From NCBI RefSeq assembly GCF_021554725.1, contig NZ_JAIZDP010000001.1, forward strand, positions 248,001-312,000: a stretch of 64,000 bases of DNA, given 5' to 3'. Below, in pieces: positions 1-64,000 of the stretch. The first letter of the stretch is position 1. Each line of letters opens with the position of its first letter. The position numbers and the translations under genes are program-made. The stretch comes from Sinomonas notoginsengisoli (lineage in GTDB: Bacteria > Actinomycetota > Actinomycetes > Actinomycetales > Micrococcaceae). The notes beneath the pieces were generated by a model that saw only the letters and a list, made by a program, of their open reading frames with translations, was not told the DNA's origin and ran no database searches.

Positions 1-653
1 GAGCGCAGTCCGGGGTTCGAGAGCAAGAAGGACTCCATCAGCCGCGGGTAGCCGGCCACGATCACCACCAGCCGGTGGCGGTGGTCCTCCATCCGCTTGA
101 GCAGGACCTCGATCGCCTCGGGGCCGAAGTCCGTCCGGCCGTCCTCGGGGGCCAGCGCGTAGGCCTCGTCGATGAACAGGACGCCGTCCAAGGCACGCCG
201 GATCACCCGGTCCGTCTTGATGGCAGTCGCGCCGACGTACTGCCCCACCAGGCCCGAACGGTCGACCTCGACCAGGTGGCCTTTCTGCAACAGGCCGACC
301 GCACGGTACATCTCGGCTAGGAGTCGCGCCACGGTGGTCTTGCCCGTGCCCGGGTTTCCGAGGAACACCAGATGCTGTGATGTGGCCACCTCCGGCAGGC
401 CGTGCGTTTTACGGCGAGCCTGGACCTGGAGCAGCGCGACAAGGGCCCGCACCTGTTCCTTCACGGTCTCCAGCCCGACCAGTGCGTCGAGCTCCGCCTG
501 CACCTCCGAAAGCGGCCGGGCCGGCCCGGGCCTCGCACCGAGGAGATCGCCGACCAGATCGTCAACGCGCTCCGAACCGGGCAGCTTGAGCTGATCGGCC
601 AGGCGGCCGATGGTTTCGCGCAGGTCGTCGAGCGGATTGCGGCTGGGAGCCAT
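1..653 (-). CDS. AAA+ ATPase, CbbX/SpoVK/EccA-like (3' truncated by window edge)
   Basis: The first 217 codons of an AAA+ ATPase whose C-terminus lies beyond the window. After an N-terminal region of about 50 residues comes the CbbX/SpoVK-type lead-in ([11 protein letters not shown]), a Walker [10 protein letters not shown] near residue 101, and a Walker [11 protein letters not shown]. The family remodels protein complexes; CbbX reactivates Rubisco, SpoVK acts in sporulation and EccA in type VII secretion, and nothing here identifies the client. The ATG at 653 is supported by a TACAGT -10 hexamer ending six bases upstream, so the mRNA is probably leaderless. It is divergent from the L31 gene. 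Confidence 0.85.
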
Positions 654-659
654 GGACTC

Positions 660-665
660 ACTGTA
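660..665 (-). promoter_or_regulatory. -10 of a leaderless promoter for the AAA+ ATPase
   Basis: TACAGT on the minus strand, six bases before the ATG at 653, which places +1 on the start codon. I see no convincing -35. Confidence 0.4.
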
Positions 666-707
666 GTACTCGGTTCCCGAGCGGGGGTGGGGCTTGCGCT
701 GAGCTGG

Positions 708-792
708 TAGTATTGACTGCTGGCCCTCCAATCGGGAGGGCGTTCACACCTGGCCTCTGGCAAAATCCAGGGGCACAAGCAAAGGGCCCATT
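708..792 (+). promoter_or_regulatory. -10 and structured 5' leader of the L31 gene
   Basis: TAGTAT at 708-713 could start a leader of about 73 nt. The leader has a CCCTCC/GGAGGG hairpin (about 722-739) and a CCTGG/CCAGG hairpin (about 754-776). The purine-rich GGGCCC just before the GTG can alternatively pair with the GGCCCT of the first hairpin, a layout that would suit autogenous control by L31. Actinobacterial L31 leader motifs are known, but I could not match this one to a covariance model. Confidence 0.35.
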
Positions 793-1050
793 GTGAAGTC
801 TGATATTCACCCCAAGTACGGCTACGTCGTCTTCAACGACCTCGCCTCCGGCAAGAAGTTCCTCACGCGCTCCACCGTCTCCTCGGACAAGACCACCGAG
901 TGGGAGGACGGCAACACGTACCCCGTCATCGACGTCGAGGTCTCCTCCGAGTCGCACCCGTTCTACACGGGCAAGCAGCGCATCATGGACTCGGCCGGCC
1001 GCGTCGAGCGCTTCAACGCTCGCTTCAAGAACTTCGGCAAGAAGGCCTGA
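793..1050 (+). CDS. rpmE2: 50S ribosomal protein L31 type B
   Basis: An 85-residue L31 beginning [10 protein letters not shown] and containing the family's [20 protein letters not shown] segment. It has no cysteine, so it lacks the CxxC zinc ribbon of the A-type paralogue; this is the zinc-independent form that replaces the zinc form on ribosomes when zinc is scarce, usually under Zur control. I did not find a clear Zur box. The start is GTG at 793 with a weak purine tract before it. It is a single gene followed by a hairpin. Confidence 0.95.
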
Positions 1051-1070
1051 CCACAGGCTCTGCCGTGCGC

Positions 1071-1097
1071 AGGCGCCGTCCCGTTGGGGCGGCGCCT
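1071..1097 (+). terminator. Hairpin after L31
   Basis: AGGCGCCGTCC pairs with GGGCGGCGCCT (one G-U pair) around a short loop, 20 nt after the stop codon. There is no U-tract, which is usual for high-GC actinobacteria. Confidence 0.5.
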
Positions 1098-1117
1098 CCG
1101 CTATCTCGGGCCGGGTC

Positions 1118-1123
1118 TAGGCT
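1118..1123 (+). promoter_or_regulatory. -10 of a leaderless promoter for the lipoate ligase
   Basis: TAGGCT lies seven bases before the GTG at 1131, so transcription should start at the start codon. This fixes the start against longer in-frame readings. Confidence 0.45.
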
Positions 1124-1130
1124 TGGTGCC

Positions 1131-2189
1131 GTGGCTGACTATCACGGTGAATTCAAGGTTCCCGGCGGCAAGCTCGTGATCGCGGACCTGATGGCGAACG
1201 GCGGGGAGATCACCGCCGCGAGCATCAATGGCGACTTCTTCCTGGAGCCGGACGAAGCCCTCGCGGACATCAACGGGGCCCTCGTGGGCCTGTCCACCGA
1301 GGCACCCAACGCGACGATCTCCGAGGCGGTGAGTGACGCCGTGGGGCCCACAACGGTGATGTTCGGCTTCGATCCGGCCGCCGTCGCCGTGGCCGTCCGT
1401 CGCGCACTCGGCCACGCCACGACGTGGGCCGACCACGACTGGGAGATCATCCCGCCGACCACCCTGAGCATCACCGAGAACGTTGCCCTCGACGAAATCC
1501 TCACCCGGGAGGTCGCCGACGGGCGCCGCAACCCGACGCTGCGCCTATGGGAGTGGGACGAGCGGTCCGTGGTGATCGGCAGTTTCCAGTCCTACCGCAA
1601 CGAGGTGGACCCCGAGGGTGTTCAGAAGTACGGCGTGACGGTAGTGAGACGGATCTCCGGCGGCGGTGCCATGTTCATGGAGGCCGGCAACTGCATCACG
1701 TACTCGCTATACCTGCCCAGCTCCCTTGTGGACGGCCTCTCGTTCGCGGACTCCTACCCGTTCCTGGACGCGTGGGTCATGGAGGCTCTCGCGAAGACCG
1801 GCGTGAAGGCCTTCTACAAGCCGCTCAATGACATCGCCACCGAGGCCGGGAAGATTGGCGGCGCCGCGCAGAAGCGGCTCGTCAACGGCGCGCTGCTGCA
1901 CCACGTGACCATGAGCTACGACATCGACGCGGCCAAGATGACCGAGGTGCTGCGGATCGGCCGGGAGAAGATCTCGGACAAGGGGATCGCGAGCGCGCAG
2001 AAGCGCGTCGACCCCCTCAAGCGCCAGACCGGGATGTCCCGCGAGGAGATCTTCGAGACGATGATGGCCACGTTCGAGGGCCGTTACGGCGCGCACCGCG
2101 TCGCACTCTCGGCGGAGTCGCTCGCCGACGCCCGCGCGCTCGCCGAGCGCAAGTTTGCCACCCGTCAGTGGCTGCACCGCGTGCCCTAG
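1131..2189 (+). CDS. Lipoate-protein ligase family protein with N-terminal accessory domain
   Basis: A 352-residue protein. Roughly the first 85 residues (HGEFKVPGGKLVIADL) resemble the small accessory domain usually found at the C-terminus of LplA; the rest is the BPL/LplA catalytic domain, with RRISGGGAMFMEAGNC and the conserved lysine in EAGKIGGAAQKR. Such enzymes adenylate lipoate or octanoate and attach it to E2 or GcvH lysines. The N-terminal placement of the accessory domain is known in Actinobacteria, but whether this is a ligase or an octanoyl/lipoyl transferase cannot be read from sequence alone. A strong bidirectional hairpin separates it from merA. Confidence 0.85.
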   Translation: MADYHGEFKVPGGKLVIADLMANGGEITAASINGDFFLEPDEALADINGALVGLSTEAPNATISEAVSDAVGPTTVMFGFDPAAVAVAVRRALGHATTWADHDWEIIPPTTLSITENVALDEILTREVADGRRNPTLRLWEWDERSVVIGSFQSYRNEVDPEGVQKYGVTVVRRISGGGAMFMEAGNCITYSLYLPSSLVDGLSFADSYPFLDAWVMEALAKTGVKAFYKPLNDIATEAGKIGGAAQKRLVNGALLHHVTMSYDIDAAKMTEVLRIGREKISDKGIASAQKRVDPLKRQTGMSREEIFETMMATFEGRYGAHRVALSAESLADARALAERKFATRQWLHRVP

Positions 2190-2213
2190 GCTGCCCCATT
2201 TCATTGCTCGCCG

Positions 2214-2247
2214 GACGCACGACGGCGAGCGGTCGCCGTCGTGCGTC
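2214..2247. terminator. Bidirectional terminator between the lipoate ligase and merA
   Basis: A perfect 15-bp inverted repeat (GACGCACGACGGCGA, 2214-2228, with its complement at 2233-2247) around the loop GCGG, between two convergent genes. Both arms carry the dispersed 12-mer CGCCGTCGTGCG. Confidence 0.75.
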
Positions 2248-2255
2248 GGGTCGCC

Positions 2256-3686
2256 TCACGCGGCGCAGCAGGACAACATCGAGACGTCCGCCGTGAAGGC
2301 CTGGGCCGCGATCCGCAGCCCCTCCGACATGGTGAGGTACGGCGCCCACCGGTGAGCCAGCTCCGAGACGGTGGTGCCCGTCTCGATGAGGTGGACAGCT
2401 GTCGCGGCCAGTTCGCCTGCGTCGCGGGCCACGGCGGTGGCGCCGATGATGCGTCCCGTGCCGCGTTCAGCGACGACCTTGATGAATCCCCTGGTGTCCC
2501 GGTCGACGAGGGCGCGCGGGACATACTCCAGAGGGAGAACGCGGCACTCGCACCGGATCCCCGCGGCGTGGGCCTGCGCCTCCGTGAGTCCCGCGACCCC
2601 GAGCGCCGGGCTCGTGAACGCGACCCGGGGGAGTGCGCGGGTCGAGAGCGTCTTCTCAGTTCCCGTGAGCGCATTCTCAGCCGCGACCGCACCCTGGGCG
2701 GCCGCGACGTACACGAACTCGGGTCCGCCCGTCACGTCGCCGGCCGCCCAGATCCGGGCGTTCGACGTCGCCTGGCGGCCGTCCACGATGACCTCACCGC
2801 TCGTGCCGGTTGCCACGCCCACGCGGTCGAGACCCAACCCGTCGGTGACTGGTCGGCGTCCGGTGGCCACCAGCAGCTGCGCCGCGCGGAACTCGCGCCG
2901 CTGCCCCCCGACGTCGACGGTCGCGACGACGCATCCGGCGTCCGTGCGGGCAACGGCGACTGGCACCGCCTTGCGGACCGTCACGACGCCCTCGTCGGCC
3001 AGAGCGTCCTCGAGGGCCCGGGAGGCCTCGGGCTCCTCGTGAGAGACGAGCCGCGTGCGCGCGAGGATCATCACGGCCGTGCCCAGGCGGGTGAACAGCT
3101 GGGCCATCTCGAGCGCCACGTACCCGCCTCCGAGCACCATCATCGACTCGGGGACGGCGTCCAGCTCCATCGCCGTCGTCGACGTCAGGTAGGCCACGTC
3201 GTCGAGCCCGGCGAGGTCGGGAGCCCACGGCGAGGACCCCGTGGCGAGAAGATAGTGGCGCCCCCGGATGGCCGTCCGCTTCCCGTCGGCAAGCGTGACG
3301 GCGAGGACGGGGTCCCCGGCAGTACCATCGAACGCGGCGTGTCCGGGGTAGAAATCCCAGCCGTAGGCGTCGATGAGGCTCTCGTACTTCGTGGCACGCA
3401 TCCGGTCTACGAGCGACTGTTTGCCCGCGATAAGGGCGCCCATGTCTATCACGCCTGGCGTTGCCGCAATGCCGGGGTACCTTTCCGCGTCGATGGCGGT
3501 GTGGTGGACTCCGGCTGCGGCGAGCAGGGCTTTCGAGGGGATGCACCCGGTATTGGTGCACGTGCCGCCGAGCGCGCCTCCGTCCACGATGGCGACGCTC
3601 CCGCCCAGGCGCGACGCCTCGATCGCGGCCGCGAAGCCGCCCCCACCTGAACCGACCACCACGAGGTCATACGATGTGTCCGTCAT
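2256..3686 (-). CDS. merA: Mercuric reductase (MerA type, no N-terminal HMA domain)
   Basis: A 476-residue FAD/NAD(P) disulfide oxidoreductase that reduces Hg(II) to Hg(0) in the cytoplasm. Near the N-terminus it has the FAD-binding GSGGGGFAAA and the redox pair in GGTCTNTGCIPSKA. It ends SMLSCCAA, whose vicinal cysteine pair is the MerA signature that takes Hg(II); lipoamide dehydrogenases lack it. A longer reading to 3701 would start inside the operator. ATG 3686 is preferred because the -10 ends six bases before it, predicting a leaderless mRNA. It is divergent from the merR-like gene. No merT, merP or merB is nearby. Confidence 0.88.
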   Translation of the reverse strand: MTDTSYDLVVVGSGGGGFAAAIEASRLGGSVAIVDGGALGGTCTNTGCIPSKALLAAAGVHHTAIDAERYPGIAATPGVIDMGALIAGKQSLVDRMRATKYESLIDAYGWDFYPGHAAFDGTAGDPVLAVTLADGKRTAIRGRHYLLATGSSPWAPDLAGLDDVAYLTSTTAMELDAVPESMMVLGGGYVALEMAQLFTRLGTAVMILARTRLVSHEEPEASRALEDALADEGVVTVRKAVPVAVARTDAGCVVATVDVGGQRREFRAAQLLVATGRRPVTDGLGLDRVGVATGTSGEVIVDGRQATSNARIWAAGDVTGGPEFVYVAAAQGAVAAENALTGTEKTLSTRALPRVAFTSPALGVAGLTEAQAHAAGIRCECRVLPLEYVPRALVDRDTRGFIKVVAERGTGRIIGATAVARDAGELAATAVHLIETGTTVSELAHRWAPYLTMSEGLRIAAQAFTADVSMLSCCAA

Positions 3687-3692
3687 AGCGGT

Positions 3693-3740
3693 AGCCTGCA
3701 CCTTCCCCTCTACGGGAAGGTCAAGTACGGGAAGGTCAAG
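3693..3740 (-). promoter_or_regulatory. merA promoter with MerR-type operator
   Basis: On the minus strand: TTGACC, then the palindrome ACCTTCCC-N6-GGGAAGGT (3700-3721), then CAGGCT (3693-3698). The 20-bp spacer is the over-long spacing that MerR proteins correct by twisting DNA. A second half-site, TTGACCTTCCCGTAC, is repeated directly upstream (about 3725-3739). Predicted +1 is the A of the merA ATG. Confidence 0.8.
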
Positions 3741-3764
3741 CGGACCCTGAGCGTTGAGAAGAGT

Positions 3765-4154
3765 ATGCGCATTGCAGAGGCCGCCGCAGCGGCGGGCACC
3801 ACCGAGAAGGCCTTGCGGTACTACGAGTCAATCGGCCTCTTGCCGGGCGTGGGCAGGACTGCCTCTGGGTACCGGGACTTCGACGTGGAGGACGTGAACC
3901 GCGCCGCGTTCATCCGCCGCAGCCGCCAGGCTGGGATGAGCCTGGAGCGGACAGCGAAGATCCTCTCCGCGTTCGACATCGGCGGGGACGCGTGCACCTC
4001 GGTCGGCGTGCAGCTCGAGCGCCAGCTCGGCGAGCTCGATCGCCGTATCGCAGAACTCCAAGGGCTGCGCGACGCCGTGGCCGAGCGCTACGACGCCGTC
4101 AAGGCCGCGGACCCCGCAGCGTGCGACCACGGACAGGTCTGCAGCTACCTCTGA
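3765..4154 (+). CDS. MerR-family metal-responsive regulator
   Basis: 129 residues. An N-terminal winged helix-turn-helix (MRIAEAAAAAGTTEKALRYY) is followed by the dimerisation coiled coil. Cysteines at 77, 120 and 126 match the three-cysteine Hg(II) site of MerR (Cys82, 117 and 126 in Tn501 MerR). With the divergent merA and the MerR operator between them, the simplest reading is a mercury-responsive activator of merA. ZntR- and PbrR-like sensors also use a cysteine at the first position, so Cd, Zn or Pb sensing is not excluded. Confidence 0.85.
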   Translation: MRIAEAAAAAGTTEKALRYYESIGLLPGVGRTASGYRDFDVEDVNRAAFIRRSRQAGMSLERTAKILSAFDIGGDACTSVGVQLERQLGELDRRIAELQGLRDAVAERYDAVKAADPAACDHGQVCSYL

Positions 4155-4190
4155 CGCCGTGTCATCGGCGAAGGCACGGCAGCGAGCAGC

Positions 4191-4832
4191 TCACGCGCGC
4201 CGGATCACGGCGTGCGCGGCGCCCTCGCCTGCCACGATTGGATCGCACGCATAGCCCACGGGCGGGACGCCGTCGCCGAACAGCCGCTCGCCCACGCCGA
4301 GGAACACCGGGGCGATGGCGATATGCAGTTCGTCCACAAGGCCCTCGGCGAGGAACGCTCGCACGGTCGAGACACCCCCGCCAAGCCGGACGTCGCGCCC
4401 GCCAGCGGCCTCGACCGCCATGGCGAGGACCTCACCCGGCGGGCCCTGGACGAAGTGGAACACTGTCTCGCCGTCCATCGGCAGGTCGGGGCGCGGGAAG
4501 TGCGTCATGACGTAGACGGGGTGGTGGTACGGTGGCTCCTCGCTCCACCAGCCCCGCCACGACTCGTCGGGCCACGGGCCGCGGACCGGGCCGAACATGT
4601 TCCGACCCATGATCGTCGCGCCGATGCCGTCCTCGCCCGCGCGCAGGAAGTGGTCGTCGATGCCCGTGGTGCCGCCCTCCTGTCCGATCATCGCGCGCCC
4701 CGTCCGGGTCTTGAACACCCACTCGTGGAGCGCTTCAGCGCCCACTCCGAGGGGAGCCTCGACGCTCTGCTCGAGGCCCGCACCGAACCCGTCCAGCGAT
4801 ACCGCGAAGTTGTGGACCCTGAGTCCTGCCAT
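4191..4832 (-). CDS. Dihydrofolate reductase / RibD C-terminal domain protein
   Basis: 213 residues of the RibD_C/DHFR-like fold, opening MAGLRVHNFAVSLDG and containing IMGRNMFGP and the NADPH-binding DVRLGGGVSTVRAFL. This family is common in Actinobacteria as stand-alone reductases of unknown substrate; it is distinct from folate-pathway FolA and from bifunctional RibD, since the deaminase domain is absent. It follows pepN by 17 bp with an AAAGGA ribosome site, so the two are probably cotranscribed. Confidence 0.8.
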   Translation of the reverse strand: MAGLRVHNFAVSLDGFGAGLEQSVEAPLGVGAEALHEWVFKTRTGRAMIGQEGGTTGIDDHFLRAGEDGIGATIMGRNMFGPVRGPWPDESWRGWWSEEPPYHHPVYVMTHFPRPDLPMDGETVFHFVQGPPGEVLAMAVEAAGGRDVRLGGGVSTVRAFLAEGLVDELHIAIAPVFLGVGERLFGDGVPPVGYACDPIVAGEGAAHAVIRRA

Positions 4833-4849
4833 GCCCGCAGTCCTTTCCC

Positions 4850-7486
4850 TTATCCCTGCCGCGATCGGCGCTGCACGCGCAGCGCCCTGTACAGGTGGTC
4901 CCGCTGCTCAATGATGATCCGCCGCAGCGCCGCAGGCGCCGAGCCGTTCTCGCGCAGCCATTGGTCCGTACGCTCGAGCACGGGGTTCTCCTGGGGCTGC
5001 TGGTCCCACGCGAGCGTCGAGTCGCCCGGGAAGAGCCCCCCGACGAGCCGCGTCGCGATCTCCTGCGAGCGCTCGGCCCACACCCGCATGAGCATCGCGA
5101 AGTAGCTCTCGATGAACGGGTGGCGCAGCGCCTCCGTACCGAGCATGAAGCCCTCGACGGTGGCCGAGAGCAGCTCATTCGAGAGCGTGTCCCGCTCAAC
5201 CGCGGCTTCCCACGCAGCGTGCTTCGCCTTCGGATCGGGGCGGGCGGCCAAGGCGACGGCGTGCCCAACCGCGCCCTTCGCCGTCCGGTCCCGCGCGAGC
5301 TCGGCGTCGAGCTCGGCCACGGTGGCGCGGCCCTGGGCCGCGAGCGCCTGCCAGAACGCCCACCGCAGCTCCTGGTCCACCGCGAGCCCGGGTACCGCCA
5401 CGGAGCCGTCCACGAGGCCGCGGACGAGGTCCAGCTGTCCGCCGCCGTACCGGCTCCCCTTGGCGAGCGCCCGCGCCCACGCGAGCTGTTGGTCGGAGCC
5501 CGGCTCGGCGGCCGCGAGCTCGCGGGCCACTGCCGCGAGGTACGGCTCGCGGACGTCCGCCCGGCCCTCGCCGTGCGTGTAACGTTCTATCGCCGTGCGG
5601 GCGTTGTCCAGCACGGCGAGCTGGACGCCCACCGTCCCTTCTGAAGCCCCGAAACGCTCGACGGCGCTCACGTACCGCGCCGCGGGTGCCTCACCGTCCC
5701 GCGTCGCGTGCCACAGGGCAGTCCACGCGAGGGCGCGGGCCAGCGGGTCGGCGATGCTGCCAAGGCTCTCGCGGACGGTCGCCTCCGAGCGGTCGTCGAG
5801 GCGGATCTTCGCATAGGTCAGGTCCTCGTCGTTGACGAGCACGAGGTCCGGCACCGGCAGGCCGCCCGGCACCGGGACCTCCGTGATACCGTCCGGTGCG
5901 TCCGCGGCAATGTCCACCTCAACGCTGTGAGTGCGCTCGATCGTTCCGGCCTCAGTGCGCGAATAGAGCCCGACGCGCAGCACATGGGGGCGCGGTGCCG
6001 GCTTGCCTGTGACCGGGTCCACCGCGGTCTGCCGGACCGCAACCCGGGTGAGCCGCGCGCCATCGTTCGCTGCACTCGGCCCGTGGCCCTGCTCGACGAG
6101 CGTGTCGAGGACGGGGAGGCCGGCGGTCTGCAGCCACGCGGCAGCCCAGGGCTTCATCGGCCGGCCAGATGCGCGCTCAAGTGCCTCGAGAAGATCGATG
6201 AGCGTTGTGTTCCCGTACGCGTGCTTCGCGAAGTACTCCCGTGCGGCAGCCAGGAAGGCGTCCTCGCCGACGTATGCGACGAGCTGCTTGAGCACGGACG
6301 CGCCCTTGGCGTACGTGATGCCGTCGAAGTTCTGTTCGGCCGCCTCGAGGTTCGGGACATCGGCGACGATCGGGTGGGTTGTGGGCAGCTGGTCCTGCAC
6401 GTACGCCCAGGCCTTGCGGCGGTTGGCGAAGTTCACCCAGGACGCGGTGAAGTCCGTCGCACGGTCCACGGCGAGCGTGCCCATGTACTCCGCGAAGGAC
6501 TCCTTGAGCCACAAGTCGTCCCACCAGCGCATCGTCACGAGGTCGCCGAACCACATGTGCGCCATCTCATGCATGAGTGTGTTCGCGCGGCGCTCGTACT
6601 GCGACTCGGCTGCACGGGAGGCGAACACGTACTGCTCCGTGAACGTCACGAGGCCCGGGTTCTCCATCGCACCGAGGTTGTACTCGGGGACGAACGCCTG
6701 CTCGTACTTTCCCGAAGGGAAGGCGGGGGAGAACACAGAGTGGTAGAAGTCCAGCCCGCGGCGGGTCATATCGAAGATGCGATCCGCATCGAAATGCTCC
6801 GCGAGCGAGGCGCGGCAGTAGGCCACGAGCGGCAGGGTGAGCCGCGCGCCGTCGCGTGTCGTACCGGTCCACGAGGCCTCGGCGCGGTGGTAGGGGCCGG
6901 CGAGCACCGCAGCGAGGTAGGTGGGGATGGGAGGAGTGGGCGCGAACTCCCAGCGCGCAGCGGCGGTGTCGCCGTCGACGGGTTGCGCGGAGGCGGTTGC
7001 CTCGCCGTTAGCGCTCACCGCCCACGACGCCGGCGCGAGCACCGTGAACGCGAACGTCGCCTTGAGGTCGGGCTGCTCGAAATTGGCGAAGTACCGGCGC
7101 GCGTCCGCCGGCTCGCACTGCGTGTACAGGTAGGTCGCGCCGTCAGCCGGGTCCACGAAGCGGTGCAGGCCCTCCCCGGTCCTCGAGTACCGCGCCAATG
7201 CGGTGATCTCGAGCCGATTGTGCGCCGCCAGGCCCGCAAGACGGATCCGCGCGCCGTCGTACACCATCGCCTCATCGAGGAGGCGGCCGTTGAGCACGAC
7301 GCGCGGCACCGACTCGCCGATGAAGTCGGCGAACGTCAGGGCACCCGGTTCGGCACGGAACTCAATGATGCTGGTGGTCGGAAAGGACGTCGCGGAGGGA
7401 TCCTGCGCCTCACGCAGGTCCAGGGTGACGTGGTAGGAGTCGACCGTGAGGAGGCGGCTCCGCTCGGCGGCCTCGTTGCGACTCAT
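4850..7486 (-). CDS. pepN: Aminopeptidase N (M1 family)
   Basis: An 878-residue M1 metallo-aminopeptidase. It has the exopeptidase signature GAMEN near residue 271 and the zinc motif HEMAH near residue 303, with the third ligand (E) in the following LWLKESFAEYMG segment. The C-terminal half is the ERAP1-like helical domain. It trims N-terminal residues from peptides in the cytoplasm and would finish peptides released by the proteasome encoded later in the window. The reading frame runs open far upstream, but homology begins at MSRNEAAERSRLL, so ATG 7486 is taken. I see no clear ribosome site or -10. Confidence 0.93.
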   Translation of the reverse strand: MSRNEAAERSRLLTVDSYHVTLDLREAQDPSATSFPTTSIIEFRAEPGALTFADFIGESVPRVVLNGRLLDEAMVYDGARIRLAGLAAHNRLEITALARYSRTGEGLHRFVDPADGATYLYTQCEPADARRYFANFEQPDLKATFAFTVLAPASWAVSANGEATASAQPVDGDTAAARWEFAPTPPIPTYLAAVLAGPYHRAEASWTGTTRDGARLTLPLVAYCRASLAEHFDADRIFDMTRRGLDFYHSVFSPAFPSGKYEQAFVPEYNLGAMENPGLVTFTEQYVFASRAAESQYERRANTLMHEMAHMWFGDLVTMRWWDDLWLKESFAEYMGTLAVDRATDFTASWVNFANRRKAWAYVQDQLPTTHPIVADVPNLEAAEQNFDGITYAKGASVLKQLVAYVGEDAFLAAAREYFAKHAYGNTTLIDLLEALERASGRPMKPWAAAWLQTAGLPVLDTLVEQGHGPSAANDGARLTRVAVRQTAVDPVTGKPAPRPHVLRVGLYSRTEAGTIERTHSVEVDIAADAPDGITEVPVPGGLPVPDLVLVNDEDLTYAKIRLDDRSEATVRESLGSIADPLARALAWTALWHATRDGEAPAARYVSAVERFGASEGTVGVQLAVLDNARTAIERYTHGEGRADVREPYLAAVARELAAAEPGSDQQLAWARALAKGSRYGGGQLDLVRGLVDGSVAVPGLAVDQELRWAFWQALAAQGRATVAELDAELARDRTAKGAVGHAVALAARPDPKAKHAAWEAAVERDTLSNELLSATVEGFMLGTEALRHPFIESYFAMLMRVWAERSQEIATRLVGGLFPGDSTLAWDQQPQENPVLERTDQWLRENGSAPAALRRIIIEQRDHLYRALRVQRRSRQG

Positions 7487-7612
7487 GTTGTGAGTTGGCA
7501 CACGCCATTCAATCACGACGACACCACCCTCATGAGGCCCCGAACCGGCCCGTCTGCGCACCCTCTCCATGCCGATATGCGCCGCGGCACGAATGGTGAA
7601 AAGCTGTCTCCT

Positions 7613-9172
7613 ATGCCGGATCTCTTTGAGGACTACTCCGTCGCCGCCGAGCGCACCGGTGCGTACGACGAGATGTTCGCCCTGCGCCAGGCAGCGCGGC
7701 CCAGCTACCGCCATCTTGCGCAGGCCCTCGCGGAACTCGACCTTGCCGATGTGAGCTCGCGCGCGGAGTCGATGGCGCGCACATTCCTCGACCGCGGCGT
7801 CACGTTCGACTACGCGGGGGAGGAGCGCCCCTTCCCGCTGGACATCGTTCCGCGCATCATCTCCGCGGGCGAGTGGGGCGTCCTCGAGCGCGGTGTCGCG
7901 CAGCGCGTGAAGGCCCTCGAGGCGTTCCTCAACGACGTGTACTCGAAGATGGCCGTCGTGGCGGACGGGGTGGTCCCCCGGCGTCTCATCACCACGAGCC
8001 AGCACTTCCATCGCCAGGTCCACGGATTCGAGCCGGCTGGGGGAGTACGCGTGCACATCTCGGGCATCGACGTGGTGCGCGACTCCGCGGGGACGTTCCG
8101 GGTGCTCGAGGACAACGTGCGGGTGCCCTCCGGCGTGAGCTACGTGCTGGAGAACCGGCGCGCCATGGCTAAGGGCCTGCCCGAGGCCTTCAGCCAGCAG
8201 CCCATCCGGCCCGTCGAGGAGTATCCCCGCCGCCTGCTCTCCGCGCTTCGCAAGACCGCCCCCGCCGGGGTCGATGAGCCGACAGTCGTGGTGCTCACGC
8301 CAGGCGTGTTCAACTCCGCCTATTTCGAGCACACCCTCCTGGCCGGCCTCATGGGCGTGGAACTCGTCGAGGGCCGCGACCTGATCTGCCGCGGCAACCG
8401 CGTCTACATGCGCACCACGGCAGGCGAGCAGCGCGTCGACGTCATCTACAAGCGGATCGACGACGACTTCCTCGACCCGCTCCAGTTCCGCTCCGACTCG
8501 ATGCTCGGCTGCCCCGGCCTCGTCAATGCCGCCCGTGCCGGAGGGGTCACGATCGCGAACGCCGTGGGCAACGGCGTGGCCGATGACAAGCTCGTGTACT
8601 CCTACGTGCCGGACCTCATCCGGTACTACCTGGGCGAGGAGCCCATCGTCTCCAACGTCGACACCTACCGCCTCGAGGAGGACGACGCCCGCGAGGAGGT
8701 CCTCGACCGGCTCGCCGAGCTCGTGGTCAAGCCCGTGGACGGATCTGGCGGCAAGGGGCTCGTGATCGGGCCCGACGCGAGCCGCGAGGAGCTCGAAACG
8801 CTGCGCCAGCGCGTCATCTCGGACCCGCGTGGATGGATCGCCCAGCCCGTCCTGCAGCTCTCCACCGTGCCGACGCTCTCCGGCCACCGCTTCGGCCCGC
8901 GGCACGTGGACCTGCGCCCGTTCGCCCTCAACGACGGGGAGGACGTGTGGGTGCTGCCCGGAGGCCTCACGCGCGTGGCGCTCAAGGAAGGGTCGCTCAT
9001 CGTCAACTCGAGTCAGGGCGGCGGGTCGAAGGACACCTGGGTGCTCGCCCAGTCTTCCGACGTTCCCGTCGAAGCCGAGCCGAGGCACTCGATCAGCATT
9101 CGCGAGCGGACCAGCGTGTGGCCCGTCGAGAGCAACTGGCGCGACCGCCAGGCCGAACAGCAGCAGCAGTGA
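7613..9172 (+). CDS. Circularly permuted type 2 ATP-grasp protein
   Basis: 519 residues, beginning MPDLFEDYSVAAERTGAYDEMF as is typical for the family. Conserved blocks include RVLEDNVRVPSGVSYVLENR, VIYKRIDDDFLDP, and ELVVKPVDGSGGKGLVIG, the glycine-rich ATP-binding segment. ATP-grasp enzymes join a carboxylate to an amine through an acyl phosphate; the substrate here is unknown. It is the first gene of a set with alpha-E and transglutaminase proteins, an association that has been predicted from genomics to make or modify peptides. An in-frame ATG at 7577 exists, but homology favours 7613. Confidence 0.88.
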   Translation: MPDLFEDYSVAAERTGAYDEMFALRQAARPSYRHLAQALAELDLADVSSRAESMARTFLDRGVTFDYAGEERPFPLDIVPRIISAGEWGVLERGVAQRVKALEAFLNDVYSKMAVVADGVVPRRLITTSQHFHRQVHGFEPAGGVRVHISGIDVVRDSAGTFRVLEDNVRVPSGVSYVLENRRAMAKGLPEAFSQQPIRPVEEYPRRLLSALRKTAPAGVDEPTVVVLTPGVFNSAYFEHTLLAGLMGVELVEGRDLICRGNRVYMRTTAGEQRVDVIYKRIDDDFLDPLQFRSDSMLGCPGLVNAARAGGVTIANAVGNGVADDKLVYSYVPDLIRYYLGEEPIVSNVDTYRLEEDDAREEVLDRLAELVVKPVDGSGGKGLVIGPDASREELETLRQRVISDPRGWIAQPVLQLSTVPTLSGHRFGPRHVDLRPFALNDGEDVWVLPGGLTRVALKEGSLIVNSSQGGGSKDTWVLAQSSDVPVEAEPRHSISIRERTSVWPVESNWRDRQAEQQQQ

Positions 9173-9271
9173 GCGCGCCCTCCGCGGCGAGTGCGCGGCG
9201 TCGTGCGTGGGCGCCTCGCTGCCCGTCCGGACCCACCCGCCATCCGAAACAGTCCACCCGAGGAGGCCGAC

Positions 9272-10198
9272 TTGCTCAGCCGCATCGCTGAATCCCTGTT
9301 CTGGATCGGCCGCTACGTGGAGCGCGCCGACGGGACCGCCCGCATCCTCGATGTGCACCTCGAGCGGCTTAACCACCTTCCCGCGGCCGAGCAGCGAAGC
9401 GTGGCCCAAGAGCTGCTGGGGGTCATGGGCTCCCGTCCGGAGAAGGACGACTTCGGGCTCGCCGACCTCCTTCAGGCCCTCGCCTATGACCGATCCCACG
9501 CGACGAGTATTGCCGGATCGCTCGGGGCCGCGCGCGAGAATGCCCGGCGGGCGCGGGAGACCGTCTCGTCGAGCCTGTGGGAGTGCCTCAACGCGACCTA
9601 CTACGGGCTCAGCCAGCACCGGAAGGACGTCGTGGGGACCTACCGGTTCTGCAACTGGGTCCTCGAGCGCACGGCCATGGTGCGCGGGCTCGCGGACACG
9701 ACCATGAGCCACGACGAGGGCTGGCTGTTCCTCGTACTGGGCCGTTCCATCGAGCGTGCCGACATGACGGCCCGCATGCTCTCAACCTATGAGGTCCACA
9801 CAGCAGGCATGTCTTGGGTGAACATGCTCCGGTGCGCGGGCGCCTACGAGTCGTTCCTGCGGACGCGGCGCGCGGGGTTCGACGAGCGCCACGCCGCCGA
9901 GTTCCTGCTCATGGACCGCCTGTTCCCGCGCTCGATTGTGTACGCGCTGCGCGACGCTGACGACGCGCTCGCGACGCTCGACCCGTCAGATACCCGGGTC
10001 GGATTCATCAATGACGCCCGTCGCATCGTGGGCCAGGCTCGCACGTTCCTCGAGTTCCACCGCACCGACGACCTCATGGCCGAGCTGCCTGAGCACATGG
10101 AGCGGGTCCAGCGCGCCGTCGCGCAGACCTCGGACGCTGTCTCGCGCAAGTACTTCAACAAGGCCGATGAACAGGCCTGGGTGGGAGAGGTTTCATGA
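9272..10198 (+). CDS. Alpha-E domain protein
   Basis: 308 residues, all-helical, starting LSRIAESLFWIGRYVERAD, the hallmark of the alpha-E domain. The start is TTG at 9272 behind a perfect AGGAGG five bases upstream; no better ATG or GTG exists. No catalytic residues are assigned to this family. It appears almost always beside a circularly permuted ATP-grasp and a transglutaminase-like protein, as here, so it probably acts as a partner subunit. Its stop overlaps the next start by four bases (ATGA), which suggests translational coupling. Confidence 0.88.
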   Translation: MLSRIAESLFWIGRYVERADGTARILDVHLERLNHLPAAEQRSVAQELLGVMGSRPEKDDFGLADLLQALAYDRSHATSIAGSLGAARENARRARETVSSSLWECLNATYYGLSQHRKDVVGTYRFCNWVLERTAMVRGLADTTMSHDEGWLFLVLGRSIERADMTARMLSTYEVHTAGMSWVNMLRCAGAYESFLRTRRAGFDERHAAEFLLMDRLFPRSIVYALRDADDALATLDPSDTRVGFINDARRIVGQARTFLEFHRTDDLMAELPEHMERVQRAVAQTSDAVSRKYFNKADEQAWVGEVS

Positions 10199-11046
10199 CC
10201 CGGCTGAAGATCCTGCACCGCACGGCGTACCGGTACAACAAGCGGGTCACGCTCTCGTACAACGAGGCGCGGATGACGCCGCTGACGGAACCCCAGCAGG
10301 TGGTGCTCGAGTCCCAGGTACGAGTGGCGCCGGCACAGGCCTCGGTGAGCACCTACAAGGACTACTGGGGCACCCGCGTCACGGCGTTCGACATGCAGAT
10401 GCCGCACGATTTCCTCGAGGTGGTCTCCTCCACGACCGTAGAGGTGCACCGCGTCGAGCGCGTCCCGGTGGAGGGAGAGGTCGTCCCGTGGGAGCGGCTG
10501 CACAGCCCCGAGGTCGAGGACCAGTTCAGCGACTGGCTCCCGCAGTCGCGGCTCTCCGGGCCGGGGACCGAGGTGTTGGGCATCGTGCCAGGTCTCGTGG
10601 AGGGTCTGGACCCGAATCAGGCCGCGCACGCGGTGTTCGACTGGATGAGCGGTGAGATGCGGTACATGCCGGGCTCCACCGGCGTCACCACCGACGCCGA
10701 GCAGGCCTGGAACCAGCGCGAGGGCGTGTGCCAGGACCTCGCCCACCTGGCGATCGGTTCACTGCGGAGCCTCGGCATTCCAGCGCGGTACATCTCCGGG
10801 TACCTCCATCCGCGCTCTGGTGCTGGCATCGGCGAAGTCGTCGCGGGCCAGTCCCACGCGTGGCTTGAGTGGTGGGACGGCGAGTGGCGCTCGTGGGACC
10901 CAACGAACCACAAGCCGGCGGGGGACTTCCATGTGACGGTGGCCCGCGGGCGGGACTATCGGGACGTGCCCCCACTCAAGGGAGTGCTCTCCGGTGGGGA
11001 AGGGTCCCATCTGGAGGTCTCGGTGGAGCTCACACGCGTCGCCTGA
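10195..11046 (+). CDS. Transglutaminase-like cysteine protease family protein
   Basis: 283 residues. The N-terminal beta domain (MTRLKILHRTAYRYNKRVTL) precedes a transglutaminase core with the catalytic cysteine in REGVCQDLAHLAIG, the histidine in GQSHAWLEWW and the aspartate in WRSWDPTNHK, so all three active-site residues are intact. There is no signal peptide, so it is cytoplasmic. It is coupled to the alpha-E gene and probably hydrolyses or transfers a peptide bond in the product of the ATP-grasp partner. It ends convergent with the SDR-like gene. Confidence 0.9.
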   Translation: MTRLKILHRTAYRYNKRVTLSYNEARMTPLTEPQQVVLESQVRVAPAQASVSTYKDYWGTRVTAFDMQMPHDFLEVVSSTTVEVHRVERVPVEGEVVPWERLHSPEVEDQFSDWLPQSRLSGPGTEVLGIVPGLVEGLDPNQAAHAVFDWMSGEMRYMPGSTGVTTDAEQAWNQREGVCQDLAHLAIGSLRSLGIPARYISGYLHPRSGAGIGEVVAGQSHAWLEWWDGEWRSWDPTNHKPAGDFHVTVARGRDYRDVPPLKGVLSGGEGSHLEVSVELTRVA

Positions 11047-11078
11047 CCCTCGGTTGACCCAGGCCGCGGCGCGCCGGC

Positions 11079-12542
11079 CTACCAAGGGCTCGGCTTGTAG
11101 TCCTTGAGGAAGACCCCATAGAGGTCGGTCCCGGCCTCGCCCATGACGATGGGATCGTACACGCGCGCGGCTCCGTCCACGAGGTCCAACGGCGCGTGGA
11201 AGCCCTCGTCCGCGAGACGGACCTTGGTGTAGTGCGGCCGCTCGTCGGTGATCCACCCGGTGTCGACAGCCGTCATGAGGATTCGGTCCGTCTCGAACAT
11301 CTCTCCGGCCGAGGTCCGCGTCATCATGTTCAGGGAGGCCTTGGCCATATTGGTGTGCGGATGCCCCGGGCCCTTGTACTTCCGCCCGAACTGCCCCTCC
11401 ATGGCCGAGACGTTGACCACGTACTTGCGCCGCGCCGTGGAACGCCGCAGCGCGCCGCGTAGCCGTGACACCAGCAAGAACGGGGCTGTGACGTTGCACA
11501 GCTGGACCTCGAGCATCTCGAGCGGGTCTACCTGCTCGACCACCTGGGTCCACGAATTGATGGTGGCGAGGTCGGGTACGAGCCCGCCGGCGTCGATTGC
11601 TGTCCCTGCCTCGATCCGGTCGGGCGAGGCGGAGCCGGTCGAGAGCGCGAGAGCCGTCACGGCGTCCCCGGCCAGCGCGGGGTGCCCGGAGACGGACCCT
11701 GCAATCGAGAGTGGGTGCCGATCGTGCGCGTGCCCGAACGTGAGGAGCTCGGGTCCGCCGTTGGATGCCAGCAGGGCTGCGGGCAGCGGCTCGGATTCGG
11801 CCTCGACGAGGGGGGCGTACGCGTTTCCCGAGCGCCGCACGGTCTGGGCGGCATTGTTGATGATGATGTCGAGCGGTCCTTCAGCGTCGAGGGCGTCCGC
11901 GAGCGAGATGACCTGCGAGGGGTCGCGCAGGTCGATCCCTACGATGGTAAGCCGGTTGAGCCACTCCGCTGAGTCCTCCATGGCGGCGAAGCGCCGTGCG
12001 GCGTCCTTGGGGAAGCGGGTCGTGATGGTCGTGTGAGCACCGTCGCGCAGGAGCCGCAGCGCGATATACATGCCGATCTTGGCGCGGCCGCCGGTCAGGA
12101 GCGCGCGTCGGCCCGTCAGGTCGGTGCGTGCATCCCGCTTGGCGTGGCTCATCGCGGCGCACTCAGGGCAGAGCTGGTGGTAGAAGGCGTCCACCTGGGC
12201 GTAGTGCTGCTTGCAGATGTAGCACGGGCGCGAGCGGAGGAGGTGACCGGCCACCTGTCCCGTCGCGGACGGCGTGAGCTTGTTGCCCTTCGTCTCGTCG
12301 TCGATCCGGTCGGGCGCGGCCGTTGCGGTCTGTGCGATGACGGCTCTGTCTGCCTCAGCGACCGCGTCCCGCTTGGCCGTCCGGGTGAACCGTCGGTGCG
12401 CCTTGAACATCTTGCCCGTAGCACGGCGGATGGCCACGTAGTCGGGGTGCTCCTCGCCGTACGTGTGGATCGTGCCGAGGACCTTGAGGGCGGCCTGGAT
12501 CTCCTCAGGGGTCAGTTCGGCGGGCACTTCGGGGGAGCTCAT
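11079..12542 (-). CDS. Zinc-ribbon fused to an atypical short-chain dehydrogenase/reductase domain
   Basis: 487 residues in three parts: a helical N-terminus, a CxxC-x14-CxxC zinc ribbon (Cys107, 110, 125, 128), and a Rossmann SDR domain with nucleotide motif LLTGGRAKIGMYIALRLL and INNAAQTVRR. The usual catalytic YxxxK reads TNMAK: Thr397 replaces Tyr while Lys401 is kept, and a tyrosine sits eight residues earlier in RKYKGPG. The enzyme may therefore bind NAD(P) without classical SDR chemistry. A TAGAAT hexamer ends eight bases before the ATG. The function is unknown. Confidence 0.8.
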   Translation of the reverse strand: MSSPEVPAELTPEEIQAALKVLGTIHTYGEEHPDYVAIRRATGKMFKAHRRFTRTAKRDAVAEADRAVIAQTATAAPDRIDDETKGNKLTPSATGQVAGHLLRSRPCYICKQHYAQVDAFYHQLCPECAAMSHAKRDARTDLTGRRALLTGGRAKIGMYIALRLLRDGAHTTITTRFPKDAARRFAAMEDSAEWLNRLTIVGIDLRDPSQVISLADALDAEGPLDIIINNAAQTVRRSGNAYAPLVEAESEPLPAALLASNGGPELLTFGHAHDRHPLSIAGSVSGHPALAGDAVTALALSTGSASPDRIEAGTAIDAGGLVPDLATINSWTQVVEQVDPLEMLEVQLCNVTAPFLLVSRLRGALRRSTARRKYVVNVSAMEGQFGRKYKGPGHPHTNMAKASLNMMTRTSAGEMFETDRILMTAVDTGWITDERPHYTKVRLADEGFHAPLDLVDGAARVYDPIVMGEAGTDLYGVFLKDYKPSPW

Positions 12543-12550
12543 GGCTTCCC

Positions 12551-12556
12551 ATTCTA
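12551..12556 (-). promoter_or_regulatory. -10 for the zinc-ribbon SDR-like gene
   Basis: TAGAAT on the minus strand, eight bases before ATG 12542, predicting a leaderless or nearly leaderless transcript. Confidence 0.4.
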
Positions 12557-12565
12557 CCGGCGCGG

Positions 12566-12596
12566 ACGGCGGCGCAGGCCGCCCCGCCGTCGTGCA
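12566..12596 (-). terminator. Hairpin between glgC and the SDR-like gene
   Basis: ACGGCGG (12566-12572) pairs with CCGCCGT (12584-12590), downstream of the glgC stop on the minus strand. The right arm overlaps a one-mismatch copy of the dispersed 12-mer (CGCCGTCGTGCA, 12585-12596). Confidence 0.4.
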
Positions 12597-12609
12597 TGGC
12601 TGGGCGGGG

Positions 12610-14052
12610 TCAGCGACCGATCTGACTGGCGGCGGACGACGGCGAGGACGCGCCGTCGTGCGCCGGCTCACTGGAGACGGCACGCTCCGCCGCGGCCGCG
12701 TGCATCTCCTGGATCTTCTCGGCGACCTCGGGCATCTCGGCAGCGACGTCCTCGAGGATGGCCGGGACCTTGGAGGTCCAAGCGGCGGCGAGTCGGCGCT
12801 CGTCCTCTTCCGGCTCGGGAACCTCTTGGCCCTTGGACAGCACCGTGATGCCGGAGGCGGTGACCTCGAAGCCGCGGCGGCGGTCGAGCTTCTCGTCGAC
12901 GCCGATCGTCGCCCCGGCCGGTACCACGACGTTCTTGTCGAGGATGGCGCGGTGCACAACGGCTCCCGCTTCCACGCGTACCCCATCCATGAGGACGGAG
13001 TCGAGCACCCGCGCCGCCGTGTTCACGCGCACGTCGTGCGAGAGGACCGAGCCCTCCACGATGCCGCCGGAGATGACCACACCGCTGGCCACGATCGAGT
13101 CCAGCGCCGTGCCCACGGTCCCGCCCGTGCCGCGGACGAACTTCGCCGGCGGCGAGACGGTCTGGCGGGTATAGAAGGGCCACTGCGCGTTGTACAGGTT
13201 GAATACCGGCAGGGGGGAGATGAGGTCCATGTGCGCGTCGTAGAACGAGTCGAGCGTGCCCACGTCGCGCCAGTAGGTGCGGTCCCGGCCGGTGGAGCCG
13301 GGGATCTCGTTCTTCGTGAAGTCGTAGACGCCTGCCTCTCCGCGCTCCACGAAGAAGGGGATGATGTCTCCGCCCATGTCGTGTTTGGTGTCGAGCCGCT
13401 CTGCGTCGCTCCTGAGGGCGTCGACGAGGGCATCGGCATCGAACACATAGTTGCCCATGGACGCGAGGAACTGCTCGGGGTCGTCGGAGAGGCCAGGCGT
13501 GGTGGCTGGCTTCTCGACGAACGCGGAGATCATCGATGGGTTGGCGGTATCCGTCTCGATGACGCCGAACTGGTTGGCCATGTCCAGCGGCTGGCGCACT
13601 GCGGCCACCGTGGCCTTGGCGCCCGAGGCAACGTGGGAGGCGACCATCTGGGAGAAGTCCATGCGGTACACGTGGTCCGCCCCGACCACGACGACGATGT
13701 CGGGCTGGGAGTCATGGATGAGGTTGAGCGACTGGTAGATCGCGTTGGCGCTGCCGAGGAACCAGCTCTTGCCGACCCGCTGCTGCGCGGGGACCGAGGC
13801 CACGTAGTTGCCCAGCTGGGGCGAGAGCCGCCACGTCTCCGAGATATGTCGGTCCAGAGAATGCGATTTGTACTGCGTGAGGACGACAATCTGGAGATAT
13901 CCGGAATTCACAAGATTGGACATCGCGAAATCGATGAGCCGGTAACCCCCGGCGAACGGCACGGCCGGCTTGGCCCGATCCGCCGTCAAGGGCATGAGGC
14001 GCTTCCCCTCACCGCCGGCGAGGACGATCGCCAATACCTTCTTCGGTGCCAC
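12610..14052 (-). CDS. glgC: Glucose-1-phosphate adenylyltransferase (ADP-glucose pyrophosphorylase)
   Basis: 480 residues. The N-terminal nucleotidyltransferase domain has [20 protein letters not shown] and ADHVYRMD; the C-terminal part is a left-handed beta helix. It makes ADP-glucose from ATP and glucose-1-phosphate, the donor used by the divergent glgA. It is about 60-70 residues longer than usual: the extension after [15 protein letters not shown] is Ala/Glu-rich and ends in a low-complexity tail containing AHDGASS, encoded by the dispersed repeat. The GTG at 14052 is preceded by GGGGG, and homology starts at [14 protein letters not shown]. Confidence 0.93.
12636..12662. repeat. Dispersed 12-mer forming a palindrome in the glgC tail
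   Basis: ACGACGGCG (12636-12644) and CGCCGTCGT (12651-12659) form a 9-bp inverted repeat inside the last codons of glgC; the right arm is the exact 12-mer CGCCGTCGTGCG (12651-12662). In the glgC frame it reads AHDGA. Confidence 0.7.
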
Positions 14053-14152
14053 TGCGCAACCCCCGTCATCTGTCGTTAAGGCCCATGTAACCCGGCCTCC
14101 GCCGCTGCGGAGTGCGGTTGTCTTCACACTAGAACACGTTGGTATGACGGAC

Positions 14153-14158
14153 TACGTT
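14153..14158 (+). promoter_or_regulatory. -10 of a leaderless promoter for glgA
   Basis: TACGTT lies six bases before GTG 14165. It fits the spacing seen at other starts in this window, but no -35 is evident. Confidence 0.3.
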
Positions 14159-14164
14159 GAAACC

Positions 14165-15358
14165 GTGCGAATCGACATTGTGACCAAGGAATTCCCCCCG
14201 GAGATCTACGGCGGCGCCGGGGTGCATGTGGCAGAGCTGAGCAGGGTCCTCGCCCGCGAGGTGGATCTGCACGTCCACGCCTTCGGGGCGCCCCGCGAGC
14301 CGAACGTCGAGGGCGCGTCCGTCACCTCGTACCAGGTCCCCGGGTACCTCTCAGGCGCCAACGCCGCCCTGCAGACCCTCGGGATCGACCTCGGGATCGT
14401 CCCGGACGTCGAGGGCGCCGACCTGGTCCATTCGCACACGTGGTACGCGAACATGGCCGGACACCTCGCCTCGCTCATGCACGGCATTCCGCACGTACTC
14501 TCCGCGCACAGCCTCGAGCCGCTGCGCCCGTGGAAGGCCGAGCAGCTCGGCGGCGGCTACCGCATCTCGTCGTGGACCGAGAAGACGGCCTACGAGGCTG
14601 CAGACGCAATCATCGCCGTCTCCCACGGCATGCGCGCGGACATCCTGCGCTGCTACCCCCAGGTGGATCCGGCGAAGGTCCAAGTGGTCCACAACGGCAT
14701 CGATGTCTCCCTGTGGGGCCGCGACGAGGGCACCGAGCACATCCGGGCCCTGGGCATCGACCCGGCGAAGCCGTCGGTGGTGTTCGTGGGCCGCAACACG
14801 CGCCAGAAGGGCGTCCCGTATCTGCTGCGCGCCGCGGCGAAGCTTCCCGCGGACGTCCAGCTGGTGCTGTGCCTCGGCGCCGCGGACACTCCCGATCTGG
14901 CCCGGGAGACCGAGGTGCTCATCGACGGGCTCAAGGCCGAGCGCGAGGGCGTGGTCGTGATCGAGCGCATGCTCCCGCGTGCCGAGCTGATCCAGGTCCT
15001 GAGCCATGCGACGGCGTTCGCGTGCCCGAGCATCTACGAGCCGCTGGGGATTGTGAACCTCGAGGCGATGGCGTGCGGCGCCGCGGTCGTGGCGACGGCC
15101 ACGGGCGGGATTCCCGAGGTCGTGGACCACGGCACCACAGGCCTCCTCGTGCCGATCGAGCAGGTGACGGACGGCACCGGGACCCCGTTGGACCCGGAGA
15201 AGTTCGTTGCCGACTTCGCCGCGGCCCTCGAGGAGGTCGTCTCCGACCCTGCGCGTGCCCGCACGATGGGCGAGGCCGGCCGTGCCCGTGCCGAGGCGAA
15301 CTTCTCGTGGGAGAGCATCGGCCAGGCCACCCTCGAGGTCTACCGCAGCGTCCTGTAG
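14165..15358 (+). CDS. glgA: Glycogen synthase / alpha-maltose-1-phosphate synthase (GlgA/GlgM type)
   Basis: 397 residues, GT4 family, beginning VRIDIVTKEFPPEIYGGAGVH, the pattern of actinobacterial ADP-glucose glycosyltransferases. The acceptor-side AHSLEPLRPWK and the donor-site E-x7-E in CPSIYEPLGIVNLEAMACG are intact. The mycobacterial homologue (Rv1212c, GlgM) joins ADP-glucose to glucose-1-phosphate to give maltose-1-phosphate for the GlgE pathway; classical glucan elongation is the alternative. The GTG start matches homologues and sits six bases after a TACGTT hexamer; an ATG at 14144 would add seven residues. It is divergent from glgC. Confidence 0.9.
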   Translation: MRIDIVTKEFPPEIYGGAGVHVAELSRVLAREVDLHVHAFGAPREPNVEGASVTSYQVPGYLSGANAALQTLGIDLGIVPDVEGADLVHSHTWYANMAGHLASLMHGIPHVLSAHSLEPLRPWKAEQLGGGYRISSWTEKTAYEAADAIIAVSHGMRADILRCYPQVDPAKVQVVHNGIDVSLWGRDEGTEHIRALGIDPAKPSVVFVGRNTRQKGVPYLLRAAAKLPADVQLVLCLGAADTPDLARETEVLIDGLKAEREGVVVIERMLPRAELIQVLSHATAFACPSIYEPLGIVNLEAMACGAAVVATATGGIPEVVDHGTTGLLVPIEQVTDGTGTPLDPEKFVADFAAALEEVVSDPARARTMGEAGRARAEANFSWESIGQATLEVYRSVL

Positions 15359-15374
15359 CAGGTCGTGAGACATG

Positions 15375-15412
15375 ACGGCGGCGACGCACCCGCGTGGGTG
15401 CGTCGCCGCCGT
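15375..15412. terminator. Bidirectional terminator between glgA and hsp20
   Basis: A perfect 17-bp stem (15375-15391 with 15396-15412) around the loop GCGT, between convergent genes. The right arm holds CGCCGTCGTG, ten bases of the dispersed 12-mer. Confidence 0.75.
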
Positions 15413-15454
15413 CGTGGGTCAGCTCGTCAGGGTGCGTCGGCCAGGTGCAGCGCG

Positions 15455-15898
15455 TCAGTCTCGGCTGACGTTGACCTTGGTCGGGCCGGGTCCCGACTCG
15501 GGCGCGACGGGTACCCGGACCTCGAGCACGCCGTCGTGGTAGCTGGCCTTGACGTCCTCGCCGCGCGCGCCGCGCGGGAGGTCGAGAGTGCGGGCGAATG
15601 AGCCGTAGCGGAACTCGCTGCGGTACCCGCCCTTGCCCCGGTTCTCGGAGCTCTCGCGCCGCTCAGCCTTGATCGTGAGGGTCCCGTCCTGGACAGTCAC
15701 GTCGACGTCCTTCTCCGGATCGATCCCGGCCAGTTCGGCGCGCACCACGAGCGAATCGCCCTCGCGGAACTGCTCAACGCGCAGCCACGAGGTCTCCCAC
15801 TCGTCGACGAATCGCTTGAACTGCTCTGGCAGGCCGAACCTGCGCATGCCTTCCGGCATCATGTCCCACGGGCCTCTGCGGCCCCATCCCTCGGCCAT
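15455..15898 (-). CDS. Hsp20/alpha-crystallin small heat-shock protein
   Basis: 147 residues with a central alpha-crystallin domain: VVRAELAGIDPEKDVDVTVQDGTLTIKAERR, then SFARTLDLPRG, and the closing GVLEVRVPV (the conserved IXI/V region nearby). Small heat-shock proteins bind unfolding proteins without ATP. It is monocistronic. A start ATG at 15898 has an AGGAGG-like tract (CAGGAGGAAT on the minus strand) just upstream. I did not find a CIRCE or HAIR element. Confidence 0.93.
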   Translation of the reverse strand: MAEGWGRRGPWDMMPEGMRRFGLPEQFKRFVDEWETSWLRVEQFREGDSLVVRAELAGIDPEKDVDVTVQDGTLTIKAERRESSENRGKGGYRSEFRYGSFARTLDLPRGARGEDVKASYHDGVLEVRVPVAPESGPGPTKVNVSRD

Positions 15899-15983
15899 GG
15901 ATTCCTCCTGGTCTGCCCCCAGCCGCCGGTGCGGCCGGGTCCTGCTTTCAGGCTAGTCGCGCCTGCCGGGCGGGGGAAGGGGC

Positions 15984-18074
15984 CTACCCGCGGGAAAGGC
16001 TCTTCTCCCTCACCGGCGCTGCGCCCGAGGCGCGGAGCTCGGCGTAGTAGGCCGCGGCCTCCTCCTGGCGCTGCGCCTCGGCCCCGCTGGCGACGGTCGC
16101 GCGGATGTGCTCCCGGGTGTAGCCGAAAGCGTCCACGAGATCGAGGACGTGCGGACGGAGCTTGGCCAGCAGCCGGTTGACGTACTCGCCCACGGTGCGG
16201 CCGCGCTGCATCGAGAGGCGCCCGTTCATGAGGTACCACTCGAGGTGCTTCTCGATCAGGGTGAGGCCGAAGAGGTCACGCAGCCACGTGAGGACCTGCT
16301 TCGTGCCGGGATCCTCCACCTTGGCCAGAGCGGCGGTGAACGCCTCCCACTGCAGGAGTTCGGCGTGCGCCCGTGCCGCCTCGATGAGCTCGTTCTGGTG
16401 CGAGTTAAAGCGGGCGGCAGCCTCCGCCTGCGGGAGCTTTGTGGCGCCCTGCAGGGCCTGCGCGGCCGTGGCGACCATGGTCTGGACCCGCTCGGCGAGG
16501 AGGAACTGCTGCATGTCGGGGTCGCGGAGGGCGAGCGCGGAGCGTTCGGCGCGGCCGGAGTCGGCGACGAACTGCGCGACTGCCCCCAGTCCCGTCTTGT
16601 AGGCCATCCCGCGGGCCTGGCCGAGCGCGAACTTCGTCAGGGCACCCACGTTCATGGTGCGGAACTCCTTGGCGTAGTCGTTCAGGAGGCGCTTGGCGAC
16701 GAGTTGGAGGAGCACGTTGTTGTCGCCCTCGAACGTGACATACACGTCAAGGTCCGCGCGCAGGGACGCGAAGCGGTTCTCGATCATGAATCCGGCGCCG
16801 CCGCAGGCCTCGCGGCATTCCTGGAGCGTCTCGAGCGCGTGCCACGTGGACAGCGCCTTGAACGCGGCGGCGAGGGTCTCGAGGTCCTGGCGGTCCTCGT
16901 CGGTGTCCTGGGCGCCCGAGAAGACGCCGTCGAACTTGGCCAGGAGCTCCTCGTGCGCAAAGCCCATCGCGTACGTCGCGGCCAGGAGCGGGAAGAGGCG
17001 GCGCTGGTGGCGCTGGTAGTCGAGGAGGACCTCCTCGGCGGTGTCGGAGGAGGCGTTGAACTGGCGCCGCTCGGCGGCGTACCGGATCGCGGCCGTGAGG
17101 CCCACCTTCGAGGCGGCAACGGCCGCGCCGTCGAGGGAGACGCGCCCCTGGACGAGGGTGCCGAGCATGGTGAAGAAGCGGCGGCCGGGGCTCGCGATCG
17201 GGGACGTGTAGGTGCCGTCCTCGGACACGTCACCGTAGCGGTTCAGCAGATTGGTGCGGGGGACGCGCACGTGGTCGAAGCACAGCCGCCCGTTGTCAAT
17301 GCCGTTCAGGCCGCCCTTGACGCCGTCGTCCTCGGTCCTGATGCCGGGCAGCGAGTCCTTGGTCTGCGGGTCGCGGATGGGCACATACAGCGCATGGACG
17401 CCGTGGTTGACCCCCTTGACAATGAGCTGAGCGAATACCACCGCGGCGATTCCGTCCTTGGCTGCGTTGCCGAGGTACTCCTTCCACGAGGCACGGAACG
17501 GGGTGTTGAGGACGAATTCCCCTGTGCCCTCGTCGTAGGTCGCGGTCGTCGCGATGGACGCAACATCGGAGCCGTGACCGATTTCGGTCATGGCGAACGC
17601 ACCCGGGACTGTCAGGTCCATGATGTCCGGGAGCCACTTGGCGTGGTGCTCGGCCGTGCCGAGGTGCAGCACGGCGGCGCCGAAGAGGCCCCATTGCACG
17701 CCGGACTTGATCTGGAGTGAAGGGTCTGCGGTGACGAGCTCCTCGAAGCCGGCAATGTTCCCGCCGTGGTTCTCCTCACCGCCCAGCTCCTTGGGGAACG
17801 CACGCTGGATCGCTCCCTCGTCGACGAGGATCTTGAGCTGGCCGAAGACCCGCTCGCGGTGCTCGGTGTGCGTCAGGCCCTCGAGCTTGTGCAGCTCGGG
17901 CTTCGCCGCGAGCTCGCGGGCCTGGCGGCGCACGGACGCCCACGTGCCGAGCAGCAGCTCGCCGAGCGCGGCCACGTCGACCCGCGGCGACTGCTCGGCG
18001 TCCGGGACATCGGCCTCAGCGAGCGCGTTGACGTCTACGGGCGTGTTCACGGCCTCGGTGGTCGGGTTCGTCAT
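15984..18074 (-). CDS. Acyl-CoA oxidase / acyl-CoA dehydrogenase family protein
   Basis: 696 residues, the length of peroxisomal-type acyl-CoA oxidases rather than the roughly 390 of simple dehydrogenases. It contains AMTEIGHGSDVASIATTATYD (FAD/substrate loop) and the catalytic glutamate in VYVTFEGDNNVLLQ. It catalyses the first step of beta-oxidation, passing electrons to O2 if it is a true oxidase. Its start overlaps the tetR stop by four bases, so it is translationally coupled to the regulator. Across the divergent promoter lie the thiolase, FabG4 and MaoC genes, which could carry out later steps. Confidence 0.9.
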   Translation of the reverse strand: MTNPTTEAVNTPVDVNALAEADVPDAEQSPRVDVAALGELLLGTWASVRRQARELAAKPELHKLEGLTHTEHRERVFGQLKILVDEGAIQRAFPKELGGEENHGGNIAGFEELVTADPSLQIKSGVQWGLFGAAVLHLGTAEHHAKWLPDIMDLTVPGAFAMTEIGHGSDVASIATTATYDEGTGEFVLNTPFRASWKEYLGNAAKDGIAAVVFAQLIVKGVNHGVHALYVPIRDPQTKDSLPGIRTEDDGVKGGLNGIDNGRLCFDHVRVPRTNLLNRYGDVSEDGTYTSPIASPGRRFFTMLGTLVQGRVSLDGAAVAASKVGLTAAIRYAAERRQFNASSDTAEEVLLDYQRHQRRLFPLLAATYAMGFAHEELLAKFDGVFSGAQDTDEDRQDLETLAAAFKALSTWHALETLQECREACGGAGFMIENRFASLRADLDVYVTFEGDNNVLLQLVAKRLLNDYAKEFRTMNVGALTKFALGQARGMAYKTGLGAVAQFVADSGRAERSALALRDPDMQQFLLAERVQTMVATAAQALQGATKLPQAEAAARFNSHQNELIEAARAHAELLQWEAFTAALAKVEDPGTKQVLTWLRDLFGLTLIEKHLEWYLMNGRLSMQRGRTVGEYVNRLLAKLRPHVLDLVDAFGYTREHIRATVASGAEAQRQEEAAAYYAELRASGAAPVREKSLSRG

Positions 18075-18766
18075 GAGATCTCCTCGGTGGAAAGGGTGGC
18101 AGTGCGTGTTTCGGGGGCCGCCTGCGCGGCGATCCCCGCGAAGAGCCAGTCGGCAATGAGTCCAGACATATCCTCGAGCGAGGGCTTGGAGGGGGAGTCG
18201 GGCTCGCGGAGCCAGCGCTCGCCGGCGGCGCGGACGAGGCCGATCGCGGCGGTGGGCCAGTAGGCGAGGGTGGCCGACGCCGCGGGGTCGAGATGGCGAC
18301 GCATCGGCGCCTCGATCATGGCGCCTACAGCGTGGAAGAAGCTCCCGAACGCCTCGTCGGCGGCGGGCTCCGCAGCGCCGGCCCGGGTCACGAACTCGTA
18401 CACGTTCCGCGAGCGCGCCGCCATGCCGAGGTAGGCGGAGACCATGGCTATGAGGCCATCTTCCGGCGTCTGTGCTGCGGCGGCGGCCTCGGCAATGCGT
18501 TCCTGCATCTGGGCGAGGGCGAGCTCTCCCATGGCCGTCTGGAGCCCGGCCTTGTCGCGGAAGTACCGGTAGAACACGGACTTCGACGTGCTCGCCGCGG
18601 CCGCGATCTCCTCCATGGGCACGTCCGGTCCGAGCCGATGGACCGCACGCCGGGCGGCGTGGACCAGTTCTGCGCGGCGCTCCTCGCGGTGGTTCGCCCA
18701 GCGGGCGGTGCGGCCGTCGACGCTGCGTGACGGCACGGCGTCGTGCGCGGTGGTGGCGTAGTTCAC
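18071..18766 (-). CDS. TetR-family regulator of the fatty-acid locus
   Basis: 231 residues with an N-terminal TetR helix-turn-helix (IAAAASTSKSVFYRYFRDKAGL) and a ligand-binding C-terminus. I start it at GTG 18766: a TACGCT hexamer ends seven bases upstream, and the longer reading to 18832 would run through the operator. The palindrome directly upstream of its start suggests autorepression and control of the divergent thiolase operon, probably relieved by an acyl-CoA. The N-terminus includes a near-copy of the dispersed repeat (AHDAV, 18736-18747). Confidence 0.85.
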   Translation of the reverse strand: MNYATTAHDAVPSRSVDGRTARWANHREERRAELVHAARRAVHRLGPDVPMEEIAAAASTSKSVFYRYFRDKAGLQTAMGELALAQMQERIAEAAAAAQTPEDGLIAMVSAYLGMAARSRNVYEFVTRAGAAEPAADEAFGSFFHAVGAMIEAPMRRHLDPAASATLAYWPTAAIGLVRAAGERWLREPDSPSKPSLEDMSGLIADWLFAGIAAQAAPETRTATLSTEEIS

Positions 18767-18797
18767 GATACCGAGCGTATCAGGTACGCTAGGTATC
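18767..18797. promoter_or_regulatory. Shared TetR operator and divergent promoter
   Basis: A 13-bp inverted repeat with one mismatch, GATACCGAGCGTA / TACGCTAGGTATC, around a 5-bp spacer. The minus-strand -10 TACGCT (18774-18779) lies inside the left arm, so binding would block tetR transcription; plus-strand TAGGTA in the right arm may be the -10 of the thiolase operon. Confidence 0.7.
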
Positions 18798-18831
18798 GGT
18801 AACTCATCACAGTTCACGACCGGAGGACGCA

Positions 18832-20142
18832 ATGCCGACTGGCATCCGCAAGGCAGTAGTCGTAGGCGGGAACCGCATCCCGTTCGCCCGTGCGAACGGC
18901 GCGTACATCCGCACTTCGAACCAGGACATGCTCACCGCCGCACTAGATGGGCTCGTGGCCCGGTTCGGCCTCCAGGACGAGCGGATCGGCGAGGTCGCCG
19001 CGGGGGCCGTGCTCAAGCATTCCCGCGACTTCAACCTCACCCGCGAGTCGGTCCTCGGCTCCGCGCTCAGCGCCGAGACCCCTGCCTATGACGTCCAGCA
19101 GGCCTGCGCTACCGGCCTCGAGACGGTCCTGCAGCTCACCGACAAAATCAAGCTCGGCCGCATCGACTCGGCAATCGCGGGCGGCGTCGACTCCGCCTCA
19201 GACGCACCGATCGCTGTGAGTGAGGGGCTGCGCGAGGTGATCCTCGAACTCAACCGCGCGAAGACCCTCCAGCAGAAGCTCAAGGCCGTCTCCAGACTTC
19301 GCCCAAAGGACCTCGCGCCCAACGCGCCGGGAACCGGGGAGCCCCGCACCGGACTCTCCATGGGCGAGCACCAGGCGCTCACCACGAAGCAGTGGGGCAT
19401 CACCCGCGAGGCCCAGGACGAGCTCTCGCTCGCCTCGCACCGCAACCTCGCCGCCGCCTACGAGCGCGGATTCTTCGACGACCTCGTGACTCCCTACCGC
19501 GGGCTCACGAAGGATTCCAACCTGCGCCCGGACACGACCATCGAGAAGATGGGCAAGCTCAAGCCCGTCTTCGGCAAGCACCTCGGCCCGGAGGCGACCA
19601 TGACGGCGGGGAACTCGACCCCGCTCACCGACGGCGCCTCGACCGTGCTCCTCGCCTCTGAGGACTGGGCTCGCGAGCGTGACCTGCCCATCCTTGCTGA
19701 CGTCATCGACGGCGAGGCGGGCGCCGTGGACTTCGTGCACGGCAAGGACGGGCTCCTCATGGCGCCGGTGTTCGCTGTGCCTCGACTGCTGGCCCGTCTG
19801 GGCCTCACGCTCGAGGACATCGACTACTTCGAAATCCACGAGGCGTTCGCCGGCACCGTGCTTGCCACGCTCGCCGCGTGGGAGGACGCCGACTTCTGCC
19901 GCGAGCGCCTCGGCCTCGACGGCGCCTTCGGCAAGGTGGACCGCGCCAAGCTCAACGTCAATGGCTCCTCGCTCGCCGCGGGCCATCCGTTCGCCGCGAC
20001 CGGCGGCAGGATCGTCGCGACGCTCGCGAAGCAGCTGCATGAACGCACCGCCGCCGAGGACCTGGGCCGACCGGCGCGCGGCCTCATCTCGGTGTGCGCC
20101 GCTGGCGGCATGGGCGTTGTCGCCGTCCTCGAGGGCCGCTGA
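18832..20142 (+). CDS. fadI: Acetyl-CoA C-acyltransferase (thiolase; FadA2/FadI type)
   Basis: 436 residues. Nucleophilic cysteine in VQQACATGLE (about residue 92), histidine in EIHEAFAG, the GHPFAATGGR block, and the second cysteine in SVCAAGGMGV are all present, so it is a complete degradative or biosynthetic thiolase. ATG 18832 has GGAGGA seven bases upstream. It leads an operon with the FabG4-like reductase (27 bp) and MaoC hydratase. The M. tuberculosis fadA2-fabG4-htdX neighbourhood has the same three families. Confidence 0.92.
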   Translation: MPTGIRKAVVVGGNRIPFARANGAYIRTSNQDMLTAALDGLVARFGLQDERIGEVAAGAVLKHSRDFNLTRESVLGSALSAETPAYDVQQACATGLETVLQLTDKIKLGRIDSAIAGGVDSASDAPIAVSEGLREVILELNRAKTLQQKLKAVSRLRPKDLAPNAPGTGEPRTGLSMGEHQALTTKQWGITREAQDELSLASHRNLAAAYERGFFDDLVTPYRGLTKDSNLRPDTTIEKMGKLKPVFGKHLGPEATMTAGNSTPLTDGASTVLLASEDWARERDLPILADVIDGEAGAVDFVHGKDGLLMAPVFAVPRLLARLGLTLEDIDYFEIHEAFAGTVLATLAAWEDADFCRERLGLDGAFGKVDRAKLNVNGSSLAAGHPFAATGGRIVATLAKQLHERTAAEDLGRPARGLISVCAAGGMGVVAVLEGR

Positions 20143-20169
20143 GCCGAGCAGGTTGGGGAAGGGAAACAC

Positions 20170-21609
20170 ATGGCAGACAAGTACACCGACCTCGTCTCGC
20201 GCGGATGGGGCCGGGACCTCGCCAAGCGCCTCGGGCTCCCACAGCCGGTGATGCTGCGCCGCTACGAGCCCGGCGTGCCCCTCGTGCCCGGGCCCGTGCT
20301 GGTCGTCGGCACCGGTACGGCGGCCGACGCGCTCGAGACCGCGCTCAAGGGCTGGGATGTGGAGGTAGTCCGGGACGCCGGGGTCGCGCCCGCCACCGGT
20401 GGGAGGCACGACGCCGGTGCGCCGCCGACGTCGTCCGCCTCGCCTTCCGCCCCGGCTGGACCGGGGACAGCGGCGGGCGAAGGCTCGCCGAAGCTCGGCG
20501 GAATCGTGCTCGCACTCGATGCCGTTGCGCGGCCAGAGGACCTCTCAGGACCGATCCTCGCGGCCGGACGCGCGCTGCGCTCGCTCGCGCCGAGCGCGCG
20601 GGTCGTGACGGTGTCACGGCGATCCTCGACCTCCGACGAACCTGCCCTGGCTGCTGCTCGCTCGGGCGTCGAGGGGGCGCTGCGCTCGCTGGCCAAGGAG
20701 CTCCGCAACGGCGGCACGGGCAACGGGATCCTGCTGGGCGAGGGCGTTCAGGCCGATGCACCGAGCGTGCTCGGGGCGCTGCGGTTCCTGCTCTCCGGGC
20801 GGTCGGCGTTCGTGGACGGACAGTTCCTCACGGTCGGGACCGCCAAGGGGGAACTGCCGGCCGACCCCGACCACCCGCTGGCGGGCAAGGTCGCCGTGGT
20901 GACCGGGGCCGCGCGGGGCATCGGGGCCGCCATCGCCCGGACGCTCGCGCGGGACGGGGCGAAGGTCGTAGTCGTCGACGTTCCCGCAGCCGGGGATTCT
21001 CTCGCGAAGGTTGCCAACGAGGTGCGCGGCACCGCCCTCCAGCTCGACATCACGAAGCCGGATGCAGGGGAGCGGATCCTCGAGCACGCCCTGCACCGCC
21101 ACGGCGCATTCGACGTCCTCGTCCACAACGCCGGCATCACGCGGGACAAGCTCCTGGCCAACATGGACGTGGCCAGGTGGGACTCCGTGATCGCCGTGAA
21201 CATCGCGGCGCAGCTGCGGATCAACGAGGCGCTGCTCGCGTCCGGGAAGCTCGGCGAGGGGTTCCGGATCGTCTCGGTCGCATCGACATCGGGCATCGCG
21301 GGCAACCGCGGGCAGACCAACTACGCGGCGTCGAAGGCCGGAGTAATCGGCATGGTCCGCTCCACCGCGGCGCGCCTCGCCCCGATCGGCGGCACCGCCA
21401 ACGCCGTGGCGCCGGGGTTCATCGAGACCGAAATGACGGCGAAGGTCCCGCTTGCGATGCGGGAGGTTGGACGCCGGATCAACTCGCTCCAGCAGGGCGG
21501 CCAGCCCGTGGACGTGGCGGAGGCAATAGGGTTCTTGGCCTCTGATGCGGCGGGAGGAGTCTCGGGTAACGTCCTGCGCGTGTGTGGTCAATATTGGATG
21601 GGCCAATGA
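20170..21609 (+). CDS. fabG4: High-molecular-weight 3-oxoacyl-(ACP/CoA) reductase, FabG4-like
   Basis: 479 residues: an N-terminal flavodoxin-like domain of about 210 residues fused to a classical SDR with VVTGAARGIGAAIARTLARD, the NAG motif in LVHNAGITRD and catalytic NYAASKAG (YxxxK intact). This architecture matches mycobacterial FabG4 (Rv0242c), an NADH-dependent 3-ketoacyl-CoA reductase. Residues about 72-105 are a Gly/Ala/Pro/Ser-rich insert that looks like a disordered loop. It overlaps the following MaoC gene by four bases. Confidence 0.9.
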   Translation: MADKYTDLVSRGWGRDLAKRLGLPQPVMLRRYEPGVPLVPGPVLVVGTGTAADALETALKGWDVEVVRDAGVAPATGGRHDAGAPPTSSASPSAPAGPGTAAGEGSPKLGGIVLALDAVARPEDLSGPILAAGRALRSLAPSARVVTVSRRSSTSDEPALAAARSGVEGALRSLAKELRNGGTGNGILLGEGVQADAPSVLGALRFLLSGRSAFVDGQFLTVGTAKGELPADPDHPLAGKVAVVTGAARGIGAAIARTLARDGAKVVVVDVPAAGDSLAKVANEVRGTALQLDITKPDAGERILEHALHRHGAFDVLVHNAGITRDKLLANMDVARWDSVIAVNIAAQLRINEALLASGKLGEGFRIVSVASTSGIAGNRGQTNYAASKAGVIGMVRSTAARLAPIGGTANAVAPGFIETEMTAKVPLAMREVGRRINSLQQGGQPVDVAEAIGFLASDAAGGVSGNVLRVCGQYWMGQ

Positions 21610-22547
21610 GCGCCCCCGCGCGCGGCTCAGCGCGAGGCGGGATCGAGACGGTTGAGCTGCCCGAGGTCCCCTCGCTCTCGAAGCTGTATGTCGCGGCCGC
21701 AGCCGAGGCTGCGCGGCTCATGATCTCCCGGGGCAGCGGCGCGCGGCGACTTCCGAGCGCGAAGCACCATGTCGCCGTCGTGCGCCCGGATCTGGCCAAA
21801 CTCACGGAGTACCAGCACCTGCTCGGGGAGGCCGCGCGTGACGCAATGCCCGCCGGGTACCTGCACGCGCTCGCGTTCCCGGTGGCGATGGGCTTCATGG
21901 GCCGCGAGGACTTCCCCCTGCCGCTGCTCGGAATGGTGCACCTGCGCAACCACGTGGAGTACCGAGAGCCGGTGACCTACAACGATCTGCTCGACGTGAC
22001 GGCGTGGGCCGAGAACCTGTGCGGCCACCGTGCCGGGACGCAGGTTGACGTGGTGGCCGAGGTGCGCCGCGTCGGGGAGGCCGAGCCGGTGTGGAGGGGC
22101 GTTTCGACGTACCTCGCCAAAGGCGTGTTCCTTCCCGGGGTCGACAAGCGCGGCGCCTCCGAGGTGCGCGAGGACTTCCGCCCGCCGCTGCCCACGGCGT
22201 TGTGGCAGCTGGGGTCCCAGACAGGGCGCGCGTACGCGGCCGTGTCGGGGGACTTCAACCCCATCCACCTCAGTTCCATCTCGGCTCGTGCCCTGGGGAT
22301 GCGGCGCTCCATTGCCCATGGCATGTACACGGCCTCGCGGGCGCTTGCGGAGGTGGGGACCGTCAAGGGCGACTCGTTCGTGTGGGACGCAAAGTTCGAG
22401 GCACCCGTGTTCCTGCCCGCGCGGGTGGCCGTGAACATCACCGACATCCCCGACGACGAGGATGCGTGGGAGCGGTCCGAGTTCGTGGGCTGGAACTCAA
22501 AGTCGGGCCGGCGCCACTTCGTGGGGTCGGTCTCCCGGCTCGCCTGA
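21606..22547 (+). CDS. MaoC-family (R)-specific enoyl hydratase, HtdX-like
   Basis: 313 residues with two hot-dog halves. The C-terminal half carries the hydratase 2 motif: SGDFNPIHLS with the catalytic Asp and His, then MRRSIAHGMYTASRA. The N-terminal half lacks it and is probably structural, as in mycobacterial HtdX (Rv0241c). It hydrates or dehydrates (R)-3-hydroxyacyl thioesters made by the coupled FabG4. A strong hairpin follows, so it ends the operon. Confidence 0.9.
   Translation: MSAPARGSARGGIETVELPEVPSLSKLYVAAAAEAARLMISRGSGARRLPSAKHHVAVVRPDLAKLTEYQHLLGEAARDAMPAGYLHALAFPVAMGFMGREDFPLPLLGMVHLRNHVEYREPVTYNDLLDVTAWAENLCGHRAGTQVDVVAEVRRVGEAEPVWRGVSTYLAKGVFLPGVDKRGASEVREDFRPPLPTALWQLGSQTGRAYAAVSGDFNPIHLSSISARALGMRRSIAHGMYTASRALAEVGTVKGDSFVWDAKFEAPVFLPARVAVNITDIPDDEDAWERSEFVGWNSKSGRRHFVGSVSRLA
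21773..21784. repeat. Dispersed 12-mer inside the MaoC gene
   Basis: Exact CGCCGTCGTGCG, read here as part of VAVVRPD; the conserved codons suggest that this copy sits in a frame tolerated by the fold. Confidence 0.6.
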
Positions 22548-22558
22548 GTTTGCTGCCT

Positions 22559-22608
22559 GACGCACGACGGCGCCGCTCACCCGTGTGGTGAGTGGCGCCA
22601 TTCGCGTC
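22559..22608 (+). terminator. Terminator of the thiolase-fabG4-maoC operon
   Basis: A long hairpin: GACGC/GCGTC base, internal bulge, then GGCGCCGCTCAC with GTGAGTGGCGCC (one G-U). The left arm holds an exact copy of the dispersed 12-mer (22561-22572). Confidence 0.7.
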
Positions 22609-22644
22609 GGGTGGCCAAATCTGGCCTGTCGAGCCAGTCGGGCG

Positions 22645-22773
22645 TCAGTAGTCCTTCTTGGCGAGCTCTTTGATCCACTCGGGCGTAACTTTGCCGAGCT
22701 TGGGGTCGGTCGTCACGCGGAGGCGGGCGGCCGCTGCCTGGACACGCAGCTCGGCACGCGGCACGCGAACCAT
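22645..22773 (-). CDS. Possible 42-residue protein or gene remnant
   Basis: An ATG-to-TGA frame reading MVRVPRAELRVQAAAARLRV followed by a lysine-rich end, KELAKKDY. It looks like protein rather than noise because its 3' half uses codons typical of the neighbours. There is no good ribosome site (GGACA only), and the DNA upstream (to about 23040) uses atypical codons in every frame, so a decayed longer gene is equally possible. I do not recognise a family. Confidence 0.35.
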   Translation of the reverse strand: MVRVPRAELRVQAAAARLRVTTDPKLGKVTPEWIKELAKKDY

Positions 22774-23040
22774 TGTCCGTGACTACGAGGTCCGCGTCGA
22801 GTCTGCTCTCGACGGCTTGCATTGGGGCCCGCCACGTCGTTGCTAATAGGGAAACCTCGTCATTGGTCGGGCATACCGTTACGCTCAGCACACCGGTCAC
22901 CGCTACACCTCCACGGCGCCGCCGTTGCAGGGGAATCGGGAGATCGTAGGCCACCGAGTCGGGTTTCCCGGCGGGCAGTACGTCTTCCACACGGCCGCAT
23001 CTCTTCACGCACCCGCCGGATCGACGCTGCCGCAGCATGT
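22774..23040. other. Stretch without a convincing gene
   Basis: Frames here are open on the minus strand, but codon use is unlike the neighbours and no known domain is visible. It lies between two repeat-bearing hairpins (22559-22608 and 23041-23085), which makes it look like a relic or spacer. Confidence 0.5.
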
Positions 23041-23085
23041 ACGACGGCGCCGCCGCCCACGCGTGGTGAGCGGCGGCGCCGTCGT
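23041..23085 (-). terminator. Terminator of the alcohol dehydrogenase gene
   Basis: A perfect 16-bp stem ACGACGGCGCCGCCGC (23041-23056) with its complement (23070-23085) and a 13-nt loop, 38 bp past the adh stop codon. The right arm includes the exact dispersed 12-mer (23077-23088). Confidence 0.65.
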
Positions 23086-23122
23086 GCGCCCTCAGAGCAT
23101 CTGGAGGCTCGCCGGGTGTGGC

Positions 23123-24076
23123 CTACTCGTACATCGCGATGAACCGGCCGATCACGCCGCCGGCGCGCAGCTTGTCGATTGCCTCGGGGATGTCAGCCTG
23201 CGTGATGAGGTTCATCGGCGGGTTCAGCTTGCCCGTCTTCATGAGCTCGTAGATGCCCTCGAGGTCCTCGCGCGTGCCGGACTTGGACCCCTTGACCGTG
23301 AGCTGGTTGATGATGATCGGGTACGTGTTGATGGTCGCCTCCAGGCGGCCCATGCCCACCTGCACAAGGGTGCCGAACTCGGCCAGGGTTTCGATGGCCG
23401 CTGCCGTCGTCGTGCCGAAGCCGGCGTAGTCGACGATGAGGTCGAGCTTCTTGTCCTTGAAAGCATCGATCGAGTCGGCAACGCCCGCGAGCCCGATCTC
23501 GTCGGCGAGCTTCTGCGTCTCCGGGTTGACCTCGGCGCCGTAGACCTCGGCTCCGGACAGTACGGCAACGCGGGCTCCGATGTAGCCGAGGCCGCCGAGG
23601 CCGATCACGCCGACCCTCATGCCCGCCTTGGCCGCGCCCGCGGTCATCATCGCGTGGTAGGCGGTCAGGCCCGCGTCGGTGGCCATGGCGCCGAGGTCGA
23701 ACGGGACCTCGTCGGGCAGCCGGACGAGGTTGTCCGCAGTAGCCACGAGTTTCGGACCGAACCCGCCGTCCCACCGGCCGTAGCCGAGGGCGTCGCCGTC
23801 CTTCATGACGGGGGCGAGGCCCACCCGGTCGCCCACCTTCCACTGCTCCATGCCCTCGCCGACCTCGGTGATGACGCCGGCGTTCTCGTGCCCCATGGTG
23901 CGGGGAAGGACGGGGAAGAGCGGCATCCAACCCGGGTCGTCGAGCGCGGTGACGTCCGAGTGGCACACACCCGCGGCCTTCACCTCGACGACGACCTGCC
24001 CCGGGCCAGCGTGCGGCTCTGGGACCTCGTTGAACGCGAGCGGATTGCTGGTACCGGTGAACTGCCATGCCTTCAT
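23123..24076 (-). CDS. Zinc-dependent alcohol dehydrogenase, short form lacking the structural-zinc lobe
   Basis: 317 residues of the medium-chain dehydrogenase family. The catalytic zinc site is visible: Cys in AAGVCHSDVTAL and His-Glu in TMGHENAGVI. The NAD-binding motif GLGGLGYIGARVA follows. Where most bacterial ADHs have four cysteines binding structural zinc, this one reads GLAPVMKDGDALGYGRW with no cysteine, which explains its length (about 30 residues short). Substrate is unknown. It has an AAGGAGAT ribosome site and a TAGAGT -10 at 24155-24160, giving a leader of about 70 nt. Confidence 0.88.
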   Translation of the reverse strand: MKAWQFTGTSNPLAFNEVPEPHAGPGQVVVEVKAAGVCHSDVTALDDPGWMPLFPVLPRTMGHENAGVITEVGEGMEQWKVGDRVGLAPVMKDGDALGYGRWDGGFGPKLVATADNLVRLPDEVPFDLGAMATDAGLTAYHAMMTAGAAKAGMRVGVIGLGGLGYIGARVAVLSGAEVYGAEVNPETQKLADEIGLAGVADSIDAFKDKKLDLIVDYAGFGTTTAAAIETLAEFGTLVQVGMGRLEATINTYPIIINQLTVKGSKSGTREDLEGIYELMKTGKLNPPMNLITQADIPEAIDKLRAGGVIGRFIAMYE

Positions 24077-24154
24077 GGAAATCTCCTTCGGATCAATTCC
24101 CTGTGAGCGCCCGCCCTGCCCCTGGACTACCGGATGCGGGGGACGCCACTAAAA

Positions 24155-24160
24155 ACTCTA
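24155..24160 (-). promoter_or_regulatory. -10 of the alcohol dehydrogenase promoter
   Basis: TAGAGT on the minus strand, followed by TTTTAG; predicted start near 24148. Confidence 0.3.
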
Positions 24161-24224
24161 CGTCTGGTAGAAGCAGTAGGCTCCGGCCATTCTGCCCAAT
24201 GGAATACCAAGCCGGAGACGACGG

Positions 24225-24252
24225 GAAGCCCCGGTCCGAAGACCGGGGCTTC
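24225..24252 (-). terminator. Terminator of tRNA-Leu
   Basis: A perfect 12-bp stem GAAGCCCCGGTC / GACCGGGGCTTC with a TTCG loop on the minus strand, three bases beyond the tRNA CCA end. Confidence 0.8.
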
Positions 24253-24255
24253 CAG

Positions 24256-24342
24256 TGGTGCGCGGAGGGGGACTTGAACCCCCACGCCCTATTCGGGCAC
24301 TAGCACCTCAAGCTAGCGCGTCTGCCATTCCGCCACCCGCGC
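24256..24342 (-). tRNA. tRNA-Leu (anticodon GAG)
   Basis: An 87-nt class II tRNA. The acceptor stem GCGCGGG pairs with TCCGCGC; the discriminator is A, and CCA is encoded (24256-24258). The anticodon loop reads CTTGAGG, giving anticodon GAG for CUC/CUU leucine codons. A variable arm (GTGCCCGAATAGGGCGT) is as expected for tRNA-Leu, and the T-loop GGTTCAAGTCC is intact. A TAGAGT -10 (24400-24405) lies upstream and a hairpin immediately downstream. Confidence 0.96.
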
Positions 24343-24399
24343 AGGCGACACACCGAAAGGCGAATCGATCACTCGGTTCCCTCCCGGGCAGCGAGAAAG

Positions 24400-24405
24400 A
24401 CTCTA
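24400..24405 (-). promoter_or_regulatory. -10 of tRNA-Leu
   Basis: TAGAGT on the minus strand; it would give a precursor with about 50 nt of 5' leader. Confidence 0.35.
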
Positions 24406-24455
24406 CACGACCCGGTGGTGGAAGCTGAAATCGGAGCGCGCCCGCGCGGCGGGAC

Positions 24456-24461
24456 TAGGCT
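24456..24461 (+). promoter_or_regulatory. -10 of the M20 peptidase promoter
   Basis: TAGGCT followed by a short leader of about 24 nt that contains AGGAGG (24482-24487). Confidence 0.4.
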
Positions 24462-24491
24462 GGACCCACCGCCAGCAGCTCAGGAGGACTT

Positions 24492-25814
24492 GTGACTGAC
24501 AACGCCGCCGCGAACCCCATCACCGCCGAGGACGAGGTGGTGGACATCTGCCGGGACCTCATCCGCTTCGACACCTCGAACTACGGTGACCGCTCGGGAC
24601 CGGGGGAGCGCGCCGCGGCCGAGTACACCGCGGCCCTCCTCGCGGACGTCGGCCTCGAGCCAGAACTGTTTGAGTCGGCACCCGGGCGCGCCAACGTCGT
24701 CGTGCGCCTCGAGGGCAGCGACCCGAGCGCGTCCGCGCTCGTGGTGCACGGCCACCTCGACGTGGTCCCCGCTCAGAAGGAGGACTGGACCGTCGACCCG
24801 TTCTCGGCAGAGCTCAAGGACGGCTTGATCTGGGGCCGCGGCGCCGTGGACATGAAGGACATGGACGCCATGATCCTGGCCGTGGTCCGCCAGCTGCGGC
24901 GCACGGGCACCAAGCCGAAGCGTGACCTCGTGATCGCGCTCTTCGCCGACGAGGAAGCGGGCGGGACGTACGGCGCGAGATGGGCAGTTGACAAGCGCCC
25001 GGAGCTGTTCGAGGGTGCCACGGAGGCCATCAGCGAGGTGGGCGGCTATTCCGCGTATATCGGTGGGAAGCGCGCCTACATGCTCCAGACGGCGGAGAAG
25101 GGCCTCGGCTGGCTGCGCATGACGGCGAGAGGCCGCGCCGGCCATGGCTCGCAGGTCAATGACGACAATGCCGTGACCCGTCTGGCCCGCGCCGTGGCAC
25201 GGATCGGGGACCACCAGTGGCCCATCGAGCTCACCGACACCACGCGCAGGTTCCTCGACGGCGTCACCGAGCTCACCGGCGTCGAGTTCGACCCTGACGA
25301 TCCCGACATCCTCCTCAAGGAGCTCGGCACCGTGGCCCGCTTCGTCGGGGCGACGCTGCGCAACACGTCCAACCCGACCGTCCTGAAGGCCGGCTACAAG
25401 GAGAACGTCATCCCGGGCTCCGCCGAGGCCCGCATCGACACCCGCACGCTCCCCGGGCAGGACGAGTTCGTCCTGGCCAAGCTCAAGGAATTGGCCGGTG
25501 ACGGCATCGACTTCGACTACGTCCACCACGACGTCTCCCTTGAGACGCCCTTCGAGGGACCGCTCGTCCAGGCGATGGTCGGCGCCCTCAATGCCGAGGA
25601 CCCGGGCGCGCCGGTCCTGCCGTACACGCTCTCGGGCGGCACGGACAACAAGTCGCTCTCCCGCCTCGGCATCACCGGCTACGGCTTCGCACCCCTCCAG
25701 CTCACGCCTGACCTCGACTTCCCGGCCATGTTCCACGGCGTCGACGAGCGAGTCCCCGCCGATGCGCTCACGTTCGGCGCGCGCGTGCTGCGCCGGCTGC
25801 TCACCGCCTACTGA
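24492..25814 (+). CDS. M20/M25/M40 family metallopeptidase
   Basis: 440 residues. The di-zinc ligands are present: VVHGHLDVVPA (His, Asp), GAVDMKDMDA (bridging Asp), ADEEAGG (catalytic Glu and ligand Glu) and a C-terminal His in AMFHGVDERVP. The family includes dipeptidases, carboxypeptidases and acyl-amino-acid deacylases; specificity cannot be read here. The GTG start has AGGAGG five bases before it. An acyl-CoA dehydrogenase follows 10 bp later in the same operon. Confidence 0.9.
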   Translation: MTDNAAANPITAEDEVVDICRDLIRFDTSNYGDRSGPGERAAAEYTAALLADVGLEPELFESAPGRANVVVRLEGSDPSASALVVHGHLDVVPAQKEDWTVDPFSAELKDGLIWGRGAVDMKDMDAMILAVVRQLRRTGTKPKRDLVIALFADEEAGGTYGARWAVDKRPELFEGATEAISEVGGYSAYIGGKRAYMLQTAEKGLGWLRMTARGRAGHGSQVNDDNAVTRLARAVARIGDHQWPIELTDTTRRFLDGVTELTGVEFDPDDPDILLKELGTVARFVGATLRNTSNPTVLKAGYKENVIPGSAEARIDTRTLPGQDEFVLAKLKELAGDGIDFDYVHHDVSLETPFEGPLVQAMVGALNAEDPGAPVLPYTLSGGTDNKSLSRLGITGYGFAPLQLTPDLDFPAMFHGVDERVPADALTFGARVLRRLLTAY

Positions 25815-25824
25815 GGAGGACATC

Positions 25825-26985
25825 ATGCCGCTCGACCCCGAGTCCGTGCTGCCCGAGGCGCTCATCGAGGAGATCCGCTCCCGCGCGCCCGGCTACGACG
25901 AGCGCAACGAGTTCTTCCAGGAGGACTTCGACGCCCTCGTGGCCGCTGGCTACCTGAAGGCGTTCGTCCCGCAGGCCGCGGGCGGGCTGGGAGCCGGGTT
26001 GGCCGACGCCGTCCGCCTTCAGCGCCGGCTCGCGCAGGCCGCACCGGCCACAGCGCTCGCGGTGAACATGCACCTCGTCTGGACCGGCGTGGCCAAGGTG
26101 TTCTCCAACCGGGGCGACGACACGCTCGCCTTCGTACTCGAGGAAGCCGCCGCAGGGGAGGTGTTCGCCTTCGGCGTCTCCGAGGCCGGCAACGACTCCG
26201 TCCTCTTCGACTCCCTCACCGAGGCGGCCCCCCTCCCTGACGGCGGCTACTCCTTCACGGGAACCAAGGTCTTCACGAGCCTCGCCCCCGCCTGGACGCG
26301 CATGGGAACCTTCGGCAAGGACACAACGGGCCCCGAACCCCGCCTTGTATGGGGGTTCATCCGGCGCGACGGGCCGGGCTGGCACCACCTCGACGACTGG
26401 AACACCCTGGGCATGCGCGCGAGCCAGTCCCGCACCACAGTTTTGGAGGGTGCAGCGGCCCCAGCTGACCGGATCGTCCGCAGGCTTCCTGTGGGGCCCA
26501 ACCCCGACCTTCTGGTCTTCGGGATCTTCTCCGTCTTCGAAACGCTCCTCGCGGCGGTCTACACGGGCGTCGCCGAACGGGCCCTGGTCCTTGCGGTCGA
26601 CGCCGCGCACCGCCGACGCTCGCACCGCACCGGCGGACGGGCCTACTCACAGGATCCGGACATCCGCTGGCAGATCGCGGAGCTGGGCATGGCCGTGGAC
26701 GCGATCGTTCCGCAGCTCGAGTCCGTCGCTGCGGACATCGACAACCTCGTGGACCGCGGCCCCGCATGGTTCCGCCACTTGAGCGGCCTCAAGCACCGAG
26801 CTACCGAAACCGCCAAGAGCGTGGTGGACGGCGCCATGCGCGTGGGAGGCGGAGGCGGCTACTTCCGCGGCAGCGAGCTCGAGCGCCTGTACCGGGATGC
26901 GCTCGCAGGGCTCTACCACCCCTCCGATCCCGAGTCGGCGCACGCGACAGTCGCGACGAACCTGCTGGGGCCGATAGAGGAATAG
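25825..26985 (+). CDS. Acyl-CoA dehydrogenase family protein
   Basis: 386 residues of the acyl-CoA dehydrogenase/DszC-like fold: FAFGVSEAGNDSVLF in the middle domain, KVFTSLAPAWTRMG, and a C-terminal helical domain ending ELERLYRDALAGLYHPSD. The usual catalytic glutamate region is not the canonical one, so it may act as a flavin-dependent monooxygenase-like or atypical dehydrogenase. ATG 25825 follows GAGGAGGA. It is coupled to the M20 peptidase, and ends 9 bp from the convergent DUF5703 gene. Confidence 0.82.
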   Translation: MPLDPESVLPEALIEEIRSRAPGYDERNEFFQEDFDALVAAGYLKAFVPQAAGGLGAGLADAVRLQRRLAQAAPATALAVNMHLVWTGVAKVFSNRGDDTLAFVLEEAAAGEVFAFGVSEAGNDSVLFDSLTEAAPLPDGGYSFTGTKVFTSLAPAWTRMGTFGKDTTGPEPRLVWGFIRRDGPGWHHLDDWNTLGMRASQSRTTVLEGAAAPADRIVRRLPVGPNPDLLVFGIFSVFETLLAAVYTGVAERALVLAVDAAHRRRSHRTGGRAYSQDPDIRWQIAELGMAVDAIVPQLESVAADIDNLVDRGPAWFRHLSGLKHRATETAKSVVDGAMRVGGGGGYFRGSELERLYRDALAGLYHPSDPESAHATVATNLLGPIEE

Positions 26986-26994
26986 GCCGCTGCG

Positions 26995-27243
26995 CTAGGA
27001 GGTCCGCTCGACGACCATGACCTTGCGCCGCAGCCAGTACTGGCGCCCCCCGCCCATGTAGAGGCGGCTGCGTTCGAGCTCCCACCGGCCATACTCGGAA
27101 TGCTCCCGGACGCGCTGCCGGGCGTCCGCGATCGATTCGCGCGGGCCCACCGACAGCACCAGATACTCGTACTGCCGCCCCGGACCGGCGGACCGCGGGC
27201 CGCCGTCAAGGGACGTGGCAGTGGAGAGGATACGCTCCTTCAT
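26995..27243 (-). CDS. DUF5703 family protein
   Basis: 82 residues. The core YEYLVLSVGPRESIADARQR, then HSEYGRWELERSRLYMGG and a closing YWLRRKVMVVERT match the actinobacterial DUF5703 pattern. It is a small soluble protein without signal peptide or membrane segment. No function is known for the family. A GAGG-rich tract precedes the ATG. Confidence 0.75.
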   Translation of the reverse strand: MKERILSTATSLDGGPRSAGPGRQYEYLVLSVGPRESIADARQRVREHSEYGRWELERSRLYMGGGRQYWLRRKVMVVERTS

Positions 27244-27321
27244 GGCCCTCGCTTCCTCGTGCTGCTCCGGCGAGACCCGGACCCACGGCAGGGTCCCTAG
27301 GCACGCCCACTGAATTCAGAC

Positions 27322-27327
27322 TACCGT
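27322..27327 (+). promoter_or_regulatory. -10 of a leaderless promoter for the acidic protein
   Basis: TACCGT lies seven bases before ATG 27335, which favours that start over the in-frame GTG at 27326. Confidence 0.35.
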
Positions 27328-27334
27328 GGCACCC

Positions 27335-27646
27335 ATGAGCATTGACCCGCGGGTGGCCCTTGGTTCGCTGACGGCTGCATTGGAGGAGCACCTCGTCGCC
27401 GCCTCATCGAGGCGCGGGGACGAGGATCCGGCGGTCGAGGCAGCCTTCTTCGCGGTCGCCGACGCCTTCGAGGCCTACGCCGACGCGCTCTACGACGCCT
27501 ACGGCGAGGATCTGCCTCTCGACCTCCTCGATTCCGACGACGAGGACGATGACGACGACGAGGACGACAGCGATGACGAGGACGGCGACGGTGAGGACGA
27601 GGAAGCCGACGACGGCGAAGACGCCCTCGCGGGGCGCGACTTCTAG
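27335..27646 (+). CDS. Small protein with extreme acidic C-terminal tail
   Basis: 103 residues. The first 60 or so form a predicted helical domain (PRVALGSLTAALEEHLVAAS, then AFFAVADAFEAYADALYDAY); the rest is a run of Asp/Glu broken by Ser and Gly. I recognise the pattern from hypothetical proteins of Micrococcaceae but know no function. Acidic tails of this kind often mimic nucleic acid or bind basic partners; that is conjecture. It is monocistronic between DUF5703 and uppP. Confidence 0.7.
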   Translation: MSIDPRVALGSLTAALEEHLVAASSRRGDEDPAVEAAFFAVADAFEAYADALYDAYGEDLPLDLLDSDDEDDDDDEDDSDDEDGDGEDEEADDGEDALAGRDF

Positions 27647-27712
27647 CAACGCGTTCAGGCGCACCGTACTGACGACTCCCAGCCAATCCCCAGATTAGGG
27701 TCCGCGGCCACG

Positions 27713-27718
27713 TAGAGT
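27713..27718 (+). promoter_or_regulatory. -10 of a leaderless promoter for uppP
   Basis: TAGAGT, seven bases before GTG 27726; the earlier GTG at 27717 overlaps it and is therefore rejected as a start. Confidence 0.45.
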
Positions 27719-27725
27719 GGCACGC

Positions 27726-28565
27726 GTGAATTTCCTCGAAGCAGCGTTCCTCGGGCTCGTCCAAGGACTGACGGAGTTCCTGCCCATCTCCTCGAGCGCC
27801 CACCTGCGGATCGTGGGGGAGTTCCTGCCCAACGCCCAGGACCCGGGCGCGACCTTCACGGCGATCACGCAGCTGGGCACCGAGACGGCCGTCATCATCT
27901 ACTTCTGGCGGGACATCGTGCGGATCGTCCGCGCGTGGTCCGGCTCCCTCAGCGGCCGCGCGCCGCGCAGCGACCCGGACGCGCGCATGGGCTGGTTCGT
28001 GATCATCGGCAGCATCCCGATCGTCGTGCTGGGCCTGCTGTTCCAGGACCAGATCGAGACAGTTCTCCGTTCCCTCTGGATCACGGCGACCACGCTCGTG
28101 GTGTTCGGCATGATCCTCGCCCTCGCGGACGCCACCGGACGCCACTCACGGACCCTCGACCGCCTCAGCACCCGCCACGGCATCATCTACGGCTTCGCCC
28201 AGGCGCTCGCCCTCATTCCGGGGGTATCCCGCTCCGGCGGCACCATCACCGCGGGCCTCTCCATGGGCTACACACGCGAGGCCGCCGCCCGCTACTCGTT
28301 CCTCCTGGCCATCCCCGCCGTGTTCGGCTCAGGCCTCTACCAGCTCTTCAAGGGCCTCAAGGGAGGCTTCGACGGCGGCCCCTTCGGACTCGCAGAGACC
28401 GCCGTAGCTACGGCCGTCGCCTTCGTGGTCGGCTACATCATCATCGGCTGGTTCCTCAAATATGTCTCCCACAACTCCTACCGGCTCTTCGTCTGGTATC
28501 GGATCGCCCTGGGCGCGCTCCTGTATGTCCTGCTCGGGTTCGGGGTCATCTCGGCCGGGCACTAG
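27726..28565 (+). CDS. uppP: Undecaprenyl-diphosphate phosphatase
   Basis: 279 residues, multi-pass membrane protein of the BacA/UppP family. Both signature loops are intact: [16 protein letters not shown] near the N-terminus and [15 protein letters not shown] in the middle, which together form the active site. It dephosphorylates undecaprenyl diphosphate to recycle the lipid carrier for peptidoglycan and other envelope polymers, and overproduction gives bacitracin resistance. Its TAG stop is also the start of the -10 for mshC. Confidence 0.95.
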
Positions 28566-28568
28566 AGT
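28563..28568 (+). promoter_or_regulatory. -10 of mshC, built on the uppP stop codon
   Basis: TAGAGT begins with the uppP TAG stop codon (28563-28565) and ends six bases before GTG 28575. Confidence 0.45.
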
Positions 28569-28574
28569 GGTGTG

Positions 28575-29852
28575 GTGAAAACCTGGAGGCAGACCCCCGT
28601 CCCGCAGCTGCCTGGCACGGCCGGCCCCGTCCGGCTCTTCGACACCCAGCTGCGTGACACCGTCGAGATCCCGACGGGGCCTGAGCAGTCCATGTACGTC
28701 TGCGGAATCACCCCGTATGACGCGACGCATCTCGGCCACGCCTCCACCTACCTCGCCTTCGACCTTCTCAACCGCGTCTGGCGCGACGCCGGCAGCATCG
28801 TTAAGTACGTGCAGAACACGACCGATGTGGACGATCCCCTCCTCGAGCGCGCCGACGCGACCGGCGTGGACTGGCGAACCCTCGCGCACCGGCAGATCGA
28901 CCTCTTCCAATCCGACATGGAGGCCCTCCGGGTCCTCGCCCCGGACCACTATGTGGGCGCGGTGGAGTCGATCCCGTGGATCGTGCCCGAGGTCGAGCGG
29001 CTCCTCGACGCCGGCCTCGCCTACCAGCTCGCAGGCGCCGAGGGCGAGCCCGACGGCGACGTCTACTACGACGTCACCGAGGCCACCCGGCGCGCCGACG
29101 TGCCGGAAGCATGGCGCCTCGGGACGGTCTCACACCTCACGGTCGGCGAGATGATCGAGGTCTTCGGAGAGCGCGGCGGCGACCCCGAGCGCCCCGGCAA
29201 GCACAGCCCCCTCGACCCGATCCTGTGGCGCGAGGCACGCCTCGGCGAACCGCGCTGGGACGGGGGGACGCTCGGCCCCGGCCGGCCGGGCTGGCACATC
29301 GAGTGCACCGTCATCGCACAGAGGTTCCTACCGGCCCCCTTCACCGTCCAAGGAGGCGGCGCGGACCTCGCGTTCCCGCACCACGAAATGGGTGCAGGCC
29401 ATGCCTGGAGCATGCACCACGTGCCCCTCGCCAGGCACTTCACGCACACGGGCATGGTCGGGCTCGACGGGGAGAAGATGAGCAAGTCCCGCGGAAACCT
29501 CGTGCTCGTGTCAAAGCTGAGGGCAGCCGGCGTTGAGCCAGCCGCCATCCGCCTGGCGGTCTTCGCCCACCACTACCGCTCCGACTGGGAGTGGACCGGC
29601 GAGCTGCTCGACGCGTCGTTGCGCCGCCTCGAGACCTGGCGCCGCGCCGTCGTGCGCGCCCTGCCCGGCTCCGCGGAACCGCTCCTGGCCGAGATCCGCG
29701 GCGCCCTCACCGAGGATCTGGACGCGCCGCGCGCGCTGGCGGCAGTGGACAAGTGGGCCGACGACTCGCTCGCCGGCACGGAGGCGAGCATGCACGACGG
29801 CGCGCTGGCCTCCTCCGCGATTGACGCGCTCCTGGGCATTGAGCTGGGCTAA
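28575..29852 (+). CDS. mshC: L-cysteine:GlcN-inositol ligase (mycothiol biosynthesis)
   Basis: 425 residues. A class I aminoacyl-tRNA-synthetase fold close to CysRS but shorter: [21 protein letters not shown] carries the zinc-ligand cysteine and the HxGH motif, [10 protein letters not shown] a second zinc ligand, and KMSKSRGN the KMSKS loop. It lacks the CysRS anticodon-binding tail. It ligates cysteine to GlcN-Ins in mycothiol synthesis, the thiol buffer of Actinobacteria. GTG 28575 is preferred over the GTG one codon earlier because of the -10 spacing. Two copies of the dispersed repeat lie in the 3' third. Confidence 0.95.
29645..29656. repeat. Dispersed 12-mer inside mshC
   Basis: Exact CGCCGTCGTGCG, read as AVVR. 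A one-mismatch copy in the opposite orientation is at 29791-29802, where it reads MHDGA. Confidence 0.6.
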
Positions 29853-29863
29853 CTCTCCCGTCG

Positions 29864-30766
29864 CTAGTTCTCCCGTCCGGGGTTCTCCTTGCCCCGACGC
29901 TTGAGGTATCGCTCGAACTCCCGGGCGATCGACTCTCCGGTCGCCTCCGGGAGGTCAGCCGTGTCCTTCGCCTCCTCGAGCTGATGGATGTACGCCGCCA
30001 CCTCGGGATCCTCCGTGGCGAGCTCGTTCACGCCGCGCTCCCACGCCTCAGCGTCCTCAGCGAGGTCGTTCGTGTCCAAGGGGATCTGCAGAAGCTCCTC
30101 GATGCGGTGTAGGATCGCCAGCTGCGCCTTCGGCGACGGAGCCTGGGCCACGTAGTGCGGCACGGCGGCCCACAGCGAGAGCGTCGGAGTCCCATGGTGG
30201 TCCGCCGCGTCCGCAAACACCCCGACGATGCCCGTGGGGCCCTCGTACTGGGAGGCCTCGAGGTTGAGCCGCTCGCGCAGTTCGTCGTTTTCGCTCGTGG
30301 CCGTCACCGGAATGGGCCGGGAGTGCGGCACGTCGGCCAGGAGCGCACCCATGACGACCAGGTAGTCGACCTCGAGATCGTCCACGAACTCGATGAGCTC
30401 GTCCGTGAAGGCGCGCCACCGGTAGGACGGCTCCGTGCCCTGGATGAACACGAGATCCACGGGGTGGCCCTCGATGCGCGCTGTGGAGACCTTGGTGGTG
30501 GGCCACTTGATCCGACGGCGACCGGAGCCGGTCTGGCGGACGGTGGGCCGGGTGAACTGGAAGTCGTAGAAATCGTCCGCGTCGATGGCTCCCGCGCGCT
30601 GCGCACCGAATGCTCGGCGCAGATACCGCAGTGCGTCGGTGGCCGCCTCGCCCGCATCGTTCCAGCCCTCGAACGCCGCGAGCATGACGGTGACCCTCTC
30701 ACCCGCGGCAGGCGTCGGGAAGAGGCCGGGGTGGGGAGCAGGGGCGTCGGCGTCGAACTCGTTCAT
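29864..30766 (-). CDS. PAC2 family protein (proteasome assembly chaperone-like)
   Basis: 300 residues of the PAC2 fold: VTVMLAAFEGWNDAGEAATDAL near the N-terminus and VVMGALLADVPHSRP in the middle, then an acidic, helical C-terminus. The family is named for a eukaryotic proteasome chaperone, but most actinobacterial members are not shown to act on proteasomes. It lies about 3 kb from the mpa operon, which is suggestive only. ATG 30766 lies six bases after a TAGTCT hexamer. It is divergent from the HAD phosphatase. Confidence 0.88.
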   Translation of the reverse strand: MNEFDADAPAPHPGLFPTPAAGERVTVMLAAFEGWNDAGEAATDALRYLRRAFGAQRAGAIDADDFYDFQFTRPTVRQTGSGRRRIKWPTTKVSTARIEGHPVDLVFIQGTEPSYRWRAFTDELIEFVDDLEVDYLVVMGALLADVPHSRPIPVTATSENDELRERLNLEASQYEGPTGIVGVFADAADHHGTPTLSLWAAVPHYVAQAPSPKAQLAILHRIEELLQIPLDTNDLAEDAEAWERGVNELATEDPEVAAYIHQLEEAKDTADLPEATGESIAREFERYLKRRGKENPGREN

Positions 30767-30772
30767 CGCTCC

Positions 30773-30778
30773 AGACTA
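30773..30778 (-). promoter_or_regulatory. -10 of a leaderless promoter for the PAC2 gene
   Basis: TAGTCT on the minus strand, six bases before the ATG. Confidence 0.45.
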
Positions 30779-30811
30779 ACGCGCGCGCCCGTACGGGCCG
30801 GGCCGCCACCG

Positions 30812-30817
30812 TAGACT
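30812..30817 (+). promoter_or_regulatory. -10 of a leaderless promoter for the HAD phosphatase
   Basis: TAGACT, seven bases before ATG 30825, back to back with the PAC2 promoter. Confidence 0.45.
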
Positions 30818-30824
30818 GGTGCAT

Positions 30825-31571
30825 ATGCGTCTCCCCACCGATGATCCCTCCGCGGACAGTGCCGCGGACGCCCCTGCACCGCTCCGCGCCGTCCTCTGGG
30901 ATATGGACGGCACCCTCGTGGACACCGAGCCGTACTGGATCACCGCCGAGCGGGAGCTCGTCGAGCGTTTCGGTGGCCAGTGGGGTCACGAGCAGGCCAT
31001 GCGCCTCGTGGGCCAGGCGCTCACCACCTCGGCCAGGCTCCTCCAGAATGGCGGCGTGGTCATGGGGGAGCGAGAGATCATCGACACCCTGACCGCACGC
31101 GTCATCGAGCAGCTCGGCGAGTCGGTGCCGTGGCGGCCGGGCGCGCGGGAGATGCTCGCGGCGCTCAGGGCCGAAGGCGTCCACTGCGCCCTCGTGACCA
31201 TGTCCGAGGCGCCAATGGCGCGCCGCATCGTCGACCACCTTCCCGAGGACACCTTCGCCGCCGTGGTCACCGGTGACGCCGTCACTCGCGGCAAGCCTGA
31301 TCCGGAGCCGTACGCGCGCGGGATCGAACTGCTCGCCGAGGGCCTGTCCGGGCTCGCCGTCTCCGAGTGCCTCGCGGTCGAGGACTCGACTCCGGGCGCC
31401 ACCTCGGCCACCGCCGCCGGGCTCGCGACCGTCGTCGTTCCCAACGCGCTCGCCGTTCCCGTGGATCTCGGCGTCGAACACTGGCCCACGCTCGCCGGCC
31501 GGTCGCCGGGTGATCTCGCCTCCGCTCTGGACAGGGCGCTGGCTGCTGCCTCGGCGGGAGGCACTGCGTGA
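30825..31571 (+). CDS. HAD superfamily phosphatase
   Basis: 248 residues. Motif I is LWDMDGTLVDTEPYW with both aspartates, motif II is VTMSEAP (Thr), motif III the lysine in TRGKPDPEPY, and motif IV is LAVEDSTPG. The cap is of the beta-phosphoglucomutase/phosphatase type. The substrate is unknown; sugar phosphates are usual. The GTG of the next gene overlaps its stop (GTGA), so it is coupled to the site-2 protease. A GTG two codons upstream is rejected on -10 spacing. Confidence 0.9.
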   Translation: MRLPTDDPSADSAADAPAPLRAVLWDMDGTLVDTEPYWITAERELVERFGGQWGHEQAMRLVGQALTTSARLLQNGGVVMGEREIIDTLTARVIEQLGESVPWRPGAREMLAALRAEGVHCALVTMSEAPMARRIVDHLPEDTFAAVVTGDAVTRGKPDPEPYARGIELLAEGLSGLAVSECLAVEDSTPGATSATAAGLATVVVPNALAVPVDLGVEHWPTLAGRSPGDLASALDRALAAASAGGTA

Positions 31572-32716
31572 GCGGCAGTCACGAGGCTGCAAGCCGCCGC
31601 GAAGGGATCCCGCTCGGCAGGATCGCCGGGGTGCCCGTCATCCTGGCCTACTCGTGGTTCATCGTCGCCGCGTTCACGGTGATCGTGTACGGGCCAACGC
31701 TCCAAAATCGGCAGCCCCAGCTCGGCATTGCCGCCTACCTCATCGCACTTGCCTATGCGGTGCTCCTGCTGCTGTCAGTGCTCGTGCACGAGCTCGCCCA
31801 TGCGCTCACCGCGCGGGCCTTCGGCTGGCCCAGCCAGAAGATCGTGCTCAATCTCTGGGGCGGCCATACGCAGTTCGAGGCGTTCACGGCCTCCCCCGGC
31901 CGCTCCGTCCTCGTCGCCCTGGCCGGCCCCGCGGCGAATTTCGTGCTTGCAGGCGCCGCCTGGTTCGTCGTCACGGGGGTCCACCTGATCGGGGCGGCGG
32001 ACATCCTCGTGAACATCTTCATGTGGGCGAACTTCCTCATCGCGGTCTTTAACGTGCTCCCGGGACTGCCGCTCGACGGCGGTCGCATCGTCGAGAGCGC
32101 CGTGTGGAAGGCCACCGGCTCGCAGGAGAAGGGAACGATTGCTGCAGGCTGGACCGGACGGGCGATCGTGGTGGGCATCGTCCTGTTTGCCGTCGTCCTG
32201 CCGTGGGCCCAGGGCCAAGAGACTGACCTGGCCTTCACCATGGTCACGCTGCTCGTGGCCGTGTTCCTGTGGCAGGGCGCCTCGGCATCGATCCGGCACG
32301 CGGGCTTCCGGTCGCGCCTGCCAGAAGTCGTCGCCGGGCGTCTCGCTCGTCCGGCGGTTGGGATCGCGAACTACGCCACAGTCGACGAGGCGGTGCGGTC
32401 CGGCGCAGAGTCCGGAGTCGCCGTCGTGCTCTGCTCGCCGGACGGTAAGCCGCAGGGCGTTGTCGACCCCACCGCCATTGCGAGGGTTCCCGATGCCGCC
32501 CGCGGCACGACCCCGGTCACCGCAGTCGGCTACGCGCTAGCCCCGGGCGCGTATGTTCCAGACACGGCCGCAGGCCAAGAGCTCATCCAGTATCTCGCCC
32601 AGCTCCAGGGCACGGAGTACGCGGTCGTCGACTCGACAGGGCGCGTCGTCGGGCTCCTGAACCAGCGCGACGTCGTGGCCGTCATCTCCGGTCGGCCCGT
32701 CCGGCCCACACGCTAG
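31568..32716 (+). CDS. Site-2 protease family zinc metalloprotease with C-terminal CBS region
   Basis: 382 residues, M50 family. The zinc site is SVLVHELAHALTAR, with the distal LPGLPLDGGRIVES motif; about six membrane segments occupy residues 20-230. The C-terminal 140 residues are soluble and end with a CBS-like segment (YAVVDSTGRVVGLLNQRDV), as in the S2P/CBS subgroup. These proteases cut membrane-bound regulators or remnants within the bilayer; the CBS part may sense a nucleotide. The target is unknown. Confidence 0.9.
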   Translation: MSGSHEAASRREGIPLGRIAGVPVILAYSWFIVAAFTVIVYGPTLQNRQPQLGIAAYLIALAYAVLLLLSVLVHELAHALTARAFGWPSQKIVLNLWGGHTQFEAFTASPGRSVLVALAGPAANFVLAGAAWFVVTGVHLIGAADILVNIFMWANFLIAVFNVLPGLPLDGGRIVESAVWKATGSQEKGTIAAGWTGRAIVVGIVLFAVVLPWAQGQETDLAFTMVTLLVAVFLWQGASASIRHAGFRSRLPEVVAGRLARPAVGIANYATVDEAVRSGAESGVAVVLCSPDGKPQGVVDPTAIARVPDAARGTTPVTAVGYALAPGAYVPDTAAGQELIQYLAQLQGTEYAVVDSTGRVVGLLNQRDVVAVISGRPVRPTR

Positions 32717-32733
32717 CCCCCGATCCATCGCCT

Positions 32734-32750
32734 CCCCGCTCTGTGCGGGG
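32734..32750 (+). terminator. Short hairpin between the site-2 protease gene and trmI
   Basis: CCCCGC / GCGGGG, 6 bp with a TCTGT loop. It could attenuate or terminate; it lies only 16 bases before the trmI start. Confidence 0.3.
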
Positions 32751-32765
32751 CCCAGAGAGGACACC

Positions 32766-33770
32766 ATGAGCTCGAGCACCCAGCGCACGACGACGGACGG
32801 ACCCACGGGGGCAGCATCCCGCCGTGGCCCGTTCCGGGCCGGCGAGCGAGTGCAGCTGACCGACGAGCGCGGGCGCATGAACACGATCACCCTCGCCGAG
32901 GGCGGGGCGTTCCACACCCACAAGGGCTTCCTCAACCACTCCGAGATCATCGGGAAGCCGGACGGCTCCGTCGTCACGAACACCGCCGGGCACCAGTACC
33001 AGACGCTGCGCCCGCTCCTGTCGGACTTCGTCCTCTCGATGCCTCGCGGCGCCGCGGTAGTCTATCCGAAGGACGCCGGCCAGATCATCACGATGGCTGA
33101 CATCTTCCCGGGCGCGCGGGTGGTCGAGGCAGGGGTGGGCTCGGGGGCCCTGTCCATCTCGCTCCTGCGTGCGGTGGGCGACAGCGGGTACCTCCACTCG
33201 TTCGAGCGGCGCCAGGAGTTCGCGGACATCGCCAGGGGCAACGTCGAGACGATCTTCGGCGGACCGCACCCCGCCTGGCGCATCTCGATCGGCGACTTCC
33301 AGGACGAGGTTGTCATAGCCGAGGAGCCAGGCAGCGTTGACCGTGTGGTCCTGGACATGCTCGCTCCGTGGGAGTGCCTCGACGCCGTTGCCACGGTTCT
33401 CGCTCCTGGCGGGGTGTGGATCAACTACGTGGCCACCGCAACACAGCTCTCGCGGACGGCGGAGGCGATCCGCGCCGACGAACGCTTCACCGAGCCTGAT
33501 GCGTGGGAGTCCATGGTCCGGGGCTGGCACCTGGAGGGCCTCGCTGTGCGCCCCGAGCATCGGATGGTGGGCCACACCGGCTTCCTCCTTGTGACCCGCA
33601 GGCTCGCCGATGGCGTTGCGCCGCTTGTGCGCAAGAAGCGGAACAAGGCTGAGTTCAGTGAGGAGGACCTCAACGCCTGGACCCCGGAGGCGATGGGGGA
33701 GCGGACCGTCTCGGACCGCAAACTCCGCCGTGCCGCCCGCGACGCACGGGCCGGAGGGGACGACTCCTGA
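32766..33770 (+). CDS. trmI: tRNA (adenine-58-N1)-methyltransferase
   Basis: 334 residues. The N-terminal domain (LTDERGRMNTITLAEGGAFHTHKGFL) and the SAM-binding motif VVEAGVGSGALSISLLRAVG are those of bacterial TrmI, with LDMLAPWECL as motif IV. It methylates A58 in the T-loop of tRNAs. The gene directly upstream of mpa in Actinobacteria is commonly trmI, so the synteny supports the call. An AGAGAGGA ribosome site precedes the ATG, and a hairpin follows. Confidence 0.93.
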   Translation: MSSSTQRTTTDGPTGAASRRGPFRAGERVQLTDERGRMNTITLAEGGAFHTHKGFLNHSEIIGKPDGSVVTNTAGHQYQTLRPLLSDFVLSMPRGAAVVYPKDAGQIITMADIFPGARVVEAGVGSGALSISLLRAVGDSGYLHSFERRQEFADIARGNVETIFGGPHPAWRISIGDFQDEVVIAEEPGSVDRVVLDMLAPWECLDAVATVLAPGGVWINYVATATQLSRTAEAIRADERFTEPDAWESMVRGWHLEGLAVRPEHRMVGHTGFLLVTRRLADGVAPLVRKKRNKAEFSEEDLNAWTPEAMGERTVSDRKLRRAARDARAGGDDS

Positions 33771-33783
33771 CTCCTGCAGTCCA

Positions 33784-33826
33784 CCACGCGGAAACCCAGA
33801 TGTAACTCTTAGGTTTCCAAGCGTGG
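33784..33826 (+). terminator. Terminator of trmI
   Basis: CCACGCGGAAACC (33784-33796) pairs with GGTTTCC and, after a two-base bulge, GCGTGG (to 33826), around a 15-nt loop. Confidence 0.5.
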
Positions 33827-33856
33827 TCAGTGGGGTACCTCGGGTCCATGCCGCGC

Positions 33857-33862
33857 TAGTGT
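33857..33862 (+). promoter_or_regulatory. -10 of the proteasome operon promoter
   Basis: TAGTGT; predicted start at about 33869, 76 bases before the mpa ATG, and itself an ATG (see the small overlapping frame). Confidence 0.4.
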
Positions 33863-33868
33863 CGTTTC

Positions 33869-34006
33869 ATGAGGGGCGTCGGGCCGTCGGGCCCTTCGCC
33901 CGGCGGCCCGAAGGGCGGCACGGAACGAAGAGGACGTGGTTGCGATGGTGGAGAACGGACAGTCAGGCAACGGCCCCGAGGCCGTGCCTTCCAACGCCCA
34001 TACTGA
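33869..34006 (+). CDS. Possible 45-residue leaderless upstream ORF overlapping mpa
   Basis: ATG at the predicted transcription start opens a frame ([17 protein letters not shown]...) that ends at TGA 34006, overlapping the mpa start in a different frame. Gly/Pro/Arg-rich, without homology that I recognise. If translated it would interfere with or couple to mpa initiation. It may be fortuitous. Confidence 0.25.
33881..33909 (+). promoter_or_regulatory. Stable hairpin in the mpa leader
   Basis: GGGCCGTCGGGC / GCCCGGCGGCCC, 12 bp with one G-U pair around CCTTC. It lies between the predicted +1 and the mpa ribosome site (GAAGAGGA, 33927-33934). Confidence 0.45.
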
Positions 34007-35696
34007 ACAGCTGAGCATCGCCGAGCGGCAGATCAACGTGCTTCGGGACAAGCTCCGCGCCGTTGACCGCCAACTCGCGGCCGCAACGGGCAACAACACC
34101 CGCATGACCGAGATGCTCAAGACGGCCAAGGCCGAGATCGTCCGGCTCAAGTCGGCCCTCGAGCATGAGGGCCAGCCCCCGTACTCCTTCGGCAGCATTG
34201 TGCATCTCAACCGCCGGCGTCCTGCGGGCGGGGCATCGACCGCCGTGACGGACGAGAGCGTTGACGTCGTGACGAGCGGACGGAAGATGCGCGTGGGCCT
34301 GAGCCCCCTGGTGAACCTGAGCGAGCTCGCTGTGGGTCAGGAGGTCCTGCTCAACGAGGCCTTCGAGGTCGTGGCCGGCCTCGGCTACGAGCGCTCCGGA
34401 GAGCTCGTTACCGTCAAGGAGCTGCTGGGCAACGACCGGATCCTCGTGATTGGCCGCGGCGACGAGGAACGGGTCCTGCGCCTGTCCGGCCCGCTCCAGC
34501 TCGTGCACCTCCGGGTCGGCGACGCCGTCTCGGTGGACAACCGGACCGGGTACGCGCTCGAGAAGGTCCCTCGCTCCGAGGTCGAGAACCTCGTCCTCGA
34601 GGAAGTGCCGGATATCAGCTACTCGGACATCGGCGGCCTCGCCTCGCAGATCGAGCAGATCCGCGACGCCGTGGAGCTGCCGTTCCTGCACCCGGACCTG
34701 TACCGCGAGCACGGTCTCAAGGCGCCCAAGGGCATCCTGCTCTACGGCCCTCCCGGATGCGGCAAGACGCTCATCGCGAAGGCCGTGGCGAACTCGCTCG
34801 CGAGCCGCGCCATGGAACGGGCCGGTGGCGCGGACATCAAGAGCTACTTCCTGAACATCAAGGGACCCGAGCTGCTCGACAAGTACGTGGGCGAGACCGA
34901 GCGGCACATCCGCCTCATCTTCGCCAGGGCGCGAGAGAAGGCATCGGACGGCAGCCCAGTGGTCGTGTTCTTCGATGAGATGGACTCGCTGTTCCGTACG
35001 CGCGGCACCGGCGTCTCCTCCGATGTCGAGACCACGATCGTGCCGCAGCTGCTGAGTGAGATCGACGGCGTCGAGCGGCTGGACAACGTGATCGTCATTG
35101 GCGCGTCGAACCGCGAGGACATGATCGATCCCGCGATCCTGCGCCCGGGACGCCTCGATGTGAAGATTAAGATCCACCGCCCGGACGCCGAGGCAGCGGC
35201 CGACATCTTCTCGAAGTACCTCACCGATGACCTCCCCATCCATGCCTCCGACCTCGCCGAACACGGAGGTGACACCAAGGCGACGGTTGCGATGATGATC
35301 CAGCGCACGGTCGAGGCGATGTATGCGACCGAGAAGTCCACCGAGTACCTCGAGGTCACCTATGCCAACGGCGACTCCGAGATCCTGTACTTCAAGGACT
35401 TCAACTCGGGTGCAGTGATCCAGAACGTCGTTGACCGGGCCAAGAAGGCGGCGATCAAGGAACTGCTCACCACCGGCTCGAAGGGCCTGCGCATGGATCA
35501 CCTCCTGCGTGCGGTGGCAGAGGAGTTCCGCGAGCACGAGGATATGCCGAACACGACGAACCCGGATGACTGGGCTCGCATCTCCGGCAAGAAGGGCGAG
35601 CGGATCACCTACATCCGCACGATAGTGCAGGGCAAGGGCGGCGCCGAACCCGGACGCACGATCGAGACGACCCCGAGCACCGGACAGTACCTGTAG
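33945..35696 (+). CDS. mpa: Proteasome-activating AAA+ ATPase (Mpa/ARC)
   Basis: 583 residues. An N-terminal coiled coil (about residues 25-75) that binds Pup is followed by the double OB interdomain, then the AAA+ module with Walker [15 protein letters not shown] (about 267) and Walker [13 protein letters not shown] (about 341), and R-finger region [10 protein letters not shown]. It ends GQYL, the C-terminal motif that docks into the PrcA pockets and opens the 20S gate. It unfolds pupylated proteins and feeds them to PrcBA. An in-frame GTG at 33936 is too close to the ribosome site. It heads the proteasome operon. Confidence 0.97.
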
Positions 35697-35704
35697 GGGG
35701 AGCC

Positions 35705-37348
35705 ATGAGCAGCGACGTGAGCCCCGGCCTCGCGGTCGGGGGAGCCCAGCGCGTCATGGGCTCCGAGACGGAGTTCGGAGTCCACGCGCCGAAATCACCG
35801 GGCGCCAATGCCACCTACCTGTCGTCGCAGGTCATCGCAGCCTACGCGCGCCTCACCCGGTCAACGCGTCCCGCGGACGCCGGGACAAGCTGGGACTACA
35901 CGGACGAGACGCCCCTGCGCGACGCGCGCGGCTGGTCTGTGTCCAGAGGGCGTGCGCACCCGGACCAGCTCACCGACGTCGAGCCCGTCCTCACTGCCGA
36001 GGCGGTGGCACTCGCCCACGGGCCGGCCGAGATCGAGCTCGACGGAGACCAGGAGCCGGCGCTCATGAACCTCGTGCTCGGGAACGGCGCGCGGCTCTAC
36101 GTGGATCACGCACATCCTGAGTACTCGAGCCCCGAGGTAACCAATCCCCACGATGCCCTCGTGTGGGACTCGGCGGGCGATGCCGTGGCGTTGGCCACCG
36201 TGCGCTTCCTTGCCGAGGACCCCACCAGGGAGCCGATCAACCTCTACAAGAACAATACGGACGGGAAGGGCGCCTCCTACGGCTCCCACGAGAACTATCT
36301 CGTGCCCCGTTCCGTGCCGTTCTCGGACCTCGTCTCCGGGCTCACGCCGTTCTTCGTCTCGCGGCAGCTGCTGTGCGGCTCAGGCCGCGTGGGGCTCGGC
36401 CAGGACGGCTCGGGCCCCGGTTATCAGATCAGCCAGCGTGCCGACTACTTCGAGGCCGAGGTCGGCCTCGAGACGACCATGCGGCGTCCCATCATCAACA
36501 CCCGCGACGAGCCGCATGCGGTCGCGGACAAGTACCGCAGGCTCCACGTGATCGTGGGAGACGCCAACGCCAGCCAGGTCCCGAACTACCTCAAATTCGG
36601 CACCACGGCCCTTGTCCTCAGCCTCATCGAAGCGGGCAGGGCCCCTGAGGTAGAGGTCCACGAGCCGGTCACGGCAATGCACCGTCTGAGCCACGACACC
36701 GACCTGGTGGAGAAGGTCCGGCTGCTCGACGGCAGATATGTGACCGGCCTCGAACTCCAGTGGATGTACTTCGAGGCCGCGGCCAAGCTCGCCGCTGACT
36801 CCGGAGTCGCCTCCGCCGAAGGCGGCGACGGGCACACCGCCGAGGTGCTGCAGCGCTGGGAGAAGGCGCTCAACGATCTCGGGAGCGACCGGGACGCAGC
36901 CGCCGGGTACGTCGAGTGGCTCGCAAAGCTCCGCGTCCTCGACGGCTATCGCACACGGGACGGCCTCGCGTGGGGCGACGCGCGGCTGGGGCTCGTCGAC
37001 ATCCAGTGGTCCGACGTGCGCCCCGAGCGGGGAATCGCCCTGCGGCTCGCCGCCCGCGGCGCACTCGAGACGCTGGTGGACCGCGGAACGGTGGCCGCCG
37101 CCGTCGCGGAACCTCCCGCCGACACCAGGGCATGGTTTCGGGGCACGAGTATCAAGCGCTTCCCCGGGAGCGTGGTGAGCGCGAGCTGGGACTCCGTGGT
37201 CTTCGCGCCGCCGGGGAGCTACCGCCTCCAGCGTGTGCCGACCCGGGAGCCACTGCGCGGCACGAAGCCCCTCACACAGGCCCTTTTCGACGAGCACGCG
37301 CACATCGAGGATTTCCTTGCAGCCCTCCTCGGAGAGCGGCGGACCTAG
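35705..37348 (+). CDS. dop: Deamidase/depupylase of Pup
   Basis: 547 residues, carboxylate-amine ligase fold related to glutamine synthetase. It opens with [12 protein letters not shown], and has [20 protein letters not shown] (ATP/Mg site) and [12 protein letters not shown]. The region after [14 protein letters not shown] is the Dop-specific loop that separates it from PafA. Dop converts the C-terminal Gln of Pup to Glu and also removes Pup from substrates. It lies 8 bp after mpa. The Pup encoded downstream ends in Gln, so Dop is required. Confidence 0.96.
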
Positions 37349-37385
37349 CGGTGCCCGCGCACGCCGGAACGTGCTCGTGGCGCTG

Positions 37386-37417
37386 GGTGACACGGGCCCG
37401 AAAGGTGACAGTATAGG
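37386..37417 (+). promoter_or_regulatory. Possible internal promoter for pup
   Basis: GTGACA, repeated at 37386 and 37405, lies upstream of TATAGG (37412-37417) in the 126-bp gap between dop and pup, the largest gap in the operon. Spacing from the first repeat is about 19-20 bp, so it is weak. Confidence 0.25.
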
Positions 37418-37474
37418 GATCAGAGGACCTAGCAGAACCGGCGCCAACCAAGCGCCCGACGCAAGGAGGCGGCC

Positions 37475-37678
37475 ATGGCCGGTCAGGAGCAGAAGAGCAC
37501 AGACGCCCGGGGCGAGGAAGAGGCGGTCGACGTCCCCACGCCAGCTGCAGCCCCCGGAGGCGCCCAGGACACCGCGAACACCCAAGGCGTGGACGATCTG
37601 CTCGACGAGATCGACAACGTCCTGGAAACCAATGCCGAGGAGTTCGTGCGAGGTTTTGTCCAGAAGGGTGGACAGTAG
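37475..37678 (+). CDS. pup: Prokaryotic ubiquitin-like protein Pup
   Basis: 67 residues. The N-terminal half is disordered (Glu, Ala, Pro-rich); the C-terminal half is the helix-forming [20 protein letters not shown] that binds the Mpa coiled coil. It ends VQKGGQ: the final Gln must be deamidated to Glu by Dop before PafA links it to a lysine. AAGGAGG lies six bases upstream. prcB starts seven bases after the stop. Confidence 0.97.
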
Positions 37679-37685
37679 GCCCCAT

Positions 37686-38495
37686 ATGAACGACTTCCTC
37701 GCCGAGCGCGTCGTCTCCGCCGCCACCTCATCCTTCACTGAGCATCTGGCAGCGACCCGGCCAGACCTCCTTCCCTTCCACGGGAGCCTGCCGGCCGACG
37801 CCTCGGCGATAGCCCCCCATGCGACGACCATCGTGGCGCTCTCTTTCGCAGGCGGGGTACTCATGGCTGGGGACCGGCGCGCGACCATGGGCAACATGAT
37901 CGCGAGCCGGCACATCGAGAAGGTCTTCCCGGCGGACAGGTTCTCCGTCCTTGGAATTGCTGGAACGGCGGGGATCGCGATCGACATCGCCCGGCTCTTC
38001 CAGGTCGAGCTCGAACACTACGAGAAGATCGAAGGCACCCTCCTGAGCCTCGAAGGCAAGGCGACGCGGCTCGGCGCCATGGTCCGCGGGAATCTGCCAC
38101 TGGCACTCCAAGGGCTCGCTGCCGTTCCGCTGTTCGCCGGCTTCGACCTCGAGACGGGGCTGGGGCGGCTCTTCTCCTATGACGTCACCGGCGGCCGGTA
38201 CGAGGAACTCGAGCACCACTCGGTCGGCTCTGGATCGGTGTTCGCCAGAGGGGCGCTCAAGAAGCTCTGGCGCCCCGGGCTCACCGAGGAAGACGCTGTC
38301 CGGGTCGCCGTCGAGGCGCTGTACGACGCGGCGGACGACGACTCCGCGACCGGAGGTCCGGACCCTGTCCGGCAGCTGTGGCCGGTCGTTTACACCGTCT
38401 CTCGCCTGGGTGGCCGCAGGGTCGCCGAACGGGAGCTCGCGACGATCGCGGCAGCCATCGTGGCCGAGCGCAGCATCGCCGGACGTGAGGCCTGA
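37686..38495 (+). CDS. prcB: 20S proteasome beta subunit
   Basis: 269 residues. A 46-residue propeptide precedes the catalytic threonine Thr47 in [14 protein letters not shown]; the propeptide is removed during assembly to expose the N-terminal nucleophile. The usual residue before Thr is Gly, here Ala. The conserved [10 protein letters not shown] and the SGS motif ([10 protein letters not shown]) are present. It forms the two inner rings of the core with PrcA outside. Confidence 0.96.
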
Positions 38496-38496
38496 G

Positions 38497-39204
38497 ATGA
38501 CCCAGCAGTTCTACGTCTCGCCCGAGCAGCTCATGAAGGACCGGGCGGATTTCGCCCGGAAGGGAATCGCGCGCGGCCGGTCAGTCGTGGTCCTGAGCTG
38601 CCGCGACGGCATCGCGCTCGTGGCCGAGAACCCGTCGCCCTCCCTGCACAAGATCGGCGAGATCTACGACAAGATCGCGTTCGCCGCAGTGGGCAAGTAC
38701 AACGAGTTCGAGAGCCTGCGCCAAGCTGGCGTGCGCTACGCCGATGTCCGGGGATACTCCTACGACCGCGAGGACGTGACGGGCCGCGGTCTCGCGAGCG
38801 TGTACGCGCAGAGCCTCGGCGCTGTTTTCACGGCAGAACAGAAGCCCTTCGAGGTGGAGCTCACGGTCGCCGAGGTGGGGAGCGATGTCGACCACGACCA
38901 CCTCTTCCGGCTCACCTTCGACGGCTCGATCGCCGACGAGCGGCGGTTCGTGGTCATGGGCGGCGCAGCGGACCGTGTCGCTGAGACCGTGGTCAACGGC
39001 TGGACCTCCGAGGCATCCTTCGACGAGGCCATCCGGCTCGCCGCGGGTGCCCTCCACGAGGACCGCACCGAGGCGATCACCCTTGAGGTGGCCGTTCTGG
39101 ACCGCAATTCGGAGACGACCCGGGGGACACGGCGGGCGTTCCGCAGAATCGCCCCGGACGAGCTCGGGAGTGCTCTCGACGGCCCGGCCGAGCGGGCGGG
39201 CTGA
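38497..39204 (+). CDS. prcA: 20S proteasome alpha subunit
   Basis: 235 residues. The N-terminal gating segment [23 protein letters not shown] is typical of actinobacterial PrcA, followed by [17 protein letters not shown]. There is no catalytic threonine. The C-terminus is short (DGPAERAG). It forms the outer rings that the GQYL tails of Mpa engage. The start is one base after the prcB stop. Confidence 0.96.
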
Positions 39205-39207
39205 GAA

Positions 39208-40584
39208 GTGGACCGCCGCATCTACGGGGTGGAGACTGAATTCGGGATCGCGTACTCGAGTCCCCAGGGGCGGCCGCTCGCGCCCGAGGAGGTCGCCAGG
39301 TACCTCTTCCGCAAGGTCGTGAGCTGGGGCCGGTCCTCAAACGTCTTCCTGGCCAACGGCTCGCGGCTCTATCTGGACGTCGGATCGCACCCCGAGTACG
39401 CCACAGCAGAGTGCGACGACGTCTCGCAGCTCATCGCGCACGACCGCGCGGGGGAGCGCATCCTCGTGGACCTCATTGGCGAGGCCGAGCGCCGGCTCGC
39501 CGAGGAGGGGTTCGACGGCCACGTGTACCTCTTCAAGAACAACACTGACACGGCGGGCAACTCGTACGGCAGCCACGAGAACTACCTCATTCCGCGGCGC
39601 ACCGAATTCTCCCGCCTCGCCGAAGTCCTCATCCCTTTCCTCGTCACGCGGCAGATGCTGTGCGGCGCGGGGAAGGTCCTGCGCACCGCGCAAGGCCCTG
39701 TCTATGCCTTCTCCCAGCGTGCGGACCATATCTGGGAGGGGCTCTCATCCGCGACGACGCGGTCCCGTCCCATCATCAACACCCGCGACGAGCCGCACGC
39801 CGACGCGGAGCACTACCGGCGACTGCACGTGATCGTGGGCGACTCGACCATGTCCGAGACCACCACCATGATGAAGCTCGGGACCGTGGACCTCATCCTG
39901 CGCATGATCGAGGCGGGCACGATCATGCGTGACGCCCGCATGGAGAACCCGATCCGGAGCATCCGCGAGATCTCCCACGACCTCACCGGCAAGGCACCGG
40001 TGCGGCTCGCCAACGGCCAGCAGTCGAGCGCCCTCGCGCTGCAGCAGATGTATCTCGAGAAGGCCAAGGAGTTCGTGGCCGCGAACGGGGCCCACACGCC
40101 CCACGTGGAGCGCGTCCTGGACCTGTGGGAGCGCACCCTCGTGGCCGTCGAGTCCCAGGACACACGCACGATTGACACGGAGGTCGACTGGGCTATCAAG
40201 AAGAAGCTCATTGACCGGTACTGCGAGAGCCACGGGGTGGACCTTGATTCTTCCCGTGTCGCACAGCTCGACCTGACCTATCACGACATCAGCCCGGAGC
40301 GGGGTCTGTTCTTCCTGCTTCAGCGGCGTGGTGCTGCGGCACGCGTGGTTGACGAGGCGGCGATCGCCAACGCCGTCGTGAACCCACCCCAGAGCACCAG
40401 GGCGCGCTTGCGCGGGCGATTCGTCAAGGCAGCCCAGGCCGCGGGGGTGGACTACACCGTCGACTGGGTACACCTCAAGCTCAACGACCGCGCCCACCAC
40501 ACCATCCTGTGCAAGGACCCGTTCGCCAATGAGGACCCGCGGGTGGATGAGCTACTCGACACCCTCAGGCCCTTCACAGGCTGA
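39208..40584 (+). CDS. pafA: Pup-protein ligase
   Basis: 458 residues; homologous to Dop but without the Dop loop. It opens [14 protein letters not shown], with [21 protein letters not shown] and the [20 protein letters not shown] block that binds ATP and substrate. It phosphorylates the terminal Glu of Pup and ligates it to target lysines. The GTG start lies three bases past the prcA stop. It is the last gene of the continuous proteasome operon; a new -10 follows. Confidence 0.96.
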
Positions 40585-40589
40585 CCCGC

Positions 40590-40595
40590 TAGGCT
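40590..40595 (+). promoter_or_regulatory. -10 of the FKBP lipoprotein promoter
   Basis: TAGGCT just after the pafA stop, leaving a leader of about 60 nt. The leader has a hairpin CCGCCACG / CGTGGCGG (40621-40640) before the AGGAAG ribosome site. Confidence 0.4.
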
Positions 40596-40663
40596 TGGGG
40601 GCGGCCTTATGGCCTGTTCGCCGCCACGCACCCGTGGCGGGATTCCCCACAGGAAGTTGTCCA

Positions 40664-41593
40664 GTGCGCCGACTCATCGCCCTGCTGCTGCCGCTTGCCC
40701 TGTTCGTGGCGGGCTGCGCAAGCTCCCCTTCGTCGTCCAGTCCAACGCCCTCCAACGCAGGCCAGGTAGCCGCGCTCGACCAGCTCAAGGTCACTCCGGG
40801 GGACAAGGCCCCAGCCGTTGACTTCCCGAAGCCGCTCTCGGTCAAGGACGAGACCATCAAGATGGTCGAGCCTGGGTCCGGCGATCAGGTGAAGGCGGGC
40901 CAGACGGTCGAGATCGGCTACGTGGCGCTCAACGGCGCGGACGGTTCCGTACTCGAGGACACGTTCAGCAAGGGGACCTCCGAGAAGGTCGAGCTCTCCG
41001 ATGAGCTCAAGCAGGGGAGCGCCGCCGTCTACAACGGCTTCGTCGGCGCAAAGGTCGGCTCCTACCTCGCCTACGCGACACCGGCGCAGGGGACAGGCAA
41101 GAGCTCGGAGGCCGCGGCGTCGACCCTCCTGGTCATCAAGGTCCTCTCGACGAAGGACACTCCGAGCCCTCTGGCCAAGCCCGAGGGTGACGCCGTGACG
41201 AATCTCCCGGCGGGCCTGCCCAAGGTCACGGTGGACGACAAGGGGGTCCCCCAGATCGATGTCAAGGGAGCCGACAAGCCCAAGGACGTCGTTGCCCAGG
41301 ACCTCATCACGGGCCACGGTGACAAGGTCAAGGAGGCCGACACCATTGTCGCCAACTACGTCGGCGTGAACCTTTCCGACGGCACCAAGTTCGACTCGAG
41401 CTTCGACCGCGGTCAGCCAGCCACCTTCAGCCTCCAGGGGGTCATCCCCGGTTGGACCAAGGGCCTTGCGGGCAAGACGGTCGGCTCCCGCGTGCTCCTC
41501 GTCATTCCTGCCGCGCAGGCCTACGGCGACCAGGGTCAGGGCAAGGCCAAGGGCGATCTCGTGTTCGTCGTCGACATCCTGGGTATCAAGTAG
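40664..41593 (+). CDS. Lipoprotein FKBP-type peptidyl-prolyl isomerase with two FKBP domains
   Basis: 309 residues. A lipoprotein signal (VRRLIALLLPLALFVAGC, Cys18 lipidated) is followed by a Ser-rich linker and two FKBP-like halves: the first degenerate (TVEIGYVALNGADGSVLEDTF), the second closer to consensus (VGVNLSDGTKFDSSFDRGQP, then VIPGWTKGLAGKTVGSRVLLVIP). It would act as a prolyl isomerase or chaperone outside the membrane. A cytoplasmic FKBP follows. This pair after pafA is common in Micrococcales. Confidence 0.9.
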   Translation: MRRLIALLLPLALFVAGCASSPSSSSPTPSNAGQVAALDQLKVTPGDKAPAVDFPKPLSVKDETIKMVEPGSGDQVKAGQTVEIGYVALNGADGSVLEDTFSKGTSEKVELSDELKQGSAAVYNGFVGAKVGSYLAYATPAQGTGKSSEAAASTLLVIKVLSTKDTPSPLAKPEGDAVTNLPAGLPKVTVDDKGVPQIDVKGADKPKDVVAQDLITGHGDKVKEADTIVANYVGVNLSDGTKFDSSFDRGQPATFSLQGVIPGWTKGLAGKTVGSRVLLVIPAAQAYGDQGQGKAKGDLVFVVDILGIK

Positions 41594-41643
41594 CCGCCGC
41601 GCGTCACGCAGCCCGTATCCACCTTCGATCAAGAGGAGGCACC

Positions 41644-42039
41644 ATGTCCTTCGGACAGCGCCAGTACGACCGCCAGAAGCCCGAGATCGACTTCCCCGAA
41701 GGCGAGACCCCCACGGAGCTGAAGATCGTCGACCTCATCGAGGGCGACGGCCGCGAGGTCGTCGCGGGCGACACGGTCTCGGCCCACTACGTCGGCGTCG
41801 CATGGTCCACGGGTGAGGAGTTCGACGCCTCCTGGAACCGCGGCGCGCCGCTCGACTTCCGTGTCGGCGTCGGTCAGGTCATCGAGGGCTGGGACCAGGG
41901 CCTGCTCGGCATGAAGGTCGGCGGCCGCCGCCGGCTCGAGATCCCTTCCGACCTCGCATACGGCTCGCGCGGCGCCGGCGGGGCGATCAAGCCCAACGAA
42001 GCGCTCATCTTCGTCGTCGACCTCGTCGGGGTCCGCTGA
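41644..42039 (+). CDS. Cytoplasmic FKBP-type peptidyl-prolyl cis-trans isomerase
   Basis: 131 residues, a single FKBP domain: VSAHYVGVAWSTGEEFDASW, DFRVGVGQVIEGWDQGLLGM and IPSDLAYGSRGAGGAIKPNE, all near consensus, with the active-site aromatic residues kept. No signal peptide. The ATG follows AGAGGAGG. A terminator-like hairpin is present at 42065-42097. Confidence 0.93.
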   Translation: MSFGQRQYDRQKPEIDFPEGETPTELKIVDLIEGDGREVVAGDTVSAHYVGVAWSTGEEFDASWNRGAPLDFRVGVGQVIEGWDQGLLGMKVGGRRRLEIPSDLAYGSRGAGGAIKPNEALIFVVDLVGVR

Positions 42040-42064
42040 GGCTGAATCCAGGCGACCACACAGT

Positions 42065-42097
42065 GGCGGGCGGGCGGCCCAGGGCTGCCCGCTCGCC
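42065..42097 (+). terminator. Terminator after the FKBP genes
   Basis: GGCGGGCGGGC (42065-42075) pairs with GCCCGCTCGCC (42087-42097) with one mismatch; an ATCCTTCC stretch follows. Confidence 0.5.
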
Positions 42098-42119
42098 ATC
42101 CTTCCCCCACGTGACGGGA

Positions 42120-42125
42120 TAGTCT
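42120..42125 (+). promoter_or_regulatory. -10 of a leaderless promoter for pafBC
   Basis: TAGTCT, six bases before GTG 42132. Confidence 0.45.
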
Positions 42126-42131
42126 GCAACT

Positions 42132-44138
42132 GTGTCCGAAGCCAACACCTCGCGCCTGCTGAACCTGCTCATCGCCCTTCTGCACACTGAGCTGGGGATC
42201 TCCCGCGAGCGGATCCTGAGGGACATCTACGGCTTTGAGGACGCGCACGACGGCGCGAGGGCGGCTCAGTCGTCGAGGGAAACCGACAGGGAGCGGGTCC
42301 TCAGGAAGTTCGAGCGGGACAAGGCGACGCTCCGCGCGATGGGCGCCGACATCCGGGAGCGCGAGGGCTACGCACGCGAGAGCGACGAGGACACGACATC
42401 GCTGTACCGGATCGACCCTCAGGGCTTCAGGCTCCCGCCACAAGCCTTCACAGCGGAGGAGTCCGCCTGGCTGGCCCTCGCCGCGCTCGTCTGCGAGGGT
42501 GCTGTGGCCGGCGCGGAGGCCCAGCGTGCCCTGAGGCGGCTCGAGGCGGCCGGGGCGCTCCCGGAGACCCCGCCCTCCCAGGTCCAGCCCCGCCTGCGGC
42601 TCGACGAGCCCCACTGGGACGTGCTGACCGAGGCTGCTCACCGCGGTTCAGTTGTCGAGTTCGAGTACTTCGCCGCGAGCACGCGGGAACGCACAAGGCG
42701 CCGACTCCAACCGTGGGGCCTCGGACAGCGCTACGGGCAGTGGTACGTCGCGGGGCACGACCTCGACCGGGACGCGACCCGTGTCTTCCGGCTCTCGCGG
42801 ATCCGCGGGACGGTGGCCGTCGGCGAGCCGGATGCGTTCCCTCCGCCTGAGCCGGGTGCTCTGGGCAGGGCGCTCGCCGGGCTCGACGAGCTGCCGGATC
42901 GGAGCGCGCGCCTGCGCATCGCCGAGGACCGCGCGCTTGACCTGCGCCGAGAATGGACGCTCGACGTCCGCGGCCCCGACGGCTGGGACACCGGCACCTA
43001 CACGTTCCGCGACGTCTCGGTCGCGGCGGAGCGTATCGCAGGCTTTGGAGATGCCGTGATCGTCGAGGAGCCCGCCGACCTCGCGGCCGCGGTAGCCGCA
43101 CGGTTCACGGGTGCACTCGAAGCCCTCGGCACCCCGGGTGCACCGGAAGCGCCTGGCGCGAAGGCATCGCGGAAGATCACGACTGGCAAGGAGAGGCTCG
43201 AACGGCTCACGGATTTGGTCCCGTACCTGCTCCCCGGTCCCGTGGCGATTGAGGAGGTCGCGGACCGGTTCGGGCTCACCGTGCGGCAGGTGCGCAGCGA
43301 GCTGGAGCTTCTCCAAGAAGCGGGACCCATCGATTCGGGCGGCTTCCAGAGCTACATCGAGATCATCCTCGATGACGGCATTGTCTCCATTGCGAACGCG
43401 GACGAGCTCTCCCGTCCCCGCCGACTCACGCCCGCCGAGGCGGTCACGCTCCAGCTTGGGCTACAGGCACTCGCCCCGCTCGTGCCCGCGCAGCAGCGCC
43501 CAGCACTGGGCGAGCTCTCGGCGAAGGTCGCCGCAGCAGCCATCGAGGGGCTCCGCGGTCTGCCCGAGATCGATGTCGCGAACGAGCCGAGCCGGAACGC
43601 CGGCCTCGTGCCCCTGCTGGCAGAGGCCGCACGGGAGGGGCGCACCGTCAGGCTCGTCTACCTCAACCCGACCAAGGACGAGCGGACCGAGCGCCACATC
43701 AACCCGATCTCCGTCGCAGCGGACGGAAACAGGTGGTACGTCAACAGCTACTGTCACCGAGCCGGCGAGCGGCGCGTCTTCCGCATCGACCGGATCGAAT
43801 CTGTGGAGCCCGCCCCACCGCTGCCGCTCCCCGAGGGGTTCGACGCCGGCGAGGATGCCCTCTTCATGCACGGGGCCGGCGACCTCGAGGCGACGGTGCG
43901 TCTAGCCCCCGAGGCACTCTGGGCCGAGACGAGCTTCGACGCCCATGACGGGCGCGACCTCGCCGACGGCAGCCGCCGGACGATCCTTCGCATCTCCGAC
44001 CCGGCATGGCTCCCGTCCTTCCTCGCCCAGTTCGGTGGCGGCGTGGCCCTCGAGTCGCCCGCAGCGGCCGTCGAGGCAAGCCGCGCATGGCTCCAGCGGG
44101 CCCTCGCACCGTACGCGCCCCGCCCGGCGACCAGATAG
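42132..44138 (+). CDS. pafBC: PafBC fusion: WYL-domain transcriptional activator of the DNA-damage response
   Basis: 668 residues formed by tandem PafB and PafC modules, each with winged helix, WYL and C-terminal extension domains; they are separate genes in mycobacteria and fused in Arthrobacter. First module: LLNLLIALLHTELGISRERI then WGLGQRYGQWYVAGHD; second: RLTDLVPYLLPGPVAIEEVA then ISVAADGNRWYVNSYC. PafBC activates the recA-independent DNA-damage regulon through RNA polymerase. The N-terminal wing carries an insert, FEDAHDGARAAQSSRE, encoded by the dispersed 12-mer. Confidence 0.93.
   Translation: MSEANTSRLLNLLIALLHTELGISRERILRDIYGFEDAHDGARAAQSSRETDRERVLRKFERDKATLRAMGADIREREGYARESDEDTTSLYRIDPQGFRLPPQAFTAEESAWLALAALVCEGAVAGAEAQRALRRLEAAGALPETPPSQVQPRLRLDEPHWDVLTEAAHRGSVVEFEYFAASTRERTRRRLQPWGLGQRYGQWYVAGHDLDRDATRVFRLSRIRGTVAVGEPDAFPPPEPGALGRALAGLDELPDRSARLRIAEDRALDLRREWTLDVRGPDGWDTGTYTFRDVSVAAERIAGFGDAVIVEEPADLAAAVAARFTGALEALGTPGAPEAPGAKASRKITTGKERLERLTDLVPYLLPGPVAIEEVADRFGLTVRQVRSELELLQEAGPIDSGGFQSYIEIILDDGIVSIANADELSRPRRLTPAEAVTLQLGLQALAPLVPAQQRPALGELSAKVAAAAIEGLRGLPEIDVANEPSRNAGLVPLLAEAAREGRTVRLVYLNPTKDERTERHINPISVAADGNRWYVNSYCHRAGERRVFRIDRIESVEPAPPLPLPEGFDAGEDALFMHGAGDLEATVRLAPEALWAETSFDAHDGRDLADGSRRTILRISDPAWLPSFLAQFGGGVALESPAAAVEASRAWLQRALAPYAPRPATR
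42244..42255. repeat. Dispersed 12-mer inside pafBC
   Basis: Exact CGCACGACGGCG, read as AHDGA in a loop of the first winged helix; it looks like an insertion relative to the family. Confidence 0.6.
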
Positions 44139-44141
44139 GCT
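44136..44141 (+). promoter_or_regulatory. -10 built on the pafBC stop codon
   Basis: TAGGCT begins with the pafBC TAG stop (44136-44138) and ends seven bases before GTG 44149. Confidence 0.45.
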
Positions 44142-44148
44142 GGCCTCC

Positions 44149-44490
44149 GTGCCGTGGTGGTCATGGATCCTCATCTGGGTGGCGCTTGGCGCGTGCGCCC
44201 TTCTCACGCTCGTGCTCGGCGGAATCTACCTATTCCGCAAGGGTCTCACCGCTATGCGTGCGGCGGGGGAGGCCCTCGAACAGGTCGCGGACCGGCGACC
44301 GGCGGTTCCTGTTCCCTCAGCACCTGCTGGCCCGGTTCCCGGAAGCGCCGTATTCGCCGATCCGGAGCAGATGCGCCGTGAGTACGACGAAGGCCGTGAG
44401 CAGCGCCGTGTGGCGCGGAGGGACCGCCGTGTGGCCCGGCGCAGGGCGAGGGGGCAGATGCAGTCCCTCACCGACCTCGGACTCAACTAG
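44149..44490 (+). CDS. Small single-span membrane protein with basic tail
   Basis: 113 residues. One N-terminal membrane helix (WILIWVALGACALLTLVLGG) is followed by an amphipathic stretch, a Pro/Ala linker and a strongly basic C-terminus (EQRRVARRDRRVARRRARGQ). Topology is probably N-out with the basic tail in the cytoplasm. It lies between pafBC and tatA; I know no function. GTG 44149 is chosen on -10 spacing and because the hydrophobic segment begins there. Its own stop contributes to the tatA -10. Confidence 0.75.
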   Translation: MPWWSWILIWVALGACALLTLVLGGIYLFRKGLTAMRAAGEALEQVADRRPAVPVPSAPAGPVPGSAVFADPEQMRREYDEGREQRRVARRDRRVARRRARGQMQSLTDLGLN

Positions 44491-44493
44491 ACT
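44488..44493 (+). promoter_or_regulatory. -10 of tatA, built on the upstream stop codon
   Basis: TAGACT begins with the TAG stop of the preceding gene (44488-44490). A short leader with AAAGGA follows before GTG 44516. Confidence 0.4.
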
Positions 44494-44515
44494 CTAAGCA
44501 ACGAAAGGATTCCTC

Positions 44516-44797
44516 GTGGGACGACTCTTCGATGGCCCTTGGCCCATCGTCATCATCATCATCGTTGCGCTGCTCCTGTTTGCCGCGCCGAAGCTTCCGG
44601 CCATGGCCCGCGCCCTCGGCCAGTCGATGCGCATCCTCAAGTCGGAGGTCAAGGAGATGAAGAACGACGGCAAGGACTCGTCCTCGTCCTCGAAGTCATC
44701 CGGCTCGGACGGCGAGCAGCCCGTCGAGGGCAAGGTCATCCCGCCGAAGAGCGCCGGCCAGCCCGACGGAAACGCCGGTCCTTCCTCGCGCGCCTGA
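44516..44797 (+). CDS. tatA: Twin-arginine translocase subunit TatA
   Basis: 93 residues. A short N-terminal membrane helix ([18 protein letters not shown]) is followed by the amphipathic helix with the conserved [17 protein letters not shown], then an acidic/Ser-rich tail. TatA oligomers form the passage for folded proteins in the Tat pathway. tatC starts one base after its stop. A DGK-rich tail is usual. No tatB is visible. Confidence 0.94.
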
Positions 44798-44798
44798 G

Positions 44799-45635
44799 GT
44801 GGCCGTCGGCAAGGGGGGGAAGGCCAACCCCGAGGGGCGCATGCCCCTGCTGGAACACCTGCGGGAACTGAAGAACCGGCTCATCAAGGCGGCCATCGGC
44901 GTGGCCCTCGGTGCCGTAGGAGGCTGGTTCCTCTATGACCCATTCCTGAAGGAACTCGAGCAGCCCGTCGAGAACATCTCGCACATGACTGGCGGGGCCT
45001 CCTCGATCAACTTCTCCACCATTGCCTCGCCCTTCGACTTCAAGCTCCAACTGGCGATCCAGATCGGCCTCGTCATCGCGAGCCCTGTCTGGATCTACCA
45101 GATCTGGGCCTTCATCATGCCCGGGCTGACGGCGAAGGAAAGGCGGTACACGCTCGGCTTCATGGTCGCCGCAGTGCCGTTGTTCCTCGCCGGGGTCTGG
45201 GTCGGCTGGCTCGTCACCCCACAGGTGGTCAGGGCACTGACCCAGTTCACGCCCTCCGGCTTCTCGAACATCATCGATGGACGCGAGTACGTGGACTTCG
45301 TCACGCACATGTTCCTGTTCCTCGGCATCGCCTTCCTCGTCCCGGTGATCCTTGTCGCCGTCAACATGGCAGGCGTGCTGGCGGGGAGGACGATCCTCAA
45401 GGCCTGGCGCATCACGGTGTTCCTCGTGTTCGTCCTCGCCGCCATCGCGGCTCCAGGCGCGGACGCAATCTCAATGTTCATGCTCGCCATCCCGCTCCTC
45501 GCCCTCTTCTTCGTCGCCATCGGCATCTGCCTGCTCAATGACCGGAGGCGCGCGAGGCGGACGGCGAAATTCGCCGCCGAGACCGACGCCAGCGCCGACA
45601 CCCCAACCTCGAGAGCCGACCTCGAGGACCTCTGA
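44799..45635 (+). CDS. tatC: Twin-arginine translocase subunit TatC
   Basis: 278 residues with six membrane segments. The signal-peptide-binding N-terminus MPLLEHLRELKNRLIKAAIG is present, and the loop after helix 1 is intact. TatC recognises the twin-arginine signal and recruits TatA. The start is GTG 44799. The tail after residue 240 is hydrophilic (RRARRTAKFAAETDAS). helY follows with its own -10. Confidence 0.95.
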   Translation: MAVGKGGKANPEGRMPLLEHLRELKNRLIKAAIGVALGAVGGWFLYDPFLKELEQPVENISHMTGGASSINFSTIASPFDFKLQLAIQIGLVIASPVWIYQIWAFIMPGLTAKERRYTLGFMVAAVPLFLAGVWVGWLVTPQVVRALTQFTPSGFSNIIDGREYVDFVTHMFLFLGIAFLVPVILVAVNMAGVLAGRTILKAWRITVFLVFVLAAIAAPGADAISMFMLAIPLLALFFVAIGICLLNDRRRARRTAKFAAETDASADTPTSRADLEDL

Positions 45636-45652
45636 CCTCGAGGCTCAGGGAC

Positions 45653-45658
45653 TAGGCT
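45653..45658 (+). promoter_or_regulatory. -10 of a leaderless promoter for helY
   Basis: TAGGCT, six bases before ATG 45665. Confidence 0.45.
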
Positions 45659-45664
45659 GGGGGC

Positions 45665-48631
45665 ATGTCCACCCCCGCCGAGAGCATGTCCCCCGCTGAA
45701 CGCTACGCGGCGGATGCTAAGCGCAGGGCTCTGGCTAAGACGGAGCTGGGAGCATTCTCGGCGACCGTCGACTTCCCGCTGGACGATTTCCAGGTTGCCG
45801 CGTGCCGCTCGCTCGAAGCCGGCCGCGGCGTCCTCGTCGCCGCTCCCACGGGCGCGGGCAAGACCATCGTTGGCGAGTTCGCAATCCATCTGGCCTTGAG
45901 CAGGGGACTCAAGGCCTTCTACACGACCCCGATCAAGGCGCTCTCCAACCAGAAGTACGCCGAGCTCGGCGCGATCCACGGTACGGACAAGGTCGGGCTT
46001 CTCACAGGGGACACGACGATCAACGGTGAGGCGCCGATCGTCGTGATGACCACCGAGGTCCTGCGGAACATGCTCTATGCGGACTCAGACACCCTCACTG
46101 GCCTCGGCTACGTGGTCATGGACGAGGTCCACTACCTCGCGGACCGCTTCCGCGGCGCGGTGTGGGAAGAAGTGATCATCCACCTCCCGCAGGAGGTCCG
46201 TCTCGTCTCCTTGAGCGCTACCGTATCCAATGCGGAGGAGTTCGGCGCTTGGCTCGACACTGTGCGCGGGGAGACGGACATCATCCTCTCAGAGCACCGG
46301 CCGGTCCCATTGTGGCAGCACGTCCTCGTGGGGCGGCAGCTCGTGGACCTGTTCGCCACGAGGCAGTCCTTCGAAGATCTCGCTGACGTCCACGACCACG
46401 ACGGCAGGCGGCCAGAACAGCGTCAGGAGGACGCGCCGTCGCCCGCTCCGCACGAGTCTCCGCGGGGAGAGGCGAGCGTATCCGAGCTGACGGCCGTCAA
46501 CCCTGAACTGGTCGAGCTCGCGCGCAGGGAGTCCCAGCAGCTCTACCGGGGCAGGTTCGGGCACGGCGGCCGTGCCCGGCGCCGGGAGGAGCGCCAGCGG
46601 GGCGAGAAGCAGTCGCCGCGCGGTGGAAGGCCGGGCGACGCGGCGCCCCTGCCCGGCACGCGCTCGAGCCGCCCCCAGATGGTCGAGGCCCTCGAGCGGC
46701 GTGGCCTGCTTCCCGCGATCGACTTCATCTTCTCCCGGGCGGGGTGCGACGCGGCAGTCCAGCAGTGTCTCGACGCGGGACTCGACCTGACCACGCCTGC
46801 CGAGAAGGCGGAGATCACAGCCGCCGTCGAGGCTGCGGCCGCCGATATCCCTACTGCGGACCTGCCCGTGCTGGGCTTCTGGGGATGGCGCGAGGGCCTC
46901 CAGCGCGGCCTCGCGGCACATCATGCCGGCCTCCTGCCCACCTTCAAGGAGACGATCGAGAAGCTGTTCGCCGCGGGGCTGGTCAAGATCGTCTTCGCCA
47001 CCGAGACGCTCGCCTTGGGCATCAACATGCCGGCCAAGAGCGTACTCATCGAGAAGCTCGAGAAGTTCAACGGTGAGGCGCACGTGGACATCACCGCGGG
47101 GGAGTATACCCAGCTCACGGGGCGAGCCGGCCGGCGGGGGATCGACGTCGAGGGCCATGCCGTGGTCCAGTGGCGGCCCGGCCTCGACCCCGCCGCGCTT
47201 GCCGGCCTCGCGTCGCGCCGTACTTACCCGCTCAACTCGAGCTTTCGGCCGACCTACAACATGAGCATCAACCTCGTGGCGCAGTTTGGGCGCGAACGGG
47301 CCCGCGGGATCCTCGAGAGCTCGTTCGCCCAGTTCCAAGCCGACCGCTCGGTGGTTGGACTTGCTCGGCAGGTCCGCAGCCGCGAGGAGTCCATGGCTGG
47401 CTATGAAAAGGCCATGACGTGCCATCTCGGGGACTTCGCTGAATACTCGAGGATCCGGCAGGAGTTGAATGAGGCCGAGAAGTTCGCCTCGCGTCAGGCC
47501 GGCCGTGCCCGCCGGTCCATGACCGTTGACTCGCTCGCGCGCCTCGCGCCGGGCGACGTCGTGGAGATCGGCCAGGGCCGCCTCGCGGGAAGCGCGGTAG
47601 TTCTCAATGGGGACACCAACGCAAGGGAACCAAGGCCTCAGGTCCTCACCTTCGACCGGAACCTGCGCCGGATAGGACTCCACGACGTCGATGGCCCCGT
47701 CGAGCCGATCGCGCGGATCCGGATCCCGAAGCATTTCGACGCCAAGCGACCCAAGGACCGCCGGGATCTTGCGGCATCGCTGCGCCACGCCGTGGAGCGC
47801 GCGCGGCTCGACGGGTCCGAGGATGGGATGCGCTCCCGGCGATCGAAGCGGGACTTCGCCTTTGCGAGCGGCTACCAGGACACGGAGAAGCGCATCACCG
47901 AACTGCGGCGGCAGCTCAGGACCCATCCGTGCCACGGCTGCGCAGAACGCGAGGACCACGCGCGCTGGGCCGAGCGCTGGATCAAGCTCCGCAAGGAGAC
48001 TGACCGGCTCGTCGAGCAGATCCAGGGGCGGACTAATACGATAGCCAAGACGTTCGACCGGGTGTGCGGGGTCCTCGAGTCCTACGGATGCCTCGCCGCC
48101 AGCCCGAACGGGCTTGAGGTCACCCCTTCCGGACAGCAGCTGCGCCGCATCTACGGGGATAAGGACATGCTGACGGCCCTCGCGCTGCGTAGGGGGGCGT
48201 TCGACGACGTGGATGCGGCCGAGCTCGCGGCGCTCGTGAGCACTCTCGTCTACCAGGCCAAGCGCGAGGAACGGGGACTGATTCCCAAGATGCCGAGCGT
48301 CTCGCTCGACGTGGCGGTCGACGTCGTGCTCCGAGAGTGGTCCCAGCTCGAGGATACAGAGGAGCAGCATCGACTGCCGCGAACTTCCGAGCCCGAATTC
48401 GGCCTGGTCTGGCCGATCTACAAGTGGGCTCGCGGGCGGGACCTGCAGAACGTCCTGACGGGAACAGAGCTTGCCGCAGGCGACTTTGTGCGGTGGGTAC
48501 GCCAGGTGATCGACCTGCTGGACCAGCTTGCCGACGTGCCGGGCATCGAGCCGCGGCTGTCCAGGCTATGTCATGAGGCAATCGGCATCGTGCGCCGCGG
48601 CGTAGTGGCCTATTCGGCCGTGTCCGACTAG
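45665..48631 (+). CDS. helY: Ski2/Mtr4-like DEAH/DEVH-box RNA helicase
   Basis: 988 residues. Motif I PTGAGKT at 61-67, motif II DEVH near 151, motif III LSATVSN near 183; the second RecA domain has TETLALGINMPAK and QLTGRAGRRGID (motif VI). The C-terminal third is the Ski2-like helical region with a four-cysteine-like CHGCAERED segment. It unwinds RNA, probably in turnover. The M. tuberculosis order pafB-pafC-tatA-tatC-helY is conserved. A basic, low-complexity linker of about 90 residues (about 240-340) separates the two RecA domains. Confidence 0.92.
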   Translation: MSTPAESMSPAERYAADAKRRALAKTELGAFSATVDFPLDDFQVAACRSLEAGRGVLVAAPTGAGKTIVGEFAIHLALSRGLKAFYTTPIKALSNQKYAELGAIHGTDKVGLLTGDTTINGEAPIVVMTTEVLRNMLYADSDTLTGLGYVVMDEVHYLADRFRGAVWEEVIIHLPQEVRLVSLSATVSNAEEFGAWLDTVRGETDIILSEHRPVPLWQHVLVGRQLVDLFATRQSFEDLADVHDHDGRRPEQRQEDAPSPAPHESPRGEASVSELTAVNPELVELARRESQQLYRGRFGHGGRARRREERQRGEKQSPRGGRPGDAAPLPGTRSSRPQMVEALERRGLLPAIDFIFSRAGCDAAVQQCLDAGLDLTTPAEKAEITAAVEAAAADIPTADLPVLGFWGWREGLQRGLAAHHAGLLPTFKETIEKLFAAGLVKIVFATETLALGINMPAKSVLIEKLEKFNGEAHVDITAGEYTQLTGRAGRRGIDVEGHAVVQWRPGLDPAALAGLASRRTYPLNSSFRPTYNMSINLVAQFGRERARGILESSFAQFQADRSVVGLARQVRSREESMAGYEKAMTCHLGDFAEYSRIRQELNEAEKFASRQAGRARRSMTVDSLARLAPGDVVEIGQGRLAGSAVVLNGDTNAREPRPQVLTFDRNLRRIGLHDVDGPVEPIARIRIPKHFDAKRPKDRRDLAASLRHAVERARLDGSEDGMRSRRSKRDFAFASGYQDTEKRITELRRQLRTHPCHGCAEREDHARWAERWIKLRKETDRLVEQIQGRTNTIAKTFDRVCGVLESYGCLAASPNGLEVTPSGQQLRRIYGDKDMLTALALRRGAFDDVDAAELAALVSTLVYQAKREERGLIPKMPSVSLDVAVDVVLREWSQLEDTEEQHRLPRTSEPEFGLVWPIYKWARGRDLQNVLTGTELAAGDFVRWVRQVIDLLDQLADVPGIEPRLSRLCHEAIGIVRRGVVAYSAVSD

Positions 48632-48665
48632 GCCGAGAGAAGAACGAGAGAACGAGGATCCATCC

Positions 48666-50324
48666 ATGTCCGATGAGCGGAAGCTCACCCTCTACCGCAA
48701 CGGTTCGGTCTACTCCGCGGCCGACCCCCTTGCGTCCGCGATGCTCGTGGACGGCGGCACTGTCGCGTGGATTGGCTCCGAGCAGGCCGCGACGTCAATT
48801 GCTGACGACCGTATGCGGATTGTGGACCTCGACGGTGCCCTCGTCGCCCCCGGATTCATCGACTCCCACGTCCACATCACCGACACCGGCCTTGCGCTGA
48901 CCTCGACCGACCTGACGGAGGTACGTTCGGCCACCGAGCTGCTCGACGCCGTCGCTCGCTCGGGTCACTCGCTCGATGCTGGGTCCGTGGTCCGCGGCTA
49001 CGGCTGGGACGAGACAACGTGGGACGACCCGGCGTTGCCGACCGCGGAGGAATTGGACCGGGCCTCTGGAGGACGCCGGGCGATCCTCACGCGCGTGGAT
49101 GCGCATTCGGCGCTCGTCTCGCCCGCCCTCGCGGAGGCCGCCGCGATCGCTCGCAGCGAAGGGCATGAAGATGCGCGCGCCGTGGGTGAGGCGCTTTACG
49201 CTGCCCGGGAAGCAGCGCGGCCGCAGGGCGAGGACGAGATCGAGGCCCTCCACACCCGCGCGCTCGAGCACGCCGCAGCGAAAGGCTACGTGGCCCTCGT
49301 CGAGCAGGCGGCACCTCAGCTGGCGGGCCTACGGGACCTTCAGCTATTACTGGGCCGCAACGCCAAGTCCGGCGGGCCCGGCTCGGACCCGGAGGTGATC
49401 GCATACTGGGGGCAGGCTGTCAGCTCGGCCGAGGAGGCACGCTCGGTCCTCGACGGGCTCGGGGTGCCGGTCCGCGGCCTGGCCGGCGACCTCAACATCG
49501 ACGGCTCGATCGGCAGCCGCACTGCCCTCATGACCGAGGACTACACGGACGCCACGGGAAGCCGCGGACGAGCCTTCCTCACAGCCGACCAGATCGCCGC
49601 CCACCTTGGGGCAACTTCGGAGATCGGAGTGCAGGGCGGCTTCCACGTGATCGGCGACGGCGGCCTGAAGCTAGCCCTCGAAGGTCTGCGCATCGCGTCG
49701 TCGAAGGTCGGACTGGCAGCAGTGCGCGCCGCCGCCCACCGGCTCGAGCACGTCGAGATGGCCACCGAAGCCGACGCCGCGGCACTGGCCGACTTCGCAG
49801 TGACGGTCAGCGCCCAACCGCTCTTCGACGTAGCCTGGGGCGCCCCCGGCGGCCTGTACGAACGGAGGCTTGGTCCCAGACGGACGGGGATGAACCCCTT
49901 CATCCGCTTCTACTCTGCCGGGGTCCCGCTCGCGTTCGGCTCCGACTCGCCCGTGTGCGCACTTTCCCCCTGGGAGAGCGTGCGCGCATGCCTTACGCAC
50001 TCGGATCCCACCCAGCGCATCTCCGCGAGAGCGGCCTTCATCGGACATACACGCTCTGGCTGGAGGGCCGTCAAGCACGTGAATCCGCTGATGGGCCAGC
50101 TCGTGCCCGGAGCACCCGCGAGCTTCGCGGTATGGCGCGCAGAGGAGCTCATGGTGCAGGTCGCCGACGAGCGCGTCCAGGCCTGGAGCACGGATCCGCG
50201 GGCCAGGACACCCCTCCTGCCCGCCTTGGACATCGAGACCCTTCCCGAGTGCCTCCAAACCGTCCACGAGGGCCGCGAGCTGTTCCGCAGCGACGCGTTC
50301 GACGCCGGTCGTGCCCACCGCTGA
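48666..50324 (+). CDS. Amidohydrolase family protein (YtcJ-like)
   Basis: 552 residues of the Amidohydro_3 family. The metal site HxH is in FIDSHVHITDTG; a later GGFHVIGDGGLKLALEG and AHRLEHVEMAT give further ligands, and GSDSPVCALSPW holds the catalytic aspartate. Homologues hydrolyse exocyclic amides or formamides; the substrate is unknown. ATG 48666 lies shortly after helY. A 320-bp gene-free stretch with a candidate RNA follows. Confidence 0.88.
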   Translation: MSDERKLTLYRNGSVYSAADPLASAMLVDGGTVAWIGSEQAATSIADDRMRIVDLDGALVAPGFIDSHVHITDTGLALTSTDLTEVRSATELLDAVARSGHSLDAGSVVRGYGWDETTWDDPALPTAEELDRASGGRRAILTRVDAHSALVSPALAEAAAIARSEGHEDARAVGEALYAAREAARPQGEDEIEALHTRALEHAAAKGYVALVEQAAPQLAGLRDLQLLLGRNAKSGGPGSDPEVIAYWGQAVSSAEEARSVLDGLGVPVRGLAGDLNIDGSIGSRTALMTEDYTDATGSRGRAFLTADQIAAHLGATSEIGVQGGFHVIGDGGLKLALEGLRIASSKVGLAAVRAAAHRLEHVEMATEADAAALADFAVTVSAQPLFDVAWGAPGGLYERRLGPRRTGMNPFIRFYSAGVPLAFGSDSPVCALSPWESVRACLTHSDPTQRISARAAFIGHTRSGWRAVKHVNPLMGQLVPGAPASFAVWRAEELMVQVADERVQAWSTDPRARTPLLPALDIETLPECLQTVHEGRELFRSDAFDAGRAHR

Positions 50325-50360
50325 TCTGGGACAACGTAAGAAACCCCAGATGAACGGACG

Positions 50361-50388
50361 GTTGACACCTGTGTGTGACCCCGTAGGA
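50361..50388 (+). promoter_or_regulatory. Strong sigma-A-type promoter of a non-coding region
   Basis: TTGACA (50361-50366), 16-bp spacer, TAGGAT (50383-50388). It is the closest to consensus of any promoter I found in this window. Predicted +1 near 50395, 252 bases before the next start codon. Confidence 0.65.
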
Positions 50389-50394
50389 TCGGGG

Positions 50395-50560
50395 GCAACG
50401 GGCTTAGTCAGCCCGCGGCAGGCCCGGTTCGCCGATCAGTTCGGGGGATCAAGGCGTCAGGGCAGGCCCGTGCGTCCGTAGAAAACAGTCCGGGGGACCG
50501 ACCAGCTGCCCGTCCCGCGCGATTGGCCCGAAGACGCACGGGCCTGTCAGGGCCTCCCTC
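50395..50560 (+). ncRNA. Candidate structured RNA upstream of the mannosyltransferase gene
   Basis: No gene fits here. The predicted transcript has a CGGGCT/AGCCCG hairpin (50398-50414), then a perfect 14-bp helix, CAGGCCCGTGCGTC (50463-50476) with its complement (50533-50546), enclosing about 56 nt that contain a GTCC/GGAC hairpin. A long closing helix around an open interior resembles the 6S-like shape; a long leader with a regulatory element is the alternative. I could not match it to a known family by eye. Confidence 0.45.
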
Positions 50561-50589
50561 CCGCAGGCGAGGTGCCCAACACGGCTGGC

Positions 50590-50595
50590 TATAAT
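50590..50595 (+). promoter_or_regulatory. -10 of the mannosyltransferase promoter
   Basis: TATAAT, a perfect consensus hexamer. The predicted leader of about 45 nt contains a GCGCC/GGCGC hairpin (50604-50618). Confidence 0.5.
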
Positions 50596-50646
50596 GGGCC
50601 TTTGCGCCTTCGTGGCGCGCCTGACCCCCGCCCTGAAAGGCCCTTC

Positions 50647-51384
50647 GTGCGCATTCTCACGATCATCCCCACGTTCAATGAGCTCGATTCGCTGCCCAAG
50701 ACCCTCGGCCGCCTGCGTGCCGCTGTTCCGGGATCGGACGTGCTCGTGGCGGATGACAACAGCCCTGACGGCACCGGCGCCCTCGCCGACCGCCTCGCGG
50801 CCGAGGATCCTCAAGTGCACGTCATGCACCGCAAGGGCAAGGAGGGCCTCGGCGCCGCCTACATCGCAGGCTTTCGCTGGGCGCTCGAGCGCGACTACGA
50901 CGTGATCGTGGAGATGGATGCGGACGGGTCCCACCGGCCCGAGCAGCTCCCGTCGTTGCTGGACGCAGTCGAGGACGGCGCGGACCTCGTCATCGGTTCC
51001 CGCTGGGTCAAGGGCGGCTCCGTGGTCAACTGGCCTGCCTACCGCCAGCTCATCTCCCGCACGGGGAGCACCTATGCGCGCGTCATGCTTGGCCTGAAGC
51101 TCAAGGACATCACGGCTGGCTACCGGGCCTTTCGGCGCACGACTCTTGAGAAGCTGGACTTCGACGCCATTGATTCGAAGGGCTACGGCTTCCAGGTGGA
51201 CCTCGCGTGGCGGGTGGCCACGATGGGCCTGAAGGTCGTCGAGGTCCCGGTGACCTTCGTCGAGCGGGAACTGGGCAGTTCAAAGATGAGCGGGAACATC
51301 GTCGTCGAAGCCATGTTCAACGTCACTCGCTGGGGGCTCGCGGAGCGCTGGGGGCAGCTCACGCGCCGCGGATCGCAGCGCTGA
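50647..51384 (+). CDS. ppm1: Polyprenol-phosphate mannose synthase (GT2, Dpm/Ppm1 catalytic domain)
   Basis: 245 residues. GT2 motifs: [29 protein letters not shown] and [15 protein letters not shown] (metal-binding DxD-like). A cytoplasmic enzyme without the membrane region of eukaryotic type, like the D2 domain of mycobacterial Ppm1. It transfers mannose from GDP-mannose to polyprenyl phosphate, which supplies protein O-mannosylation and lipoglycan synthesis outside the membrane. GTG 50647 has AAAGG upstream. No acyltransferase domain (Lnt) is fused or adjacent. Confidence 0.92.
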
Positions 51385-51408
51385 CCCACGCCAACGACAC
51401 AGCCCCAG

Positions 51409-51452
51409 AGACAGTGAGGGCGGGAACCGACCGGTTCCCGCCCTCACTGTCT
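51409..51452. terminator. Very long bidirectional terminator between ppm1 and rbpA
   Basis: A perfect 20-bp stem (51409-51428 with 51433-51452) around GACC, between convergent genes; the longest perfect stem seen in the window. It lacks the dispersed 12-mer. Confidence 0.85.
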
Positions 51453-51469
51453 GCTGTGGTCCGCCTGGC

Positions 51470-51814
51470 TCAGCTCGTCCGCTCGCCGCGCTTGCTCCGC
51501 AGGAGATCGAGACGGTCGGAGAGGATCTGCTCGAGCTCCGGGATGGACCGACGCTCGAGAAGCATGTCCCAGTGCGTACGCACGGCCTTGGCATTGGCGT
51601 CCGTAGGACGCTCCCCATCCACGAGGAACGCCTCCTTGCCGGTCTTGGACGTCCAGACAGGGGGAATCTCAGCCTCGGAGGAGAACGTGACGAACACCTG
51701 CTCGCCGTCGTCACACCGGTACTCGACGCGCTGGCGCGGCGCCGGCTCGACGCCCGCCTCCGTCTCCATGGACTGTGCACCCAGACGCATGCCGCGCAGG
51801 CTGCGGTCGCTCAT
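51470..51814 (-). CDS. rbpA: RNA polymerase-binding protein RbpA
   Basis: 114 residues. MSDRSLRGMRLGAQSMETE is the N-terminal tail and core entry; the zinc-less core (VEYRCDDGEQVFVTFSSEAE) is followed by the basic linker and sigma-interacting domain (KAVRTHWDMLLERRSIPELE). RbpA binds the principal sigma factor and stabilises the open complex; it is specific to Actinobacteria. A SigR-type promoter and a TATAAT lie upstream, consistent with the oxidative-stress control reported for Streptomyces rbpA. Confidence 0.96.
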   Translation of the reverse strand: MSDRSLRGMRLGAQSMETEAGVEPAPRQRVEYRCDDGEQVFVTFSSEAEIPPVWTSKTGKEAFLVDGERPTDANAKAVRTHWDMLLERRSIPELEQILSDRLDLLRSKRGERTS

Positions 51815-51865
51815 CTCTACTCCCTCGCGTTCCGCCGGACGTGGACATGGTCCGACTCATATGCC

Positions 51866-51891
51866 AACGCGTGCCCCGGGTGCGATGTTCC
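51866..51891 (-). promoter_or_regulatory. SigR/SigH-type promoter of rbpA
   Basis: On the minus strand GGAAC (51887-51891), an 18-bp spacer and GTT (51866-51868) match the thiol-stress sigma factor consensus GGAAY-N18-GTT. It gives a leader of about 45 nt. Confidence 0.6.
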
Positions 51892-51928
51892 CGCGCCCCG
51901 GCACAGATATGGCGTTGGCCGACCTCCC

Positions 51929-51934
51929 ATTATA
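51929..51934 (-). promoter_or_regulatory. -10 of a second, housekeeping rbpA promoter
   Basis: TATAAT on the minus strand, just past the end of the SPFH gene; no good -35. Confidence 0.4.
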
Positions 51935-51946
51935 TCCGAGAGGGCC

Positions 51947-53044
51947 TCACTCGGCGGGGCGTATCCCGTCATCGCCCGCGGTGTCCTCGGTGCCCCGGCC
52001 CAGGCTCCCGATCCCGCGGTGCACACCGTGGCGCAGGATCCCCTCGGCCTCGGCGTCGAGCTCAGAGGGTTTCGCGGCCTGCGCCTCGAACGCTCGGGCG
52101 TCCTCCTCGAGGTCCGCCGCCTGTGGTGGAGCGGACGTCACGGGAACCGGTTCGTCCGTCTGGGCGACGTTGCCGAGCACCCCGCCGATGCCCTTGAGCG
52201 CCTCGCCGAGTTCGCTCGGGATGATCCAGAGCTTGTTCGAGCCGCCCTCGGCGATCTTGGGCAGCGTCTGGAGGTACTGGTAGGCAAGGAGCTTCTGGTC
52301 GGGGTTGCCCTGGTGGATCGCATCGAAGACCTTCTGGATGGCCTGCGCTTCGCCGTCCGCCTTGAGGACCGCAGCCTTCGCCTGGCCCTCGGCCTTGAGG
52401 ATCTGCGACTGCCGCTCGCCCTCGGCCGTGAGAATCGCCGATTGCTTGGTGCCCTCGGCCGTGAGGATGGCGGCGCGGCGGTCACGCTCGGCGCGCATCT
52501 GCTTCTCCATGGAGTCCTGGATCGAGTGCGGTGGGTCGATCGCCTTGAGTTCGACCCGTGAGACACGCAGACCCCAGCGGCCCGTCGCCTCATCGAGCAC
52601 TCCGCGGAGCTGGCCGTTGATCTGGTCGCGGGACGTCAGGGCCTCTTCGAGGTTGAGTCCACCGACGACGTTGCGCAGCGTGGTGATCGTGAGCTGCTCG
52701 ACGGCCTGGATGTAGTTGGCGATCTCGTAGGTCGCGGCGCGGGGGTCGGTGACCTGGAAGTAGACGACCGTGTCGATCGAGACCACGAGGTTGTCTGACG
52801 TGATGACCGGCTGAGGCGGGAACGAGACGACCTGCTCGCGCAGGTCGAGCAGGGGCAGGAGGCGGTCCACGAACGGGATGAGCAGCGTTAGGCCGGGGTT
52901 GAGCGTGCGCTGGTACTTGCCGAGGCGCTCGACGACGCCCGCGCGCGCCTGCGGGACGATCCGCACTGAGCGTCCGAGGACGATAGCGACGAACACGATG
53001 ACGGCGATGACGACGACGAGCAGAAGGATGCTTCCGGCGTCCAT
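51947..53044 (-). CDS. SPFH/Band 7 (stomatin-like) membrane protein
   Basis: 365 residues. One N-terminal membrane helix (ILLLVVVIAVIVFVAIVLG) precedes the SPFH domain (RLGKYQRTLNPGLTLLIPFVD). A coiled coil follows with near-repeats AILTAEGTKQS, AILTAEGERQS, ILKAEGQAKAA and VLKADGEAQ. Such proteins scaffold membrane domains and partner NfeD proteins; the NfeD gene lies 28 bp upstream in the same operon. The acidic C-terminal tail is variable. Confidence 0.93.
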   Translation of the reverse strand: MDAGSILLLVVVIAVIVFVAIVLGRSVRIVPQARAGVVERLGKYQRTLNPGLTLLIPFVDRLLPLLDLREQVVSFPPQPVITSDNLVVSIDTVVYFQVTDPRAATYEIANYIQAVEQLTITTLRNVVGGLNLEEALTSRDQINGQLRGVLDEATGRWGLRVSRVELKAIDPPHSIQDSMEKQMRAERDRRAAILTAEGTKQSAILTAEGERQSQILKAEGQAKAAVLKADGEAQAIQKVFDAIHQGNPDQKLLAYQYLQTLPKIAEGGSNKLWIIPSELGEALKGIGGVLGNVAQTDEPVPVTSAPPQAADLEEDARAFEAQAAKPSELDAEAEGILRHGVHRGIGSLGRGTEDTAGDDGIRPAE

Positions 53045-53072
53045 GGGTTTCCCCCTTGTGATGGTGGTGGAC

Positions 53073-53537
53073 CTAGCTTCTGTAGGGCGATGTGGTACCG
53101 CTTGGAGCCACGACCGCGGTCGCCCCGTCGATCGCGACGACCTTGACGACGTCCCCGGGCAGGAACTCGCCGCGCTCGGCGCGGGCGGTCCAGACGTCGC
53201 CGCCGATCTTCACGAGCCCGCGGCCTGCGTCGACGGGCTCGACGACGGTGGCCGACGCCCCCAGGAGGCGGTCGATGTTGGTCCGGGCGTCCTCGATCGA
53301 GGGGCGCATGTGCTTGACGGCGATCGGACGGACAAACGCGATCATCGCCACCGAGACGAGAGCGAAGACGAGGGCCTGCAGCCATGCCGGGCCACCGAGA
53401 AGTGCCGTTACGAGCGCGGCGAGGGCGCCGCCGGAGAGCATGACGAAGACGAGGCTCAGGCTTAGCATCTCGATCCCGCCCAGCACGAGCGCCAGCACGA
53501 GCCACACCATCCAGGCGTTGTGTTCGAACCAGTCCAT
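53073..53537 (-). CDS. NfeD-like membrane protein
   Basis: 154 residues. Two to three membrane segments (MVWLVLALVLGGIEMLSLSL; WLQALVFALVSVAMIAFVRP) precede a small OB-fold domain (ASATVVEPVDAGRGLVKIGGDVW). It lacks the ClpP-like protease domain of long NfeD. It works with SPFH proteins as an interacting membrane partner. ATG 53537 is chosen for the AGGAGGG ribosome site; a longer reading adds 12 residues with no support. Confidence 0.9.
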   Translation of the reverse strand: MDWFEHNAWMVWLVLALVLGGIEMLSLSLVFVMLSGGALAALVTALLGGPAWLQALVFALVSVAMIAFVRPIAVKHMRPSIEDARTNIDRLLGASATVVEPVDAGRGLVKIGGDVWTARAERGEFLPGDVVKVVAIDGATAVVAPSGTTSPYRS

Positions 53538-53609
53538 CCCGTCCCTCCTGACGCAGCGGACCTCTGCTCCCACATTAGTCCAGTCGCCGCGGGCCGTTCC
53601 TCTCGCATC

Positions 53610-53633
53610 GGTTGCGGTTCGGCAACCGCAACC
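53610..53633 (-). terminator. Terminator of the MocR-type regulator gene
   Basis: A perfect 10-bp stem GGTTGCGGTT / AACCGCAACC with loop CGGC, past the mocR stop on the minus strand. Confidence 0.65.
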
Positions 53634-53654
53634 AGTGCCCGGCGCGCAGCGCCT

Positions 53655-55052
53655 TCACACGGCGATGAGGGGAGCCACGCTGGGCCCCGCGGAGCCGTCC
53701 TGGGCCGCGGCCGCCAGCGCCGCCACGGCCGAGCGCAGTTCGTCGGGCGACGCCGTGAACGGCAGCCGCAGCCGGTGCTCGAAGGCCCCATTGACGCCGA
53801 ACCGGGGCCCCGCGGTGAGGGCCACGCCGTGCAATCGGGATGCCATGACGAGCCGCGAGGAGGACATCGGCGTGCAATCCGCCCAGACGGCCATCCCGCC
53901 GTTGGGCGCGGGAACGGTCCACCCGGGGAAGTACGCCGTGAGGGCCGTGATGAGGGCGCGGAGCCCCTCGCCCAGCCGCGCGCGGCGCTCAGCGACGAGG
54001 ACGTCTTCGTGCTCGAGGAGCTCGGCGGCGACGAGCTGCTCGAGTACGGGCGTGCCGAGGTCGTGGCTCGTACGCGCCTGCGCGAGGCGGCCCACGGTTG
54101 ATCGCGGGGCACGGATCCAGCCGACGCGGAGCCCGCCCCACGCGAGCTTGGCCAGACCGCCGAGCGTGACGGCCGAGGGCGAGAATGCGGCGAGCGGAGG
54201 GAGCGGACCCCGGCTGATGTCGAGCAGTGCCGTCGTCTCGTCCGCCAGGAGCAGCGTGCCGGATCGGGCCGCCAGCCGCGCGAGCCGCTCCCTCCCCGCG
54301 ACGTCGAGGCTCCCGCCGGTCGGGTTGTGGAAGTCTGGCATGACGTAGGCCAGGACGGGCGACGAGGCCCGGAACGCGGCCTCGGCGGCGTCGAGGTCCC
54401 AGCCGGTGGGGCTCACCGGGAGCGGGACGAGGCGCGCCTTCGCCGCGAGCAGCGCGTCCATGGCGTGCGGATAGGTGGGCTGCTCGACCGCGGCCCGGTC
54501 GCCGGAGGAGACGAGCAGGCCGACCACGAGCGCGATCGCGTGCTGGACCCCGTTCGTGATCATGATCTGGTCCGGATCGGTCGGGACACTGCGGCGCGCG
54601 AAGTGCTCCGCGACGGCTATCCGAAGCCGGGGAAGCCCCACGATCTCGTACCCGGAGCGGCCGAGCTCTGGGCCGAGCGACGCGACGGCGCGCCCGGCGC
54701 ACTCAGCGACGATACTGGCCGCAGGCATCGCCGCCTTCGTGAGGTCGAGGATCCCTGCCTCGTCCACCGCCGGCACGCCCGGCGGGGCCGGGAGCACGAT
54801 GTAGCTTCCCGACCCGCGGACGCTGTCGAGGCAGCCCAGCTCGCGCAGCCGTGCGTACGCGGCGGCGATCGTGGTGCGTGAGAGCCCGAGCGTCCTCGCG
54901 AGGTCCCGTTCGGCGGGCAGGCGCGTGCCGTCGGGGAGCCGCCCGTCGAGGGCCAAGAGCCGGAGGCGCTCGGCGAGCTCGGTGTACGCGGGGCCTCGTC
55001 CGGCCCACGATCCGAGGAGCGTTGTGAGCCGCTGGGACGTCACGGAGGCCAT
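53655..55052 (-). CDS. MocR-type GntR/aminotransferase-fold regulator
   Basis: 465 residues. N-terminal GntR winged helix (RLPAERDLARTLGLSRTTIA) joined to a class I aminotransferase-like domain with VMPDFHNPTGG and the PLP lysine in GGLAKLAWGGLRVGW. The family senses PLP or amino-acid aldimines to regulate a neighbouring gene. The YczE-like membrane gene is divergent, a pairing known for MocR-family regulators. ATG 55052 lies six bases after TAGAGT, so it is leaderless. Confidence 0.88.
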   Translation of the reverse strand: MASVTSQRLTTLLGSWAGRGPAYTELAERLRLLALDGRLPDGTRLPAERDLARTLGLSRTTIAAAYARLRELGCLDSVRGSGSYIVLPAPPGVPAVDEAGILDLTKAAMPAASIVAECAGRAVASLGPELGRSGYEIVGLPRLRIAVAEHFARRSVPTDPDQIMITNGVQHAIALVVGLLVSSGDRAAVEQPTYPHAMDALLAAKARLVPLPVSPTGWDLDAAEAAFRASSPVLAYVMPDFHNPTGGSLDVAGRERLARLAARSGTLLLADETTALLDISRGPLPPLAAFSPSAVTLGGLAKLAWGGLRVGWIRAPRSTVGRLAQARTSHDLGTPVLEQLVAAELLEHEDVLVAERRARLGEGLRALITALTAYFPGWTVPAPNGGMAVWADCTPMSSSRLVMASRLHGVALTAGPRFGVNGAFEHRLRLPFTASPDELRSAVAALAAAAQDGSAGPSVAPLIAV

Positions 55053-55058
55053 GAGGCC

Positions 55059-55064
55059 ACTCTA
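55059..55064 (-). promoter_or_regulatory. -10 of a leaderless promoter for the MocR-type gene
   Basis: TAGAGT on the minus strand, six bases before the ATG. Confidence 0.45.
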
Positions 55065-55069
55065 TCCAT

Positions 55070-55094
55070 ATTGGCTCTGTTCGAAGAGTCCAAT
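55070..55094. promoter_or_regulatory. Candidate MocR operator
   Basis: An interrupted palindrome: ATTGG (55070-55074) with CCAAT (55090-55094), and CTCT with AGAG inside, in the gap between the divergent genes. It is close to both promoters. Confidence 0.45.
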
Positions 55095-55113
55095 TCCTTC
55101 GAGGATGGAACCC

Positions 55114-55776
55114 ATGACCCGCTTCCTCACGACCACCCGCCTGCCGATCCGCCTCGGCAGGCTCTTCCTCGGCCTCTTCCTCTACGGGATCGCGATTGCC
55201 CTCCTGCTGCGCTCCGGGCTTGGATCCTCCCCGTGGGACGTGCTGGGCCAAGGGATCGCGTGCGTGAGCGGGCTGAGCTTCGGCACTGCCACGGTGGCCA
55301 TCAGCGTCGTCGTGCTCGCCGGGTGGATTCCGCTGCGGCAGCGGCCGGGCTGGGGAACGCTCTTCAATACCGTGCTCATCGGGCCGTTCGCGGATCTGGG
55401 ACTCGCGTGGATCCCCGCGGGGCACGACGTCGCGTGGCAGGCCGGCGCGCTCGCCGGCGGTCTCGTTCTGCTCGCCGCGGCCTCCGCCCTGTACATCGGC
55501 GCGGGTCTGGGGCCTGGCCCGCGGGACGGGCTCATGACAGGCCTCGTGGGCCGCACCGGCTGGGCCGTGTGGATCGTGCGTTCGGGGATCGAGCTCTCGG
55601 TCGTGGCCCTCGGCTGGCTGCTCGGCGGCACCGTGGGGATTGGGACGGCCGTGTTCGCATTCGGCATCGGCCCGCTCATCCAGGCCGCGATGCGGGTGCT
55701 GCGCGTGGACCTCCGGCGCCCGGCCGCCGGGACGCGGGTGCGTGAGGAGGCGGTCAGCGCCGCCTCAGCACGCTGA
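55114..55776 (+). CDS. YczE/YitT-like membrane protein
   Basis: 220 residues with about five membrane segments, including LGRLFLGLFLYGIAIALLLRSGLGSSPWDV and GLGPGPRDGLMTGLVGR, the family's repeated Gly/Pro/Asp signature. The substrate is unknown; MocR-linked members are suspected to move vitamin B6-related or other small molecules. ATG 55114 has GAGGA at the right spacing; the ATG at 55105 abuts that site. The last 23 bases overlap the convergent rlmA-like gene. Confidence 0.82.
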   Translation: MTRFLTTTRLPIRLGRLFLGLFLYGIAIALLLRSGLGSSPWDVLGQGIACVSGLSFGTATVAISVVVLAGWIPLRQRPGWGTLFNTVLIGPFADLGLAWIPAGHDVAWQAGALAGGLVLLAAASALYIGAGLGPGPRDGLMTGLVGRTGWAVWIVRSGIELSVVALGWLLGGTVGIGTAVFAFGIGPLIQAAMRVLRVDLRRPAAGTRVREEAVSAASAR

Positions 55777-56614
55777 GCTCCACCGCGGCCGTCGCCGCGA
55801 GCTCCTCGCCTCCGATCAGGCGCTCGAGCTCCTCGCGGCCCGTGTGGTGCCCGGCGGGTCCCATCTGGGCCAGGTCGGCGCCCGCCTCGGGGGACAGGAC
55901 CAGGGGGAACGCCAGTTCTGCGCGGGACACCGGCTCCCAGTGGCCCTGGGCCGCGTGCTCGAGCTCCTCGGCCTTGCCCTCTGGCACCGCGAGCAGCGGC
56001 AGCCGGGAACGGAGCTCGGCGAGGTGCCCGGGCAGCGGGGTGACCGCCAACAGAAGGCCGCCACGCCGGGTGACACGCGCGAACTCCGGCAGATTCCGGG
56101 GGGCGAACACATCCAGCACCGCGTTGATGCTTGCGGCTGCGAGCGGCAACGGCCGCCACACGTCCCACACCACCGCTGCGACGCCGGGGATCTTCGCGGC
56201 CCTGCGCAGCGCGTGTGGTGAGAGGTCGAGCGCGACGGCGCGTGCACGGCGTCGTGCGCCGCCGCGCCCCCCAGCATCCAGGACCGCGGCAAGGTAGTAG
56301 CCGGTCCCCGCGCCGGCGTCGAGGACCGCTGGGCCATCCGGCAGCCGCGTGCATGCGTCGACGAGCGCGCGGACGATCGGGGTGTAGTGGCCGGCCGCGA
56401 GAAAGCGGTCCCGTGCGAGGACCATCTCGGCCGTGTCCGGCGTGAGCCGGCTCCCGCGGCCGGTGAGGAAGTTGATATACCCCTGCCGCGCGGCGTCGTA
56501 CCGGTGGCCCTCGGCGCACACGAGCATCCGACGGCTGCTCGCGTCCGGATCCCAATCGGCGCCGCAGTGGGGGCAGATCAGCAGGTCTAGGGCGTCGGTG
56601 AGCACGGCTCCCAT
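55754..56614 (-). CDS. RlmA-type 23S rRNA guanine-N1 methyltransferase
   Basis: 286 residues. The N-terminal zinc finger (LICPHCG, then VCAEGHRYD) and HRYDAARQGYINFL are those of RlmA; the SAM site is VLDAGAGTGYYLAAVLD. Members methylate G745 or G748; RlmAII (TlrB) confers tylosin resistance, but I cannot assign the target base. Just after the SAM site is a GGRGGARRRARA insert from a region rich in the dispersed repeat. ATG 56614 fits homologues; the longer reading has no support. Confidence 0.85.
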   Translation of the reverse strand: MGAVLTDALDLLICPHCGADWDPDASSRRMLVCAEGHRYDAARQGYINFLTGRGSRLTPDTAEMVLARDRFLAAGHYTPIVRALVDACTRLPDGPAVLDAGAGTGYYLAAVLDAGGRGGARRRARAVALDLSPHALRRAAKIPGVAAVVWDVWRPLPLAAASINAVLDVFAPRNLPEFARVTRRGGLLLAVTPLPGHLAELRSRLPLLAVPEGKAEELEHAAQGHWEPVSRAELAFPLVLSPEAGADLAQMGPAGHHTGREELERLIGGEELAATAAVELSVLRRR

Positions 56615-56667
56615 CGTATCGGCGGTTCGACTCGGCGTAGCGGCGGGAACTGGAAGGCGGGCGTGCG

Positions 56668-56673
56668 TAGTAT
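56668..56673 (+). promoter_or_regulatory. -10 of a leaderless promoter for the S9 peptidase
   Basis: TAGTAT, seven bases before ATG 56681. Confidence 0.45.
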
Positions 56674-56680
56674 CCACCTC

Positions 56681-58690
56681 ATGCTGCCCGAACACGTGGA
56701 CCTCATCCGATCCCTCTCCGCGCCCACCGTTCACCCTGCGGCGGACCGGTGCGCCGTCGCCGTGACCCGGCCTGACTTCCGTGCTGACGCCACCGTCGGC
56801 CAGCTCTGGGAGGTCCCGCTCGGTGGAGGGCCGGCCCGCCTCCTCACGCGCGGATTCCGCGACACCGTGCCGCAGTACTCACCCGACGGCAGGATCCTCG
56901 CGTTCCTGCGCGCCGAGCCCGAGGGCAAGCCGCAGCTCGCGGTCGTCGATGCCAGAGGGGGCGAGCCGCGGATTCTCACCGGCGCCCCGCTCGGAGTGGC
57001 CCAGTTCACGTTCTCGCCAGACGGCTCGCGCATCGCCTATACGGCGCGGGTCCCCGAAGCGGGACGGTACGGCTCCACCGAAGGGGTCGGAGCCGGCTCC
57101 GAAGACCCACGCCTCATCCGTGACCTCAACTACCGGATGAACGGGGTGGGCTACACCGGGGACCAGCGCCTGCGCCTGTTCGTCCTCGACGTCCCGCCGC
57201 TCGACGCGGAGCCGTTCGTCCCCGCGCGCGGCCGCGCCGCAGCCGACGAGGAGCACGCTTCCGACGGTGCAGGAGAGCCGGACTTGGGCCTGCCGCAGGC
57301 CCGCGAGCTCACGGATGGGAGCGTGGACCACGCCGAGCCGCGGTTCAGCGCAGACGGGGCATGGATCTACACGGTGTCCAGGTTCGATCCGGCCGCGCTC
57401 GACACGCTGGAGCGGCGGGCGGTTCGCACACCCGTAAGCGGCGGGGAGAGCGAAGCCCTCGACCTCGGCACGCCAGACGCCGCGTCCGTCGAGGCGATCG
57501 CCGAGGCACCCGACGGCTCCGGGGTGTACCTCATCGCGTCCTCCCTCGGCGCGTCCGGGACAGACTTCATTGGCCGGGCCGCACACCTCTTCTGGCACAC
57601 CCCGGCGAACCCCACGACCGTGCGCCTCACCGCCGAGGGCGACGACCTCGGCGAGGCCCCCGACGCCCTCCAGGTGGCAGACGACGGCCGTGCCCTCGTG
57701 CTCGACCGCACCCGCGGCATCGTCCGGCTCCTCGCGTTCACCCCCGACGGGCGGCGCGAGGAGCTGACCGGAACACCGTTCGTGGTGACCGGCGTGGATG
57801 AGGCTGCGGGCACCGTCGTGCTCGCCGCGGCCGACGCCGACGGGCCGGGTGAGCTCTACCGGCTCACCGAGGGCGGGGCGCTGGACCGCCTCACCGACGC
57901 CAACGCGCCCCTGCGGGAGGCCGCCGTGCCCTTGGCGCCGGTCGAGTTCACCGGCAGGAGCGCCGACGGGACGGACGTCCACGGGTGGGTGGTGCTTCCG
58001 GACGGCGAGGGACCGCACCCGACGCTCCTGATGATCCACGGCGGCCCGTTCGCCCAGTACACAGGCGCGTGGTTCGACGAGGCGCAGGTCTATGCGGGAG
58101 CGGGCTACGCGGTGCTCATGTGCAATCCGCGCGGTGCAGCCGGATACGGCGAGGCGCACGCGCGCGCCATCAGGGGTTGCATGGGCAGCGTCGACCTCGA
58201 GGACGTGCTCGGTTTCCTCGACTCGGCGCTCGCAGCCTTCGGCGAGCTGGATGCAGACCGGCTCGGCATCCTCGGGGGCTCCTACGGCGGGTACCTCACC
58301 GCGTGGACCATCGCGCACGACCATCGGTTCAAGGCCGCCATTGTGGAGCGTGGCTTCCTCGACCCGCTCAGCTTCATCGGCTCGAGTGACATCGGATGGT
58401 TCTTCCCCGGCGAGTACACGGGCTGGGATCCCACGGCAGTGGAAGCCCAGAGCCCCATGGCCTGCGTCGGGGACGTGCGCACGCCGACTCTCGTGGTCCA
58501 CTCCGAGGAGGACTGGCGGTGCCCGATCGAGCAAGCCCAGAGGTACTACACCGCGCTCAAGCTCGGCGGTGTGGACGCCGAACTGCTCATCTTCCCCGGA
58601 GAGAACCACGAGCTGTCCCGGTCCGGGACGCCCCATCACCGCCGCGCGCGATTCGAGCACATCCTGCGGTGGTTCGGAGAGCACGTCTGA
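56681..58690 (+). CDS. S9 family prolyl oligopeptidase / acylaminoacyl peptidase
   Basis: 669 residues. An N-terminal beta-propeller (repeats such as FTFSPDGSRIAY) and a C-terminal alpha/beta hydrolase with nucleophile Ser in GILGGSYGGYLTAW, Asp in LVVHSEEDWRCPIE and His in PGENHELSRSG. It hydrolyses short peptides or removes acylated N-terminal residues in the cytoplasm. The start is fixed at MLPEHVDLIRS by the -10 position; an ATG six codons earlier overlaps the hexamer. Confidence 0.93.
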   Translation: MLPEHVDLIRSLSAPTVHPAADRCAVAVTRPDFRADATVGQLWEVPLGGGPARLLTRGFRDTVPQYSPDGRILAFLRAEPEGKPQLAVVDARGGEPRILTGAPLGVAQFTFSPDGSRIAYTARVPEAGRYGSTEGVGAGSEDPRLIRDLNYRMNGVGYTGDQRLRLFVLDVPPLDAEPFVPARGRAAADEEHASDGAGEPDLGLPQARELTDGSVDHAEPRFSADGAWIYTVSRFDPAALDTLERRAVRTPVSGGESEALDLGTPDAASVEAIAEAPDGSGVYLIASSLGASGTDFIGRAAHLFWHTPANPTTVRLTAEGDDLGEAPDALQVADDGRALVLDRTRGIVRLLAFTPDGRREELTGTPFVVTGVDEAAGTVVLAAADADGPGELYRLTEGGALDRLTDANAPLREAAVPLAPVEFTGRSADGTDVHGWVVLPDGEGPHPTLLMIHGGPFAQYTGAWFDEAQVYAGAGYAVLMCNPRGAAGYGEAHARAIRGCMGSVDLEDVLGFLDSALAAFGELDADRLGILGGSYGGYLTAWTIAHDHRFKAAIVERGFLDPLSFIGSSDIGWFFPGEYTGWDPTAVEAQSPMACVGDVRTPTLVVHSEEDWRCPIEQAQRYYTALKLGGVDAELLIFPGENHELSRSGTPHHRRARFEHILRWFGEHV

Positions 58691-58703
58691 GATCTGCGGC
58701 GCC

Positions 58704-59363
58704 CTAGAAGCCAAGCGTCCGGGCGGCCAGCTCGGGGGTGGGGTGCGCCCACCGGGCCGCGTACTCATCGTTGGAGCACAACGAGCGCGACTCGGCCTTG
58801 TCCAGGTACAGAGTGCCCGCGAGGTGGTCGGTCTCGTGCTGCACGATGCGTGCCTGCCAGCCCCCGAACTCGGCGGTCCGCGCCTCGCCGTCCGGCCCAG
58901 TCCACCGGGCCCCCACCCGCGCCGCCCTTCGGACCACGGCGGTGTAGCCGCGGACCGAGAGACAGCCCTCGAAGAACTCAGCGCGCCCGTCTCCGAGGGG
59001 AATGTACGCGGGGTTGAGCATCGCGAGGAAGGGCAGAGGGGTGCGGCCGCGGGCCCGCGCGACGTCCTCATCGGCCGCCCACGTGTCCTCGAGCACCGCC
59101 AGCTGCAGCGGGAGGCCGATCTGCGGTGCCGCGAGCCCCACGCCAGGAGCGGCGTGCATGGTGCGGCGCATCACCACGACGAGGGCCGCCAGGAGCTCGG
59201 CGTCGAGCTGGCCGTCGAAGGGCACGGCCCGGGTGCGCAGGACGGGATGCCCGGCCTGCACGATCGGCGGGTGGTCCTCGGCGGCCACGATCTCCGCTGC
59301 AGCCTCGGCGATGCGTGCGGCAGGCCAGTCGCTCCCGGGTGCGGGCCTGGTGGATGGAGTCAT
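58704..59363 (-). CDS. def: Peptide deformylase
   Basis: 219 residues. All three metal-site motifs are present: GVGLAAPQIG, EGCLSVRGY (Cys ligand) and QHETDHLAGTLY (HExxH). It removes the formyl group from nascent proteins. It is longer than housekeeping Def because of an N-terminal extension of about 30 residues. ATG 59363 lies six bases after TAGGCT, so it is leaderless, and the hexamer starts with the TAG stop of the preceding lipoprotein gene. Confidence 0.95.
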   Translation of the reverse strand: MTPSTRPAPGSDWPAARIAEAAAEIVAAEDHPPIVQAGHPVLRTRAVPFDGQLDAELLAALVVVMRRTMHAAPGVGLAAPQIGLPLQLAVLEDTWAADEDVARARGRTPLPFLAMLNPAYIPLGDGRAEFFEGCLSVRGYTAVVRRAARVGARWTGPDGEARTAEFGGWQARIVQHETDHLAGTLYLDKAESRSLCSNDEYAARWAHPTPELAARTLGF

Positions 59364-59369
59364 AGCGCA

Positions 59370-59375
59370 AGCCTA
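59370..59375 (-). promoter_or_regulatory. -10 of def, built on the lipoprotein stop codon
   Basis: TAGGCT on the minus strand; its TAG (59373-59375) is the stop codon of the upstream gene. Confidence 0.45.
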
Positions 59376-60296
59376 GGGCCGCTGACCCGTCCATCCGCAG
59401 GCCGAGCCGACGAAGCCGTACAGCGCCGCGCGTAGTGCGGGTGACGCCTCGGCCTTGACGACACCCGAGGAGTCGCCTGCTTCAAGTCTTAACGGGATGA
59501 GGGTGCCGACCTTGTCCTCGGCGACGACATGGGGATCGCAGCGGGCAGGACGGACGGAGAGCTTCACCGTGCTGCCGGGGGCGAGGACGACGCCGCGGGG
59601 CCAAGGCTGTGCCGGGTCCTCCGCCAGGAGCGTGGTTCCCTCCACCGAGGTGAGCGTCACGGAGGCCCTCCGTGGGGCGCCGGCGCCCCACGGCCCCCCG
59701 GTGGAGAGCCCGGCGGTGGCGGGGGCCGAGGGTGGCCCGGCGCGGAGAGTGAGTACGGTGGTTTCCGCCTCAGCGCTCGGTTCGAGGGTGTCGTCGAGGC
59801 GCAGGGCCACCAGTGAGGCCACTGTGGCCTCGAAGCATCCCTGGGTGTGGATGCGGCCGAGTACGGCGTGCGGATCAGTGGCACGCACGAGCCGCTCGGT
59901 GCCATCGGCGAGCCGCAGGCGGACGGAGGGCGCGGCGTCTTCAGCGGCGGGGGTGTCGTCCGTTGATGGAGCGGCGCATCGGGGACTGGCCGCAACGGCG
60001 GGCAGGCTCGTGGTCTGCCCCGGCTCGAACCGGGTGGACCCGGTCCAGACGGCGCCGTCGGCGAATCGCGGGTCGCTCAGCTCGGCCCGGACCAGGGTGA
60101 ACCCCGAGACGGACGTGTTCGTGACCTGCAGGACAATGGTTCCGCTCGCGTACCCGTCCCTGAACTGGTCAACGGCGACGGTCATGGGGCCGTTGCTCGC
60201 GGACGGGGACGGTGGTTCGGGCGGTGGCGAGCACGCCGTGGCCGTGCTGAGGGCGGCTGCGAGCAGCAGTGCTCCGAAGAGCCCGCGCGGATGCAT
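59373..60296 (-). CDS. Predicted lipoprotein of unknown function
   Basis: 307 residues. The signal MHPRGLFGALLLAAALSTATAC (Cys22 lipidated) is followed by a Pro/Ser linker and two beta-rich segments (VLQVTNTSVSGFTLVRAELS; KLSVRPARCDPHVV) that look like immunoglobulin- or fibronectin-like folds. It has four further cysteines, which may form disulfides outside the cell. I recognise no family. It precedes def on the same strand and may be cotranscribed with it. Confidence 0.7.
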   Translation of the reverse strand: MHPRGLFGALLLAAALSTATACSPPPEPPSPSASNGPMTVAVDQFRDGYASGTIVLQVTNTSVSGFTLVRAELSDPRFADGAVWTGSTRFEPGQTTSLPAVAASPRCAAPSTDDTPAAEDAAPSVRLRLADGTERLVRATDPHAVLGRIHTQGCFEATVASLVALRLDDTLEPSAEAETTVLTLRAGPPSAPATAGLSTGGPWGAGAPRRASVTLTSVEGTTLLAEDPAQPWPRGVVLAPGSTVKLSVRPARCDPHVVAEDKVGTLIPLRLEAGDSSGVVKAEASPALRAALYGFVGSACGWTGQRP

Positions 60297-60316
60297 GTGT
60301 CCAGCGTGGCACATCC

Positions 60317-61204
60317 CTATCCGGCGCGGTTCACGAGGTCGAGGAAGTCCCTCGCACTGCGGGGGAGCGGTGCACCTGCGTCCCACACGGCCCGCAGCAC
60401 GCGGCCGAGACGCAGCTGCGGCGTCGGCACCTCTACCACACGGCTGGCCCGCAACGCGGCCTGGACCGCGAGCCGGCTCACGACCCCGGGGCCGAGCCCC
60501 GCGGCGACGCTCGCCACGAGCGCCGCGTTGCTGCCCACCTCAAAGCGCGCACCAGCGCCGAACGGGGCGAGGGCCAGATCAGCCGTCTGCCGCGTGCCCG
60601 AGCGAGGCTCCCGCACCACGAGGCCGGCCGAGGCAACAGCGTCAGGCGAGATCGCGCCGTCGTGCGCCCAGGGATGGTCGGGGCGGACGATGACGACGAG
60701 CTCGTCCCGACCCACCTCGAGGTAGCGGAAGCCCGTCTGCACCGTGGGCCCCTCGACGAAGCCGAGATCCGCCGCACCGGAGCGCAGGCGGTCGAAGACC
60801 TCGTCCGAGTTGCCCACGTCGAGGGTCGTGGTCACGGACGCGAGCCGCTGCTGCGCCGCAGCCAGCCAACCCGGCATGAGGTGCTCAGCGACCGTGAGGG
60901 ATGCGCAGAGGTGGAGGCTGCCGCGGCCGCCCTCGAGCGCTCCCACGGAACGCGCCACACTCTCCGCGGCCTCCACCACCTCGGCGGCGAGGCCAGCCAC
61001 CACGCGGCCGCGGTCGGTCAGGCGTGTTCCACGCGGTGTGCGGCGCGCGAGCGGGAAGCCGGCCGAACGCTCCATCTGCTCAAGGAGGCGCGAGGCATTG
61101 GGCTGGGCCATCCCAGTGCTGCGCGCCGCGGCTCCGATGCTCCCCTCGGAAGCGAGCGCGGCGAGGAAGCGGTAGTGCCTCAGATCCCAGTCACGAACGC
61201 TCAT
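60317..61204 (-). CDS. LysR-family regulator
   Basis: 295 residues. Winged helix LRHYRFLAALASEGSIGAAARSTGMAQPNASRLLEQME at the N-terminus, then a periplasmic-binding-like effector domain. It is divergent from the YeiH-type transporter; in other bacteria LysR-type YeiE regulates yeiH, so control of that gene is likely. ATG 61204 lies six bases after TATGCT. The loop WAHDGAIS in the effector domain is an exact copy of the dispersed 12-mer. Confidence 0.88.
   Translation of the reverse strand: MSVRDWDLRHYRFLAALASEGSIGAAARSTGMAQPNASRLLEQMERSAGFPLARRTPRGTRLTDRGRVVAGLAAEVVEAAESVARSVGALEGGRGSLHLCASLTVAEHLMPGWLAAAQQRLASVTTTLDVGNSDEVFDRLRSGAADLGFVEGPTVQTGFRYLEVGRDELVVIVRPDHPWAHDGAISPDAVASAGLVVREPRSGTRQTADLALAPFGAGARFEVGSNAALVASVAAGLGPGVVSRLAVQAALRASRVVEVPTPQLRLGRVLRAVWDAGAPLPRSARDFLDLVNRAG
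60655..60666. repeat. Dispersed 12-mer inside the LysR gene
   Basis: Exact CGCCGTCGTGCG; in the lysR frame (minus strand) it reads AHDGA. Confidence 0.6.
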
Positions 61205-61210
61205 ATCTGA

Positions 61211-61216
61211 AGCATA
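61211..61216 (-). promoter_or_regulatory. -10 of a leaderless promoter for the LysR gene
   Basis: TATGCT on the minus strand, six bases before the ATG; it lies in an ATAT-N7-ATAT partial palindrome that could be the LysR site. Confidence 0.4.
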
Positions 61217-61275
61217 TGGCCGGCATGCCGAATTGCCGTCTACCGACGATGCCCGGCGGTCGAGACGATAGGAGC

Positions 61276-62313
61276 ATGGCAGCCCCAGGACCCGCGACAC
61301 CGCGCTCGACCACCGAGGCTGCCCCGCGCTCCACACGCCAGCCTCTCAGCCGCGCCGTGCCGGGGCTGGCTGTCGCGCTCACGGGCGCCGCGGTCGCGGT
61401 CGGAGCTGCAGCGCTCGTCCCAGGCCTCAGCCCGCTGCTCGTGGCGATAGTCCTCGGCATCGCCCTCCGCAACCTCGGGCTCCTGTCCGCACGGCTCGCC
61501 CTTGGGCTCGCCGTCGCAGCCCGTGTCCCGCTGCGGGCAGGAATCGTCGTCCTCGGCCTCCAGCTGTCCCTCAGGGACCTGGCCGCCCTGGGCTGGGGCA
61601 TTCCCGCGATCGCGGCGACGGTCGTCGTTACCGGGATCCTCGCGACCGTGCTCCTCGGGCGTCTCCTGCGTGTCCCGGCACGCCAGGCGCTCCTGGTGGC
61701 CTGTGGATTCTCGATCTGCGGTGCAGCCGCGGTAGCGGGTGTCGAATCGGTGGTGGACGCCGACGAGGAGGATACCGTCACAGCCGTGGCCCTCGTGGTC
61801 CTCTTCGGTACCCTGATGATCCCCGCCGTCCCCCTGCTCGCGGGGATTCTCGGACTCGATACGCGAACAACCGCGCTGTGGGCCGGATCGAGTGTGCACG
61901 AGGTCGCCCAGGTCGTCGCCGTGGGAGGCCTGCTCGGGAGTGGCGCGCTCGCGCTTGCCATCACGGTCAAGCTCGCCCGCGTCCTCATGCTCGCGCCCGT
62001 CGCAGCCGTGCTCTCATGGCGGCAGCGCCGCACCGGATCCTCAGGCGGAAAGCGGCCGCCCATCGTCCCGCTCTTCGTCCTCGGCTTCGTGGGGCTCGTG
62101 GCCGCGCGGACCGCGATGCCTATCCCGTCTGAGGTGCTCTCCATGGCATCGGCCCTGCAGACCTTCCTGCTCACGACGGCGATGCTCGCCCTGGGCACCG
62201 GCGTCCAGATCCGCTCGCTCGTGCGGCGCGGAGGCAAGACGCTAGCCCTCGCGGGGGGCTCGACACTCATGGTCGGGGCAGTTGGCCTTGCCGGCGCCCT
62301 CATCGTCGCGTGA
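61276..62313 (+). CDS. YeiH/UPF0324 family putative anion (sulfonate/sulfate) exporter
   Basis: 345 residues with about ten membrane segments. Family blocks: LVAIVLGIALRNLG, VACGFSICGAAAVAG (the conserved CG repeat) and TALWAGSSVHEVAQVVAVGG. Substrates proposed are sulfate or related anions. The ATG at 61276 is a conservative choice; in-frame ATGs at 61249 and 61216 are possible, and none has a convincing ribosome site. Confidence 0.85.
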   Translation: MAAPGPATPRSTTEAAPRSTRQPLSRAVPGLAVALTGAAVAVGAAALVPGLSPLLVAIVLGIALRNLGLLSARLALGLAVAARVPLRAGIVVLGLQLSLRDLAALGWGIPAIAATVVVTGILATVLLGRLLRVPARQALLVACGFSICGAAAVAGVESVVDADEEDTVTAVALVVLFGTLMIPAVPLLAGILGLDTRTTALWAGSSVHEVAQVVAVGGLLGSGALALAITVKLARVLMLAPVAAVLSWRQRRTGSSGGKRPPIVPLFVLGFVGLVAARTAMPIPSEVLSMASALQTFLLTTAMLALGTGVQIRSLVRRGGKTLALAGGSTLMVGAVGLAGALIVA

Positions 62314-62351
62314 CCCATAGCTGTCCTCGCGACATGGCGGTCATCGCGGCG

Positions 62352-62357
62352 TAGGCT
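62352..62357 (+). promoter_or_regulatory. -10 of the EamA promoter
   Basis: TAGGCT, followed by a leader of about 27 nt with GGGAGG (62381-62386). Confidence 0.4.
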
Positions 62358-62390
62358 GGGGCCCCGAACCCGGATCTGCAGGGAGGCGAC

Positions 62391-63365
62391 ATGGGAGGCC
62401 CACGCCGTGACCACGGCCTGGGTGTCGCCTGCGTCCTCGGGGCCTCGGTCCTGTGGGGCACCACCGGTACGGCCTCGTCCTTCGCCCCAGCAGTGACACC
62501 CCTTGCCATCGGGGCGGCCTCAATGGGCTTCGGCGGGCTCCTTCTGGCCGCCACCTCGGGCCGCCAGACCGCCCGCCAGCGGCACGAGCTCGCGCGATCG
62601 TGGAGGCCCATCCTGATCGGCGGGGCCGCGGTGCTCGTCTACGCCGTCGCCTTCTACACCTCGATGCGTCTCGCTGGAGTGGCTATCGGCACCGCCGTGT
62701 CGATCGGCGGCGCACCCGTTGCCGCTGCCCTGCTCGAGCGCATCGTCGACGGCCGGCAGCTCTCAGGGCGGTGGATCGCCGGCGCGGCGCTCGGCACCGC
62801 CGGGGCGGTGGTCCTGTGCCTTGTGCGCGGCATAGGTGATTCCCGTTCCCCGTCCGGCGAGGCGGCCCAGACGGTGGCGGGGGTGGCGCTCGGGGCTCTC
62901 GCAGCGGCGTCGTACGCCCTCTACTCGTTCACGAGCCACCCAATAATCCGCGGGGGCGTGGGCTCGCGGGCCGCCGTTGGCGCCACGTTCGGCACCTCGG
63001 CGCTCGGCCTGCTCGTCGTCCTGGCGTTCACGGGCGGGGCCTTCCTCGACTCATGGGGGAACATCGCGGTCGGCGCATACCTGGCCGCGGTGCCGATGTT
63101 CGCCGGGTACATCCTGTTCGGCTGGGGACTGAGCGGCGTTCCCGCGAGTACTGCCACGACGGTGTCCCTGGCCGAACCGGTCGTCGCGGCCTTCCTTGCG
63201 GTCGTGGTGGTGGGGGAGCGGCTTCCGCCGGCCAGTTGGCTCGGCATGGCCCTCATCGTCGCGGGCCTCGCCGTGCTCGCGGTTCCGGTGCCGGCACGGG
63301 CGGGCCTGCGCCGTCGTGCGCCGGCGGTTTCAGCCGACGTCAACGCACTGGAGGCGAAGGGGTAG
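62391..63365 (+). CDS. EamA-family transporter (DMT superfamily)
   Basis: 324 residues, ten membrane segments arranged as two EamA repeats: GASVLWGTTGTASSFAP opens the first and VALGALAAASYALYSF the second. Substrates of the family include amino acids and metabolites; specificity is unknown. The C-terminus is a short basic tail (LRRRAPAVSADVNALEAKG) encoded partly by the dispersed 12-mer. A PHP-domain gene begins two bases after its stop. Confidence 0.88.
   Translation: MGGPRRDHGLGVACVLGASVLWGTTGTASSFAPAVTPLAIGAASMGFGGLLLAATSGRQTARQRHELARSWRPILIGGAAVLVYAVAFYTSMRLAGVAIGTAVSIGGAPVAAALLERIVDGRQLSGRWIAGAALGTAGAVVLCLVRGIGDSRSPSGEAAQTVAGVALGALAAASYALYSFTSHPIIRGGVGSRAAVGATFGTSALGLLVVLAFTGGAFLDSWGNIAVGAYLAAVPMFAGYILFGWGLSGVPASTATTVSLAEPVVAAFLAVVVVGERLPPASWLGMALIVAGLAVLAVPVPARAGLRRRAPAVSADVNALEAKG
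63309..63320. repeat. Dispersed 12-mer in the EamA tail
   Basis: Exact CGCCGTCGTGCG near the 3' end of the gene, encoding part of the basic tail RRRAP. Confidence 0.6.
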
Positions 63366-63367
63366 CC

Positions 63368-64000
63368 GTGGATCCGGTCGGGGCCCTCAGGGAGATCGCG
63401 TTCTGGCTTGAGCGCGCACAGGCCGAACGGTACCGTGTTCGAGCCTTCCGGACGGCCGCGGATGTTGTCGCGGCAATGGCGCCCGAGGAGGTCGCTGCCC
63501 GTGCACGTGACGGCAGGCTCAAGCGTGCCAAGGGCATCGGGGAGAGGACCTTCGCGATCATCCGCCAGGCGGTCGACGGCGACGTGCCCGACTACCTGAG
63601 CGAGCTGCGCGATGAGGCCCAGGCCTTGCCGGCGGCAGGCTCCGGACCCGGCGGGGGAGAGCTGCACTCCAGGCTCCGCGGCGACCTCCACTCGCACAGC
63701 GATGCCTCGGACGGCACGGTCCCTTTCGAGCAGATGGCCGAGGCGGGGCGATGGCTCGGCCGCGAGTACCTCGCTCTGACCGACCACTCCCCGAACCTCA
63801 CGATCGCCAACGGGCTCGATGCCGGGCGGCTCGCGCGGCAGATCGACGCCGTGGCCGAGGTGAACGCGTCATCGCCCGACGGGTTCCGGCTGCTCACGGG
63901 GATCGAGGCGGACATCCTCGAGGACGGCAGTCTGGACCAGACGCCCGTGATGCTGGGGAAGCTCGATGTCGTGGTGGCGAGTGTCCATTCGAAGCTGCGC
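63368..64000 (+). CDS. PHP-domain protein with N-terminal helix-hairpin-helix region (3' truncated by window edge)
   Basis: The first 211 codons are visible. Residues 1-75 (VDPVGALREIAFWLERAQAE, then KRAKGIGERTFAIIRQ) resemble the N-terminal helical and HhH part of family X polymerases; the PHP domain begins at RGDLHSHSDASDG (metal ligands), with LTDHSPNLTIANG and TGIEADIL. PHP domains hydrolyse phosphoesters. Family members include histidinol phosphatase-like and polymerase-linked proteins. GTG 63368 is coupled to the EamA stop. Confidence 0.82.
   Translation, partial: MDPVGALREIAFWLERAQAERYRVRAFRTAADVVAAMAPEEVAARARDGRLKRAKGIGERTFAIIRQAVDGDVPDYLSELRDEAQALPAAGSGPGGGELHSRLRGDLHSHSDASDGTVPFEQMAEAGRWLGREYLALTDHSPNLTIANGLDAGRLARQIDAVAEVNASSPDGFRLLTGIEADILEDGSLDQTPVMLGKLDVVVASVHSKLR

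Follow-up and report, generated by a model that had tools for sequence, protein, structure and literature searches.

A directional 12-nucleotide word in the genes and spacers of Sinomonas as a candidate DNA uptake sequence

A stretch of 64,000 nucleotides from Sinomonas notoginsengisoli (contig NZ_JAIZDP010000001.1, positions 248,001 to 312,000; referred to here as the window) carries the same 12-mer ten times, within genes as well as at their ends, and raises the question of what kind of element this is. The original prediction offered a REP-like element, a protein-binding or segregation motif, or a sequence spread by gene conversion.

Abundance of the word in the window and the genome

All ten exact copies were found where they had been reported, seven on the forward and three on the reverse strand (Table 1), as were the one-mismatch copies named at 12585, 18736, 29791, and 56247. 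The initial hand estimate that far fewer than one exact copy should occur by chance agrees with the computed values of 0.13 (dinucleotide shuffles) and 0.16–0.31 (Markov orders 2–4), and there are 25 matches with at most one mismatch compared to a mean of 4.45 in shuffles. The 3.59 Mb genome contains 333 exact copies (172 forward, 161 reverse; ∼93 per Mb) versus four of the reversed word used as a control (one and three by strand), and the word is genuine, genome-wide and non-random. A genome-wide count near the third-order Markov expectation had been named as what would refute the observation; an 864 kb sample has 77 copies, with 2.17 (order 3) and 2.75 (order 4) expected, so that this refuting condition does not hold.

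Words that differ by one base at position 3, 10, or 12 show enrichment in this sample too, those with a change at positions 1, 2, and 4–8 are at about background, and 73 of the 77 copies have C or T at position 13. From exact counts and intergenic base counts, the fuller consensus is CG(C>G,T)CGTCGT(G or C)C(G>T)Y. An iteratively grown position-weight matrix was dropped, having expanded from 206 to 4336 sites and drifted into a codon-phase signal. We also observed GGTGAGCGG upstream of several copies. Density is uneven, with three exact copies in positions 1–100000 of one relative (G002), none in C1:1000001–1060000 of another (G013), and a count not above background where a third (G010) corresponds to the window over 80 kb.

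The 12-mer is directional, strand-balanced, common near gene ends, and at times arranged in inverted hairpin pairs. The extended word lies 107 times on the forward and 85 times on the reverse strand (p 0.13; counted over 864 kb of a 1.2 Mb contig), and with this balance the earlier notion of a segregation motif, in the sense of a replication-oriented word, is not supported. Recombination or replication-oriented words of the Chi or KOPS type are likewise short, over-represented and non-palindromic, but such a function is very unlikely here; the strand bias is not significant, no relation to local GC skew was visible by eye in the same 864 kb, and pairing in opposite orientations would wipe out any directional signal.

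Table 1. Copies of the 12-mer and their setting in the window
Position	Strand	Copy	Setting	Frame	Identical in relatives
2216–2227	-	Exact; left hairpin arm	Between lplAB-type lipoate ligase gene (1131–2189 +) and pyridine nucleotide-disulfide oxidoreductase gene (2256–3686 -)		
2234–2245	+	Exact; right arm of hairpin with 2216 (fold prediction)			
12633–12644	-	One mismatch (position 10 G to C); left hairpin arm with 12651			
12651–12662	+	Exact	C-terminal tail of glgC (12610–14052 -)	xHDGx	0/5
21773–21784	+	Exact	MaoC-domain gene (21606–22547 +)	AVVR	4/5, fifth unaligned
22561–22572	-	Exact	Intergenic, 13 nt beyond 3' end of MaoC-domain gene		
23077–23088	+	Exact	Intergenic, 34 nt beyond 3' end of alcohol dehydrogenase-like gene (23123–24076 -)		
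29645–29656	+	Exact	mshC (28572–29852 +)	AVVR	3/5
42244–42255	-	Exact	PafC/WYL-domain gene (42132–44138 +)	xHDGx	0/5
60655–60666	+	Exact	LysR-type regulator gene (60317–61204 -)	xHDGx	2/5
63309–63320	+	Exact	Near end of EamA-transporter gene (62391–63365 +)		1/5

Four copies had been described as terminator stems. Two of them, at 2216 and 2234, are indeed the arms of one predicted hairpin (15 pairs, 4-nt loop, -43.6 kcal/mol, z -4.35), whereas only part of the copy at 22561 belongs to a predicted stem, and at 23077 a 36 nt segment folds no more stably than its shuffles (z -0.34). A T-run terminator consensus was looked for in 2000–2500 and none was found; the oxidoreductase gene there scores over the cut-off of the NCBIfam model MerA. 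The genes flanking 22561 and 23077 are convergent, and the copies at 12633 and 12651 pair as a hairpin inside the glgC reading frame.

Placement in genes and spacers, and conservation

According to a simple purpose-made codon-usage caller, rather than a published gene finder, 45 of the 77 copies in the 864 kb sample are coding and 32 are intergenic. Synonymous-codon shuffling gives 6.2 coding copies (maximum 10 in 20 shuffles) and the intergenic expectation is 0.0, showing that the DNA word itself is favored, in genes as well as in spacers. In 480 kb of G002 there are 30 coding copies versus 4.4 by synonymous shuffle, and 22 intergenic ones. AHDGA, singled out at first as a recurring frame, proves to be one among several, with 20 of the 45 coding copies reading xHDGx, 15 AVVR, and 10 otherwise.

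Comparison with G002 (83% identity) aligned 26 copies, 19 of them gap-free and seven touching an alignment gap, so that insertion is not the usual origin; the gap-free sites differ, if at all, by substitutions, and the idea of AHDGA as an inserted segment does not hold as a general rule. Twelve of the 19 gap-free sites are identical in G002, compared to rates of 6.3% for 12-mers in the flanks and 13.3% for 12-mers of the same composition (binomial p 6e-7), and so are 7 of the 12 coding sites that have no gap on the S. notoginsengisoli side. The in-gene flanks of copies have 2.97 mismatches per 12 versus 1.94 for all coding 12-mers. In this one species pair the word is more conserved than its surroundings and lies in permissive places; many sites are not common to both species. 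Non-syntenic DNA of G002, the one relative used for this purpose, is only weakly depleted (7.9 versus 11.4 exact copies per 100 kb). The blocks of the S. notoginsengisoli genome that lack a G002 counterpart (4 copies in 26 kb versus 26 in 360 kb) were set aside as few, and the largest, 248001–261208, partly aligns with other relatives.

REP elements are also short repeats with hairpins at gene ends, and a mobile palindrome of the REP kind, multiplied by a RAYT transposase and with insertions as its coding copies, would account for the hairpin pairs seen here. REPs seldom overlap coding sequence, however (PMC12306157), and the Sinomonas word differs from them in being often coding and in having no RAYT-type transposase; the Y1/RAYT transposase (PF01797) was searched for and not found in 15 of 15 Sinomonas genomes. 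With 45 of 77 copies coding and no such protein, the REP-like proposal is unsupported, and with only 10 inverted neighbor pairs among 192 extended copies (864 kb) and most aligned sites gap-free, this already disfavored explanation has next to no probability.

Among the intergenic copies, 21 of 32 are at most 75 bp from a gene's 3' end, and 11 of 32 are in convergent gaps, which make up 13.5% of intergenic DNA (p 0.002). Inverted core pairs number 18–70 per genome in all 15 Sinomonas genomes (control 0–1). A hairpin scan returned at least 113 stretches, and 72 of the 80 listed were used (18 Sinomonas, 33 Arthrobacter group, and 21 others; L081, L084, L087, L099, L106, L110, L116, and L139 were left out). 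Among these listed matches, many genomes of the Arthrobacter group have hairpins with the same stem, and inspection by eye shows A-rich and T-rich tails on some of these hairpins; comparison of the same 33 Arthrobacter-group loci shows that they have the core CGCCGTCG in common. Eleven of the 21 other loci are from Streptomyces, and by eye 9 of these 11 fall into two groups of near-identical sequence. The recurrence of one stem across the Arthrobacter group is what would be seen with a terminator stem homogenized by gene conversion, its coding copies being by-products, but this is quite unlikely, as coding copies are sevenfold over the synonymous expectation and 7 of 12 coding sites are identical in G002.

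Dialects among relatives

The word is present in all 15 Sinomonas genomes in one of two dialects that differ mainly, among intergenic copies, at position 10. The CGCCGTCGTGCG:CGCCGTCGTCC ratio is 0.64–2.21 in all nine genomes (S. notoginsengisoli included) with at least 84% marker-protein identity and 0.09–0.17 in all six with at most 82%. The dialects split with relatedness, without overlap between the nine and the six genomes, relatedness being the identity in one marker protein rather than a position in a tree.

Outside the genus, three genomes that belong to other families (G054, G071, and G072) carry the exact 12-mer 69–101 times (controls 9–17), and Serinibacter carries it 79 times (control 19). 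A coding excess of CGCCGTCGTC is seen in other genera too (27 versus 10.8 in G054, 17 versus 7.5 in G044) and therefore reflects in part a general effect of codon context; for dialect B it is the intergenic and G010 results that carry the weight. On the plasmid-like contigs of G010 the dialect-B word has 2 copies in 260 kb versus 30.4 if uniform (coding 2 versus 1.6 by synonymous shuffle), and CGCCGTCGTGC occurs in genes 4 times versus 0.8 (maximum 3); on that of G013, CGCCGTCGTCC occurs in genes 3 times versus 0.8 (maximum 2). Contigs of these two relatives were taken as plasmids solely as small extra contigs of few-contig assemblies. Two plasmid-like contigs of G010 are nearly without the word, albeit with a plasmid result that is not clean overall. 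The CGCCGTCGTC excess, in other high-GC genera, would suit an artefact of composition, codon-pair bias or a protein motif, but the coding and intergenic excesses refute this for the 12-mer in S. notoginsengisoli and G002, and the G010 plasmid-like contigs, of similar GC, are without most of the excess; we consider it most improbable.

The main rival explanation, though one we regard as unlikely, is a site bound throughout the chromosome by some protein of the nucleoid, of repair or of the cell cycle, or else a word like HIP1, maintained by selection at each site without uptake bias. Conservation, chromosome preference in G010, and occurrence on both strands fit it equally well, but alone it does not predict a one-base dialect switch with relatedness, a locally divergent setting, or inverted pairs at gene ends, and uneven density and the many sites not common to both species also speak against it. 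HIP1 of cyanobacteria is an over-represented palindromic octamer found in genes and spacers; the Sinomonas word has the same distribution, but unlike HIP1 it is directional and pairs at gene ends. The protein-binding motif first suggested is compatible with these data, and an uptake sequence needs such a binding site.

A candidate uptake sequence and its machinery

We lean, with modest confidence, toward the word being a DNA uptake sequence analogous to the Neisseria DUS and Haemophilus USS. Such a tag would be short, directional and present on either strand, and the transformation machinery would prefer DNA of its own kind. ComEA, the Tad/Flp pilus or both would capture free DNA, a putative surface protein would bind the tag better than other DNA, and tagged fragments would enter by way of ComEC and be incorporated into the chromosome by recombination. 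Since alleles with the tag would be taken up more often, molecular drive would accumulate and keep the tag wherever protein or spacer tolerates it, genes included; facing copies at gene ends would form a hairpin that probably came to serve as a terminator, which is also the case in Neisseria and Haemophilus. Sequence-specific uptake, a receptor, and terminator activity are the parts of this reading that we infer, and its observed support is the DNA-level enrichment, the conservation, the permissive setting, the dialects by relatedness, the inverted pairs, the G010 contigs, and comEA, comEC and Tad. Weighing against it are the uneven and comparatively low copy density, the failure to find type IVa pilins, comEC and HHH_3 genes that are near-universal, the enrichment in G011 in spite of an interrupted comEC, the slight depletion in non-syntenic G002 DNA, the mixed plasmid counts, and the copies and coding excess seen outside Sinomonas. 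Spread by gene conversion came closest among the earlier ideas, since an uptake sequence spreads via favored transformed fragments that carry it, but uptake-biased transformation is the reading we prefer.

The genome encodes comEA-comEC and a Tad/Flp pilus operon. comEC is present in 75 of 78 genomes and HHH_3 proteins in 77 of 78, including genomes without the word, so these near-universal genes do not predict it; in G011, comEC is interrupted and the dialect-B word is still enriched. Micrococcus luteus belongs, like Sinomonas, to the Micrococcaceae and has comEA, comEC, and Tad/Flp genes, and its transformation depends on the Tad/Flp pilus (PMC6370729), whereas no uptake sequence was found in the available text of that source. 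A Kocuria genome carries a partial competence set (PMC13388538), on which we do not draw here. The DUS-reading protein of Neisseria is the type IV minor pilin ComP; a search of 15 Sinomonas genomes for type IVa pilins (PF07963) found none, so no ComP-like reader was identified, and a Tad pilin or ComEA is a possible reader of the word. The USS receptor of Pasteurellaceae is likewise without experimental identification in the available text of PMC12616744.

The Neisseriaceae DUS (GCCGTCTGAA and its dialects) resembles the Sinomonas word as a 10–12 nt word with many copies in genes and spacers, inverted pairs (terminators in DUS), dialects that follow phylogeny, conservation above its surroundings, and permissive sites (PMC3630211, PMC2397512, PMC1852404); Treangen 2008 gives 97% versus about 85% identity for DUS, in permissive sites (PMC2397512). 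Unlike DUS, the Sinomonas word has a different sequence (a common GCCGTC may be coincidence), occurs in another phylum and with no type IVa pilin found, is only weakly depleted in non-syntenic DNA, and has a density below that of classical DUS, of which a genome usually has 1,000 copies or more (PMC1852404). The Pasteurellaceae USS (AAGTGCGGT, ACAAGCGGT) is similarly an enriched short word with two dialect types and gene-end pairs (terminators in USS; PMC12616744, PMC1852404), although the Sinomonas word is unrelated and the phylum different.

Our literature search found no report of an uptake sequence in Gram-positives or Actinomycetota among the matches listed, and no transformation or uptake data for Sinomonas. 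Nine papers in which one of the words occurs as letters are unrelated, judging from their titles. To our knowledge, tags for uptake of own DNA are known in two Gram-negative families only. The chances are evenly balanced, in our judgment, that an uptake tag with dialects, serving self-recognition in transformation, evolved in Sinomonas and, in a form with a looser core, in Arthrobacter-like Micrococcaceae, with ComEA or part of the Tad pilus as its reader. Its origin, in high-GC Gram-positives, would then be independent of those in Neisseriaceae and Pasteurellaceae and the third of its kind. Transformation guided by tags would in that case have three origins, the new one perhaps built on another type of pilus. 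With a Gram-positive case, the question of the receptor could be approached genetically in soil bacteria, and the hairpins that recur among Arthrobacter relatives might be accounted for. Should uptake prove not to be responsible, it would still have to be explained why a single word reshapes coding sequence throughout a genus.

Abundance of the 12-mer in genes and spacers

All ten exact copies of the 12-mer reported in the original prediction were found in the window at their places, and its estimate that less than one would occur by chance is borne out by Markov models of order 2–4, which give 0.16–0.31 exact copies. Matches with at most one mismatch occupy 25 places in the window, against 4.45 in shuffles. 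The genome from which the window comes (the source genome, 3.59 Mb; the window is part of its contig C1) contains 333 exact copies, split 172 to 161 between the strands, compared with 1 and 3 occurrences of the reversed word. An 864 kb sample of this genome (the window plus 800 kb) yields 77 exact copies where 2.2 (order 3) or 2.75 (order 4) are expected, and no other 12-mer present 25 times or more is as enriched. Among the variants in this sample, those at positions 1, 2 and 4 to 8 are at about background, and those enriched in their own right lie at positions 3 (G 37, T 17), 10 (C 29) and 12 (T 23). The base after the 12-mer, position 13, is usually a pyrimidine (C 46, T 27), the remaining 4 of the 77 copies having A or G. 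Density is uneven along chromosomes, as the single-contig genome of the relative G002 has 663 exact copies in total and 3 in its first 100 kb (C1:1-100000).

Forty-five of the 77 copies lie inside predicted genes and 32 in spacers, which constitute 12.4% of the DNA (p = 2e-10). The coding copies are to be compared with 6.2 after synonymous-codon shuffling within genes (maximum 10 in 20 shuffles) and 1.6 after shuffling of all codons, and the intergenic copies with 0.0 under an order-2 model of spacers. The DNA word itself is favoured, rather than a peptide or a base composition. The greater number of copies left by synonymous shuffling than by codon shuffling suggests that peptide content is also shifted toward the 12-mer. 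The coding copies are read in the frames xHDGx (20), AVVR (15) or others (10); a hand count from predicted gene coordinates assigns the six in the window to xHDGx (3), AVVR (2) and RRRA (1). The sole tRNA gene found in the window is a tRNA-Leu(GAG) at 24256-24342 on the minus strand.

Orientation, inverted pairs and conservation

The extended word CGNCGTCGTSCG is found 107 times on the plus and 85 times on the minus strand in 864 kb of one contig, a balance that does not support the KOPS/Chi class, and no relation to GC skew was seen by eye over this DNA. Neighbouring copies of the extended word that start less than 120 bp apart form 12 pairs, of which 10 are inverted in the order minus then plus, 2 are direct and none is plus then minus. 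The 32 intergenic exact copies occupy tandem (14), convergent (11) and divergent (7) gaps; convergent gaps are over-used relative to their 13.5% share of spacer DNA (p = 0.002), and for 21 of the copies a gene 3′ end lies within 75 bp. The REP class is disfavoured by the location of the copies, most of which are coding, and by a search for Y1/RAYT transposases (PF01797) that gave no hit in the 15 Sinomonas genomes. The pair at 2216/2234 is predicted to fold into a hairpin of −43.6 kcal/mol (z −4.35), and a consensus scan found no T-run terminator at this pair. The glgC reading frame extends about 70 residues beyond the GlgC family match, and the hairpin formed by copy 12651 and its one-mismatch partner 12633 is inside this tail (window 12610-12822). 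Inverted pairs of the nine-base core number 18 to 70 per genome in all 15 Sinomonas genomes (control, 0 or 1); the range is 0 to 28 among the 33 remaining family members and 0 to 14 among 30 genomes from the order.

The source genome and G002 were compared over 464 kb containing 35 source copies, with 83% identity over aligned DNA. Nine copies are unaligned, seven touch gaps and 19 are gap-free, of which 12 are identical in G002, four have one difference, two have two and one has three; the baselines for identity are 6.3% for flanking 12-mers and 13.3% for 12-mers of the same composition. Under a slightly looser rule (no gap on the source side), identity holds at 7 of the 12 sites in genes and 6 of the 8 in spacers. 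The flanks of coding copies are more divergent than coding DNA generally, averaging 2.97 mismatches per 12 positions where coding 12-mers as a whole have 1.94, and together with the identity of the sites this alignment evidence indicates that the 12-mer is retained in otherwise fast-changing places. In the reverse comparison (480 kb of G002, 52 copies), 16 copies are unaligned, seven gapped and 29 gap-free; 12 of the 29 are identical in the source genome and the others differ at one (10), two (2), three (3), four (1) or seven (1) positions. Individual window copies vary, that at 21773 being identical in all four aligning relatives, and those at 12651 and 42244 in none of five.

Dialects, small contigs and other genera

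Three Sinomonas genomes with few 12-mers (G001, G007 and G011) are enriched for CGCCGTCGTC instead. With relatedness taken as identity in one marker protein, the CGCCGTCGTGCG:CGCCGTCGTCC ratio is 0.64 to 2.21 in nine genomes of at least 84% identity, the source genome included, and 0.09 to 0.17 in six of at most 82%. The intergenic consensus is much alike in samples of the two dialects (source genome and G002, 174 copies; G001, G007, G011 and G010, 53 copies), the main exception being position 10, with G at 65% in the first and C at 66% in the second. For the second dialect (B), occurrence of the word within genes is in part a general trait of high-GC genera, and the argument for this dialect therefore rests on spacers (in G001, for example, 8 copies against 0.1 expected) and on the small contigs of G010.

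These two contigs (202.5 and 60.4 kb) are taken for plasmids solely because the G010 assembly has three contigs and they are the extra ones. Over 260 kb of them CGCCGTCGTCC occurs twice, against 30.4 if the 552 in the genome were spread evenly. Their coding copies are close to synonymous expectation (CGCCGTCGTCC 2 vs 1.6; CGCCGTCGTC 12 vs 9.4), compared with 7 vs 2.1 and 21 vs 5.3 in 140 kb of the G010 chromosome, and CGCCGTCGTGC is over-represented on them (4 vs 0.8). In 80 kb of a small contig of G013 there is no copy of the 12-mer, and its genes contain 3 copies of CGCCGTCGTCC against 0.8 expected, so this contig gives no support for depletion of CGCCGTCGTCC. In G002, exact copies are somewhat less dense in DNA that has no counterpart in the source genome, at 7.9 per 100 kb compared with 11.4 in the remainder; for a looser word the densities are 41 and 79. 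A 30 kb block of G002 at 62% GC contains no exact copy.

Outside Sinomonas, counts of the 12-mer range from 0 to 75 across 33 further genomes of the family and from 0 to 101 across 30 from the order, with G072, G054 and G071 at the top (controls 9 to 17). No intergenic copy was present in 80 kb of G054, and these high counts may thus reflect composition and codon context. The named non-Sinomonas genomes, a sample picked for having a hairpin, contain 15 to 79 copies. Among the matches listed, 33 Arthrobacter-group loci, a sample biased by selection for a hairpin, have CGCCGTCG as the commonest octamer of spacers outside hairpins (48 in 46 kb), and visual inspection shows A-rich and T-rich tails on some of the hairpins. 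Other repeated words were also seen. G001 (C1:1-100000, L199-L203) has further dispersed words such as GTACCCGAGA (16 copies) and TACACCAACTCC (8), each with well under 1 expected; G024, which belongs to the family and in which the 12-mer is almost absent, shows over-represented words of its own, for example GAGCCGACTG (11 vs 0.31 expected; C1:1000001-1080000, L239-L242); and in G037 (C1:1000001-1080000, L227-L230) GACGCTGTCGCA has 9 copies against 0.01 expected in 80 kb and may be a local repeat.

Uptake genes and a candidate uptake sequence

DNA uptake genes of the source genome
Feature	Location	Remarks
comEA	C1:359812-360447	adjoins comEC
comEC	C1:357962-359554	start coordinate uncertain
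Tad/Flp pilus genes	C1:1064307-1071642	two Flp pilins (the second called by sequence likeness only), TadE, TadG-like, CpaB, TadZ-like, TadA, TadB, TadC (TadZ, TadA, TadB and TadC named from gene order and domains)

comEC matches are present in 75 of 78 genomes, and comEC is therefore no predictor of which genomes have the 12-mer. A search for type IVa pilins in the 15 Sinomonas genomes gave no hit. G011, which has the fewest 12-mers in Sinomonas, has its comEC matches divided over two contigs; on C14 (L250:2658-4025) a large serine recombinase ORF with Resolvase and Recombinase domains directly follows the comEC start, as if an integrative element sat in the gene. HIP1 of cyanobacteria, a further known class considered, is a palindromic octamer, and the Sinomonas word is directional and pairs at gene ends.

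According to PMC6370729, Flp/Tad pili serve DNA uptake in the transformable Micrococcus luteus, with comEA and comEC present and the comG cluster absent. Sinomonas belongs to the same family, Micrococcaceae, and like M. luteus the source genome has comEA, comEC and Flp/Tad genes. Descriptions of DUS and USS in PMC1852404, PMC2397512 and PMC3630211 match the features of the Sinomonas word: it is short and directional, lies on both strands in genes and spacers, forms inverted pairs at gene ends, is conserved above its surroundings, and has permissive sites and dialects. Its scarcity on the small contigs of G010 may be a further likeness, set against the excess of CGCCGTCGTGC on them and the weak depletion in G002 DNA. 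Preferential uptake is the defining property of DUS and USS; we file the 12-mer as a candidate rather than a proven member, and we slightly favour the view that it works like a DUS in Sinomonas.
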